Shown: positions 1-64,000 of the stretch, piece after piece
Position numbering within the stretch: position 1 is the stretch's first letter
Layout: each line of letters starts with the position of its first letter
Source: Tetradesmus obliquus
Lineage: Eukaryota; Chlorophyta; Chlorophyceae; Sphaeropleales; Scenedesmaceae
Length of the DNA: 64,000 nucleotides
Reading direction: 5' to 3'
NCBI GenBank assembly: GCA_030272155.1
Contig: CP126194.1
Span: 3,029,501-3,093,500 of the forward strand
The notes under the pieces: model-generated
Told to the model about the DNA's origin: nothing
Seen by the model: only the letters and a program-made list of their open reading frames with translations
The model's database searches: none
Program-made: the position numbers and the translations under genes

Positions 1-924
1 CTAGTGCTCGAGGCAATGCGTGGGCGGCGTGCATCCCAAGTGCATGCTAGCATCTGCGCACTGCATAGGTAGGCAAAAAATTCAACTGAAGGAATCGGGA
101 TGCTGCACAAACCTCAGATAACATGCACAGCAGCCTCCGCAGACAAACAATTGTATGTGTATCCTAGCGATGCTGCAGCAGGTTGCGACAGCTGCTGCAC
201 TAGCTGCTGCTGAACCCCACCCTTGACACCAGACGCCCCAGCCGCCTGCCATGCCAGCCACAGCGAGTCGTACACAGTTATCATTATCCATGTCCCAGCG
301 TGCCAATTTGGCAATAGCCAGGAATGCGTGAATATGCAGGACTGCACAGCTGTGGATCGGCACTGGTCACTCATTGGAACTATCCAGGACCCTGGCAACT
401 CCAGATGCATCTGCATGTCCAACCTTAGATGCATCCGCACGTATCACAATACATCCAAATGCATGTATGCGGGTATGCCAAAGACGGTCAAGCGTATAAG
501 CCATGTTCAGCTGTTGTGCAGTGTTGCAGGGGAGCAGATATGTCGCTGGGCAGCAGCTGACAGCATACATGACAGAGGTGCCTGCACTCAGTATTAATGC
601 AGGCACGCGAGAACCAGTACAAGATCCAGGGCAAACCTCCAGTCACATAAACGCTAGACAGATGATAGGCAATGCCAGTATGTGCAGCACCATGAACATG
701 TTGAGTTTCCTGCGTCACAGCAACTGCACGTGCTACACACATGCTACACACGTGCTACACAGCACTTGGCAGAACCAGCCTACCCACACACCCTACGCTG
801 AACAATGTGGCAGCTGTCATGTGCATCTGCAGGCACTGCAGCATGCATCACACAGCCTCCCACAGCTGCCGTTAACATTCAACGCCACAAGTACTGCCCC
901 ACACCCTACAGCAAGTGAGGCTGC
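1..924. other. left-edge region without a supported gene
   Basis: No recognisable protein segment was found here on either strand. The open frames are short, cysteine- and histidine-rich, and overlap each other in several frames, which is typical of non-coding algal DNA. It contains a small imperfect direct repeat of a GCTACACAC-type unit at about 730-760. It lies just downstream of the MCM9 stop codon (minus strand), so part of it is probably the 3' untranslated region. Confidence 0.5.
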
Positions 925-3900
925 TCACCAGCCCTGACTGCTCATGTCTCTCACGCCATACCCACCACCAACATCATCACCACACCCACCGTCATCACCC
1001 CCTGCGGCAGCACTCATCATTTCCTGCAGCCCCAGCCCTGCCAGCACCAGCCGCTCAAGCTGCTCATACTCCGCATCAGGGTCCTCGGGGAAGTGCGTGT
1101 GCAGCGCGTTGCTCCAGCCCAGCAGGCTGCTGCCGCACATGCTGCTGTCCAGCACCAGCACAGCCATGACCGCGTCCTGCAGCGTGACTGCGGAGCGCGC
1201 ACACAGGCGCGCGTGCGCCTGCAAGGCAGCAGCAGCAGTGCCAGCAGTGCGGGCAGCAGGCATGACAGTGGCAGCTGTCCTGTGAGTTCCAGGTGGCGCT
1301 GACAGGGCTGACACACCACAAGGAATTAGCTAGCTGTTGTGGGTGCTGCTTCGCGTGCGTCGACTGTGCATTGCATTCGACCAGCAGCTAGCAAGGGTGC
1401 ATGCCCCAACCTTAGCAGAGTTGGAGTACACCCTCAACTTCAGGCAGCATGCATGCACATGCAGCGCGCACCTGGCTGACGCGCACGAGGCTCTCCAGCA
1501 TGCGGATGGTGGTGCGCGCCTGGCTGCGCTGCTCCGCGCGCCGCTGCGACTGGTAGTACGCCAGCAGCACCTGCAGGCGGCAACCACCCAGCACGGCAGC
1601 TAGGCATGGACCGCCAACACAATGCTTCTCGGAGGGTTTGCTTAAGCAGTCACCACACTAGAGAGCATGCAAGGACATGTTGCATACTGTATCGCTGCAG
1701 ACACAGCATGTTTTATTGACTCGGCATGTGAGCCAGGCACGTTTTGTTCACCTGCTCAGCCTCAGTGCTCATGGTGAGGTTGGGGCACGCCGCCTTGGCC
1801 CAGGCCACGTAGGAGCGCAGTTCATCGACGCTCCAGCCGTGCAGCGCCCGCACAAACGGCTGCTGCGCCTGCAAAGGCCAGTAGCAGCAGTGGATGTTGT
1901 GGTACGGTTGCTTGTGCGTGCGGCAAGTCAGGGAGAACATGCAACAGGGTCTGGTGGGCAGTCACGGGCGGTAGCATTATGCGCTTTGTCCAGCTAGGCG
2001 GAGCGCTGGGCTGGCAAAACAGCACCAACTGTCACAAGCAGGGTTGCAGTCATTCGTGGCTCACCTGCTGGTGTGTTGTGAGCACGTGGTCTGACACGAT
2101 CTTGTCCCACGTGGGCTCGTGCTGGTCCAGCAGCAGCAGCACGATGTCAAACCTGCAGCAGCCAGCAGCAGCATAACGCACATGGCTACCTTGCCTACGT
2201 CTTGTTACAGCCACATTGTGTCTCCACATCTTGATTGCCAGTCTATCATGCAGGTGCAAGGCTGGCAGTACCCGTTGCCAGCAGGCAGTACCTGCTGAGC
2301 AGCGGCCCTGAGAGTGACGTGGCAGCAACACCAGCGCGGTTGCTGCCGTGCTTGAATGCGCCCTTGGCCGGGTTTGTCACGCCCAGCACGCTGGTGCGTG
2401 TGCTCAGCGTCGTTACCATGCCGGCCTGCAGGACAGCGCACACCAGCAACATCTTCAGCAGGAACGTGGAGGAAACAGCGGAGTCTGCTGGCAGTCTTGT
2501 ATGTGCAGGCAGCAGTGTGGCAACAGCATATGACTTTGTGAACAGGTATGGCAGCTTGCAGTGGACGTGCGGCGCTGAGGCTAGCAAGATGAGTACACTC
2601 TGAAACAGATACCATACAGCACAGCATTCCTGCAAACAGCCAGATCAACCCACAGCTCAGTCCATACACATACAGCTGCATGCCGCCCCAACAGGCTGCT
2701 GAGCGCCGCAGCAAACGCTTTGCTCGCCCGCTTACACGCAACAAGCAATTTACTTATCAACAGCAGGCTCACCTTTGCGATGTGCAGCGTCTGCTGCTCC
2801 ATGGCCTCATGGATCATGGCCCTGTCTGCCTCGCGGATGCATTCAAACTCGTCGATGCAGCACAGCCCGCCGTCAGCCAGCACCAGCGCACCAGCCTCCA
2901 GGCTCCACGCACCGCCCTCCTTCATGGCAGACACGGTCAGGCCCGCGCCTGCGCATCGCATGAAGATGTGTGTCAAGCAGGCTGTGGCGCATGCCTGTGG
3001 TGTACCATTGTGTAGCGCTGAGAGATTGCCGTGTGCTTTGTACGTTGGGAACTGGAAAAACACTCCTACCCAAACAGGAGCAGCAGCACAGTGCACGCCG
3101 CTGCATACAACAGAGCCTGGCGTGTGCTGCATCAGAGGTTACTTGCAGCTGGCCAGGCGCTGCAGCTGCACCCACCAGTGGTGCCACGCCCTGTCGTCAC
3201 CACTGCCCTTGGCGCCATGCGAGCGGCAAACTTCATCACCTGCACCAGGCAAGTCAACACCACACAGCTGAGTCCCCTGCACAGACTGGCTGCTGCACTG
3301 GAGGTCCAATAATCTCTTCAGCAATCCTGCAGGAACAGGCACTTCAACACTCCTGCAGCCCCATGCATCCCTGGAACTCAAGCCACATGCATCACCATTA
3401 GTGCAGCCCCACTCACCTGCGACTTGCCGGTGCCTGGGTCTCCAATCAGCAGCATGTGCACCTCGCCGCGTATGTGCGCGCCCGAGTCGTCGCGGCGCGG
3501 GCAGCCGCCGATCAGCGTGAGCGCCACCGCGAGCTTCACCAGAAACAGCCCGTAGATCTGCGGGCAGATGCTGGCCAGGATCTTGTTGCGGCCCTTGAGG
3601 GGGCAGGCCGCATGGAAGGCCCAGAAGTCCCTATGAGGTAGGAGGAATGTGGCGCAAAAGTGCAACGGGATTGGGGTGGCTTTGCTGAAGCGGTGTGGGG
3701 TGACAGTGCCGTGTGGGGGTTGGTAGCTATGCTTTTCGTGGTGTGAGCAGAAGGGTGGCCACTCTATTCTCTGAAGGGGTCAGGTGAGAAGTGAGGGAAT
3801 GTGCTAGGCTGCTTCACAGCGCCATCCTGCTAAAATAATCTCCAGGCAACAAGGAGCCAGCACTGCGCCAAAGCAAGGAGGGAGCCTGGTGCTTGCAGTG

Positions 3901-3939
3901 CGTCTCAAGCAGAGCTGCACCAAACCAACTGGCCCCAGC

Positions 3940-3978
<39 letters not shown>

Positions 3979-5849
3979 GTCTACGTAATCTGCTGTTCCA
4001 CCGCTCACCTGAACTGCTCCTGCAAGCCCTCCGGCGGTGGCGCAGCTGCTCTATGCCTGCTGTTGATGCTGCGGACCTGGCAGGCCTTGATAGCCAGTGT
4101 GCCATCGCAGCGCGCCCCGGGGAACAGCGGCCGCCACTGCGCACGCACGATGCCTGTGACCTCCACGTCATCTGGTTGAACAGCAGAGGGTGCACACACA
4201 CATACATACACGTGCAGAGGTGTGCGCGAGCATGGCGAATGAACAGCAGGTCCAGAGCCCTTCTTCAAACAGAAGGGGAGAGCTGCTGTGTGTACAAAGT
4301 GTCCTGCACAGTATCCTTGCACCAGCGCACTGCGCTGTGTTGAGCAGCCTCCGGCACCATTCTGAATAACAGACAGCAACATAATAACCCATTTGTTCAG
4401 CTCACGCGCTGGGTCAAGCCACTGCACAATGTTCAAAAGCGTTGCTCGCACCTCCTGGCTGGCAGCTGTCTGCCAGCTCATCCTGCAGCACCACGCTGAT
4501 GCTTGCAGGAACACTGCCGGGCTCCAGGCACTGCAGCTGCTGCTGCACGCGCAGCTCCTGGTGGTTGGTGTAGCATGCAGAGCCGGGGCCATCATCCACT
4601 GGCCTGAAGTTTGTGCCCATGCAGGGCCGGGGCCCCTGTGAGGGGCACTCCATGGGCAGGTCATAGTTGCTGCTGCTGTTGCCGTCGCTGCCATCGCTGC
4701 TGTTCTTCAGCAGGAACCTGTGAGTGCGGTGAGCGTGCGGCAGTGAAACTAGAGACAGCATACATCCAAGCACCACACAGCACAGCAGTGTGCTCGGCAT
4801 TTGTGTTGCAGTGATGCACAGTTGCGTTGTGGTCCCGCAACTGCTGCAGTATCCCCAGTTTCTGCTGCAGCCACCCTGCTCAATGGTGCGCGTGTCGATG
4901 TGCCAGCTGCTGCTGCTGCGCATGCAAGGCTCTCCTGCTACTGTTCTCTACACAGACGCATTTCAGATACTTGCCTGTGTTTACACTTGTTGCACATGAA
5001 CACCTTCTGTGCTTCGAACATCTTCACAGGCCCTGCCTTGAGCACAGTTCCGCTGATGGTCACGAGCTTGCCCAGGTGTGCAGACCCAATGCTGCTGATG
5101 CTTGGATTCAACGGGCTGGGGTCTGGGTCCATACTGTATGGCAGGTTGTGCAACCGCACATGCGCGTTGGGTTTGACCGCCATGGTCTGCCTGTGTGGGT
5201 GCTGCTGCATCACAGTGTCCTGCAAGCAAAAGTGCTGTAGCAGTGAGCGCCACATGTGCAGGCAACACGTGCAGTGGTGCGACTGTGTATCAGGCAATTA
5301 CATTTGCAACCGCAGCTTGCAGGAACGTGTCCTTCAGCCTGGTCATCCTAGTATACAGGCACCTGCTGCACAGCTGCACAATCTGCTTGCCGCATAGCTG
5401 AATGGCATAGGATAACAGCTGCAGCTGGCGTAAAGCATGCACCTGTACTTGACGGAGGTGTAAACTGGGATGTAGCAGCAAACTGGGCGACTCAAGGTGA
5501 ACAATGTTTGTCTTTCAACCGTGCTGTTGAGCAAGTTCACGTTGTACGGTGACGAACCTGAGCAGTAAGCAGTGCATCCTCCAGCAACTCCAGCATGGGC
5601 TGAGGGTTTGCTATTGTAGCTGCTGCCAGCTGCGCATTCTCATGCAGCAGAGTGATGAAATCCAGCAAAACACCGTAGTGTTCATCCAGCTCAGCAGCTA
5701 GCAGCACTGCCTCAAGCTCCTGCAAGCAGCCGCTTCTGTTCAGAGCAATGCACAGTGCACATGCGCTGCTGCGCGTTCAAAACCTCCTGGCACACCTGCT
5801 GACAGCACGCAGCCAACGCAGCACCAGCGGTTTGCTCATCAAATTCCAT
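925..5849 (-). CDS. MCM9: MCM9-like replicative/repair helicase (multi-exon)
   Basis: This is a hexameric AAA+ DNA helicase of the MCM family; MCM9 acts with MCM8 in homologous recombination and mismatch repair in the nucleus. In order on the minus strand one sees an acidic N-terminus starting MEFDEQTAG (ATG at 5849), an OB segment with a Cys pair (FMCNKCKH, about 5000), a second Cys pair ([13 protein letters not shown], about 4640), and Walker [10 protein letters not shown] (about 3430). Then come the sensor region [15 protein letters not shown] (about 3200), Walker [10 protein letters not shown] (about 2850), [12 protein letters not shown], a TNP sensor ([11 protein letters not shown]), the arginine-finger SRFD split by an intron (about 2300/2160), and the lid helices [13 protein letters not shown] and [26 protein letters not shown], the IHEAMEQQT wording and the ALHTHFPE tail distinguish MCM9 from MCM2-7. 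The stop is at 925-927. The protein ends soon after the helicase, so it lacks the long C-terminal tail of animal MCM9. The junction after the first Cys pair may use a GC donor (AG|GCAAGT). Confidence 0.87.
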
Positions 5850-6374
5850 GTTCGTGGGTGACAAGGATTTATACGTCTCAGGTTGCAAGGCATCGAGACA
5901 TCATGCTGCTGCTCTGGCAGGCTGGCCTGCTGATTCTGCGATTATTATGGAAGGGCAGATAGCGATATAGCTGTTGCATTTCACAAGCTACTCAAACCAT
6001 TCCAGCGTGTTCGCAACAGATACAACTCCTGCTTCTTCGTCGTTTTGAACCAAACAGATGTCATTGTCACATGCATGTGTCAAGGGCCTTCAAGCTCACC
6101 GGTCTTGCTTGCCTCGCTTCGAGACCTTTGGTGATTGTTTGACGTCAGTGTGCACACCAGAGGCAATTGGCTGCGCTGTTCCCCGTGAGCACTGTTTGCA
6201 GCACACAGCCACACCCCCCCCCCCCCCTCGGCATGCGATCTCAAAGTTGCCCACCATGAACCTCTTTGGCAGCTCACGGGGAGGCATATCACATTGAGTT
6301 TCTTTGAACAGTGCCATCACAGCCCTTACAGTTTCAGATAAGGGCTGACACCAGCGCGACACTCACAGGCAACC
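5850..6374. promoter_or_regulatory. head-to-head intergenic region MCM9 / PHD-FHA gene
   Basis: About 525 bp separate the MCM9 start (minus, 5849) from the proposed start of the PHD-finger gene (plus, 6375). No other gene is seen. The region holds a run of about 13 cytosines at 6216-6228. Its role as a shared or back-to-back promoter is inferred only from gene orientation; no clear TATA box or known motif was identified. Confidence 0.4.
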
Positions 6375-9000
6375 ATGAGCCAGGAATTTGTTGAGGTGGG
6401 GCTTGCGCTGTCTTGGAGTATTTAACCGCCTTTTAGGATGCTTGGAGCAGCCTGCATGCAGTCAGCCGTGCCAGCTCTATGCATTTGCTTGGTGATGTGC
6501 GATGCGATTGCACCGGCATGCAGCACCCTGGGACGAGGTAGGCCTTCTGAGTCAATGTGCGAACAGATCATTGTCGCACCCCTGGCATGCCAAGGGGCTG
6601 GTGGCAGAGCAGCCATTGCCCGCATGCACATGTGCCTATGGCAAGTGAGGGGGTTTGCTCTGGCAGCGTGAGTGCGCTTGTACAATTCTTTCTGGATGCC
6701 TACGTTACGGTGCAAGCAGCAAACGGGCCTGCGCTGGGCTTACAGCGCGGATTGGCAAGGCGGATCCGATGGTACCCGACATGGCATGCCACATGCACAG
6801 CACCTTGAGAAGGCCTGCGATCTATTGTTTTGGTTACCTCTGAGGCCACGGCACCTCATTGAATGCAAATTCAAGGCATGATTCTTGCCAACTGGCCGCT
6901 TCACAGCCTGAAAAGGCCTGTTGAGCAGTAGGCGCTCTGGCAGCACCCACCTCAACCCCACTCACCGCTGCTTGTTGTCTGCCTGCAGGTTGAGCTAGAT
7001 GAGGAGGCATGGCTTGCAGCAGCCAGTGGCAGCAGCACTGCCCCGCAGGATGCCACAGGCCAGTGCAGCAGCCTGCTGGGCCGCACAGTGGTGATGGGGC
7101 TGAAGGAGTGAGTGCAGCCTGGAGCTGTCAGGACCTGCTGCATGCAGCTGGGATGCTTGACTGTTGCCTCTACACACATTTGATTTGATATCTTGATGGT
7201 GCATAATCTGATTCTTCATACCTTTGCACTTGATCTGCCCTGCTGTGCCTGTGGTCTCCAGCTGCCTACTGAACTGCCTCACTGCTGTTTGCTCCGTCTT
7301 GTTCCACTGCAGGTACCTGAAGCACCAGGCAGCAGCTGCTGCGCTGTCCGGCATCTCTGCAGGAGACGTCGCGCCGCCGTTTTGGTTTGCCACACAGGAC
7401 AGCGGCAGCGAGGAGCAAGACAGGCTGGAGCTGGCAGCAGCAGGCGAGGCAAAGCATCACGAGACATGCATCATTGATGCCATCAGCTTCCTGCAGCGCA
7501 AGCCAGCACCCAACAGCAGCAAGCAGGAGACAGATCAGCAGCAGCAGCAGCAGTCAGGCCTGGGCAGCCCAGCGAGCTGCTTCATGCGCCTGCTGTTGAA
7601 GAAGGAGGTTGCTACTGTCGCTGCCATTGCAGCTGCAGCAGCAGGCCGCGGCAGTGCTGGCAAAGGCAGCAGGCCACGCCGCGCGCTGCAGTGTGTGGTG
7701 GATATGTGGCCAGCGCTGCCGCATGCTGACTTCCTCACCATACTGGATGAGCCTGTGGTGCCTGCTGCAGCACCTGAGCAGCCTAAGCAGCTTGCACCAG
7801 CAGTAGCAGTAGCTGCTGCCCAGCAGCCAGCACACCAGCAGCAGCAGCAGCAGTGCGAGCACGCTGCAGTACCAGCACTGCCAGCGGTCGCAGCAGTGAA
7901 GGCAGAGCAGGCGCAGGCACCTGACGCAACAGCAGCAGCAGCAGCGCAAGTTGTGCCAAAGCCTGAGCCTGTCAGCACATTTGAGCAGCCAGCAGCCGCC
8001 ATCAAATACGAGCCTGCCGAGCCTTCTGCTGCAGCTGCGGCTGAGGCGGCAGCAGCACTAGGAGCACTCGCGCTACCAAACGCAGCAGCGGCAGCGGCAG
8101 CAGCAGCGTCAAGTGGCGGCAGCAGGCGGCGCGCTCGTGCTGCTGCTGGCAAGCGTGACGATGACTTTGAGTATGATTTGGCAGGAGAAGAAGATGACCT
8201 GGCAAGCCTGGCTGGTGCTGCTGCTGCCAGCGGGGGCAAGGCCAAGCGGCGCTGCGGGGATGGCCTGGGCCGTGGCGGCGTGCCTGAGACGATGCAGGCC
8301 AACAGGCTGAAGCTCAAGGTACGACAGAGCCGCAGCTGCTGTGGTGCTGGTGCTGCCGCTGCGCTGCTGCTGCTGATAACCATGATGATGCATGGTGATT
8401 AGTGTTAGCATTGCTACAATTACGCACGCGGTTTGGTGCTGGCTTGAGCATGCGGGCATGTGTGTCGTAGTGACAAGATCACCGAGATGAGTTCAGTGGG
8501 TTTCCTGCAAGCTGTTTGGGACCGTCCTGCTGACATAACATTTATTCAAACTGATTGTGTGTGTGTGTCTGTGGCTTTGCTGTGTGCCTACAGAACGACT
8601 GGAACGACCACCTGTGCCACGAGTGCCTCAACCACAGGGACGGCACAGCGGTGGAATGTGATGGCACCTGCCTGCGCATGTTTCATATGCAGTGCCTGCC
8701 ACCACACCTGCGCCCCAAGCCGACTGACGCACCAGATGCGCCCTGGTGAGCAGCGGCAGCACAGCAGCGCACAGCTATGCTTCTTATTTGCTTGCGGCTT
8801 TGGCAACCTGCACCTGCAAGGTCTGTAGCAGCTTTGCCTTGCTGTAGCAAATGGCACACCGACAGGCTGCTGCTGGCAGCTGGCAGTGGTGGGTTTATGC
8901 ACATGCAGTGTCACCAGCCTGCTTGCAGCTCAGATGCGAAGCCATGTGCTCAATCAGCTCAGCTGACACGAGCATCGCATTTGCTCTGCATTGTTGCCGG

Positions 9001-9042
<42 letters not shown>

Positions 9043-12000
9043 CGCAGGTACTGCGAGGACTGCCGCAGGGGCCTGGCTGTGTGTGCCGTGTGTGGGGACA
9101 AGGGCATGGCTGCTGGTGAGCCCGGCATGCTGTTGTCTCTGATGTTGTTTAGTCCTGCTTGTGCTAGCATCTGGCCACACTCAAGTTTGCGTAGCTGCTT
9201 GGCACCACACACGGCCTGACCTTTACCTTGCACTGCTGAAGGTGTCACATCACAGGTGGCCTCCATGTCAACTCGCATGTTACTAACGTTGCTGATATCT
9301 CTGCCTGACAAGCTCTGCAACATGCTTATTGCCGCGCCTGCGCTGCAGCCGAGGTCTACAAGTGCACCATGGGCAGCTGCGGGCGCTACTACCACCCCAC
9401 CTGCCTGCTGCGCCTGCGCAGCCAGCTGCGCTTTAAAGTTTCCCCAACTTATGAAGTTGTCAAGCTGCTCAAGGCGCAAGCAGGAGCAGCAGCTAAGGCC
9501 TCCTCAAGCCATATGCAGCTTGCAGGAAGCTTGCAGGACGCTGCTGCTGCTGCTGGCGGCGGCGGCTGCGGCGCAGCTGGGGATGGCAGTGCGGCTGCAG
9601 GGTGTGCGGCAGGGCTGGAGGGGTTAGGGTACAACCCTGGGCCGTACAAACCCAGCCGAGGTGGCGGCAGGGGCAGCCGTGGCGGCAGGGGCGGCAGGGG
9701 CGGCAGGGGCCGCAGGAGACCTAGAACTGACAGAGGCTGGGCTAGCAGCGGTGAAAGTGATGGAGGGGAGGATGGTGGTGATGTTGGAGGTGTGGGTGTT
9801 GACCAGACGAGCAAGCGAGGCAGGGGCAGGGGTGGCCGGCGCGGCAGGGGCCGCGGCAGGGGCCGGGACAGCAGCAGCATGGTGTGTGATGGCGCTGCGG
9901 AGCTGGGCATTGCAGCGTTTGGCAGCAGCAGCGAGCTGCTGCTGACTGCTGCTGCAGCTGAGGGCGGGGTTGGGGGTGTTGCTGCCGCAGCTGCAGCTGC
10001 TGCGCTGGCGACTGATGCAGCAGCAGATGCGGCCGCTGCTGTGGCAAGTACAATGGAGGTGGATTGTGCAGTGCAGCAGCCGCAGCAGCCTTCTGACTTA
10101 CAGCAGCAGCAGCAGGACTCGCAGCTGCAGTCTGAGCCGCCGCAGCAGCAGCAATCATCTCAGCAGCAGGACAAGCAGCTGCTGCCAGTGGACCCGAAGC
10201 GCCAGCGCAGCAGGCACTGGCAGGGGCCGTACCTAACTGCCAGCGCCGCAGCAGGCGTGCCTGATGACGTGCCGTTTGATGCGGAGGAGGTGCTGCAGGG
10301 CCGCGTGTGCTGCCCCAGCCACTACTGCCAGTCGTGCCACCTCAGCGGCGACTCGCTGAAGCTGCTGCGCTGCTGGACCTGCCCACGCGCCTACCACACG
10401 TCGTGAGTAGTTTTTTGGGGGAAGATCACACTGCGGCTGCACACTTCTGCTACTTATATGGCATGGAGATGGCTTGCAGCAAGTTGTTGGGGGTTCTGTT
10501 TGCAGGAGTTGAGATGGGGATGTGTATGGCTGCTTGAGCTGGCTTGCATGAAGCTGCTAGTGTACTCCATCAGGCATACTGTCTTTTTCCTGCGTGTTTT
10601 CTCCTTGCCTTGGGTTAAGAGTGCAAATCGCTGCTGCATGCATGCATGGCACCAATCGGTCCAAACAATCAAGTCAACAGCCAGCTGCTGCTCTTGCTAC
10701 TGACTGCTCCCTTTCACATGCAACCCCTCCTGCGCTGCGATTGGCTGCTGACTACTGCATTTGCACTGCTGCCGCGCCTGCGCTGCAATTGCCCTGCAGT
10801 TGCCTGCATGACCTGGCAGTCAAAATCGATGTGGGAGGCCACAAGATGGTGGAGTGCCCCTGGTGCAGGGTGGCCCACATTGATGCAGAGCACAAGCTCA
10901 TAGAGGAGCAGCAGCAGCAGCACGACAGCAGCTGCTGCGCGGCCGGCAGCTGCATACACGGCGCAGCGCCGCATGCGCCACTGCCTGCCATCGTTATGGT
11001 GGGAGGCAGGAGGCAGAATGTGCCCGAGGATTGGACTGCAGCACACTTGCTGGCTGCGAGCCGTGCAGCGCTGCTGGACCCTGCTGTTGTTCACTTGTCA
11101 GCGCTGAAGGGGCAAGCTGCAGTCATTCGGCTGCGGCCGGGCGCCAAGGTGCCTGCAGCAGTGGCAGCAGCAGCGCGCGGCAGGGGCAGAGGTAGGGGTA
11201 GGGGGCGCTGCAGGGGTGCTGCTGCTGCAGCGGCAGCGCTGGAGTATGGGGAGGCAGCAGAGGTAGAAGAGCAGGATGCAGCAGCAGCAGCAGCAGCGGC
11301 GGCGGCAGCAGACGCTGCTGCAGATGGTGCGGCAGATCTGTTGGGTGGCGGGCGGCAGCAGCGCAGCAGTGCAGCGGCAGCAGCAGCGTTCCTGAAGGCT
11401 GCGGGCGCTGTGCTGCGCGGCCGGGCTGACAGCTTGCAACTGCTGCAGGGCACTGCAGCAGGGGATGAGGCAGCAGCAGCAGGGCTGCAGCAGCTAGATG
11501 GCGAGCCTGCTGCTGATGCAGCTGCTGCAGGTGATGCTGTAGCTTCTGACGCTGATGCTGCAGCAGCAGCAGATGCCCTGGGGATGGGCAGTGTAAAGCA
11601 AGAGTCAGGAGATGAGCTCGCAGCTACTGCTGAACAGCAGCAGCAGCAGGGCGAGGAGCAGATGGCGCGGTATGTGCGCGTGGTGCCGTTGAACAATGAG
11701 GGCGAGGGTGGTGCGGCGCTGCACAGCGTGGCTGTGGGCATGGCACCTAATGTGCCTGTCAACCTTGTGGGCAAGTCACACTGGCACTTTGGCACGCACT
11801 ACAAGGTGGGTGGCGCGGTGGCTGTGTTTGTGCAGCTGTGTGCATTGCAGCTGTGGAGGGAAGGTGGCAGCAGTGGCTTGTTTGTGGCTTGGGCAGAAGC
11901 AGCTTGCTGCAGCCGCAGCTATGAGATTGGTGATGCAGTACTCTAGTACAGCTGCTCGTGCATGGGTGGCGAGGATCTGCAGGGCAGGGAGTCTGTGACA

Positions 12001-13734
12001 CTCTCTCATCACACTGTATGCATGTTCAGCAACCAAACACATCCCAGCCACTGCAACCAACCGCTGGTGCTGCGTTGGTGCTGCATGCATTTCAACACAT
12101 AAGGACACAACATATTGATGCCTTGCGCTGCAGGGTGGCGGCGTGAAGTTCCAGGTGCCAGTGGCGGGTATCAAGCTGCACAGTAAGCTGGTGGTCCATT
12201 GGCGCTGACATGTGCTGCGTGTCTGCTGCATTACTGGTGTACTCCTGCAGGGTGGCGGCGTGAAGTTCCAGGTGCCAGTGGCGGGTATCAAGCTGCACAG
12301 TAAGCTGGTGGTGCATGTGGCTTTCAAGGATCTCACTACAACAAATCAACAATTGATGCTTTGCACTGCAGGGTGGCGGTGTGGAGTTCCAGGTGCCTGT
12401 AGCCGGCATCAAGCTGCACAGCAAGCTGGTGGTACACGAAGATGGAGGGGTCACGCTGCGCCCCATGCACCCACCCACACGCGCCACACCCCCGCTGCTC
12501 AATGGCAAAGCCCTCGTTGACAAGGGCGTGTGTTACGAGCTGAGCCATGGCGATATCATCGATATCGGGGGCGCGAGGTTCCTCGTGGAGTGGCACAGCA
12601 TGCCGCAGCAGCAGCTGGATGAGATGGCTGCGGCAGTGGTAGGGGCATCTGGCGCTGCTGCTGTTGCGGCGGCTGCGGCGGCAGCAGCAGCGGCAGCAGC
12701 GGGCGGCGGCTATGTGAGGCCGGTGAAGCGGAGTAGGCCGCCGGCGAGGTCGAGGCCGCGCGGGGCGGGCGGCAGGGCAGGCAAAGCTGCCGCTGCTGCT
12801 GCTGCAGCAGCAGGCGATACAGGGGATGTGATTGCAGCAGAGGACGCTATGATGCTGGATCAGCAGCAGCTGGGTGGTGTTGCTGGCGATCAGGTTGAGT
12901 GTAAGCCTGCGCGAGGGGCAGCAGCAGTAGCAGTGAAGAAAGAGGAGCAGGTTGATGCCGCCCCAAGCAGCAGCGCTGCAGGCGGCTGGCCCTCTGCAGC
13001 AGCAGCAGCAGCAGCACCTCCTGCCCCAGGCTCTTTCAGGCCTGCACACCGCTCCCGCAAGCAGAAGCATGTCAGCTCAAGCGCCCTAGAAGCAGCAGCA
13101 GCAGCAGCTGCCGCAGCCACCCCACCAAAGCGGCAGAAGAGCAGCAGGCATGCTGCGGCGCAGCAGCAGCAGCAGCAGCAGCAGCGCTGCGCGTCGGTGA
13201 GCAGGGCAGCATCGCCGTCAGTGTGTGGTGCTGCTGCTGACTCGCTACACAATGCAGGCGCTAGCACTGCTGGCTATGCTGCTGGGGAGTGGGGCACTAA
13301 CAGTCCCAGCCCACGGGGTGCAGAAGCAGCAGCAGCAGCTGCTGCTGCCTGTGAGCCAGCTGCAGCAGCGGCACTGCTAACAGATGCTGCTGCAGCTGCT
13401 GCTTTTGCAGCGCCTGGCGCGCTGCATGGCAGCAGCAGCACTGGCAGCCCCACCAGCCGCAGCAGGGAGGAGCAGCAGCAGCTGCTGCTGCAAGCTGCTG
13501 GCTTCTGGCCCATGGCGCCTGCTGCACCCCAGCAGCCGCAGCCGCAGCAGCAGTTTGAGGTGCAGCAGCGGGACTTCTTCCCTGCGCCTGCGAGCCGGCC
13601 GCTGCCGCGCATCAACAGCAGCAGCAGCGCAGCAGCTGCCGCTGCATGTGCAACAGGGTACGACACACAGGGCATGCTGCCTGCGCAGCTGCAGCTTGCA
13701 AATCAGCAGGCTGCTGCATTGGCAGCTGCTGAAG

Positions 13735-13768
<34 letters not shown>

Positions 13769-14147
13769 ACAACCAGCCTACGAGCAGCAGCAGCAACAAG
13801 CAGCAGATGACCCTGCAGCTGGCCAGGTGCTGCCGCTAATCCTGCAGACGCTGGCAGCAGCAGTGCGGCAGCGGCAGCAGGCGCGCTCGCAGCAGCAGCA
13901 GCAGCAGCCTGCAGATGCTGCGCAGGGAGGGCTGGGTGGCCTCGACAGTGCAGCGATCAGCAGCTTGACTGCTGCTTTAATGGCTGTGGCAGGTGCAGCA
14001 GGCTCGCGTGGTAGTGGCAATGCACAGCAGCCTCACCAAGCAGCAGTAGATGAGGCGCAGGGCTTCAACAGCAGTGGGTTGCTGGCTCAGCTGCCTGACC
14101 TGGCGGCTGCAGTAGCAGCAGCAGCTGCGGCGCATGGGCAGCACTAG
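6375..14147 (+). CDS. NSD-like multi-PHD-finger protein with FHA-like domain (multi-exon)
   Basis: Probable nuclear chromatin reader. Start MSQEFVE at 6375 joins in frame to 6989 (VELDEEAW), then 7313-8318 (Ala/Gln/Lys-rich), 8594 onward, 9048-9113, 9349-10402, 10800-11805 and 12372-14147; each border has GT..AG and compatible phase. Zinc-finger segments: CHECLNHRDG..CDGTC..FHMQC..WYCEDC, then CAVCGDKG..YKCTMGSCGRYYHPTC, CCPSHYCQSCHLSG..LLRCWTCPRAYHTSC, and ECPWCRVAH. This spacing resembles the PHD array of NSD/EDM2-type proteins, but no SET domain is present. After a long Ala/Gln linker comes an FHA-like fold: VGKSHWHFGTHYK, IKLHSKLVVHEDGG, LLNGKALVDKG and LSHGDIIDIGGARFLVEW. RG-rich (9650-9870) and KR-rich stretches suggest nucleic-acid binding or nuclear localisation. 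The C-terminal about 500 residues are low-complexity Gln/Ala. The exon at 12372 is preceded by two extra copies of its start. Confidence 0.82.
9002..9042 (+). repeat. (CTG)n tract abutting a 3' splice site
   Basis: About 13 CTG units end five bases before the acceptor at 9047|9048 of the exon beginning YCEDCRRG. The tract occupies the place of the polypyrimidine tract. It is intronic because the exon on each side is fixed by the conserved PHD finger reading W|YCEDC. Confidence 0.85.
12134..12442 (+). repeat. triplicated exon start in the PHD/FHA gene
   Basis: Three tandem copies of the same roughly 70-bp exon start, each preceded by CTGCAG, begin at 12134, 12251 and 12372 (periods 117 and 121 bp). 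Copies 1 and 2 are identical over at least 60 bases; copy 3 differs at several positions and reads into the remaining 1.8-kb exon. All encode GGGVxFQVPVAGIKLHSKLVVH, the FHA-like phosphopeptide-loop region. In copies 1 and 2 the bases CACAGTAAGC form a good 5' splice site, giving 49-nt exons at 12134-12182 and 12251-12299; copy 3 has CACAGCAAGC and so no GT there. Read without splicing, copy 1 meets TGA soon after (HWR-stop). Confidence 0.9.
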
Positions 14148-15790
14148 AGCTAGGGGTGCTGCAGCAGTGCGTAGCGTGCTTGTGTTTTGCGCGAAGTGAG
14201 CGGCTGCTGCTGCTGCTGCTGCTGTTGCAATGAGCTGCTGGTGATGTACATGGAGTGATTGTGGTTTTGGAGATGCAGGTGGTGGCTGCTGCATGATGCA
14301 GGATCATTTACACAGGCAGCAGCACTTGCAGGCTGTACTGCCATGGTGCACTAGCAGGGTTTTATATAGTGGTACGTGAAGCTGGCTGCTGCTGCTGTGA
14401 CAGGAAGGGGTGCATGGTGTGACGTGAACAGTGCGAGCTTTGGTGTTAGTGTTGCGCCAGTATGACTGTGACCAGGTAACTAGCACAGCTGTGCCATCAC
14501 ATTATGCTTTGATGTGCTTCTACTTTTGCATGACGAATTCCTGTCTAGGCTGGCACAGGCTTGCTTAGTTGACTGGTGAGGAGCGCAGTGTAGCCACTGC
14601 TGCATGGCGCAGCAGCTATGCCTGCGCCATGCAGCAGTGGCTACACTGCGCTCCTCACCCTGTGACACGTTTAAGAGTCGTTGTATTGCCTTCTTCAGGT
14701 ATACATTGCTTGGTCATGACTTCCACATAGTTCACTGCGTGTCACTCAAGCGTTTTACCTTGCTGCTGTCTTTTCAAGAAACCAGCGATTGTCTTGACTT
14801 GTCATTGTGTTTCAGCTCCTGGCTGGGTTCAGCTTAAGGCTTAGCCGTTCTCTCTATATTGTGTAGATCTATCTTGTCTTGTTTACTGGCTTGCGCATTG
14901 TGCTGAAGGCAGTTCGGCTGAGCCTGACAATGGAAGCACATGCACATTCTGTCTGTTGCCCTATCATGTTGTTTCGCAAGAATTGACAATTTACTCTTGT
15001 GCACGATGCTTGTGTGTCCGTTATGTACAGTTGTGATGCCATGCAGGCATGGTTGCGTGCACGTGCCCAGGCTGTGGCAATGCTGCATTGGCAGACAGCA
15101 CCTGCTGCAGATGCATATGCGCAGCATGCCGCAGCGTGGGTATTTGTGTGCTGCTAGGTAATGGTTTAGTGGCCTGTGACCAGTGGGCTGCCAAACAATC
15201 ATGCTCTGGAACTGTTGTGGGCATCGCTGCTGCTGCAGCAGCTGGCATCGTCGAGTGCGATCTGCTGGGTGGCATATGCTGCAAATGGTATTGACGCATG
15301 AAGCAGCTGTCACGTGCGATGGGTTCGCTTTGCAACAGCTACTTCCTGCTACCCTTTTGGCGCACGGGCAGCCCAATTGGGCTGGTTAGCCAGCAGTTGC
15401 ACAGCCGTTCAAAGGGGCGCCCCTGCGCTTGCTGACATGTTTGAAAAGTGGTTGTGAGATCTTATTGAAACATTGAGAGCTAAATGAACTGTTTTCCCTC
15501 TTACCAGCTGTCAGCAGAAACCCGCGAAACGTTGGCACCTTGTGCCGTGCCGGCGACCTGCGTGCACCAGGTGGCGACGCCCGAACCTCATGGGTTTCTG
15601 AGACGCAAACAGCTCCGGTATTGAATTTTTAGGGCATTACCGAATACCCTTGTTCATGCATGTTGATTGATGACGACATCGGTGAGCACAAGGAAATTGG
15701 CCCAGAACGCTGAGCTCGCTTTCGCACTAGCCGGTTGTGATCGTGTTCAAAGGGTCGGTTTGGGTTCGTCTTACCTGTCGACGAGACATC
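14148..15790. other. 3' region of PHD/FHA gene and intergenic DNA
   Basis: No supported coding region was found. The minus-strand frame at 14834-15376 (180 codons) is rich in Cys/His/Gln with no domain and lies where the 3' untranslated region is expected. The segment contains the long perfect inverted repeat at 14575-14659 and a 12-bp palindrome (AGGGGCGCCCCT) near 15412. Confidence 0.5.
14575..14659. repeat. perfect 38-bp inverted repeat with 9-nt loop
   Basis: The left arm 14575-14612 (begins GGTGAGGAGCGCAGTGTAGC) is the exact reverse complement of the right arm 14622-14659 (ends CACTGCGCTCCTCACC). The 9-nt spacer is CAGCTATGC. Pairing stops at the next base on both sides (T opposite C). 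If transcribed, the RNA would fold into a fully paired 38-bp hairpin. It lies about 430 bp downstream of the PHD/FHA stop codon. A small-RNA precursor, a terminator-like element, or a replication/assembly fold-back are all possible. Confidence 0.92.
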
Positions 15791-18700
15791 ATGCCGCATG
15801 CAGTGCCTGAAGTTGCAGTGCTGCAAGAGCAGCAATCGCCTTACCCAACCGCATGGGTTGCTGTCCCCATGACCCCTGCATCGCCGTTCGAGCAGGCAGC
15901 ACCTCACATGCAGTCTGCACATCCAGCCAAGCAGCAGCTGCAGCCCCAGCGACAGCAGCAGCAGCAACAGCAGCAGGTTGTCAGGCCCAGGCGAAGCCGC
16001 CTGGCTGCCCTGCTGAGCTGTTCATGCTTCGGCGACAGGCCTGCAGTGAACGAGCCAGCAGTAGTGGCGGAGCCTCCCCTGGGATCACTGAGCAGCGAGG
16101 AGGCAGATGCAGGCAAGCGCATGCAGCTGGGTCACACCAAAACTCCCAGCAACATCGATGCAGCTGCCTGTGTGGGGCTGTGATGTGCATTTGCAGACTG
16201 TTGACTGCACGTACTCATCGCATGAACCCTTTTGCCATCCATCTTTACATCGCTCCCAAACACTGTATCATGCATCTTGGCGCTGGTGTATCAAAAACCA
16301 AAAAGTCCCAGGCTGACTCACCTGCTGTCTGCTTCCGCAAACTTCCGCCTCCTCGGCTGCCCCTCCCCCTCACCCCACTCTGCTCCTCCATTCTCCCCAC
16401 AGTAGCAGAGTGCAGGGCAGCCAGCAAGCCGCCCCAGCTGCCAGTGGGCAGGCGCCTCTCAGGCCACAAAACCTGGGACGCTGTACCCCGCCGCCACAGC
16501 CAGAAGCTCTCCCAGCTCAGCCACGCAGAAACTGACTACTACGATGCAGAAAGCTGCCATGGCTCAGATCACTCAGACCACCAGCTGCCACCCATCAACA
16601 GCATAGAAGAGCTGGAAACGATTGCATCACAGCTGCAGGAGCAGCTGCAGCTGCAGCAGCAGCCCTCGGGAGGGGTGCCTGGCGTGTCTGGTGCTGCAGC
16701 GCGGCTGGCCAGCGGCGGCAGCAGGCCGCCATGGGTGCCTGAGACGCCGCTGCTGTTTGCACGTGAGTGGTGGTGCTGCTGCTGCTGCTGCTGCTGTGTT
16801 AGACTGCTTGTAGTGCCTGCAGCGGTTCTGCATCAAGTGCTGCACAGGCATGCATACTTGATAGTGCTCAGACTGCAGAATGGTGACCAACGATGCAGCT
16901 GTGGCTGCTGGCAGTACGTTTGCAGCTTGCGGTGCTTGCTGCTGTGCTTGATGCATGCATGCACATCAGTGTGACGGCTCATCCTTTTCAATGTTAGTCA
17001 TGACGCCTTCTCGTGCTGGTTCAACTGCATCCTTTGCTTCATTGTCTGCTGCAGCCCCTGGCACCAGCTATGTGCCTGTGCCAGCACACACCGGCTTTGC
17101 AGCATACTGGGAGAATGACATGGCGCGCACCACACCCTTCCCACAGGTGAGCGCAAGCAGCAGCACCATAGGTGGTTGCCACCTTGGTTCTGGCAAAGGT
17201 GGCAGTCGGCAGAGGGTTGTGTGCAGATGCAGTGTCTTGCCCGGCGCCCTGCATGCATGTTTGCTGCTGTGACGCTTGTTCGCCTAGTTGCAGCCAACGC
17301 ACTGGAAGCCAACGCATTGGAAGTTGCAGCTGTGCAAGCATTGCTGTACAACCTGTTGCTATCGGTAACCCGTAACCTGGCACTATGCTGCTGCTGCTGC
17401 CGCCAGCCCATTGACGTCATGCTGGGCCTGAACTTCCTGGTGAAGCGCGCACACAAGAGCATCCCAGGGCTGTGGCTGCAGGAGAACGACACAACCATGA
17501 CAGGTATATGCTCTTGTGAACGGGCTGGAATAATGTGACACTGGGCTGGGCAGCAGCGGCAGTTTGTGCATTTCTGCTGTCTGGTGGCAAACAGAACAGC
17601 AATACACATCGCGGCAGGTGTAGCCACAGCAGCAGCACTGTCGTTGCAAAGCTGTCAGCAGTGGGTGGGGCCAGCACTGGTGAGGCGCCTCTGGCCAGCG
17701 CGTGCTGCTTTAAACTCGTTTGACAACTGTAAGCCATGGCAGATGCCGGGGTCTTAAATACACAGTACTGTTTCGTAGTACGTGCACATTGCCTCTAGAC
17801 GATGATTGACGTCCACTTGCTGCTCGCTTATGTACATTCTACTAACCATATGTGTGTTTGTGCCTGCTGCGGCAGTGACTGCCAAGCCCAGCTTCCTGCC
17901 GCCTGGTGCTCTGGCCAACTACTGTGAGTACTATGACAAGACCAACGCAACAGAGGCGGTGTGGTCGCTCAGGCGGGACATGGGCTTCGGAAGCATGTCA
18001 GGTGTGTGCCCGAGGGGCGGCTATTGATAGCAGGCACGGCAGTGCAGTGCAGTCCCAGCGGCTGCTGCCGCCGGTTGGTATTGTGCGCTGATTGCCAGGG
18101 CGTGCAGCAAGTATCCAAGTGTAGGGTACTGATCATGATTAGTGCTGTCTGTGCGTACAGCAGGCCGCACGGCCAACTCTGAGAAGCCCAGTTGGTCCTG
18201 AACTTGATGTCTTGTCTGCCGCATTGTAACCTGCTTTCTGCCGAGGTTGGTGACCTGTGCTTTGCTGTTGCTCACTGGTCTTGCTGCCCGCCCGCCTGCC
18301 TGCCTGCCTGCCCGCCTGCCCGCTGCGCTGCGCAGGCCGCATCTACATGACTGCTGACGGCACGCTGGTGCTGCGCACCGTGTCGCGCAGCATGATGCGC
18401 CACGAGGTGGAGAGCGTGTGCGAGGACTACCTGAGCCTAGAGGAGGATGGCCAGGTGGTGGTGGACCGCATGTGCTGCATGCACGTGGCCAGCGGCAAGC
18501 GCGCGGTGCAATACCAGGTGCGTTGAAATGCGTGTGGCGTAGAGGCAATGCACTTTTTGATAGAATCTGCAAGCTTGTGTGATGTCATGGTTGTGGGCGC
18601 TGTAGTGGGTGACGCGCAGCAGGTGGTGGTGGACCGCATTTGCTGCATGCACGTGGCAAGTGGCAAGCGCGCGGTGCAGTACCAGGTGCGGTGAAATGCC

Positions 18701-19122
18701 TTTCATGTAGAGGCGATGCCCTTTGTGATAGAGTCTGCGCAAGCTCGTTTGATGTTATGGTTGTGGGCGCTATGGCGGGCGACGCGCAGCAGTAGGTGAC
18801 CACATTTGGTTTTCACATGTTGTGGGACCTGGTTGGGGAGGAAGCACGGTGCAGCAGCAGGCGAGACGGGTGCCTGGCAATCCCCGCTGCATGCTTTGCT
18901 GATGTACACATGCATTTTTGACCCTACTGTTGCTACTTGAGTTTGGTTTGGCTGTTTCAACAACTCTATGGACGTTGAAATAATTGTGCTTGTGCCCATG
19001 CTTTCTGCTTCCTGAAGGTGGGCAGGCGTCGTGAGCACCCGCCCAGCGGCTGGGGCGCCTCCATGGTGCCAGGCTTCAAGCCGACACGCACCCTCAGCAT
19101 CGTGCCGCACCACGACACCTGA
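15791..19122 (+). CDS. unrecognised multi-exon gene with a Gln-rich N-terminus
   Basis: A chain of exons in consistent order, product not recognised. Start MPHAVPEVAVLQ at 15791; the first exon carries a poly-Gln run and a basic patch RPRRSRLAALLSCSCF. Further segments: about 16402-16761 (ECRAASKPPQLPVGRRLSGHK, then an acidic His/Asp/Ser stretch and a coiled-coil-like Gln helix), about 17057-17145 (YVPVPAHTGFAAYWENDM), about 17404-17502 (PIDVMLGLNFLVKRAHKS), about 17874-18001 (AKPSFLPPGALANYCEYYD), 18336-18517 (IYMTADGTLVLRTVSRSMM .. VVVDRMCCMHVASGKRAVQYQ) and about 19019-19122 (VGRRREHPPSGWG .. SIVPHHDT, stop TGA). The later exons together give a compact region with alternating beta-like strands, loosely reminiscent of small lipid-binding folds, but no motif fixes a family. 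The 18336-18517 exon end is followed by a duplicate copy. Confidence 0.6.
18455..18792 (+). repeat. tandem duplication of an exon end plus intron
   Basis: The 63-nt exon end at 18455-18517 (VVVDRMCCMHVASGKRAVQYQ, donor CAG|GTGCGT) recurs at 18623-18685 (VVVDRICCMHVASGKRAVQYQ, donor CAG|GTGCGG), with the following intron also repeated. A third, decayed start is seen at 18781-18792 (GACGCGCAGCAG, then AGGTGACCACATT). Period is about 168-170 bp. Copy 2 is preceded by GCGCAGCAG, a usable acceptor, so it forms a complete in-frame 21-codon cassette exon. Confidence 0.88.
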
Positions 19123-21247
19123 TGGGGCCAAGGTGTTCGTTGAGCGAGAAGACATAGGGAGGGGTATTGTCTCAGCAAGTCAGCGCGATAGCGACGTCAT
19201 GCGCAGTTGCGTATGGAGGAGTGCACTGGTCAGGCTGCAGGGAGTGCCTTTGGCTCTTAGCAGAGGTTTGAGCCGTCGAGTAAATGTTAGGCTTCGTGTC
19301 CGTAAGGCCAGTCTTTCACTCCTGGTTTATGAATTGCAGCGTTGAAATCACAGCAGACTCGCAGTCAGTCGTTGCTCATGGGCTGCAGAGGGTGAGGCTG
19401 GCTGCTTTCCAACTATCCAGCGGAGAGGCTCTGTTGCCTGTGGCTGTTGTGTGGTTGCCGGTGGTCGTAACAGCCGGCACTTGGGTTTGCCAGCATGTAT
19501 GCTGAACTATGCGCATTGTGCATGGCTGCGTAAGTCATCACGCGCACAGCAAGCGATGTCCGGGCTTTGCTCGGCATGTATACAGTAGTAGTTGGTGAGA
19601 GGGACGCTTGAGCCGTGTTCCTACGGGATGTAAGCCAGCTCACTGCTGCTGTCTTTGCACCTGCTTGCTTTGCATTGATGTATGTGCAACAAGTGAACGA
19701 TTGCTTTGCAGCTGTGGCAGGGTGAAGGACAGTTGCCTCCCCCTGTTGTTGAATAAGGCTGCTGGTTGGTGTTGACAAACAAGGATATGACTGGATGACG
19801 CAGTGTTGTATGATTGACAAGGCAAGGGAGCCTCCCTTGCAACCTGAGGTTGTTTGCGCGTTTTTGATGTTTCTTGGACATGGGTGGATAGGCATGCTTG
19901 TAAATGCTAGCCTGCACGCCGTCGATTTCAGGTGAAGAAGGATCTTGCACTCTCCTGATTTTTCTGCATGTAGGATCCAGGCTGGTGTTATGTTGGCCAT
20001 TGTGCAATTGGCCATGTGCAGGATCACTGCGTTCAGTAGCGCGCATGTTGTCATGATGCCTGATGACTGCTCCGGTGCAACGTGCAGATGTGACGTGCAT
20101 TGGGGATGGATTGTCGCCACACATTCGATTGCTCTGACCGTGTTGCCAACGTCATCGTTTGTGGAACAGGATATTTTGTGGTGGTGGAGTCGCTGAGTGC
20201 ACTGGCATGCACTGCATGCAGGACTTGTAGTTGGCTGTGATGGCAGCGATGTAGTAACCATGCTGTGCCTCTGGTTGGTGTCTTGCAGGCAGTGCAGCAA
20301 ACGCATGGTGTCGCATGCATGCACACACGTGGCTGTTACAGCGTGAGTTTGGCTGTTAGCAGCAAGGGGCATCACGTGCTAGTGCCAGCGGCGTGAGACA
20401 CACGATACGCACATGCCAGTGTCAGTTGTTACAACATTGTGTGAGGTGCGTGCAGACCACGCACAGCAGACTAACACAACCCTGGTGTGTTTGTGCCCTC
20501 GATACAGTTGAGTGACTATGTATGCACACAGCGCCTGCAGTGTTGTCTGTTGAGTGGACGTCTCTTGGATGCAACAATCATACTGCATGTGATTGGCAGC
20601 AATGTGGCTGCATCATGCTCGTGCTGGGATGTGCTGCAGCAGCAGCTGATGTCAGCGTTAATGTGTGTGCTGCGCTTCATTGTCACGTGCGGGCAGCTGC
20701 TGTACTATAGTTGGCTAGCTAGCTGGTTGGCTGCAAGCACAGCCGCTTGACAGTGGTACGTACCAAGCATTGCGGTATCATACTCCCCTTGCATATGCAA
20801 GGACAGGGATGAGCTCTACCTGCAGATGGTTGAACAGCATGGCGTTGAATTGTAACCTGGCTTGTCTTCATCCTTGCTGGGTGGCATCATGGTCACCATG
20901 AGCATGACGGCAAGCTGCTGCTCAGCAATACGTCGGCTAGGAAACGACGGAAGTTTGTTACACGTTGAAAACCTCTCCAAATCAACACACACCGGACCGC
21001 GCTGTGAAGCCCCAACGACAGCTGCAAAGTTCCTGCTGCTGACCCTAGTGCTGCCTGCAGTCTGCTGGCTGCTGCTGTCACCAGGCTCTAGAAGATAATC
21101 AATGCACTATCCCGGAGCAGCCCCCCACTCCGAAGCATCTCCTGCCATCAAAACTGGAAGCGTGTCGCGCCCAGGTTGTGATGTCCACCAGCAGAGCCCC
21201 GCAGTTCCTGCTGCTGACGTATTGCCCAGCTCCTTTTGCTGCTGCTG
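19123..21247. other. intergenic region between convergent genes
   Basis: This 2.1-kb stretch lies between the stop of the unknown plus-strand gene and the stop of the minus-strand dehydrogenase. The longest open frame (minus, 19413-20375) has no domain, mixed composition and overlaps other frames, so it is not called. A TTACA at about 20956, the reverse complement of the chlorophyte TGTAA poly(A) signal, is in a sensible place for the dehydrogenase 3' end. Partial repeats of the dehydrogenase tail (GTTCCTGCTGCTGAC, GCTGCTGTCACCAG) occur near 21030-21095 and 21200-21257. Confidence 0.45.
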
Positions 21248-23220
21248 TCACCAGGGGATCTCATCCCCTGAGTAGGAGTACCACCTGCCATTTAATGGCA
21301 GCCCATCCTCCAGCACCCGCATGATGCCGCTGCTGCTCTCCTCCACATCAACCCAGCCAGCACCACCTGCACACGGCCAGCACAGCATCACACCAAGGAC
21401 ACCACACACCGCACCCGACTACTGTAAGCGCGCTGTGATGTCTGTACACGAGCTGCTGCAGCAAACACAGACGGCGTCACCAGCATGTACTCGCAAACCT
21501 GCTTTACCACGCCATCTCAGTTCAACAGTGTGCACAAGTGTCAAAGGAAACATCACTGCGGTGCAAAGCATCCTGGTGAGCTACTGTTGCCAGCCTGTAA
21601 GCTAGGCACTGCTGCCAGATATGTTGTGTGTGAACTGCCCGCACCTGTCATGTCGGTTTTCACGTAGCCCGGGTGCACGCAGCAGCACTGCACCTGCTGC
21701 TCCTTCAAGTCCAGCAGCAGCGCCTTGTTGATGATGTTCAGCGCAGCCTTGGACGCCCTGTAAGCGGCAGCAGCAGCAGTAGAAACTGTTTCTTAGCAAG
21801 CGCCCGCAGCACTGCTGTCTCATCAGCATGGAGCACGTACATGCAACAGACGGTACAGACAGCAAACTGCGCAGCTGACGCATGAGCTGGAATGGTCGCA
21901 GGTTTCCAGGGAGGTGCCATGCCAGGTGCGCAGCTCCACCGTCGCCTGTCGCAAATGTCCGATATGATACGATCCATCCTTACTCAGCACAGCGCTGCCA
22001 TGGCAGCTGCGCAGCTGCACCTCCACACCAACCCAGCTGTAGGCGTAGCCGCCTGGAATCATACTGATATGTCAGATGTGAATTGACAGATCATTACTAA
22101 GCATAGCGCTGCCATGCGAGCTGCACAGCTGCACACGCCACACCAGCTCACCTGTAGGCGTAGCCACCTGCAGTGACGCCGCAGTGTAGCACACCCGCAC
22201 GCACGCCGAATCTCAGTTTGCAAAGCACAGACAATGCTGTCATTACCCTCCAGCATTGTGTTTCCACGCCAGCTACGCAACTGCACTACTGGCTTACAGC
22301 GTCGCAGCACACCTGTAGGCGTAGCCGCCTGGAGTGATGCCGCTGACTGTCTCATCCCCGTGTGAGGCCATGATGCTGCTCACGTTGACCACCAGGCTCC
22401 CTGGAGGTCCTAACAAGCCCTGCTTCAGCAGCTGCTGCACCACCAAGAACGGCCCTACTGCATTCGTTTGAAACACCGTCATAAAGTCCTCGGCTTCGAA
22501 TTCTGCCAGCTGCAGCCGGCGGCCATACATGCCTGCGTTGCATAATGTGATGTGATGTAATGTGATGTAATGTAATGCACTGTAATGCATTGCAAAATGC
22601 AATGTAATGTAATGTCATGCATAAAGATTGTACACAGTACATGCAAGGCTGTGCACCTTCAAGCAAAGCTGGACCAGGAGACCCCCGCCCAAAGCCTCCT
22701 CATGCTCCGAGTGCGCTGTCATGCAGGCACAGTATACCAGCCAGCAGCGTATCATCAAGCAATGGACGTACCTGCATTGTTTATGAGGACATCCACATGG
22801 CTGGTGTGCTGCTTGAGGGATGCTGCCCAGTCCTTGATGGATTGTGGCTGGCTGGTGTCGAGCTGTGTGATGGTCAGGTTGGAGTGCTGCGCTGCAAGCT
22901 GCTGCAGCTGGCTGGCGTCTTGTGGGTTGCGGGTGGTAGCGATCACTTTGTTCTGGCGGGACAGCAGCTTCTCTACTAGGCCTTTGCCTATGCCCCTGCA
23001 GGTGTGACAGCAGCTAATGCAGGTGAGGTGGAGCTTACCAGAGCAGCAGTGTTGCCCACACCAGGGCACGTGGCTGGTGGGGTGTGTGAGTGACATGCCG
23101 TACATGTTGCTGTTGATGGTTTGTGTGCGCAACGTTGTATACATGTGCATTGGCGTGGTGCATGCGTTGAGCTCACCTGCTGCCTCCAGTGACCACTACA
23201 GACTTGCAAGTGAGGGCCAT
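21248..23220 (-). CDS. short-chain dehydrogenase/reductase, C-factor-like (multi-exon)
   Basis: Classical SDR with a Rossmann fold that uses NAD(P)H to reduce or oxidise a carbonyl or alcohol; the substrate cannot be told. Start MALTCKSVVVTGGS at 23220, exon 1 ending at 23177 and joining to RGIGKGLVEKLL, which completes the TGxxxGxG nucleotide-binding loop. Next are LDTSQ, VLINNAG (NNAG motif), MYGRRLQLAEFEAEDF, NAVGPFLVVQQLL, VVNVSSIMAS (catalytic Ser region) and ITPGGYAY joined to RASKAALN, which restores catalytic YxxxK. HPGYVKTDMTG follows, and the last exon GAGWVDVEESSSGIMRVL .. YSYSGDEIPW ends with TGA at 21248-21250. The ending matches the small C-factor/sniffer-type SDRs of about 230-250 residues. 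The intron inside YxxxK is flanked by several copies of the exon end. Head-to-head with TIM22. Confidence 0.87.
21910..22345 (-). repeat. tandem repeats of the catalytic-Tyr exon end in the SDR gene
   Basis: On the minus strand the exon end GGCGGCTACGCCTACAG (GGYAY) occurs near 22313-22329, again with one change near 22152-22168 and again near 22037-22053, each followed by a related stretch containing GCTGGTGTGG and GCAGCTCGCATGGCAGCGCT-like bases. A fainter fourth copy of that stretch reaches 21910. Spacing is 161 and 115 bp. Copy 1 continues into GTGTGC and copy 2 into GTGAGC, both possible donors; copy 3 continues into CTGGGT and has lost the donor. Copies 2 and 3 are preceded by CTGCAG or TTCCAG, possible acceptors. 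Confidence 0.85.
22542..22616. repeat. ATGTA/ATGTGATGTA microsatellite
   Basis: Imperfect short tandem units of (A)ATGT(G)A and AATGCA type run through an intron of the SDR gene. It is unlike the CAG/CTG repeats that dominate the rest of the window and is AT-richer than its surroundings. Confidence 0.85.
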
Positions 23221-23763
23221 GTCTGCAGGCTGATGAAGCGCTGCCTTTCAAAGTTTGCCTTGGAAGCGCAGCAGTTTCAGAAGGCACCCAGTTCAATTTG
23301 CAAGAATTACAGATCCTGGTGCAATTCAAACAGTTTACAACAAACAGACACAGCAGAGAGGATACAAGGTGTCAGCATGGAGCAAGTTTGGAACTTCTGC
23401 TCCTTGCTGTACGTGCACCTGTTACTGGCATCTGGGCGGTCGCTTTGTTATGCTACTACGCACATTGTAACGCTGAGAATTCAATGTCTGGTGGATCAGC
23501 GTCATATGTTCGACAGGCTGTTGATCGCTGCACCTACACATCTTGTTGACGCGTGCCTGAAGGCTGACCTGGGTTTGCCGTGAATGCCCTTCGTAGCTCC
23601 CATAGATGATTTCCTATACAAAGCGCTTTAAACAAGTGTATTCAAGTTGCAAACGCTAGGCAATCTGGGCTGCACCCTGTAGCAGCAGGAGCATCACCAG
23701 CAGCAGCCAGCAAGTGACCAGCTCAAGGCCAAGCAGAGGGTTGTTCAACCTGCAAACTGAAAC
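23221..23763. promoter_or_regulatory. head-to-head intergenic region SDR / TIM22
   Basis: About 540 bp between the SDR start (23220, minus) and the TIM22 start (23764, plus). No coding potential is apparent. A promoter function for both genes is inferred from orientation. Confidence 0.4.
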
Positions 23764-23969
23764 ATGCCGTTTTGGAGACGCAAAAGCCAAGATGATAGCG
23801 CCAGCAGTAGCATTAGTGCCAGCGATATAGCTCTGCCAGATGCAGAGCAGCAGCATCAGCATCAACCGCAGCAACAGCAGGAGCAGCAGCTGGAACTGCA
23901 GCTAGAGCAGCCGGTGCCTCCACCAGACTTTAGCAGCACCAGCAGCAGCGGTGAAGATGCAGCAGCCGC

Positions 23970-24002
<33 letters not shown>

Positions 24003-24686
24003 GCAGCAGCAGCAACAGGAGCCCAGCCCTGGCGAAGACAACCCTATGCTACAAACAAGCTTGACGAAGCGCTTCAAGGGCAGGTTCCACCCCATGCAGA
24101 TGCCAACATATGACTTGATGATGCAGGTGAGAGGCTGCCAGTTATGAAGCTGACATGAGCAATCTCACACCATTAGTGCAGCTGCAAACGCAAATAAGCC
24201 TGAAACGCAACACATAGAACCGGTCACTGATTTTACAAAATTGCACAGCTGCAGGCTGCACTTGGAGCTGCACACAGGCTCTCATACAAGTCAGCGATGC
24301 AGGCATATAACAATATAGGATGAGCTTGACAGGTTGTTCAACAGGCAGGGTGCGTAGCAGATGCGTGTTGGCGTGAAGTGTACTTGTGTAGCTGCTAAAA
24401 GGCCTTGCTGCGGTGTATGGCACAGCAGCAGCAGGCCTGCACAGAGTTTTCACTGCTGTCAGCGCTGTTTCAGATGGCATCTGGTGGTGCTGTATCAACT
24501 CGCGCAGTATGCGAACCAGCAGCAGAAAATCATGTCACCCAGTATGCTTGCGCCGTGGCTGTGTTATCCTGTGTCCTCCGACATGCGCTCACACTTCTAC
24601 TTTGCCTGCTGCTCTGCAAGCCATGCCAGATCGCTCTCTGCAGTGCATTCAGTGTGCGCACGTATGTTCTCATCCTTACTGCGGTG

Positions 24687-24755
<69 letters not shown>

Positions 24756-25909
24756 AGGAAGACATGATGAACAATTGCGGTGTCAAGTCAGCCATAGCTG
24801 GAGTGATGGGTGGCGCGCTGGGCGTGGCGTTTGGCGTGTTCACTGCCAGCTTGGACACTCAGGTGGGAAGAGGCAGCAGCAGCAACAGTGGCAGCAGCCG
24901 CAGCAGTGGCAGTGGCAGCAGCAGTGGCAGCGACAGCAGCAGAGATTGTGGCAGCATAAACTGCGGCAATCACCCGGCAGTTCTTGGCATAACGCCATTG
25001 CCGTGTCAATTCCCAGCATGTTACACCGATCCCCAGCTTGTCTCACAGCGCAAGCTTCTGTGCTGTCATGCAGCTCCACCCTCGCCTGCTGATGCTGCTG
25101 CTGATAATACTGGTCTGCCCTTGTTGCCTCCGCCACACGTGCCGTCTGTACCCAACACATGCTTGTCTATCCACCTGCAGGGCATTGACGCAGCTCCAAT
25201 GGGCGAGACCAAGCCCACCCGGCAGGTGTTGAAGGAGACCTGGATGCTCATGAAAGAGAAGTCAAAGAGCTACGCCAAGGGCTTTGCTGGCATGGGCTTC
25301 CTGTACAGCGGCACGGAGTGCATGATAGAGAAGTATAGGGCAAAGCACGACAACTGGAACGCGACGCTGGCTGGCTGCGCAACGGGCGGGCTCATGGCGG
25401 CACCAGGTGGGGCTGGTTCCGTTGCAGTCATCTTGGTCTACCACATTTGACCCTTTTTATGACTGCATCGCAGTCTCGCAGTTTGGGGTGTGTGCTGCAG
25501 TGTGCTGCAGAGTACAGAAGCATGCTAGCTGAGGGATGTTATGCATCAGTGTGATTGTGGTGCTGAGCTGACAGGTGGATGGTTGGGGTGGATCAGATTG
25601 TCTGCTTGCTGTGTTGCTTTGCACAAGCTGGGGTCAGCAGCAGGGCAGGAGTGGCGCATCAAGAGCTGCAGAGCAGAATGTTTGAAACATGAGAGGTGTA
25701 AAGCCGTAGTTTGGGCGGTCCATGGCTGGCATACCTCAGGCCTTGCATGTGCTGATACATTGCACTGCTGCCAGTCGCCCACCCTCACTGCTGTTGCCAC
25801 TGCTGTTGTTGCTGCTGCTGCTGCAGGTGGCCCCAAGGCGATGTGCTTTGGCTGTGCCAGTTTTGCTGCCTTCTCAACAGCCATTGAGTACTTCACTGGA
25901 GGGCATTAG
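23764..25909 (+). CDS. TIM22: mitochondrial inner-membrane translocase TIM22
   Basis: Tim17/22/23-family channel subunit that inserts carrier proteins into the mitochondrial inner membrane. Four exons: 23764-24126, 24758-24862, 25181-25406 and 25827-25909, giving 258 residues. Exon 1 starts MPFWRRKSQDD and has a long Gln/Ser/Ala-rich N-terminal extension, then PMLQTSLTKRFKGRF. Exon 2 supplies the first membrane segment with the family Cys and Gly pattern (NCGVKSAIAGVMGGALGVAF). Exon 3 has GIDAAPMG, then SYAKGFAGMGFLYSGTECMIEKYRAKHD, and WNATLAGCATGGLMAAPGG, the family signature; exon 4 has PKAMCFGCASFAAFSTAIEYF. The paired Cys residues typical of Tim22 are present. Two introns begin GTGAGA and GTGGGA; the intron 1 acceptor follows a 22-unit CTG tract. 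The N-terminal extension is longer than in yeast or human Tim22. Confidence 0.92.
24688..24756 (+). repeat. (GCT)n/(CTG)n tract ending at the TIM22 exon 2 acceptor
   Basis: About 22 uninterrupted triplets run directly into GCTGCAG|GAAGACATG. The tract serves as the polypyrimidine-tract equivalent of the 3' splice site (exon 2 starts at 24758). Confidence 0.92.
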
Positions 25910-27094
25910 CAGCAGCAGCAGCAGCTTGGGGTGGCGATGCAGCAACTGTAGAAGCAGCAGCAGCACCGGCATTGCTGGGCCAGCAGCACTGGCGAAAGTG
26001 CAGCAGCAGCAGCAGCAGCAGCAACGCGGCAGGCGTTGGGGTTGACGACAGCTTGTAGCACGTCGGTTGTTGCGGAGTGGGCCAGCCCTGTCGCCATGGG
26101 TGTGGCCAACTGCCTGAACTTCTGCCAGCTTGAATCACGCACAGCCTGCACAGCTGTACGTCGCGGCAGGTGCAAGAGGCGTGTACCAGCTGTTATCTAT
26201 GAACACTGTGGTTTTGATGCAGCAGGGCTTCTGCTGCTAGGGCGTGTTGCAGCAGCAGTGCGGGTGTTTGTGCAGAGGTGTGCAGCAGCAGCTTGCGCAG
26301 TGCGCACTAGTCAGTGCCACTGTTGGTGATCGTGTGCCTGGGATATATATATCTGTAGAGTTTGTGCCTGCTTCCTGATCCACTGTGTAACAGACCAGAG
26401 GTCTACCATGGATGCATCCCTGTGCTGTGCTCTCGGCATGCAGTTACATGGCTGAGCATGTTACTGGGCAGTGTCTAAGCGTTGCTCGTGTACGCCTGGG
26501 CTTGGTTGCTATCATCACACAAGGTGATCTAGCCTCCGTGCGGGCAAGGAGGCGCAAACCTGCAGCATGTCATGACGTTCCCTACCGCCCCTCCCTGATT
26601 ATGCAGCCGAAACTCCGGGTACAGTGGCTGTGCAGGGCGAGTTCCTGCACCAAAAAAACAATCTTAATCAATTTGCAGTTGTATGCACGTATATTTGGTG
26701 CGTTGCTCTGGACCCACTCTTCTCGCACAGTCGTCACGTCTCTTCTCAGCGAAGCTCTCGCAAAGCAAATCAAGCACATTCGCCTCCATCCTGCCAGATG
26801 CGCGCCCTTCGTGCTCATTGTCGTCGTCAGTTGATGGAGTGGGCTTTTGATCGTTTGAAGCCCTCACAGGGCGTCGTCAACAACCTGCACGGCTGCAGAC
26901 AGAACTGTTCAACGGGCTTTGTCTCATCTACGAGACGCGTGTGCACTGAAAAGTGGCAATAATCCAGTATACAGTTGCAGACTTGCCGGCTGCGACCCAC
27001 ACAGAAGTCGGCCTGCAGTGCTGCCTTTCAATTTTCGTTGCCTACACGCTGCATAGCGCCTAAACAACTGATTCAAACATCGTAAACCAGTAGC
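25910..27094. other. TIM22 3' region and intergenic DNA
   Basis: No further gene is supported. CAG-rich stretches at 25911-25925 and 26000-26025 follow the TIM22 stop. TGTAA at 26386-26390 is a plausible chlorophyte poly(A) signal for TIM22. The last few hundred bases are probably the promoter of the secreted protein that starts at 27095. Confidence 0.45.
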
Positions 27095-30000
27095 ATGACA
27101 ACGCACGGCAGCCGCTGCAGGGCTGCTGCTGGTGTGGTGCTCGCCATCCTGCTGTTTGCTGGAGGTGCAGCTGCTGGCTCTGGTGGGTAGTTGGGGCAGT
27201 ATGCAGCAGGCAAATAGCATCAGCCAGGCTGCACAGCAAACTCCAGTTCCTACCTTGAGCACCTGCTGCTGATGGTGTTGAACTGCCAGCAAGTTAATTG
27301 TAAACTTCTGCCCAGTAGCGCTCCACCATCAGTACCACCAGCACATGCCGGTGCAATGTACGCCTGGTAGCTTTTGGTCAGCACCACAGCGTACGGCACT
27401 ACTCAGATTCCTTGGTGCGCATGGCCACCTGCCGCTCGGTGCTTGCAGCGTCCCTCGTCAACAGCTGTGCTGTGCGCATCAGGCCCGCCACAGCACCCAC
27501 CAGCCAGATCTACATCAGCCTGCATGAGGTGAGGTGTATGAGGGCCCAGCTGCAGCAGCCTACGCTGCTGTCTGCACTCTGCAGCTGTGAAAGCAGCAGC
27601 AGCAGCAGCAGCAGCAGCTTGGTGGCAGGTTTCAATCTGGGTGATCTCAGGATGCAGCAACATGTTGTCACACCACAACACGTACAGCGGCAGTTGCAAT
27701 GGAGACGTGCCGACACTTCAGCCACAGTCGTCTAACATGCGCAGCTGGGCATGTCCAGGCACGGGTGATACCACACACGGCCGGCTACCTGTGTGCTGCA
27801 TGGACTGTCACCGCCCACACGGCTGCTAGCAGCCGCTACACTGCATGCGTGACGCATGTGATTGGCGGCACAGCCATGCTTCTTGTTAACACGCCCAGAT
27901 GGTGTGTTACATTGCTTCCTGTGACGTGCTGCTGCCTGTTTGCAGGTGGAGCTCTACAATGCAGCAGGAGCAAAGATCTCAACCTCCAGCATCAGTGCAA
28001 GCAGTTCATCTGTGTGGCCTGGTGCGGTGGTGCCATACGTTGCAGACTTCTGCAATGATGGCATCCTAACCTCGGAGCCAGGACCAGCAATTGACACATG
28101 GACAAACCTGTGCCACACAGCACAGGGTGACAAGTACCCCACAATGACGTTCACCTACCCGTGTCAACAAGGCCTAAGCAAGGCTGTAGTGTACAACTTC
28201 AGGTGTGTGCCGCACGCAGCTGTGCTGGGCAAGAGTCCCTATCGATGCCCTGTGGACAGGCTTGCCCAGATGTATGTTTGAGGGCAGTTGTCTGGTTGCC
28301 CAACGCATGTACTGCTGCTGCTGCTGCTGCTGCGGCTGCTTCCTATATGTATCGTTGTGCTGCTTAGCAGCACTGCAATGGATGCTTCACAGCACCATCC
28401 ACTCAAGCTTGCTCAGGCCAGCAAGCACTGAAGTGCACTGCCAGGCTTGCTGCTAGGCATTTGGGCACGTCCATAGGGCTGAAAGTAACATGACTAACAA
28501 TGTGTCATTTGCACTCTTTGCGTTGTCATCTGGTGCGCCCTTGCAGGGACCCGAGTGGCGCATTGCAACCGACTGGCAGCCTGCTGAACCAGTTTGTGTT
28601 GGATGTGCTGGTCAATGGGAACTCCATAGCATACACCAAGCCCCTGCAGGCGGTACTGGTCCAGGAGGTGGCGTACATGGGTGAGCTTGTGGCCATGCAT
28701 TGCAGTAGCAGCAGCTGCAGCAGTCGCAGCAGTGGCGGCGCTGCCGGCAGTGCCACGCCGCGTAACCTGCTTGCTGAGCTGAAGTGAACGTCGCTGCTGT
28801 TGTGCACTATCTTGAGCTACGGCTGCAATGGGCACACAAGCTGCAAACAGAACCCAGGCAGCTGCTTGCTGAACATCAACAGACTGCTCAATTATGCATA
28901 GCGCTTGCCTGCAAGTTTGCAGAGGTTGCCTAGTTGCCGTTGCTGCCAGCAAGTTTTGAACAGCTGCCACACCAACGCCATCCCGCTTTTTGCTGCTCTC
29001 TGTGTGTATGCCAGATCCCTCTGTGGAGGCCAACAGTTGCTCGGTGCGCCTCCGCCCCACTACCGCATCCCCTGAGCACATGATGTTCCGAGAGGTGGTG
29101 CTGTTTGATGCCAGAGGAGTGCAGATCCCTGCTTCGCTGGTGACTGGCAGCATGTCATCTGCATACACAGGCCAGGGGCAGGACTTTTCAGCCAGCAAGT
29201 GCCTTGATGGGGCTACCTGGAACCGGAACTGGAACTCCTTCAACCTGTGCTTTACTCTGGGACCTTTCACGGGCGATCCGTACCCTTGGATGCGGTTTGG
29301 GTGAGTTACTGTCACCTGGATTGGGCCGAGACTTGGCGCGCTTCAACTATGAGCTCACATGTGCAGCAGTTAGGGATGTATCGGCGTGCTGTTGAGCGTT
29401 CTAGCATGCTGGGCGACGTATGTGCATGCGCATGTGTGGCGATAGACATGCGGTGTCATAAGCAAACATGCGGAGATGCATGGAGATTTTATATGGTGGA
29501 TGGTGCTCCAGATCAGTGCAGAGTACTGCATGTGCCTCTGCCTTACTAATTGCGCGCGCAGGCTGCCATGTGTCAACAGCCAGACCGTTGTCATGCAATG
29601 CTCTGCAAGCATGCAACGCCTTCAGAGCTATGAGGCTTGAGCAAGTACAGCTTGCAAGTGACTTGACTTGACGTGGACTGCGTCTCAGCGAGCTCCTGCT
29701 GCCATGATCAATAGGATCTGTGAGTATTATCAGTTATTTCTCAACCATGCTGTGCTGGCTGGCTGTACCCCTGCAGGTACCCTTGTGCTGGTGGCCTGTC
29801 CAAGGTTGTGCTGTACAACAGACTCGACTGGGGCGCATCCTATGCCTCCGTGCTGTCACTGGACGTTACTAACCTTGGCAAAACCGCCTACACATTCGCA
29901 TTCAACACAACCCAGGAAGTGTACAACATCCCTGTCATCATGTCTGCCAATCAGCCTGCAGCATGGCAGTGCAGTAAGCCAAAGGCTAAGGACTTTCAGG

Positions 30001-33000
30001 CACTCAGCAGTGGAAACAAAACAGCCGAGCAGGTGTGCATTGCAAACGGCAGGAGCTTCTTCTTCACTGATGGGGTCAACACAGAGTACCCAGGCTGTGG
30101 AAACTGTGATTGCTGCAAGGGTGAGTGAGGCTGTGTGGGGCTTAATTCATGCCTGCTTGTGGCGCTTTGATGTATCTGAGGTGTGCTGCATGCTAGCCAG
30201 CTTTAGAACACTGCTGTCATGCTCCTTGTTTTGTTTCTGAACTAAACACGATTCACTGCAGTGTCAAGGCAGCAGCAACTGCGAAGCAGCGCTTGCGTGG
30301 TGATCATACAGCCTCACTTGCTCCCAACACCTGCAACCCATTCATCAAGGGCTGCACATCCCTGGCACTGCTTCCTGGCTCACCTGCAACTCCTGCAACC
30401 CTGCAGTGGCTGGTGCTGTGGAGGACAATCCTTGCAGGGATATCCACAGGGGCTGTGAGAAATGCGGCAAGATACGCATCCCAGGCACAACCAAGACCAC
30501 CACAGCCTGCACAGCCTGCTTCCTTGGCTGGAGGCTGAGGCGTGATGGCGAGTCCAAGACATGCGGTGGGTGCTGCTGCTGTTTCTGGGTTTGCGGGGTC
30601 AGTATGCTGCTGCTACGTTGCTTGCCATATGCCAGGGCTGCACACACATGCTGCGTGTGTTGCAGTAGGGAGAGGAAGGCTTGCTTTGTGTTTCAAGAGC
30701 AGTGGCTGAGGTGTGCGTGCTGTGCTGCTGCTGTGCGCTGCGTGTGCCAATCTGTTGCTGGTGCAGACTGCGCACCTGGCATGGCCTTCAACGGCACAGG
30801 AGATGACATCAGCAACTGGTGTGCACCCTGCCCCAAGGTGAGTGATGGTCAACGCCTTTGAATACTTTTTGTGAACAAACCTCAACACATCTGCGGACTA
30901 TTGCAATGTAGGGGTTTTGATGCCGGCATTTAGCACCTGTCACTGAAGCAAACACACCTGAAGTCAGCAGGCACTGGCAGCAGCAGTGATGCAACTGCAT
31001 GCACTCTGGTGTATTGCGCCTAGTACTTGTTTTCCGTCGTAGCATGGTGTGGCCATGGGCATATTACATGTGACAGTATGTCATACTGCTTGCGCACAGT
31101 GTGACCCTGCACGTGTGCTTGTGTGCTGCGCTTGCTCTCTGCTGTGCAGGGCCAGTACTGCTCTGGTGGAGGAGCAGATAACCCTGAGAGTGCAGCAAGC
31201 AGCTGCCCTGAGGGCCTGGCTACTGTCTCTACAGGAGCAAAGAGCTCCACGCAGGTGAGGGGTGCTCTTATGGTGCTCTTATGGCTCATGCCAGCAGCTG
31301 TCCGCTTGCCAGGGGTTCCTTTTTTTACTGAAGCTGCTCCTGCTCCCTTTTGTAAAGCATGGCCTTGTCAGTAGAACGCGCAAGAGCAGTTAATTGAAGT
31401 TCTGCTAAGAGCAGTAGCTTGTGCTGGCTTTGTTGACGAGGAAACTCCCCCTGTTGAAGCAGATGCTCATAACGCCATGGTCAATGCCAGTGGTCGAACT
31501 ACCACGCCCAACAGGGAGCAGCTTGCAGGCAGCGCAAAACATGCTTCCAAGCAGCATTTGAGTGAGCTGCCTTGCACCGCTTGAAACAGCTATTCATGTC
31601 ATGTTATGTTTGACTGTGATCTGCTGCTGTCCTGCAGTGCTTCACTGCGCCTGGCTTTGGTAGAACTACTACGCAGGTTGGCATACAGACGGTGGTGCAG
31701 GTCACAGAATGGTGAGTGGGGCAACTGCAGTACACAACACCTGAGATGCCACCAAACAACCTTCTCTTTACCTAGCAACATAGCACACTATCCAGCAGAC
31801 AGCAGGCTCTGTGGCAGCTGCTGCCTAAACTTTGGTGGCTCGCCGCCTCGCTTGTTTTGATACAAACGATGAAAATTCAAAGACTGAGTACTGTGCAGCG
31901 CCTAACACCTTGACATGCATCCAACATACTAAAAACATACCCTTACAAACACCAACCACGAATCCCATGCCTGCCTGCCGCCTGCTGCAGCCCAATTGGC
32001 ACTTACAACACCGGGGGCAACACAGCCGGCTGCCAGAAGTGCGGCGCCGGCCTCACAACACTTGGCCCCAGGTCAATGAATGCAAGCATGTGCCTGGCGC
32101 CAGCTGGCTCGTATGTTGAGCGGGGCACCGGCAAAGCTTGCCAGAAAGGGATGTACTCTGAGGAGCTGAACAACCTCTCAGCCTGCATTGCATGGTGAGC
32201 AGGACTCGCTGCATTGACCGAAACATGGAGTTGAGGCCGTTGCTCTTTCAGCTGGCTGCCTTTGCAGGGAATATGAGCATGCTTGATGATGATGCTGGCA
32301 GGAAGCTGCTTGCCTACAATTTTTGCTCCTGTCATAACAACCTTACCCTATGTTGCATCATACTGGTGCAAGTGGCCGCCTACACTGCTGCTCACATTCA
32401 CATGCCGCCTGTTCCGCTGCTGCTGAACACAGCCCTGCTGGAGTGACCACGCCCGGTGACGGCAGCAACAGCTCCTCTGCATGCGGCCTGGCCAGGCCTG
32501 GCTTCCACCTTGTCAACACAACAGCAGCTGCAGCTTCAGCAGCTGCAGCTGCAAGCAAGGCAGCCACAGCTGCAGTGTGCCCTCCAGGCTCCTACCAAGG
32601 GCGCGAGGCTGCTGTGTTTGAATGCAGCCCCTGCGACTTTGGGTATTATACACGCGCTGAGGGGGCAGCAGGCAATGCGGAGTGCCTGGCTCCTCCTGGT
32701 TGGGAGCTGAAGCCAGGCGCAAGCCTCATCACGGAGTGTGAACTTGGCTACTTCAAGGTATGAAGTTTGGCTTGCAGGAGACGACAATTTGGCCTGCAGG
32801 AAGCCGGCTGGTCAGCAGCTTTGTCAACTCACACATGCAAACACTTGCTTTACATGGTGACTGATGCATGCATTGGCATGCCATGCTTGCATGCGCTGGG
32901 GCCCGAGCAGTTGTCGACTACATGTGTAGCTGTGATGCTGCAATCTGTTTGTTTCATGCTGTTGACCTCGGCTTTTGTGCTGCCACTGTCTTTGTTGTCC

Positions 33001-35079
33001 CTTGCAGGAAGGGTGGAACAAGAACAATTGCAGTGCAGTGAGTATAGCATGAGCTTTCGCCACAGCCCAACTGCTGCTGTTGCATTTTGCAACAGGCCAA
33101 ACAAGTTTTGCCTGACCTCTTTCAAACCAGCCGCTGCACGTGATAAACTGTTGTTGACAGCAGCCAGCCAGCCACCACAGCCTGACCAGCAACGGTCATG
33201 TCATGCCCGTCACACGCCTGCCTTCCTTTGTACCTGCTGCTGCTCTGCAGTGCGGCAGCGGCCTCACAACTGCCAAGATTGGATCTGTATCAGCAGATGC
33301 CTGCCTCATTCCTGCAGGCTGGGGCCTCTCACAGCTCACCCCAGAGGCCATAGCAGTTATGTGTGTTAATGGCTCCTACGGAGTCAACAGCACGCGCGCG
33401 GTTGTGGCAAGCTCCAGATGTGTGCTGTGCCCGCCCAAGATGTTCACAATGGACCAGTTGACGAGTGTAGCAGCTGGAAGTGGTTATGTGGATGAGACGG
33501 CGTGCCTGGTGCAGCCTGGCTGGGGCGTGATGGCAACAGGTGTGGAGCTGTGCGCTGCAGGGAGCTACAACGAGGGCTTGAACCGCAAGGTGAGCAGGGC
33601 TTTGTGGGTGATGACTGGTTGAGCTTGCAGGAAGCTTGAGGTTTAGCATGTAGCATGTGGTGAGGGTGTGGCGCAGCATGGTGGTTGCAAGCATGGCACG
33701 TGGGGAAACCTGATGCCAGCGGCTGAACACCTGCTCAGCTGGACATCATGAGACATAACTGTAAGAGTAATAAGATGTATGCATGCATGCGCGCTGCAGC
33801 TGCGGATAGATGCTCAACCCTACACAGTAAGAAGTGGGCGGTTTTGCGCCTGATATTTTGAGGTCATTGCCGCCCACTGCTGCATTCTTGCCGACCCGCA
33901 TTGCTTCCTGCCTCGCAGCCATGCAGGGCATGTGACACAGGTTACACTTCGTTGGCAGCTGGCGCAGATGGCGAGGACAGCTGCGTTGTGCAGTCAGGCT
34001 GGGCGATGGACAGCAAGTTTAACATACCCAAGGTACGCACAGCTGCAGTGTCAGCGCTGCTTTGTATAGTGCTGTTATGTGGCTGTAGCAGGCCGATTTG
34101 ATGGTGCTCCACAAGCAGCATGTGGCATCGGTCGTGACAGCATGCATATCACACCGTGCGCCCAGCATTGGAGAGCACGCTCAACTCGCAACTCGGCCTC
34201 CTTATGCCTACTAAGCCATCTAGCTGCTAGGCTGAAAGCTAACACACTCCAGGGTCAACCTGCTCTGAGCGCTCTCTGTACTAAACGGCTGCTGCCGCCT
34301 GTCTCTGCTTGCTGCTGCAGCCCTGCGACGCCGGCACCTGGGGAGCGGGTGGCACACTTGAAGATCGCAACGGCAGCTGCATCGCCTGCCCCCGCGGCTT
34401 CACCACGCAGCGTGACGAGTCTGACTCAGCAGCAGACTGCAATGCCTGCGCAGCAGGCTATGGTGGGGCCAACTGCACGACCTGCCCGCACAACACATTC
34501 TCGACTGGTGGGCTGACAGCAGGGACGGACTGTGTGCCTTGCGCAAGCGGCTCTGTGTCTGCGCGGGGAGCCACAGACAACACGCAGTGCTACCCTGCCC
34601 TGGTCGATGCTGATGAGGACGTCTTCCATGTTAGCAATGACACAGCATGGACAAATGATGATGCTGACAGCAGCGTGCAGTGCCAGAGCAACTGCCGCAG
34701 CAATGCGGCCTGCATTCTGTTCCGCTTCAGTACTGGCCAGGGGGACCCTACTTGCCAGCTACTGCTTGAGAAAGCAGATGGTAGCCAGGCCCTTGGGTTC
34801 AAGGCTGGTTCAAACGCGCAAGACTTTGCATTCTACCGGCTCCCAGATGATATGTCTGTTGGTGTTCTGCTGTCAGATGCTGGGGAGAAGAGTCCTGCTG
34901 AATGCATGGCTGAATGCAAGTCACACCCCGGTTGTGAGTTGATTAGCATGCCTGCTGCTAGCTTGCTGAGTAGTGCTGGATCCTGCAAGCTGATTGGCAG
35001 CGAGCTGAGCTCTGATTGGATTGGCATGTATCACATTCAGGGAGACAGGCTGCATGCAGATTTCCTGGTTGCTGCATGA
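27095..35079 (+). CDS. secreted cysteine-rich modular protein (GCC2/GCC3-like repeats, PAN-like tail)
   Basis: Large extracellular or cell-surface protein of unknown role. The start at 27095 (MTTHGSRCRAAAG) is followed by a hydrophobic signal peptide VVLAILLFAGGAAAG. The N-terminal part has two homologous modules: NSCAVRIRPATAP .. PCQQGLSKAVVYN (27430-28204) and NSCSVRLRPTTAS .. YPCAGGLSKVVLYN (29030-29830), of a discoidin/carbohydrate-binding-like appearance. These are followed by CGNCDCC (30110). From about 30400 to 34600 there are many short Cys-rich units with CPPGSYQG, CPRGFTT, CNACAAGYGG, CTTCPHNTFS and CVPCASGS, the pattern of ephrin-receptor-like GCC2_GCC3 repeats, repeatedly interrupted by the phrase (V/A/I)xPGW. 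The tail (34600-35076) has two PAN/Apple-like Cys modules: VQCQSNCRSNAACILFRF and AECMAECKSHPGCELIS. Stop at 35077-35079. No membrane anchor is evident after the tail. The exon 1/exon 2 junction near 27182 is not resolved. Confidence 0.8.
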
Positions 35080-37254
35080 TGCACTGCATAGACGGGATGG
35101 GGACGCAACGAAAGCACTCCTGCCAAAACACATGAGCCCTAGGTATGGTGCTCTTCGGTGGTGCTATTGTGGGGTGCAGGGGTCACCATGGTGGTTTACC
35201 ACCTCAGTGTGTACTGCTAACGCATTTGCCAGAGCATGTGCTGACGCTGACACTAGGTTGGTGCTATTGGCGGAGACACCATTTGCTTTTTGTTTAAATG
35301 CTAGCTTCATGCAGGTCAAAAGTACACGTATGTGTCTAAGGGCATGCTGGCTGTGATGTAGATCCAGCAGCACCTGTCTTGACTGTTTTAATGAAACGCT
35401 GTGCCTTGGATTGCAGTTGGGGTTAACATATATGCAGTATACTGCATGCGGTGTGCAGCATTGCACGCTGTACTAGAGGTCTCTAGGCCATAAAGAGCGG
35501 GCCATCTTTGTACCAACGCATGAGCATTGCTTGCGGTGGCCTGCATAAAAACGCGGCCCCAAAACTCTGGGAATAGGTTGAGCTGGAAGCACCTGCTGGC
35601 AGCAACATGTGCTGCTGGTGCTGCTGCCTGTCTGTATATGGGTTTGCTGCCACCTGCGCTGCCTCGCACCTGGCAGGTGACATCCAATGCCGGAGTCACA
35701 GTTGTGTTTTGCACACTATGCAGTTTTGTATACACATCTACCTATGTACTTATCTTTTGATATCAGCAATACGTATACATAGGTCACAGGCGTTGATGAG
35801 TATGCTTTATGTTGTCTCTTGTTTATTCAATTGCCATACAACAGCTGTTGGCGGCTCTGCGCTGGGTTGATCTTTTGGTATTGGGTGGTCATATCTTGGT
35901 GCTTTTGGGGTTGCATCAAACATGCAACGACTTGTTTGGGATTCACTGCAGTAGGGGCAGCACAAGGCCATTTGAGCTGGCATGTATGCAGGCCCCACAG
36001 GAAGAGGCATTTGGCACAGCTGGGCTGCCATTAGTGCGCAGCTGGTAGGCCAGGCAGCATGGGACTGGGATGCTAGACCAGTAAGGCAGACCGCAAGCAA
36101 TACGCTTGCAGTGAGCTGTGTTGCGGCTTTGCTGAATTGACTCCTATGAGCTCAATGCAGTGTGGGCGTGTCAGGCGACCAACATCCGCCGTCAAGATTG
36201 TTCGTTGGGGTTGCAGTGCCGCAGCTGCGGCCTGCACGCTGCCTGACTCTTCAAATGCTTTGTTGTGTGAACATTGCCTTGTTGAGGGGTAGGGCTGGGC
36301 CCACGTAACATGGAAGGCTATTGTGCAAGGTGTACCCCTGCAGTCTAGCTGCTTTGTTTGGGCCTGAACATAGGTCCAGCCACTGGGACATGTGTTTCTA
36401 TCTATTTATCTTTCATTCTACCTGATGTGTTGTCAACAGCATTAATTTTGTTTCCAGGGCCAGTCCTCAGACATGATTATGCAAGGAGCTGCCAGCCAAG
36501 GAGCTGCTGTTGCATGGGTGTAGGTGGAGGCAGGTTCCGGAGCCTTGCGTGCAGCATTGCATGGCCGCTGCATACAACACCAACCTTTGCCGTAGCTAGG
36601 CATGCTCAGTGGCCAGCGGCAGACAGATGCATACTCTGCATGGTGCCGACACACGTACTGTGGAACGGATGGTGCACGTGGTTGCTGTGTGTGCATCCTA
36701 ATGGCCGTGCTCATGCGCAGGTAAGCGGTAAAACTGTGTTGGTTGAGCATGCAAGGTGTCCTGAGTTCAACTCAAGTTGATGCTTGGCTTAATGGGGAAC
36801 CTGATGAGGATGAAGGTGTGCTGAATGTAACGGTACGATGGCACCACATCTGGGGCAAATATTGTGAACAGACAGGTCGGTCCATCTGCCGGATGAAATT
36901 GGTGCAACGTGCAAGCAGGTCAATCATTTCAAGTATAATGCAGCATAATGAGTACTCACATGGCTAGAAGTGGTCCCCTAAAAGGCCACCATGGCCCATG
37001 ACTGCTGAACCTCGTATTGCAAGCATGTGCAGCTCCTGCCTCTGCTCCTATGTGTCTTTGCAGTGCTGCTGTCCTACGGATGCAATCTGCTAACCAGCCT
37101 GGATCCAAGCCAAGACCAGAAACCCGTTACCATGCATTCGCGCACATACACCGCATGCACTCACATAAATCTCGGCCGACACTCTAGAGTGTGCATAAAT
37201 CTACGCATCCTTCTCCCAGCACCCACCAAAGCTGACGCATACAGAGGCACGTCA
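35080..37254. other. region without a supported gene
   Basis: Lies between two genes whose stops face each other (35079 plus, 37255 minus). A short plus-strand frame around 36743-36967 contains an acidic stretch (NGEPDEDEGVLNVTVRW) but has no recognisable family or exon partners, so it is not called. Base composition here is less CAG-rich than in the flanking genes. Confidence 0.4.
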
Positions 37255-38514
37255 TCACAGGTCTGTGTGCTCGCTGTCACTGCCTGACGCCTCCTCCTGC
37301 TGCTGCTGCTGCTCCCATTCGCTGCTGCTGCCGGCAGCTGCAGCCTCCTCACTCCCTTCCGGCTCATAATGATACAGCCCCACGTCCTCCATATCCATGA
37401 TAGTGAATGCCCGCGCCTGCTCCTCCTCAATCAGCTTGCTAATATCATCCAGATCCTGCACGGCCTCTCCCGGCACACCATCCATGCTGCTGTCATGACT
37501 GTCATACTCCTTCCCCGCAGCACCAGCCAGCTTGCCAGCCCTCTGCTGCTGCTGCTTCCCAGTAACACCTCCAGCACCACCAGCAGCTGCACCGCCTCGT
37601 GCCTGATCCAGCACAGCAGGGTCAGCGCGCTCCCCATAGTAATCCAAGTCATCCAGCAGCCCCGGATTACTACCGCCAGCCCCACCATCAGCGCCGCCAG
37701 CGCTGCCATACACCCAGTTGGCGTAATCCTCTGCGTCAGCAGCGTCAGCTGCAGAGCCAAAGTAGTAGTCGCTGTATGCTGCATCAAAGTACTGGTACAC
37801 GCCCTCATGGGGCCGCACCTCCATCACAACAGATGATGCAGCAGCACCAGGCAAGATGCTTGAGCCACTGCTGCTGCTGCTGCTGCGCCTCACCGCAGCC
37901 TGCTCTGCTGCCGCTGCTGCTGCTGCAGCAGCCGCATTCGCAGCAGAGTATGCAGCAGCGTTGGCTGCAGCGGCGCGCTCCGGCTGTACTGCTGCAGCTG
38001 CCCTGGCCTTGCTGAGCAGTCGGCTGACCAGGCCCGCGCTGCGCGCCTGCATTGCCTGCTGCACCTTCTCTGCGCCTGTAGCATCCTCCAAGTCATTGGC
38101 AGCTGCAGGTGCAGCATGCTGCTGCTGCTGCTGCTGGTGATAGTCTGTGTGCAGCAGCTGCTCGGTTACTGCTGCTGCTGCCACAGGTATGTCTGCCACA
38201 GCTGGCTCCTGCTGCTGCTGCTGCTGGTCAACTGGCAACTCCATCGGAGCTTCCACTGCTGGAGCAGCATCAGCATGCTCTGGCTCAATAGGGGCTGCCT
38301 GCTGCTGGGCCACAGGCACAGGCGTGTCAGCTGCTGCTGCTGCTGCTGCTGCTGGCGGCTGAGCTGGCACCTCTGCTGCAGCATCAACAACAGGAGCTGC
38401 AGCACTTGCTGGCTCTGCAGGCACGTGCTGCTGCTGCTGCTGTTGCTCGTGCACTGCCTGCTCGACCCGCACCTGTGCAACCTCGGGAGGGGTTGGCTCT
38501 CCTGCGGCCGCTGT

Positions 38515-38562
<48 letters not shown>

Positions 38563-38684
38563 ATGCACCACAGGGGCAGGTTGCTCTTGCTGCTGCTGCT
38601 GCTGCTGCTGGTGCTGCTGCTCCTGTACTGGCTCAACAGGCACTGGTGCAACAACCTCAGGAGTGGAAATCTCGCCTGCAGTCG

Positions 38685-38718
<34 letters not shown>

Positions 38719-39177
38719 GGGCTCCACAGGGGCAGGCTGCACCTCCTCCTGCTGCTGCTGCCTGCCTGCAGCAGAGCCTGCTGCCAGGTCCTGGCTGGTC
38801 TGTGTTGCCATGTCATGGCTGGCAGCAGGCTGCTGCTGCTGCTGCTCTGTCACAATGTCATGTGCAGTAAGCACCTCCCCCAGCTGCTGCTCAACCTGTT
38901 CCATCTGCTGCTGCTGCTGCCGCAGCAGCTGTGCTGCATGCTGCGCTGCATGGTGTGCTGCGTGCTGTGCTGCCACCTCAGCTGCGCCAGCCTGCACTGC
39001 TGCCTGCTGGGCCTCCTCATGACTTGCTGGCTGCGCCTGCCGCTGACTTGCTGCAGTACTGTCAGCAGCAGCAGGGTGCGGCTGCTCAGGCTCTGCAACC
39101 TCTTGCTGCTGCTGCTGCTGCTCTGGTGTGGCCAGCTCCTCATGCCGGGGCTGTGGTGGTTCCTGAGGCACCTCCAC

Positions 39178-39211
<34 letters not shown>

Positions 39212-41133
39212 TGCTGCTGCGGGTGGCTGTCAGCTGCTGGCTCAGACACAGCCAGCTCAGCATGTGCATCAAAGGTGCTATGGGGCTCCTGCTTCTGCTG
39301 CTGCTGCTGCTGGCTCTGGTCAACAGCATGCTGCTGCTCCAGCACATTCACAGCAGGGGTTTCCACCAACACCTCTGGCTGCTGCTGCTGCAGTTCCACT
39401 GGCTGCTGCTGCTGCTCAGCTTGCTGCTGCTGATGTTGGGAGTCTATGTGTTGCACTTCCGCCGGGTGCTGCACATGTTGAGGCTCGTCAGCGTGGCTAC
39501 CCGTAGGTGTGTGTGCATCTGCAGCCTGCGCAGCAGCCACCTCTGCCGCCTGCTGCTGCTGCTGCTGCTGCCCCACTGCTGGCTCATGCACATCAACTGC
39601 TGGCGGCTGGGCCTCCCTTGCGTCTGGCTGCTGCTGCTGGAGGTGCTCATGCTGCAGTTCTGCTGCTGCTGGCGCCCGCTCTCCCTGCATATGCACAGCT
39701 GTCGGCTCCTCAACATGTGAGGCCACTGCTGTCTCAGGTGCCTCGCCTGCTGCTGCTGCTGCGGGTGCGTCATGCAGCTGCCCTGCGGCCTCTGCAGGCG
39801 CTGCAGCAGCATTAACAGTAGCCTGCTGAGCCTGGGCTGCTGCAGCATGTGCTGCTGCAGTTGCTGCTGCAGCTGCAGCTGCTGCTGCTGCAGCCTGTTC
39901 AGCTGCTGCCTGCTCTGCTGCCGCTGCTCGCTCTGCCGCTGCTCGCTCTGCCGCTGCTCGCTCCGCTGCTGCTTGCTCCACTGCCGCATGCTCTGCTGCT
40001 GCCCGTTCTGCTGCTTCCCGCTCTGCCGCTGCTGCCCGTTCTGCCTCCAGCGCCTGCTGCTGCTGCTCCAGCAACAAGCGCTTCTGCTCAGCTGCAGCAG
40101 CAGCAGCTGCTGCCTTTTCAGCCTCCAGCTGCTGCTGGTGCTCGTCAGCAGCAGCAACATCAGCTTCGTTGTCAGCCTCAGCTGGCTGCTGCTGACCAGC
40201 CTGCTGCTCAGTGAGCAAGCGCTTCTGCTCAGCTTCAAGTGCCTGCTGCTCAAGCATCAAGCGCTTCTGCTCTGCAGCAGCTTCTGCATCTTCAGGAGTG
40301 GCATGTCCGGCAATGGTGGGTTGTGCAGCTACGGGCACACCAGCAGTATCAGCATCACCCGCAGGCACTTGCCCAGTGTGCTGCTGCGCATCTTCAGCTG
40401 CTGCAGGCACCTGCTGCTGCTGCTGGTGCTCCTGCTGCTGCTGTTCTGACAGTAAGCGCGCCTGCTCTTGCTGCTGCTGCTCCAACAGCAGCCGTGCCTG
40501 CTCCTGCTCCTGCTGCTCTCGCTCACGCTGCTGCTGCAGGGCCTGCTGCTGCGCCCTCTCACGCTCCTGCTGCATCGCCTGCTGCTGCTGCAGCGCGAGC
40601 CTCTCAGCCTCTGCTGCCTGCTGCTGCGCCTGCTGCTGCCTGATGTACTCCAATTCATCGGCATCCTCCTCCACGCTAGCCTGCCCTTCGGGACTGCTGC
40701 CAGGCACAGCAGCAGCAGCAGCAGGATCAGGCTGGCCCTCAGGACTGCTGCTAGCGTTGTCATCTGCAGCGGCGTGTGCTGCATCAGGGTCAATGATGCC
40801 TAATGCTGCTGGCGGGTGCGCATGCTGCTGCTGCTGCTGGCTGTCTGCGGGGTGTTCTGTTGGCCATGTGGGGTAGTCTGGAGTGGCTGGCTCATCGTGG
40901 AAGGTTCCTGGTGGCTCATCATCCTCGTCAGCATCTGCAGCATCTGCAGCAGCAGCAGCAGCAGCAGCAGCAGCGGCAGCAGCAGCGGCAGCAGCAGGCA
41001 ACAGGACAGGGGCAGACACCAGCATTGGTGAGATGCTGTGCTGGAAAGAGGCACGTGCGGGTGCTCTGATCACTGAGCTGCCAAAGCGGAGCTGCAGGAG
41101 ATACTCCGCATCAAACGCCACCAGGGATGCAAG
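37255..41133 (-). CDS. giant Gln/Ala/Glu-rich coiled-coil reading frame ending in HTDL
   Basis: A single exon of about 1290 codons with no stop. It opens after a likely acceptor (TGCTGCAAG|CTTGCATCC) and reads LASLVAFDAEYLLQLRFG, which joins in phase to VLTGSK|GTGGGC at 41294. The body is low-complexity: poly-Ala, then EQKRLLLEQQ and AERAAAERAAAERA coiled-coil repeats, then about 600 residues of Gln/Pro/Val/Glu blocks. A more ordinary acidic C-terminus follows: VVMEVRPHEGVYQYFDAA, YSDYYFGSAADAADAEDY, DLDDISKLIEEEQARAF, IMDMEDVGLYHYEPEGSEE and final SGSDSEHTDL. It may be the 3' exon of the SEC20-like gene immediately upstream, or a separate gene. The tail composition (non-repetitive, Tyr/Asp-rich) argues that it is really translated. 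No function is assigned. Confidence 0.6.
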
Positions 41134-41225
41134 CTTGCAGCAAACACACCCACGGCAATTAGCACAAGCATGCAATCAGCACCAGCTGTGCACACGCAGC
41201 ACATGTAACACCACACCATGATGCA

Positions 41226-42204
41226 TCACCATGCCCTGTACAGGCCCAACAGCAAGCACCACCACACGCGAGCACCACCCCAGATATGCCCACCTTGCTG
41301 CCTGTGAGCACCATTTGCGGCCCCATGGCATGAGCCATCAGTGGCAGAGCACCCCCAGGACTCACTCCCTCCACCAGCAGCCGCCGTTGCTGCTGCTGCT
41401 GCTGCGTGGCATGCCACATCTCCCTCCATGCACTGCTGACCGCTGCCTGGCGGCTGCTCCTGACCCTGCCTGGGCGTATGAGGCGCATCCGGCACGCGCT
41501 GCTGCTGCTGTTCCTGCTGCCTCAGCCGCTGCAGCCGCGGCGGCAGCAGCGAGCCATCTTCCCCTCGCTGCCACGCCTCCCCTCCAGCCCGCTGCACCTG
41601 CTCATTCTTCTCTGCATCCAGCCATTCGGCTTCTGCGAACGCACCCTGGCCATCTGCCGGCCCCTGCACGCCTGCAAAGTTCGAGTCCCAGGCTGCCCAC
41701 TCATTTGGGTACGCGGCCTCCCCTGCGCCCCACGGCTTCTCAGTCGGCAGGAACGTCCCCGGAGGGATGTTTGCGGCTGCATAGTCGGTGGCAGTGAAGG
41801 GCTGCCCGCCCTGCTTCATGTGCAGCAGCGCATACAGCGGCTGCTTCATGAAGGCGGGCGTGCGCTTGAAGGAGGTGTAGGCCACCACCAGCATGAAGAA
41901 GGCAAAGCCGCCCCAGAAGGCCAGCCTGCGGCAGCAGCAGCAGCAGCAATGCGGCAGCAAGTCAGCCATCGGCAATCAGACAGTTTATCTATCTATCCAA
42001 CTTTTTATCTATCGTGTGCAGGCTCCACACAGTGCAATCGAAAGCTGCAGCGTCGCACAGCAGCAGCACCCAGAAGCACGCCGGCTGCGCAGCCGCCGCA
42101 CCTGTCGATCATGGCCTGGCGCTTGCAGCAGCCAGCGATACAACATGTGGCGAGTCTATCTATCTAGTTTGTGCAGGCTCGTAGTACAGGGGACAGCTGC
42201 AACT

Positions 42205-42248
<44 letters not shown>

Positions 42249-43987
42249 GCACCTGTCAATCATGGCCTGCCGCTTGAGCGTGCCCAGGCTGCCGTGCGCC
42301 TCCCTGAAGTGCTGCTTCTGGCCCACCAGCTCATCATCAGCTTCGCCCAGCCGCCTGTTGCCGGCAGCTGCAACACAACACACGCAGAAGGGGAGGAAAC
42401 AGGGGGCAGAGGGCAGCACAGCAGCAAGGGGGTGAGGTGCATGGCGACAATGACCAGACTGATCAGCCGCCCCAACACCATTGAGATTGATTCAAGGGGT
42501 GCAACGACTGCTTCAAAGCAGCTCCAGCCGCCTGTTGCCGGCAGCTGCAGCACAGCGCATGTGGCAGGAGAGGAAACATGGGTGAGGCGCATGGCAACGA
42601 TAACACGGCCCCACAGCATGATGAGGCAATCGGTGCAACACTGCCTACATGGGCAACTGCATCCAGTACACCGCTGCTGCAGCGCAGCATACTCCAGCCA
42701 ACACACACCAGCTTGCTGCACCATGCTGCTGCATACACAGAACAACACACGGCGTGTATGGCCTGACCCATATGCAGGCCGCCTGTGCTGGCCACGCACC
42801 TATGACGGAGATGTTGCCGTGCGTCTGCTCCAGGTTCTGCGCCATCAGCTGCTTGGTGCGCCGCAGGCTGGCTGTCACGTCCTGCGCACCCGTCAGCGCG
42901 TCCTGCTCGCTGGCGATGCGCCGCTGCCGCTGGCTGAAGTCCGGGGAGCCGATCAGCTCCTGGCGCTGCGGAAACAAACACATATTGTGATGACATAATT
43001 GCAAGCGGGATTCAGTGACTGCAAGTGAAAGAAGAGCCCAAAGCAGCAGGTGCAAGCAGAACTTCCTACGTTCCAAATGCAGTAACAAGGGACAGTGCAA
43101 CGTGCACGCAGAGCTGCATGACGTCCAGTGCCCTATGCCAGTGCGTATGAAGGAAGCAGTGCTAAGTGCCTTTGACAGTGGTTGCTGAAGAGCAGCCAAG
43201 CGTGAATTGAGTCGTGTGCACTGTGACAAGCTCAGGTGCTGCATGCAAGATGCGGCTCGCGAATGCAGGTATCAGCAGCCGGCATTGCATTTCGGCAGCT
43301 TCTGCAGGCACAGACAGCCGAGCATTGCAGGCTCATACGTCCTGTACACACACCTGCTGCACATAGGACTGGTCCTTTCTCCGTGCAAACGAGACGCGAG
43401 CATCCAAGTAAGCCTTGTGTGCCCTGCAGGACAGCATGCACCGCGTCAAACCCGGCTGCTGCTGCTGTGCCAAAGTGGAAGCAAGCCATTGTGTCTGCAC
43501 ATCAGCACAGCAGTGGCACTGATCCCTGCTTGACACGCGCTCCAGGCAGGGTTACAGATGAGCATGTATTATCAGCAGATCGTACCTGTCAAGCTCTCCT
43601 TGATGGTGAGCCAAGCATGTTGCCACGCGCTGCACTTGGTCTGGCCTGCAGCAGTACAAAGCAGCACAACAGGCACGCCTTAGGATGCTCCTACACGCAT
43701 CCCCTAGCCTGCAGATCATTGATGCAGCACTAATCAGCCTTCACTTACGTCTCTTGCTCCTCTGCTGCATACTGCAAGTCCTGCAGTATGGACCTCAACC
43801 GCCTGAACTGATCCTGCACTTTTGCCTCCAGAGCCTGCACTGCGCTGTGGGGCGTGCTGACATCCAGAACAGACAGCTGCTGAATGTCTTGAGACGCAGC
43901 TGCCATGATCTGACTGATCGCATTGCTGATACGCTGTTCATCAGCCCCCAGAGGTGGCATGGCCATCCCCCCGTTCATCATCTTCAC
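41226..43987 (-). CDS. SEC20: Sec20-type Qb-SNARE (multi-exon)
   Basis: ER-resident SNARE for Golgi-to-ER retrograde transport. Minus-strand segments: MKMMNGGMAMPPLGADEQ at 43987, then ISQIMAAASQDIQQLS and ALEAKVQDQFRRLRSILQDL; AYLDARVSFARRKDQSYVQQ near 43350; ELIGSPDFSQRQRRIASEQDAL and DVTASLRRTKQLMAQNLEQT near 42850-42960 (SNARE-like helix, closest to plant Sec20); GNRRLGEADDELVGQKQHF .. LGTLKRQAMIDR near 42250-42370; and a single membrane segment LAFWGGFAFFMLVVAYTSF near 41930. After the membrane the frame continues with AANIPPGTFLPTEKPWGAGE and EAEWLDAEKNEQVQRAGGE, far longer than the usual short lumenal tail. The frame runs to a stop at 41226, but a different frame reaches a donor at 41294 that could splice to the Gln/Ala-rich exon downstream; the frame change between them is unresolved. 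Two of its junctions carry tandem duplicates. Confidence 0.78.
42097..42610 (-). repeat. tandem duplications at both borders of one SEC20 exon
   Basis: The exon end CGGCAGGCCATGATTGACAG|GTGCGG (42249-42276) recurs at 42097-42126 as CGCCAGGCCATGATCGACAG|GTGCGG, preceded by TGCTGCAAG, a possible acceptor, so a 20-nt micro-exon. The exon start GCAGCTGCCGGCAACAGGCGG (42351-42371) recurs at 42527-42547, and the sequence upstream of it (GGAGGAAAC .. GTGAGGTGCATGGC) is repeated too. Thus both splice junctions of the same exon have been copied, in opposite directions. Confidence 0.82.
42207..42246. repeat. (CAG)n tract just inside a SEC20 intron
   Basis: About 13 CAG units on the plus strand, read as (CTG)n on the coding minus strand, begin a few bases after the 5' splice site GACAG|GTGCGGC. 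They separate the true exon end from its duplicate copy. Confidence 0.85.
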
Positions 43988-44477
43988 TGCCTTGCTTACA
44001 GCTCGTTCAATTCGTTAAGAAAACGTGAGTCATGATTCTATCAAAACTACGTTCTTGATGTTCGCCACAGCATGGATACACAAGGAGACCAGCTGCTTGT
44101 TGTGCCGGTTGGTTGTGCTCCAGCAGAACGACCTCAGCCGAGCTACAGGAGGCCGGACATATTGTAATCATCCACCACGTGAACGTTGACACAAAAAAAA
44201 ACCCAGCAGGCTGTTATGACACCTTGTCCCTGCATGTAACTGCTGCATGCCCCTGGGTGCATCTGCCTGCATCGCCTGCTGCTTGCAGGATTGCAACCAT
44301 ACTGTCACTTGACGATCGCATGGTACATCCACGCGTGTGCCAGAGCAATTGAGCTGCAGCAGAGCCACACCTGGGACACCCGCTTGCAAACTGTACCACA
44401 CTGCCTTCACATTGCTGGCCTGATCCTCTTGGACGTTAAACTATTGATGCAAACTGCACAGTCAACATTACAGCCTG
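43988..44477. promoter_or_regulatory. head-to-head intergenic region SEC20 / ABC1K
   Basis: About 490 bp between the divergent starts of SEC20 (43987) and the proposed start of the ABC1-family kinase. The kinase start is uncertain, so part of this region could be its 5' exon. No motif was identified. Confidence 0.35.
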
Positions 44478-47400
44478 ATGTTGGTGCACAATGTGCCCAC
44501 TGGTCACTGTTGCGCCCGAACAGGCTGTATCAGGCTGCCACACCCAACACCAGCATGCAAGCACCAGCACAGAACCTGGCACAACCGGCTCCAGCACCCG
44601 CAACGGCAGCATGCACACCAGCATCACAAAAGCCCAAGGCATCAGCAAGCTGTCCTTAGAGAGGCACCTGTCAGTGCAGCACCCCCGCAGTATGACCGGC
44701 AGGAGATAGAGCAGCTGTTTGCAACGCGGCCAGACCTAGCAATCCGCAGGGGCCTGCAGGTGTGTTGGACTTGTGCAGATTGCCGGCAGCCACAAACATA
44801 CAATGTGCTGTATCTTAATCAGCTGCCAACCTCTCAAGTCACTTGTTGCTGCAAATGGCCACGCCATCCTGCTGTTATGACCGTGCGCTACAGCTGGCAC
44901 CTGTTTGTGACAACCCTGTGAGCCAGCCTGAACATATTTGCTGCTATGCAGGTGCTGGCTGTACTCACAAAGTTGGTGCTGCTGCAACTAAGGCCGCACT
45001 CTGCATCAGCAGCAGCAGGCGCAACATATGCAGCCAGCGTGCGCCAGCTTGTGTCAGAGCTGGGAGTGCTCTGGGTCAAACTCGGTCAAACACTGTCTGT
45101 CAGGCCAGACCTGATCGGGACCAAACTGGCAGCAGCGCTTGCAGGGCTGCAGGTGCGGCTCGGGGCATGGCTTGCTGGAGTGATGAGCAGCTGTTTCGAC
45201 TCACAAACTGCTGCATCAAACTACAGCATTGGTGTGGCTTCTGCTCGCGCGCGGCTGATATCCCTGCTGCATAAAACAGTGCACACCGCTTGACCCGGCT
45301 GCAGCCTGCTTGCATGCAAGCTTGCAGCTGGCCGCATCTGCCATGCGATGCCTGCCAGACTGCAAAGCGCTTGGTCACCTGACAACTGCTGGTGTGTCAT
45401 GTGCCCCTCCAGGAGGGATCGCCACCCTTTGACGATGCAACAGCAGCAGCCATCATTTGCAGTGACTTGGGTCGGCCGCCCTCTGAGCTGTTTGCTTGGC
45501 TGTCTCCGGCACCTGTTGCCTCAGCATCACTGGGGCAGGTCTACCAAGCAAGGCTGGCAGCAGATGGCAGGCTGGTGGCAGTGAAGGTGAAGGCCGCTTG
45601 CCGTAGGCTGCAGCAGGTACTGTTTCACCAGCTGCAAGCATGCACACCACTCTTGCAGCTCTGGGGTTTTGTGTTGCTGGCATGAGTGTTGCAGGCCCTG
45701 CTGCTGCGCCTGGTGCCACCTTCAGTGCCACTGGTCCTGCAAACCCTCAGCTATTTGGAAACCCATTTTAAACTTCCAATGCCCGCAGGTTCAGCGGCCC
45801 GGGGTGTGGCAGCAGACGCAGGTTGACCTGGCGGTGCTGCTGCTGCTGCTGCGGCTGCTGCGCGGGGCGGGGCGCATCAAGCAGGACATCAGCCTGTGGG
45901 CTGACACGCTGGGCAGTGGGCTGGCACAGGAGCTGGATTATGAGCAGGTGTGCATTTGTGTGCTTTTGAGGTTCAGCTTCCAAAGTCTTAGGGTGATTGC
46001 TGTGTTGAGGCGCACGGCCCCAACCCTGGCCCCGTGAGCTGCTGGCTTTGTGAAAGCGGCGAAATGCTTGGCAGGGACATGACAACTCCACGCATCAACA
46101 GCAAACTCTTCTGTGCATGTGTGTTCACTGGGCAGTCAGACACCTTCATACGCCGCCAGCATATTACTGCTGCAAAAGCAGCACCGGTTACACTTTTGAC
46201 TCTGTTCTGTTGCAGGAGGCGCGCAACTTGGAGCTATTTGCTGCAGCGCACAGGCGGCTGGACTTCGTCACCACTCCTGCAGTGGTGTGGGAGCTGACAA
46301 GCCACAGGTCTGCACTGCTGTGGCTCTTCTGCCCTTTCTGTGGTATCAATGCGTTGCAAATTTGGTGGTAGCTGCTGCAGCATCAGTTCTGACACGGCTG
46401 CAGATGTTATGCTGCGCTGATATCGTCATGTACCCTGCAGCTGAGATGCCGTGCCCTGCGTACGCATTCCTGCAAATCAACACAGATCAGCATGTGTGGC
46501 CATTAAACACACCTGCAGGCAGAGATGAGCCCAGCCCATCCACCATCATCTGCTTGCGCTGCATGTTTGTTTACACCTGCCCTGCCAGGGTGCTGACTAC
46601 CACATGGGTAGACGGCAGGACCCCCGGCCAGCTGCTACGCCAGGCCAGCAAATCATCATCAGCAGCAGCAGCAGCACAGCCGGCGTCAGCTACGCACACA
46701 CACCCCTCAGCAACCACACCACACCTCCCGCCGCCGCCGCCGCCGCCGCAGCAGCAGCAGCAGCAGCAGCAGCACGACTCTCCAGCAGAGCAGCAGCAGC
46801 AGCTGCTGCAGCTGGTGAGGCTAGGTGTGGAGGCTAGCCTGTGCCAGCTAGTGACAACCGGCGTGCTGCATGCAGACCCGCACCCCGGCAACCTGCTGCT
46901 GACCCCTCAGGGGCAGCTGGCATACATCGACTTTGGCCTGCTGGTGCAGGTGCCTCCTGCTGCATCGCTGGTGAGTGTGGCACATGTCCATGTGGTTGTC
47001 AAACAGCTGGCTGTTCGTGCTGCGCTGCAGCAGTAGAAAGCGTCGTATGGTCGGCAGGCTCATGCGGCTGGAGACCTCCAGGTGTATTCCTGATCGCCCA
47101 AGCGTGGCTTGAGCAGCCTGCAGTTTGTTTGCGTTCTGTTTGCGGCCCGTGCTTTGTGGTGTAGTGTGGATGGGGGGGTCTGCGCTCGAAGCGCGCCAGC
47201 CTATCAGCTTCAGCATGTTGCATGCCGAACCCACATGCTGCTCACGCTGCCCTGCTGCTCTTGCTGGACACCAGGTGGAACAGTTGGCGCCCAACACGCA
47301 CAGCTTACCTCTCACTCACTGTCGCGGCACTGCACTCCCAGACTACAGCATTGGTGTCAAGTGGTGCGTTTGCATGTTGCGCGCTGCTGCTGCTGCTGCT

Positions 47401-49085
47401 GCTGCTGCTGCCCGCTCAGGCCATGATGAGTGCGCTGCTGCACTGGGCTGTGGCTGACTGGCTGGCGCTGGCACATGACCTGGGAGACATGGGCCTGCTG
47501 AAGCAGTCCACAGACAGGGCCCAGCTGGCAGCAGACCTGCAGCAGCAGTTCACCAGGCTGTATGCAGCACAAAACAGCAGTGTAGTTGGCAGCAGCAGCA
47601 GCAGCAGCAGCGAGCTTGCTGATGGTATGGCTGCAGGACTCCCAGCAGCAGCAGCAGCAGCGGCGTCCATGACAGGGCTTGATAGCAAACAGCAGCAGCA
47701 GCAGTCTCTGCTGCTGTCAAGGGCTGGTGCCATCAGCTTTGGCGACTTTGCTGGCGTGATTGCAGCGCTGGCTGTCAAGTACCGCTTTGAGCTGCCACCG
47801 TACTACACACTGGTCGTCAGGTGCGCGCCATGAGGCTGAACGTCACAGACCTGCCTGTGCTGCATATGCAACTCTGCTGGTACTGCATGTGCGGGCCGCA
47901 GCTAACGCGTGCAGCAGCAGCCAACTGTCTTGTGCACACTTGCGTGCTACTAGCAGACTGAATATGTGCATGGCTTGCTGCACTGCACATGTCAAACCCT
48001 CTCGCTGGTCAATCCCCCACCGTTCGGCACTTACTAGACAGACACACGATGCTGCGGAGGCAGCCTGTCTCACCATGCCAGTCACATCTGTTGCCTCTTT
48101 GCTGCTGGATGCTCTGCGCGCGTGTTGCAGGTCGCTCACAACCCTAGAAGGTTTTGCACTGCTGGTGGACCCTAGCTCACGCGCTGACATTGCCCGGGCA
48201 GCCGTTAGGGTGAGTGTCGAATGACAGGTTGGTAATTGCAACATCGCAGATTTGACAGCAATGTCTGGTTTTGCATTGCAGGGTGTACGCTTCTGTACAG
48301 GGTGACCAAAGCACGCCACGTCTTCATGCATAGTGCTTGCACAGTACCCCCTGTTTTCCTGTTCTCAAATGCCAGGGTGCAGGTGGATCAGTCTTTTTTC
48401 GGTCATCTGACACACAGCCTATTCTGTATTGCAGGCGATTGTGCGCCAGCTTCTGACTGATGAGCGACCAGCAGCGCAGCAGCTGCTGTGTGAGCTGCTG
48501 CGCAGCCCCACAGCAGCGGGCTGCATCAACCTGCCGCTGCTGCAGGAGCTGCTGCAGCTGCAGCAGCAGCAGCAACAGCTGCGTCATAATCACCACCAAG
48601 AGCAATCAAAGCAGCACCACCGAAGCTTGGTGCAGCAGCAGCAGCCTTGGCTGGGGCAGCTGCTGCAGCAGTTTGATGCTGTGCAGCTGGCACAGCAGTT
48701 GACCAGCACAGAGGCCGCGGGCTTGCGTTCTGCAGCAGTGCAGCACCTGCTGGCTGCCAAATGGCAACCAACACAGCAGCAGCAGCAGCAGCAGCAGCAG
48801 TCTACCAGTGAAGGCCAAGGAGCCAGCTTGCACACACGGCGAGGCCACCAGCAGCAAGGAAGGCATGACAGCATTGAGCAGGCGGAAATCTCTGCATTAC
48901 GCAGTAACTCTGATCGTTCGCATCGTTTGACTGCAGCTGTGAGATTGCTGATTGGGTGGCTACTCAAAGCAGGTTGGAGAGGCGTGCTGCTCATCTGGCA
49001 GTTGACTGCTCTGGCTGCGACGTTGAGTGCCAAGCGGCTGCTAGTTGTTATCACAGGATATCGGCGGCGGCAGCAACCTGTGTAA
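44478..49085 (+). CDS. ABC1/ADCK/UbiB-family atypical kinase (multi-exon)
   Basis: Atypical protein-kinase-like ATPase of the UbiB family, which in algae acts in mitochondria or plastids on ubiquinone or plastoquinone/prenyl-lipid homeostasis. Segments in order: YDRQEIEQLFATRPDLAIRR (44690), LGVLWVKLGQTLSVRPDL with the KxGQ motif (45070), SPAPVASASLGQVYQARL (the Ala-rich loop replacing the Gly loop, 45510), GRLVAVK with the ATP-site Lys, VQRPGVWQQTQVDLAVL, DTLGSGLAQELDYEQ|EARNLE, VLTTTWVDG, then a Ser/Ala/Pro/Gln insertion of about 65 residues. GVLHADPHPGNLL (catalytic Asp/Asn) and LAYIDFGL (metal Asp) follow at about 46865-46940. The C-terminal part has VADWLALAHDLGDMG, ISFGDFAGVIAALAVKYRFELPPYY, LTTLEGFALLVDP and AIVRQLLTDERPAAQQLL, and a hydrophobic end. 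Stop at 49083-49085. The N-terminus before YDRQ is basic and acid-poor, consistent with organelle targeting, but the exact ATG is uncertain. Confidence 0.88.
47383..47410 (+). repeat. (CTG)n tract at an ABC1K 3' splice site
   Basis: Nine or so CTG units precede CCCGCTCAG|GCCATGATGAGTGCG, the acceptor of the exon encoding AMMSALLHWAVADWL. Same arrangement as in TIM22 and the PHD/FHA gene. Confidence 0.8.
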
Positions 49086-49265
49086 CAGTGCGCGCTAGAT
49101 CAGGCTTCATCTGCGGGGTTCTGGCTGCCCTGCTGGATGCACTTTTAAAAGTTGCGGATGCAGCTTGAGCAGGACAGAGAGTTCAAAAAATCACTACAAA
49201 GAGACGAATGCACCCATGCCATGTGTTCATACACAAACTTTCAGCATGCCCGGCGCCACTTCTGG

Positions 49266-52200
49266 CTACTGTTGCCGGTACTTCTTTGCAGTGGCTGCAG
49301 CCTCCGCTGCTTTCTTCACAATCTGCACACCATCTATCACATGCCCGTCATCCGTAGAAAGCGACACCAGCGTGAGCCTGCCGCCGCTAACAGTCACCCG
49401 CAGATACCCATTCTGATCCTGCACACCAAAAGCCACCCAGCTGGGCAGCACAGCAGGAAATGCATGTGTGAAGCCTGCCCCTGCATGCCCTGCAAGCACA
49501 TACACAGGTGCTTGAGGGTCTTGCAGAACCTGCAGCACTGTTGAACCTCTGCTGCTGCTGCTGCTGCTGCCGGTGCGGCTGCTGCTGGTGAGGGTGCTGC
49601 CAGTACCCCGTCGCTTCCCACTGCTGCTGCTGCTGCTGCCGCCGTCAGGTTTTGCTCCGAAGCATTTGCCCTTATACAACGGACACGTGCGTGCATACGC
49701 ATGCTCGTGGCCCTGCAGCACCAAATGTACTGAATGCTGCTTGAAGAGCTCTTCGTAGTCTGCTTGCAGGCGTGCCATGTTTTGTACATTGATCGGGTCG
49801 GTGGTGGGCCCTGCCATCATGCGGTGCAGGCCCACCACCAGCCAGGGGTGCCTGGCACGGTCAACCTGCGGCGGCAGCAGCAGCAGCAGCAAGTAGCAGG
49901 CAACATAACCGAGTTATCAAGCGCAACCCTGCCGCAGGATGAGGCAGCTGCTTAGTGCTGCTAAAGCACTAGCACAACCCCGTGGCATGATGCCACGGCC
50001 CCAAGCCTTGAAAGGCATACTCCTGTGCGTGACATATTCGAAAGCAGCAACAGATGGTGACCGTCTCTAGCCGACAGAGCGGCATGAGGCTCGTAAATTT
50101 ATTTGATCATTACTTTAGCACATCAATAACCTCCTCGAAACCCCGTTTGTCCTTTGCTCGCCCTCACACTTGCACGTTCTCACTTTTGTCCACATCCTGA
50201 AGCGCCCTCTGAAGCAGCCGAATATCGCTGTAAAATTACATTACTGCAAAAAAACCGTTTGAGCTGTGAGGCACTATGCTTTAATTGCGCAGTTTGCGAG
50301 AAAAAAGCCCTTAAAAGGGTCTTGTGCTGCCTGTTCTCCCAACACGGGCAACCATTTGCCCTGAAACTTCTGCAACCACCTTTCCTAATTTACTTCTTTA
50401 TCTTCATAGTGTGCCTGCGTCCTGCAACTGCCTGGTGCGTCCCCACCAGGGGGCCACCTTATTCTTTTAATGTATAGGATGCATGCTGTGCAGGAACAGA
50501 TTCTTGCACCTGTTGCTGCTGGTGAGTGCCCTTGTATCAAGCTAGCTGCACTGCGCATGGAGTCGTATGATACCATGCATGAACGCTGCGAAAGACACAA
50601 GTCGTGACAGCGGCCCCTCACAGCTGCACAACACACCACAACGCAGCTGTCAGCACTGCTCACCACAGAGCACAGCATGAACAGCACATCTCAGCACAAG
50701 ACATTTAACTAAAACGAGCAATGCATCCCACCAGCCCACCCCCAACCTACCTTTGCAAGGTCCTGCACCACAAAGTTGTGCTGAGGGCTGCCTCTGTGCG
50801 AAGGCGACTCCGAATCAAGCATGATGAAGTGCACTGTAGCCATGCTGAAGGAGTAGTAGGACTTGTAGGGGTTGAGTGCTGTCGGCAAGTTCTGCAGCTG
50901 CTGCTGCTGCCACCAGTCGTCACCTGGCTTGCCTGGCTTCTTGTGCTGCCACTCAGCTAGCCGCTCAGCCTTTGCTGCAACCGCTGGCCCTCTGCCGCTG
51001 CTGCTGCTGCTGGTAGCGCTGCTGCCGCTGCTGCTGCTGCTGCTAGTCCTGCCAAGGCTCTTGCTGGCCTGGCGGGTGCTGCTGCTGCTTCTGCTGGATC
51101 TGCCAGTGCTGCTGCTGCTGCTGCTGCTTGCTTTCCCTACTGCTCCTTTGTGAGCATATGGATCCGTAGTTTCCCATGCTGGGGTGTAATACCTGCGGAA
51201 GCATACAGACAAGTACCCAAACTCTCAGCAGCTGAGCCATACACTCCCAACAGCTGCCACATATGTGAGCATGCAGCAGCAGATGTCAACACCCTTTGCA
51301 CAACCATTCCATAAGTAACATGACAGTTTTATGCATGGTAAATGCACAACTGCGCACCTGCCAGCAATGCTGGACCAGAAGTGTGAAAGTAATCAAGCAA
51401 CGCTGTTGCAGTGGCATTGCACAACTAAGCAGCTGCTCCATCAGCTGACTGTTTCATGTGGTCTGGTTTAGCCCTCAATGCTGACTTCAATTCTCACGAA
51501 CAATTGCCCACCTGTATGTGTAAGGCACATTGCACTCCCCTCCAGAGTCAGAGCTTTTGTCATTCAGCGCATCACCAGTGAACGGCTGGTCTCTCTCATG
51601 GTTGCCTGCGCAACAACCCGCACAGACATGTCAACAGTCCAGCTCAGGAGAGAAGATGAACACGCGCAAGGACAAGTCACATGACAACCACTGCTGCAAT
51701 GTTGTGCAGCTCACCGCTACACTGCCCTTGTCCTGGCCAAACTAGCACCTGTGCTTGGCACAGAGCAATACGCTTCCAGGCATGGCAATCCTAATGACAG
51801 CGGTGTGGTGTGATCGGCAGACACATGTTCAAGTCTGACAGTGCCGCTGCCAGTCGCCTGAAACCTCAAACCCCCAGCCCACCAACCTGTAGCCACCATG
51901 AGGGGCCACCTGCTGAAAGGGGCCTGGAACTGGTGCCCAAAGTAGTCCCAGTCAGCCTGTGCAACAGCAACATCAGGCAGCAGTTGCAGCAGTTGCAGCA
52001 GCAGCAGCAGCCACGGCAGTATTGTTGCAGTTTCAGTACAGCCGTGTTGTGGCAGCTGCATGTACTCCATGGAGCAGCAGCAGTGCTGCATGCTTATGTA
52101 TAAGCCCCCCCCCCCTTGAGGTGTGCTGCTAAAGGTGTGCCGCATCCACAGCAGCAGCAGCAGCAGCAGCAGCACCGCACCCACCTGCACGCCGTTTGCG

Positions 52201-54228
52201 TACGACAGGTCCCCCACCAGCAGCGCGAGGCGTGCCTCACCCTCCTGCAGCAGGTGTCCCGCCAGCTTGCTGCTGTTGGCCGTGTAGTTTACCCAGGCCC
52301 AGCCGCCAGGGCAGTAGGGAGGGCAGATGTCGTTGAACACCACTGCACAGCAGCAGCAGCGCGCTCCTGATGTTGCGACTGCTTTCCTTTAGTAGTGCTA
52401 CTGCAGCAGCAGGAGCCTCAGCAAGACGCGAGGCTTGTTTGCCTGTGTCTGCGTTGCTGTTGTTTGGTCGTGCGACGCACATGGTGGCCCCCAACACGGA
52501 TGTCCAGCTGCTGCTGGCATGCTGCCTCCCTCATCGAAACCATCCCTTTGCCACCACCCTACCCACCCACCCACCCACAAAGGCACATCCTCACAGCCCC
52601 TTACCTGCATTCTCCTGGCCCACATCGTTGAACACCAGGAAGGTGAAGCTGGCCCTGCCCTGTGCAACAGCTGCAGGCTCAGGGCCTGAGACGAAGCTGG
52701 CTGCCCCACTCCAGCCCACCTCAGGCGAGCCAACCCTGCAAATATCAACAGGTCAAGTTATGCAGACACACTTGCAGATTGTTATGGTGAAATTGAAACA
52801 AAAATGGTGTGCAAGTGATGTCCAACTGCGGCGGTTGCCCCACTCCAGCCCACCTCAGGCAAGCCAGCCCTGCAACAAGTAACAGGTCAGCGTGCAGAAT
52901 GTGCAGACAACACTGCAGGTCGATACAAAATCTGACACAGGACTCAAAAAAACTTGATACAAACATGGTGAAAGCGAAACATACGGCGAGCCAACACATG
53001 TCATGCAGTGAAGATACATGCTGGGGCATTAGGCTGGGTCGTGCTGAAGCTGCCCTGTGGTGAGGTGCCAACATTTCACACGCACCTGTAGTGCACCCTC
53101 CTGTTGTAGCCGATCTCTCTTCCAGGTATGACTGCTGTGTGCATGTAGCCCGGGTGGATGAAGCCAAACGTAGTGGCAGGCTCCCCACACATCATGCCCC
53201 TGTCATAGCTGCGCACAGTAGACAGCACCATCAAAGCACCGCTGTCTGCGCCGCTGTAAAGGTGGCTTGTGGCGGCTGCAAGTGTGTTGACTGGATTGCT
53301 GGCCAATGGTGGGGCCCCTCCTGTGAGGTGGCTTGCAGCGTCGCTGTACTGCAGCTGCTGAGGTGCCGCGCTCCCACTGACCCATTGGACGACTACTGAA
53401 CTGCCATCAGCATGCAATGCCAGATGTATTTGTCCCGGGGCGTCGGGGTTTGTGTTTTTGATCACTGCTGATTCAGCCAGCACCACGGGCGAGAATGTGT
53501 TATTTCCCACCAGACGGAAGATGAAGTTCTGCCGGAAGTTCAGCAGCTGGAAAGTGACGCTGCCACTGCCTGTGGCTGGGTAAGCAGGGCTGCTCGCTGT
53601 CAGGTTTTGCCAAGTTATTGGCAGTGTAGATCTTGGATCACTTGGATGTGTATACAGGGCTATTACATCATCTGAACTGGCTTTGCTGCTTGGGCGCTGC
53701 ACGCGCACAGTGACGCTGGCTGGCTGGCTGCCGGGGTTGAAGGTATTGGTGCTCAGTACTATCTGAGTGGTGCCTGCAGAGGATTGGCAGTGACACACAA
53801 TTGGCAAGATATGTGCGGGCAGTGGCTGCCTGCCAGAGAATGAAGCAGCTGCACAGCAAAGCTTGAGCACAGCAAGCTATAGCTGGCTGGCTAGTTAGCT
53901 GTGCAGGCAGCGCTAGCAGGTGCCGCAGTTATGATGCTCAAGAGGCAAGCCTCATGTTGTTTAAGGGACATGGCCAGCTGTGGATGCTGTGTGTTGGACC
54001 TGCTGCCACAGCTTGGTGACGCACAACATTGCTGGTGTCTGGTGCACTACTGGATGACACTGCTCCTATCTGCGTGTTGAGGAACCAGAACAACTTGCCT
54101 GCCAAGTCAAGATTCACATCCTTCACAAGCAACAGCCTTTTCGCACTGTGAGCTCTGGCAGCGTTGGCAAGGCACAGCAAGCAGCACAACAGCAGCAGGG
54201 CAGCAGGTGCAATGGCACCCATGCCCAT
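49266..54228 (-). CDS. purple acid phosphatase (secreted metallophosphatase, multi-exon)
   Basis: Binuclear-metal acid phosphatase, usually secreted or vacuolar and used to scavenge phosphate from esters. Start MGMGAIAPAALLLLCCLLCL at 54228 is a signal peptide. A fibronectin-like N-terminal domain follows (IVLSTNTFNPGSQPASVTV; QIHLALHADGSSVVVQWVSG; FGFIHPGYMHTAVIPG; PEVGWSGAASFVSGPEP). Catalytic motifs in order: FNDVGQENA (GDxG position, here NDVG, about 52630), LVGDLSYANG (52200), DWDYFGHQFQAPFSRWPLMVATG (51900), GNHERDQPFTG (about 51600), DSGGECNVPYTYR (about 51530), MATVHFIMLDSE (50840), HPWLVVGLHR (49840) and VHLVLQGHEHAYART (49710). The tail (DQNGYLRVTVSGG) ends at 49266-49268. Two Ser-rich insertions (50960-51160 and 49560-49650) enlarge the catalytic domain. 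GHEHAYAR replaces the more common GHVHAYER. Convergent with ABC1K. Confidence 0.9.
52702..52980 (-). repeat. tandem duplication of an exon start in the phosphatase gene
   Basis: The exon start encoding PEVGWSGAA with its acceptor (coding strand TTGCAG|GGTTGGCTCGCCTGAGG; 52702-52740) recurs upstream in the intron at 52836-52874 as TTGCAG|GGCTGGCTTGCCTGAGG, period 134 bp. Flanking intron pieces (CAGGTCA, TGCAGACA, ATGGTGAAA.CGAAAC/ATTGAAAC) are repeated as well. The upstream copy diverges after AGTGGGGCAACC. Confidence 0.85.
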
Positions 54229-54580
54229 GGCAGGTAGTTGGGCGTCTCGTAACTCCTTTCAATAGTTTAGGTTTATGGTTACGATGCGCTCAAGGCGCTG
54301 TTCGTAAGTAGGCCGAGGATCGAGTCCGGTGTCACTGTCGTCACCAGCTCCCATGTTTTTGCGCTGCAAATAACGCTTGCAGTTTCCCTTTGCATACACT
54401 TTTCGTCTACATCACATGCTTCAAACGGCAGAGCAATGTCAAGAAGTGAGCATACCTAGCTGCTGAGCTGGTCACACTACGAGATTTGCCTTGCACAATT
54501 GAGGCACCTGCAAGTAGCTTATGGTCGCCAACAGTTTCTGCTAGGACAAAGTTGCGCTTTGCAGGCTGTTTCCCCAGCCA
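54229..54580. promoter_or_regulatory. head-to-head intergenic region PAP / MFS transporter
   Basis: About 350 bp between divergent starts, the shortest of the four head-to-head spacers in the window. An in-frame upstream ATG at 54499 could shorten it further. No phosphate-response motif could be assigned by eye. Confidence 0.4.
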
Positions 54581-55319
54581 TGCAGCTCGCGCCGTCTCTT
54601 CATACTCGTTGGACGTCCAGCTCAGCATCAGCAGCAGTGCACCAATTGTGCCGCCCCAGCTCACCAACCAAACGCAACATACGCGCAAATGGGCTGCTGG
54701 TGAAACAGCCCAGCAGGCCTTCAACGCCTGTGCTGACAGAGGAGGCAGCAGGCTATCAGGCAGAGGAGCAACTGGAGATGACTGTACAGAAGCCAGCAGC
54801 AGACCAGCTGCTCCTAGCAAAGGTAACAACACTACATTCACTGCATGATTAACTAACAAATACGTTTTGTATGCTTCACACCTTGCAGCCGCCACACAAC
54901 TGCCCTCATTGAACAACCCTAACCACCTACCCTGGCGCCGCCCAACCTAATCACAACTGCTGCTAATTGCAGGCATGGAACTTCCTGTCAGGGAGTTCCG
55001 GAGCTTTCGTGGTCCCGTACATCCCGCTGCTACTGTCCCAGCACGGCATGAGCGCAACGCAAATCGGACTGCTGGCAGCACTGCGGCCCTTCCTAGCAGC
55101 ACCCTCGCAGATGGCAGCATCAGCAGCAGCAGACAAGCGCAGAGTGCATGTCAAGCTGCTTCTGGTGGCTGCTGTGTTGTCGGCTGCGCTGCGTGCAAGC
55201 CTGCCGCTGGCAGACAGCGCAGTGCTGCTGTTTGTGCTGCTGTTGGCGTCAGAGGCCATAGGGGCTCCAGTGAATGTGCTGGCAGACTCCACAGTGCTCT
55301 CCAACTGCAAGGATGTGAG

Positions 55320-55377
<58 letters not shown>

Positions 55378-56399
55378 TAGCGATGCAAGTGTAAAAGTTC
55401 AGAAATGACGCAACTGTGCATGCATGCTGACTTCAAGTGCATTGTTAACCATGCAGCAAACTACTCACAGCCATTGCGCACGGTCACTGCCGGTGAGGCG
55501 GACTGCAACCTCGCCGCGCACGCTGGCGCTTGCCGTGACAGGCAAACCACCACTCATCCACACACGTTGAGTTCTCATGCTATTCCGTTGAGCATGTGCC
55601 ACAACACTGTGCCGGAAACGCATGCAGGCGGGCGACTATGGCAAGCAGCGCGTGTGGGCCAGCATCGGCTGGGGTGCTGCCAGCCTGCCTGCCGGATGGC
55701 TCATCTCGCAGGCAGGCATCGCCTCAGGCTTCCTGGTGTATGGCCTGGCCTCGATCCCGCTGGTGTGTGTGGCCACACAGCTGCGCTACAACTACGGCAG
55801 CAGCAGCGCTGCGGCAGCAGTGCCGGCAAACAATCAGCAGCAGCAGGCGCCTGTCAGCGCTCCATTAGGTGTTGAGAGTTGTGCAGCAGCCGGGCAGCAG
55901 CCGGCCATCGGCATGCGGCAGCTGCTGCAGCAGCCTGCGGTGCTGGCGTTCCTGTGGCAGTGCCTGCTGATGGGCTTTGGGCTGGGCGTGATGGGCACGT
56001 ACGAGTTTCTGTGGCTGAAGCAGCTGGGGGCGCCGGAGACGCTCATGGGCATGGCGCTGCTGGTGAGGCTGCTCCTGCCGCTGCTGCTGCTGCTGCTGCT
56101 GTGTTTGTGTGTTGCACATTGCGATGCATTTTTGTCGAATGTTGCAGCACGGACGTGCTATTGCTGGGGTAGCAGCCGTGCTAGCAGCTGCATGGAGAGG
56201 AAGTCTCGAGCAGCAAGGCAACATGCAAGCATGGCAACCGCAATTCATGATACTGCTGTATGGCAAATTGTACCACGCTCGCAGTGTACAGCGCAAAAGT
56301 AGTGCTGCAGGGTCTGTGGTGAAGGCCGCGTGATGTTTTGTTGCACATGTGTGTCACCTCAAAACCAGCCTTAACCCCTCTACATGGCTGAAACCCCGC

Positions 56400-56435
<36 letters not shown>

Positions 56436-57561
56436 ATGCTGCCTCTTTGTCAATTTTCAGTTCAACGTGTGCACGGAGGTGCCTGCGTTCCAGATGCAGG
56501 GCGCCATCATGGCGCGCATGTCACCCCCTGCGCTGCTGAGTGTGGTGCTGGGCGCGACGGCGCTGCGGCTGGCTGCATATGCGGCACTGCCTGCTGCTGG
56601 CAGCCCCTGGGCAGTGCTGCCAGTGGAGCTGCTGCATGTGAGTGTGGGTGTGGGTGTGGGTGTTGCGGTGACTGTACCCAATGCTGCTGCTGCTGCTGCT
56701 GCTGCTGCAATGCTCGTTGTGTTGCAAACACAACTGGCATGATGCCAGTGGCATCATCATGCCAGTGGAGCTACTGCATGTGAGTCGTGCTGCAGCAAGA
56801 TCTGTCCCGTTCTGTGCAGGCTACGGCAGCTGCGCTGCCAGCGTCATTACATCGATGTCTGTGCTGTGGCCTAACCCAGGTTGTGGACACTGCAGCTGCC
56901 TGGTTGGTGACGTGCTGACACTGTGCTGCTGCTGCTGCTGTGGCTGCATGCAGGGCATCACTTTTGGTGTGGGCTTCTCCACTGCCACTGTGTATGGCAG
57001 CAGGCTGGCTCCTCCACAGCTGGCAGCAACCTTCCAGGTGGGGACCAGCCGCAGTGCTCGAGCTGCAGCAGCAGTGGCTTTGTACTTAGGTTGGTTAGGG
57101 CTGGGGGTTGTCATGGTCAGCTTGCAGGGGGTTCGAACCGAAAGAAGCGCTTTTTGAATCCACGGTGGCTGATACCATTATTGATGTGGTGAATGCACCG
57201 ACTTGCAGCTGCGCTGACAAACGCGACATCCAGCCATCTCGTGTTGCACATGCAGACCAAGCAGAATACTCAGCTAATCAAACCTGCTGCTGCTGCCGCT
57301 GTATGCTGTTGATGCCTGCAGGGCTTGTGGCAGGCCACATATGCTGGCATTGGTGCTGGTGCAGGTGGCCTGCTGGGTGGCCTTTTAATGGAGCGCTGCG
57401 GCGGCCAGGGCCTGTTTGCTGCTGCTGCTGCCATTGTGGCTGCTGGAGGGCTTGCTGGTGTGTGTGTTGAGAAGGCAGCTGAGGCGCTGCAGGCTGGCAG
57501 GGCAACACGGCCGGGGAAGGTGGTGAAGCGTGGTGTTGACAGTGGAGTAAAGGTGGAGTGA
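54581..57561 (+). CDS. major facilitator (MFS)-type membrane transporter, probably organelle-targeted
   Basis: Multi-helix transporter, substrate unknown. The N-terminus MQLAPSLHTRWTSSSASAAV is Ser/Arg-rich without acids, like an algal chloroplast transit peptide; an upstream in-frame ATG lies at 54499. Exon 1 ends at 54822 and joins in phase to 54973-55314: AWNFLSGSSGAFVVPYIPLLL, MSATQIGLLAALRPFLAAPSQ, DKRRVHVKLLLVAAVL and FVLLLASEAIGAPVNVLAD. This is the MFS_1-like (LacY/MFSD6-type) pattern with the charged loop after helix 2. Further exons: AGDYGKQRVWASIGWGAASL (55626 on), MGFGLGVMGTYEFLWLKQLG, FNVCTEVPAFQMQGAIMARM (56461 on), GITFGVGFSTATVYGSRLAP (56953 on) and the last exon GLWQATYAGIGAGAGGLLGG .. 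stop TGA at 57559-57561. The sequence GDYGKQRVWASIGWG is the family hallmark (D.GRxRxWGSIG). The donor at 56638 has a duplicate 142 bp downstream. Confidence 0.85.
55319..55377. repeat. (GGCT)n microsatellite immediately after a 5' splice site
   Basis: About 14 perfect GGCT units begin right after the donor GGAT|GTGAGT at 55315 in the MFS transporter gene. Translated from the exon it would give a false GWLAGWLAGWLA run ending in a stop, so it must be spliced out. Confidence 0.92.
56400..56432 (+). repeat. (CTG)n tract in an MFS intron
   Basis: About 11 CTG units stand upstream of a conventional pyrimidine-rich acceptor (GCCTCTTTGTCAATTTTCAG|TTCAACGTG). Here a true T-rich tract lies between the triplets and the AG, unlike the TIM22 and PHD/FHA cases. 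Confidence 0.8.
56620..56785 (+). repeat. duplicated exon end / donor in the MFS gene
   Basis: CCAGTGGAGCTGCTGCAT|GTGAGT at 56620-56643 (PVELLH, donor at 56638) recurs with one change at 56762-56785, period 142 bp. The second copy is entered through a near-palindrome at 56733-56766 (ACTGGCATGATGCCA / TGGCATCATCATGCCAGT). CTG units and a GT-rich stretch lie between. Confidence 0.85.
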
Positions 57562-59569
57562 GGTAGGGTGTGCCGCATTTGCTGCAGTGGCTGCTTGCAG
57601 GAGGAGTGCTGGGCTGGTTTGGGGTTGCTGATTTTAGTTGGTTGCTGGGTATGGTGGGGTTGGCTGTTACCGCGATGCGGGGCGAGATGATGCAATTGTT
57701 GTGCTGGGGTGGTGGTTGAGAGAAAGGGTCGTGGTGGTGGCAGGGAGGCGTCGCAGTTGCAGCGTTTGTTGGAGTTACCGGATCAGGGCTGCAGGGGCGT
57801 GGTCAGTGGCAACGCGGCTGCAGCCAAGCAACACAGCTTCAGTATCGCAAGATACTCAGTTGAGATAAGTAGTGACTGGCAGGTGTGTGAGCTAATTTTG
57901 CGAGACAGGCAGAGGAGCTGCGGAGGGGTAGTGCCTTGGCATGCGTGCTGGTCTGGCCCTGGTGTTTTGATGTTTCGGCATGGTTCAGGCATGGTTCAGG
58001 AAAGCAGTTGCAACAGCACGATGGGTGAGAGCCAGCTTTGGCGCACGATTGCATGGCCATATTGTGCCAGCAAGTGAGAACTGGCTGGGTCTTGCGCAGG
58101 TGTGTACCAGGTCAGGATGGCGCTTCAGCGGCCAGTGCAGGCAGTTTGTCCTCTACAATGTCTGTACATACACGTGGGTTTGCCCAGTGCTGTTGCAAGG
58201 GTCATGTTGTGGTACGGGTCCGACGATATGTATGCTATGCAATGAAAGCAGCTGACGCTTGCGCCAGCGCAGTGGGTGATGCTGTTGCACAAAAAGCACC
58301 AACGCAGCTCGCTCGCAGGAGCAGGCTGCCTGCGTGCACATCAATGCATGGATCAGCTGTCCAATTGTGTTTGATAGGTGCAGCATGCCATCGCATGCAG
58401 GTGTATGAGGCCATCAGTTGCGGTAGTCTGGCTGCGTGGCAATTGCCACTGACTGTGGACCCTTGTTGGGGCATCGGATGGGTGTGTATGGTATTGATTA
58501 TCACGCAGTGTGCAATCTGCTTTACATCAAAGGTGTCCGGGCGCACATATTGTGCGGCAGGAGCAGCAGCAGCAGTGCAGCTGCAGCGAACGCTGTTGCC
58601 AGGCAGCGAGTCAATGGCAGGCATTTTCCGAATGCGGCAGCACAGTTTGCTGGTCTCACCGGGTGTGCGTAGCTTGACCTGTAGCAGGTTGCAAAATGCA
58701 TTTTGGGCAGCTTTTGTGCTGACCTGGGCTGATGTGCTGTTGGACTGACTGGCTGCATGACTGACTGACTGGCCGACAAATTGACTGACAGAGTGACCGA
58801 CTGACATCGGCACATTGTGTGGCACATTGTGTGGCTTTAGCAGGTGAAGTTGATGTTGGGCATGTGTAGCGTGCTGTCGCATGACATCGTCACATAGGTG
58901 TCAGTGACGCACTGCTGTACCCTACGCCCTATGTGCGCTGCTGCGGTGCCCGCTCTTGGGCGTCTGCAGTGCTGTGCATGGCTGTTGGGGTTCTCCAGTA
59001 TGAATTGACACGCAGATCGAGGGAGATCTACGGCGTGCTCGCCCAACCATCAGAAATGTCTCGAACTTCGTTGTAGCTCTCTATGAGTACACACCGCGTT
59101 GCGATAGGGGCAGAGTCCACAATTGTTTGAAAATAAGCTTCTATTACGTATGTTATGTATGTTAAGTATGTTATGCTTATGGCCGTTGCTGTGTTGGCGA
59201 GCAGCACTTGGGTTTGCGCCATTCCAAGGAGAGAGGTATTGTAATTCCGTTGAAATGCAAGCTTCATCTCCTGCAGCGTGCTGCTGCGGAAAACTTTTGA
59301 CACTCGTGTTGCTGAGATGCGACTCAGCAACACTCAACTGCAATTGAGTAGTAGTCAGCAGACAGCGGCCAGTGCAGCTGCAAACAGCAAGCCCACGAGT
59401 GAACTCTGCCAAGCTGCTTTTGAGGTTGGATACACGAAGCGTATGAGAGGTCACAGTTTCTTTTACAGTTTTGCAGCGTCCAAGCCAATGTCGTTTCTGG
59501 TGTATAGCAAGGTGCTAACAGTTGAGCTCAGGCCAGCCTGGCTGTAATGAAGTTTAAGTTGAACCGCGC
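57562..59569. other. MFS 3' region and intergenic DNA
   Basis: No confident gene. Overlapping frames on both strands at 58038-58748 (plus) and 58235-58882 (minus) have no recognisable domain. A TGAC/GACTGACTG-type short repeat occupies about 58735-58806. On the minus strand 59028-59333 a frame reads LQEMKLAFQRNYNTSLLG and a helix-like VLLANTATAISITYLTYITY; its lower-GC codon use differs from the rest, and it overlaps a short ATGTTATGTATGTTA repeat at 59150-59175. It could be an exon of an unrecognised gene but is not called. Confidence 0.4.
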
Positions 59570-60090
59570 CAAGTCCTGCGAATTTCTGCAACTAATGATT
59601 GAATCCCGACTGGCTGATTTACAACTGACCATCCCAAAACAGCAGCGCGTTCTATGCTTCACGCTGCCTGCAGTTGCTGGCGCGCTGCCACGTCACCAGG
59701 GGCCGAGGCAGCCCTGCCACCTCCACATTGATCAATGTTCGAGCGGACGGGTCGTCTTACAAGTTTCTACAACTAAACCATGGAATCACTGCTGGCTGAT
59801 TTGCAGCGCCGCACCTTGCAGCAACAGCACGTTCTAAGCTTGAAGTTTTCTGCTGCTGCTTGGCGCTGTCAAGTACCAGGGCTGGGCCAGCCCCGCCACC
59901 GTCACAGCGCTGCAGCTTCCATCCCACAAGTTATCTTACAAAATAATTTCACCCTTTAATTGAATGCCTGCCGGCTGATTTCCAGCTGCCCATCCCACGT
60001 CAGCAGCACGTTCCATGCTTACCGCTGCATGCTACTGCCTGTGCGCTGCCATGTCACCAGGGGGCCAAGGCAGCCGCGCCACCTCCACAT
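59570..60090. repeat. three diverged tandem copies of a ~185-bp unit
   Basis: Three related blocks start near 59586, 59770 and 59955. Shared landmarks in order are TGGCTGATTT.CA, CAGCAGCACGTTC, GCGCTG(C/T)CA.GT.ACCAGGG and AGGCAGCC.(C/G)GCCACCTCCACA (weaker in the middle copy). Identity looks moderate, so the array is old. No coding function is evident. Confidence 0.75.
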
Positions 60091-60180
60091 GCATCGGTGG
60101 ATTTGAGTTTGAGTGCACGATTGAATCATTGAAAATGATGTTTTGGGGAGCATCGAGTAGCACCCTACATGTAACATGCG

Positions 60181-63100
60181 ATGAGCAACCGAACCCTGAA
60201 CCTGAAGCAGGAGCCTGCAGGCACCGCATACATCAAGCAGGAGCCACACAATTCGAGTAGCATACCCCGCACCCACATCACGCAAAAGTTCTTCCAAGAC
60301 ATAAACTACTTTACTTTTGTTATATATTTGGGCTCAGCAAAGGGAGCATCACGCCACAATGATGATGCTTGAAAGCCCGCACTTTTCTGGCTTGGCGCGA
60401 AGAGTTTGGCGTCTCCTGTGCGCTATCCGGTGCCCTCTGCAGCGCCCTAAGAGAGGCTATTCACCAACCTCAACACAAGGGTGCAGCCAAGCTTGCGTAA
60501 CCTCCAGCAGGTAGCAAGTCTCGAGCAGCAGCTGTGGTGGAGCTGCTAGCAGCAGCCGGGCTGGAAAGAGGTTCGGCAAGGTGAGCTACAACGCGGAACT
60601 TAGCACAATATTCTTGTGTTTGCAGAATTACTGTAAAGAGAGGAGAACAACGGCAGGTGCGCTGCAGATGAGCAGCAGTAATAGTAGCTTTGATCTTGCT
60701 TTCTGCTGTCGGCGCTGCAGCTGTGAATAGTTTGAACTGCACTTTCAACGACAGACTGTCTCGCCTTAAGGCAACACAACCTTACTGCTGCTGCTGGCGT
60801 GTGTTTGTGGTGCCTGTTGTGCCTGCAGGTGAGCAGCACAGAGCAGTAGCAGCTGGAAGCGCAGCTGGACACCATGCGCCAGCTCATCAAGCTACAGCAC
60901 TCTCACGTAAGGCAATTTCCGCACTGTGTCGACCTTGCGCTGCTATGTGGCCGGATGTCCAGGCACGTGTGCTCACATGCGCTGCTGTGTGGTGCCTCAA
61001 GCGCTGCGTGATGCCTTAGCCTGCATGCGCAACATATCTGCTTTCCTCGTACACGTGATGCCTTAGCCTGCATGCGCAACATATCTGCTTTCCTCGTACA
61101 CGTGTCTTATGGGGCAAAGCACACCTGCACGCACCACGTCTCTGCTTTCCTCATGTCTCACCTCCACGCATCACTCTGTGCCCTCCTCATCCCTGTTGGG
61201 GCTGGGCACACCTCCCTGCATCACCCTGTGCCCTCCTCATCCCTGTTGGGGCTGGGCACACTCCTCCACGCATCACTCTGTGCCCTCCTCATCCCTGTTG
61301 GCGCTGGGCACACTCCTCCATGCATCACTCTGTGCCCTCCTCATCCCTGTTGGGGCTGGGCACACTCCTCCATGCATCACTCTGTGCCCTCCTCATCCCT
61401 GTTGGGGCTGGGCACACTCCTCCACGCATCACTCTGTGCCCCCCTCATCCCTGTTGGGGCTGGGCACACCTCTCCACGCATCACTCTGTGCCCTCCTCAT
61501 CCCTGTTGGGGCTGGGCACACATCCCTGCATCACCCTGTGCCCTCCTCATCCCTGTTGGGGCTGGGCACACATCCCTGCATCACTCTGTGCTCTCCTCAT
61601 CCCTGTTGGGGCTGGGCACACCTCCCTGCATCACCCTGTGCTCTCCTCATCCCTGTTGGGGCTGGGCACACACCTCCCTGCATCACCCTGTGCCCTCCTC
61701 ATCCCTGTTGGGGCTGGGCACACTCCTCCACGCATCACTCTGTGCCCTCCTCATCCCTGTTGGGGCTGGGCACACCTCCACGCATCACTCTGTGCCCTCC
61801 TTATCCCTGTTGGGGCTGGGCACACACCTCCACGCATCACTCTGTGCCCTCCTCATCCCTGTTGGGGCTGGGCACACCTCCACGCATCACTCTGTGCCCT
61901 CCTCATCCCTGTTGGGGCTGGGCACACACCTCCACGCATCACTCTGTGCCCTCCTCATCCCTGTTGGGGCTGGGCACACCTCCCTGCATCACCCTGTGCC
62001 CTCCTCATCCCTGTTGGGGCTGGGCACACTCCTCCACGCATCACTCTGTGCCCTCCTTATCCCTGTTGGGGCTGGGCACACCTCCCTGCATCACCCTGTG
62101 CTCTCCTCATCCCTGTTGGGGCTGGGCACACACCTCCACGCATCACTCTGTGCCCTCCTCATCCCTGTTGGGGCTGGGCACACTCCTCCACGCATCACTC
62201 TGTGCCCTCCTCATCCCTGTTGGGGCTGGGCACACACCTCCACGCATCACTCTGTGCCCTCCTCATCCCTGTTGGGGCTGGGCACACTCCTCCACGCATC
62301 ACCCTGTGCCCTCCTCATCCCTGTTGGGGCTGGGCACACCTCTCCACGCATCACCCTGTGCCCTCCTCATCCCTGTTGGGGCTGGGCACACTCCTCCACG
62401 CATCACTCTGTGCCCTCCTCATCCCTGTTGGGGCTGGGCACACACCTCCACGCATCACTCTGTGCCCTCCTCATCCCTGTTGGGGCTGGGCACACCTCCA
62501 CGCATCACTCTGTGCCCTCCTCATCCCTGTTGGGGCTGGGCACACATCCACGCATCACTCTGTGCCCTCCTTATCCCTGTTGGGGCTGGGCACACATCCA
62601 CGCATCACTCTGTGCCCTCCTTATCCCTGTTGGGGCTGGGCACACATCCACGCATCACCCTGTGCCCTCCTCATCCCTGTTGGGGCTGGGCACACACCTC
62701 CACGCATCACTCTGTGCCCTCCTCATCCCTGTTGGGGCTGGGCACACTCCTCCACGCATCACTCTGTGCCCTCCTCATCCCTGTTGGGGCTGCGCACACC
62801 TCTCCACGCATCACCCTGTGCCCTCCTTATCCCTGTTGGGGCTGGGCACACTCCTCCACGCATCACTCTGTGCCCTCCTCATCTTTGTTGGGGCTGGGCA
62901 CACACCACCACGCATCACTCTGTGCCCTCCTCATCCCTGTTGGGGCTGGGCACACACCTCCACGCATCACTCTGTTCCCTCCTCATCCCTGTTGGGGCTG
63001 GGCACACTCCTCCACGCATCACTCTGTGCCTTCCTCATCCCTGTTGGGGCTGGGCACACTCCTCCACAATTCACTCTGTGCCCTCTTCATCCCCGCCCCA

Positions 63101-63830
63101 ACTGGATGTTTCCGAATGCATGTGGCGCAGTGGGGCCAGGTATCATGGTGAATGTTCTGCGATGCGCTGTTTTGTGTAGCAGTGGTAGGGATGCCTGTGC
63201 TGGTGCTGGGCATGCAGCCGAGTGAGCATGTTTGCATGCGATGCTGTGTGGAGCTGTGGGCGGGATGCATGTGCTGCTGCTGTCAGATCCTCGTGGTCGT
63301 CTGCTGTTGCTGCTGTTTGCATGTATCTGGTGAACGAGACCCTTGCAGGTTAGCAGCCCCGAGCAGCAGCAGTGGCTGGAGATGCAGCGACAGCTACATC
63401 AGCTGGGCAACACACGGCAGGTTGTCAAGCTGCAGCATTACTGCCAGGTGAGGCTCTGCATCTGCAACTATGTCTAATGCTTGCGCTGCACACTTTGTGT
63501 ATAGGCAAACAGCCAGCTGGCGGGCGCCTGTGCATGTGTATCTTGTTACAACAAGCCACACACATTTTGAACAGGCGTCGTCGTACCGTGCCTGCTCTGC
63601 TTCAGGTTCTACGTTCAGAACAGCCTGCTGTCACGCCATCAAGCATGTTCACTTCACAAGACCTCCCCAGCGACCCGTCTTGCACCCTTCAGCTTGGCGA
63701 TTGGGCCTCAAATGGGCAGGCTGCTGTTGCTGACACTCGTTGTTGGCGGGGCGGTTCCATGCTTGCACCCACTGGCGGTGGAGGATGCGTCCTCTGCCAC
63801 ATATGTGACGGGAATGCCGCTTGTGCATAA
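60181..63830 (+). CDS. partial, poorly resolved gene with two related coiled-coil exons
   Basis: A tentative gene in repeat-rich DNA. At 60181 a frame starts MSNRTLNLKQEPAGTAYIKQEP, with two KQEP motifs that resemble SUMO-site consensus. At 60829-60906 an exon-like segment, bounded by CTGCAG and GTAAGG, reads QLEAQLDTMRQLIKLQHSH. At 63349-63447 a related segment, bounded by TTGCAG and GTGAGG, reads EQQQWLEMQRQLHQLGNTRQ then VVKLQHYCQ. A following exon (63606 on) reads VLRSEQPAVTPSSMFTSQDL and later CVLCHICDGNAACA, stop at 63828-63830. The first copy has an in-frame TAG (SSTEQ-stop) if read in the same phase as the second, so it may be a decayed duplicate. Start, exon set and function are all uncertain. 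Confidence 0.35.
61008..61102. repeat. 47-bp direct repeat, two copies
   Basis: The stretch beginning GTGATGCCTTAGCCTGCATG and ending TTTCCTCGTACAC is present twice in direct tandem order, at about 61008-61054 and 61056-61102, immediately before the large minisatellite. Confidence 0.9.
61145..63095. repeat. 52-bp minisatellite, about 37 units
   Basis: Nearly 2 kb of tandem units of 50-53 bp, each containing GCATCACTCTGTGCCCTCCT and CCCTGTTGGGGCTGGGCACA. Variants alternate at the junction (CACACTCCTCCACG, CACACCTCCACG, CACACATCCACG, CACACCTCCCTG), and the T/C in ATCAC(T/C)CTGTG and the C/T in CTC(C/T)TCATCC/TTATCC vary. Units with the same variant recur in blocks, suggesting multi-unit amplification. 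All three forward frames stay open for 600-700 codons only because the unit lacks stop triplets; it is not counted as coding. It lies between the two related coiled-coil exons at 60829 and 63349. Confidence 0.95.
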
Positions 63831-64000
63831 TGGCGGCGGGTCGGCTTCATGCTTGTACCCATTAGCGGCGGGGCACCTGGTTGAGATGAATTTTAGTCGA
63901 GTCTCCGTATAGCCACCTGTTCTAGGGGTGGATTAACGAGTTGTGTTGTACTGGATGCTGCTGGTGATGTTGCTGCTGTTGTACAACATGTTGCTGCTGT

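What the first reader, a model, noticed from the sequence alone, without database searches (positions are those of the whole stretch)
12134..56785. Short tandem duplications centred on exon-intron junctions in at least six separate genes
The PHD/FHA gene (12134-12442), unknown gene (18455-18792), SDR (21910-22345), SEC20 (42097-42610), PAP (52702-52980) and MFS (56620-56785) each carry 2-4 tandem copies, with periods of about 115-185 bp, of a piece that includes a splice site and its flanking exon. Random tandem duplication should hit exon middles and intergenic DNA just as often; nearly all the cases I can see straddle a junction. Either these arise from a junction-linked process (for example R-loop- or spliced-RNA-linked repair), or selection removes exon-only duplications while splicing hides these. 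Tandem duplication of AGGT-containing exon sequence is a known theoretical route to new introns and alternative exons; its density in one 64-kb window is what stands out.
Basis: partly seen in the sequence, partly recalled or inferred. Interest (0 to 1): 0.82.

Follow-up and report, generated by a model that had tools for sequence, protein, structure and literature searches.

The report
Duplicated exon edges inside neighbouring introns
In this genome, short pieces spanning exon-intron borders are repeated beside themselves far more often than chance predicts, with the extra copies lying in introns where splicing can remove them, which hints at frequent local copying of exon edges.

Summary
In detail: all six places hold tandem copies, and the pattern recurs in 250 kb from three other contigs. 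With my self-trained exon/intron model, 59 of 76 short-range repeat arrays straddle a predicted splice junction, against 24.7 +- 4.0 for random placement; none are exon-only (expected 10.9) and 5 are intergenic-only (expected 21.7). Repeat ends pile up 2-10 nt past a junction: 43 against 3.0. A simulation of uniform duplication plus selection, decay and similar detection gives only 29-31 straddling.

Two facts go beyond plain duplication. The spacer between copies has a recognisable partner in only 10 of 31 arrays, where simulation expects 95-100%. Copies differ from the exon mainly at third codon positions, sometimes only there, even in a copy lying past a stop codon.

Best reading: roughly 120-bp junction duplications are tolerated because splicing removes the extra edge, and their exon parts came from, or were exchanged with, a diverged version of the exon. 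R-loop or spliced-RNA repair has no positive support here. Assembly chimerism is not excluded. Gene models lack transcript support; long reads and RNA-seq would decide.

The parts
12114..12198 (+). PHD gene, copy 1: intron tail, CAG, exon head (predicted exon 12134-12190)
   Evidence: family D13; self-BLASTN; exon model
12231..12315 (+). PHD gene, copy 2 (predicted exon 12251-12307)
12352..12436 (+). PHD gene, copy 3, continuing into the long predicted exon 12372-14144
   Evidence: PHD_NSD Pfam hit on exon 9351-10400
18452..18619 (+). unknown gene, copy 1: exon end, donor, intron start (predicted exon 18336-18517)
18620..18808 (+). unknown gene, copy 2; the model calls 18623-18685 an exon
21955..22055 (-). 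SDR gene, intronic copy
   Evidence: family D15
22069..22182 (-). SDR gene, intronic copy including the exon-tail match at 22144-22182
22305..22343 (-). SDR gene, exon tail plus donor (predicted exon 22313-22532)
   Evidence: adh_short hits on SDR exons
42006..42125 (-). SEC20-labelled gene, intronic copy of the donor side
42161..42276 (-). SEC20-labelled gene, exon tail side (predicted exon 42253-42367)
42347..42405 (-). SEC20-labelled gene, acceptor side of the same exon
42524..42582 (-). SEC20-labelled gene, intronic copy of the acceptor side
52699..52755 (-). PAP gene, acceptor and exon head (predicted exon 52605-52735)
   Evidence: fn3_PAP hit on exon 53088-53771
52833..52889 (-). PAP gene, intronic copy
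56618..56643 (+). MFS gene, exon tail plus GTGAGT donor (predicted exon 56461-56637)
   Evidence: MFS_1_like hit on exon 55628-56062
56760..56785 (+). MFS gene, intronic copy with its own GTGAGT

Best explanation
Short tandem duplications, mostly 100-140 bp in period with a smaller group near twice that, arise within genes. Those covering a splice junction can persist because the first donor or the last acceptor still defines the original exon, so the extra exon edge lies in a longer intron and is spliced out. The exon parts of the copies then stay alike, coding-like and splice-competent while the spacers lose resemblance. I infer that the exon parts derive from, or are repeatedly exchanged with, a diverged version of the same exon (another haplotype, or another copy in the array), and that exchange is confined to exons because introns are too different to pair. 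Shown: copies, junction enrichment, end pile-up, missing spacer partners, third-position bias. Inferred: splicing outcome and recombination between diverged versions.
For: Enrichment and end pile-up against random placement and against simulated uniform duplication with selection and decay. Solved relatives of two affected proteins hold each duplicated peptide once (RPT3, chain 8amz_K; ClpP-like, chain 7eko_L). Spacer partner found in 9 of 18 acceptor-type and 1 of 13 donor-type arrays, where plain duplication would show it in 360 of 360 and 246 of 260 simulated trials. Differences over 62 pairs: 260 of 1560 third positions, 200 of 3140 other positions; five pairs with at least five differences have all of them at third positions, against 3 of 2369 simulated plain duplications. 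One such copy lies past the stop codon of the ClpP-like gene. In L039 an intronic copy differs from the exon at 9 of 69 bases, all third positions, while the spacers before them are 98% alike over 57 aligned sites with 10 gap columns. In six low-divergence arrays third positions differ more than intron sites, 16 of 156 vs 36 of 833, p 0.005.
Against: No transcripts, reads or haplotypes were seen. The exchange step rests on indirect patterns: differences show no patchiness within copies (1 of 34 pairs at p<0.05, combined p 0.63), though a mosaic origin might leave some. The diverged-homolog simulation reproduces the scarcity of non-genic arrays but places 39-53 of 76 arrays in the mixed class (observed 8) and gives 18-21 ends at 2-10 nt (observed 43); its silent bias is put in by its settings. 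Many copies do decay at positions 1 and 2 as plain neutral copies would (52 of 62 pairs have such changes).
Confidence: 0.45

Rival explanations
1. A junction-linked mutational process (R-loops, splicing-linked breaks or template switching at splice sites) copies the exon edge plus its splice signal into the adjacent intron about 120 bp away, so that copy ends fall at splice sites for mechanical reasons.
For: 43 repeat ends 2-10 nt past a junction against 3.0 by chance, also in the pairs at least 93% identical (9 ends against 0.41; 9 of 11 arrays straddling against 3.4). In three fairly young donor-type arrays the intron after the last copy is unrelated to the spacer (my reading).
Against: Does not by itself explain third-position-only differences in untranslated copies. 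Half of the tested acceptor-type spacers still resemble the neighbouring intron (9 of 18), so their duplicated unit did not stop at the junction.
Confidence: 0.2
2. Plain uniform tandem duplication; exon-only copies removed by selection, junction copies hidden by splicing and detectable for longer because one exon copy is conserved.
For: 0 of 76 arrays are exon-only; several arrays match evenly across exon and intron, e.g. window 18452-18808, and many intronic copies decay neutrally. Divergence-matched simulated plain duplications give a regression of third-position on other differences close to the observed one (slope 0.34-0.44, intercept 0.12-0.13 vs 0.22 and 0.15).
Against: Simulation gives 28.7-30.5 straddling, 14 intron-only and 20-24 intergenic per 76, against 59, 4 and 5, and almost always leaves a detectable spacer partner.
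Confidence: 0.14
3. Assembly artefact: two diverged haplotypes stitched in series at exon edges, where exons align and introns do not.
For: Would give third-position-biased differences, unrelated spacers and ends at junctions; the unevenness among genes (chi2 104 vs 60 +- 13) could mark heterozygous regions.
Against: Arrays of four to six copies, copies with a frameshift and stop and a wide spread of divergence are not expected from two working alleles. The 314-kb sample holds no N, though that does not exclude mis-joins.
Confidence: 0.13
4. The intronic copies are functional alternative or cassette exons kept by selection.
For: Third-position bias and retained splice signals; the model reads the first two PHD-gene copies as in-frame 57-nt exons.
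Against: Offsets are not preferentially multiples of three (24, 26, 26); one silent-only copy lies past a stop codon and another copy has a frameshift and stop; relatives of two proteins hold each peptide once.
Confidence: 0.06

Closest known systems
Intron gain by tandem duplication crossing an intron-exon boundary, potato RdRp gene (Ma et al. 2016, PMC4974935; parts 1 and 2 of 5 read)
   Same: A duplicated piece covers an intron end and exon head, and splice signals are inherited from the old junction.
   Different: There one RNA-seq-supported case whose new intron and exon piece are used; here many arrays whose copies mostly seem to be absorbed into a longer intron, without transcript data.
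Tandem genomic duplication of an AGGT-containing exon segment (Rogers model; review Yenerall and Zhou 2012, PMC3443670, passages seen)
   Same: Local duplication supplies both splice sites; C2 15668-15828 looks like a case.
   Different: Most arrays here duplicate an existing junction instead of creating one inside an exon.
Small tandem duplications at breaks with 3' overhangs, CST and Pol alpha-primase (Schimmel et al. 2021, PMC8355091; abstract and introduction read)
   Same: Short tandem duplications, a possible source of the first copy.
   Different: That paper speaks of insertions under 100 bp and the parts read say nothing of splice junctions.
Introners (Gozashti et al. 2022, PMC9860276; two passages seen)
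   Same: Many intron changes within one genome.
   Different: Five window arrays each matched the genome at one place only, so these are not copies of a dispersed element.

Membership tests
Rogers-type tandem-duplication intron gain | the intron carries a copy of the neighbouring exon piece abutting the next exon, with offset about equal to intron length | tested here: not met
   Among 41 exon-versus-intron pairs listed only C2 15668 has its copy within 2 nt of the next acceptor; one other (C5 37195) starts at the donor. Not met in general, one candidate.
Junction-crossing tandem duplication | the duplicated piece covers exon and intron sides of a splice junction | tested here: met
   59 of 76 arrays by my gene model, unverified by RNA
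Junction-crossing tandem duplication | the new splice sites are used in transcripts | not testable with these tools
   no RNA data
Plain tandem duplication | the whole unit, spacer included, matches between copies | tested here: inconclusive
   Partner found for 10 of 31 spacers; expected in 95-100%. Some arrays meet it, most tested do not.
Introners | similar sequence at many unrelated loci | tested here: not met
   Five window arrays: one genomic match each. Two spacers: matches only inside their own array. The other spacers were compared only with the 314-kb sample, where a few, mainly triplet-rich, had matches elsewhere.
Staggered-break small tandem duplication | arises by fill-in and end-joining of a break with overhangs | not testable with these tools
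   no mutation data

The most novel reading that the evidence does not exclude
Introns of this genome store fossil versions of their neighbouring exons: recombination between strongly diverged versions of a gene, able to pair only in exons, repeatedly leaves splice-competent exon-edge copies about 120 bp into the adjacent intron, so that introns lengthen and record past exon sequences at a large share of junctions.
Probability: 0.28. Interest if true: 0.8.

Novelty: new variant of a known kind. Interest (0 to 1): 0.62.

Why it matters
Duplication across splice junctions is a proposed route to new introns and alternative exons, but the papers seen here treat single cases or tables of intron gains. 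In the sample 127 of 795 predicted junctions lie inside such a copy. If that holds genome-wide, this organism offers very many natural experiments on how the spliceosome chooses among near-identical competing sites and on how introns lengthen; and if the third-position-only differences come from diverged alleles, introns would preserve a record of past exon variants.

Tried and rejected
First gene-finder training failed (5 genes) because of a biased intergenic model and poor seed ORFs; changed.

Dispersed-element origin: five window arrays and two spacers searched genome-wide had no match outside their own locus. The intergenic array 59580-60090 has one partial match on C5. Spacers against the 314-kb sample: mostly local or none; three (C1 19096, C5 35228, C5 37116) match many or several other places.

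Spacer derived from the next or previous exon: 4 of 17 and 3 of 19 at p<0.05, partly because other arrays lie there; not general. One search's spacer test used random intron pieces as null and is superseded.

Period steadier than its parts: among 23 arrays with period under 180, X and S lengths correlate at -0.52 (sd of period 21, X 22, S 22), but over all 33 the correlation is +0.43 and the cut at 180 itself favours a negative value; I do not rest on it.

Regression of third-position on other differences (slope 0.22, intercept 0.15): divergence-matched plain duplications give similar values; not used as evidence. Within-copy patchiness: none.

Known misreadings of my model: C2 47636 counts as straddling but looks like a duplication of exon end, stop codon and 3'UTR; C2 3429 is typed acceptor by the script but looks donor-type. 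In one search the line '7 of 24' was a hand count; the printed recount is 9 differences in 69 bases, all third positions.
Full report
Checking the claim. Self-comparison of the window finds repeats at all six named places: periods 114 to 177, identities 76 to 90%, with the MFS case a 26-bp match at 96%. Tandem Repeats Finder reports only one of the six. The window is C4:3029501-3093500 of a 104.66-Mb, 17-contig genome.

Gene models. I trained an exon/intron hidden Markov model on these 314 kb. It converged on donor CAG|GTGAG-like and acceptor TGCAG|G signals, median exon 135 and intron 259 nt, 63 genes and 459 exons. It has no transcript support. That these chains come from spinach and Chlamydomonas is recalled, not shown by the calls.

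Enrichment. Short-range self-BLASTN (offset 25-600, at least 35 bp, E up to 1e-3) gave 179 pairs; 17 low-complexity pairs were dropped, leaving 162 in 77 arrays. After dropping the 52-bp satellite, 76 arrays were classed by their longest pair against 1000 random placements in the same blocks: straddling 59 vs 24.7 +- 4.0, exon-only 0 vs 10.9, intron-only 4 vs 8.9, intergenic-only 5 vs 21.7, mixed 8 vs 9.8. Repeat ends pointing into an intron 2-10 nt past a junction: 43 vs 3.0. Without the window: 54 of 69 vs 21.4, and 39 ends vs 2.7. Pairs at least 93% identical: 9 of 11 vs 3.4. Offsets peak at 100-140 with no preference for multiples of three (24, 26, 26). Arrays are uneven among genes: 27 of 63 predicted genes hold them, chi2 104 vs 60 +- 13, led by RPT3 (7) and the ClpP-like gene (6). 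A 114-residue piece of RPT3 has its only matches at 95% identity at that one locus.

Other contigs, without my models. The CCT-chaperonin Pfam model gave 96 matches that I grouped by eye into 11 loci; six (C4, C12, C14, C15, C16, C17) have overlapping profile segments within about 600 bp. The proteasome model gave 40 matches at 16 loci by the same grouping, one of which (C11) shows this, so the load differs between families. Two stretches of the C16 CCT gene hold four copies of an exon head, each behind CAG, and five near-full plus one partial copy of an exon tail, the near-full ones each followed by a GT donor.

Anatomy. Call the repeated piece X and the spacer S. In acceptor-type arrays X is CAG plus an exon head and the intronic copy is upstream; in donor-type arrays X is an exon tail plus GTGAG-like bases and the intronic copy is downstream. 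At the position homologous to a junction the second copy usually keeps a splice signal: donors +1/+2 96/95% and +5 89% alike but +4 68% and +6 65%; acceptors C/A/G 93/90/97% (139 and 123 comparisons, not independent). This looks like constraint on both sites while free positions drifted.

Is selection enough? A simulation placed duplications uniformly, removed exon-only events, constrained the true exon, let the rest decay, and detected copies with a local alignment approximating the BLAST cut-offs. Per 76 detected arrays it gives 28.7-30.5 straddling, 14 intron-only, 20-24 intergenic and about 6 edge extensions of 2-10 nt (that last measure is taken on the functional copy only, so it is not identical to the observed count of 43). 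Splicing and detectability thus explain part of the pattern, not the excess or the sharp ends. Among 31 arrays of clear type with a spacer of at least 30 nt, the spacer resembles the intron beside the other copy in 9 of 18 acceptor-type and 1 of 13 donor-type arrays; plain duplication would show it in 360 of 360 and 246 of 260 trials.

Codon positions. Over 62 pairs with at least 25 exon sites, 200 of 3140 first and second positions and 260 of 1560 third positions differ, a third-position share of 0.565 against 0.45-0.49 for divergence-matched simulated plain duplications. Five pairs with at least five differences have all at third positions, against 3 of 2369 simulated. Protein selection on the copy cannot be the general cause: one of these copies lies past the stop codon of the ClpP-like gene, and another gene's copy carries a frameshift and stop. 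In L039, intronic copy 2 and the exon differ at 9 of 69 bases, all third positions (two change the amino acid), while the spacers before them are 98% alike over 57 aligned sites with 10 gap columns. Conversely in L040 copies are 88-96% alike in X while their spacers are at 0.51-0.65 counting gaps, near the 0.53 of random intron heads. In six arrays picked for at least 60 aligned intron sites and at most 10% intron divergence, third positions differ more than intron sites (16 of 156 vs 36 of 833, p 0.005). The simplest reading is that exon pieces were exchanged with a diverged version while spacers stayed.

Mechanism and doubts. I propose duplication of about 120 bp, tolerance through splicing, and exon-limited exchange between diverged versions. 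A diverged-homolog simulation (noncoding divergence 35-50%) gives almost no intron-only or intergenic arrays and more ends at junctions (18-21), but puts 39-53 of 76 in the mixed class, since it lacks splice-site constraint; its third-position share (0.60) follows from its settings. Exchange within an array would act similarly and I cannot separate the two. A junction-linked mutational process and an assembly chimera stay open.

Known work. A duplication across an intron-exon boundary is described for potato (PMC4974935, parts 1-2 of 5), and tandem duplication is a listed intron-gain route (PMC3443670, passages). One intron, C2 15668-15828, fits the classic model: its 3' end copies the upstream exon tail and abuts the next exon, and its spacer resembles the next exon head, p 0.023. 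Seven paper searches listed, among the titles shown, no report of junction-enriched duplications in an alga; the library lacks most subscription journals, so this is weak evidence of novelty.

Noticed in passing
window 61161-63093: A 52-bp tandem array of about 37.6 copies at 93% matches, which my model reads as one long open frame; just before it, 61007-61104 holds two identical 47-bp units.
   Followed up: no
window 59583-60090: Intergenic direct repeats with offsets of about 181 and 361 bp; the stretch has one partial match, 82% over about 85 nt, at C5:1700287-1700373.
   Followed up: partly
window 14575-14659: The stretch matches its own reverse complement at 93% over 86 columns, a near-perfect palindrome.
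   Followed up: no
window 55320-55377: A perfect (TGGC) microsatellite of 14.5 units; CAG/CTG triplet tracts are frequent through the window.
   Followed up: no
L013 5543-5840 (C2:2015543-2015840): Candidate newly gained intron: its 3' end copies the upstream exon tail and abuts the next exon, offset 117.
   Followed up: partly
L003 9241-9960 (C1:1019241-1019960): ClpP-like gene with five 118-bp spaced copies of one exon tail and donor, four spacers nearly identical and the intron after the last copy unrelated to them.
   Followed up: yes
L040 (C16:4179500-4181000): CCT gene with five near-full and one partial copy of one exon tail; spacers share a short AAGCCT-AGGCTT-like motif although otherwise near random.
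   Followed up: partly
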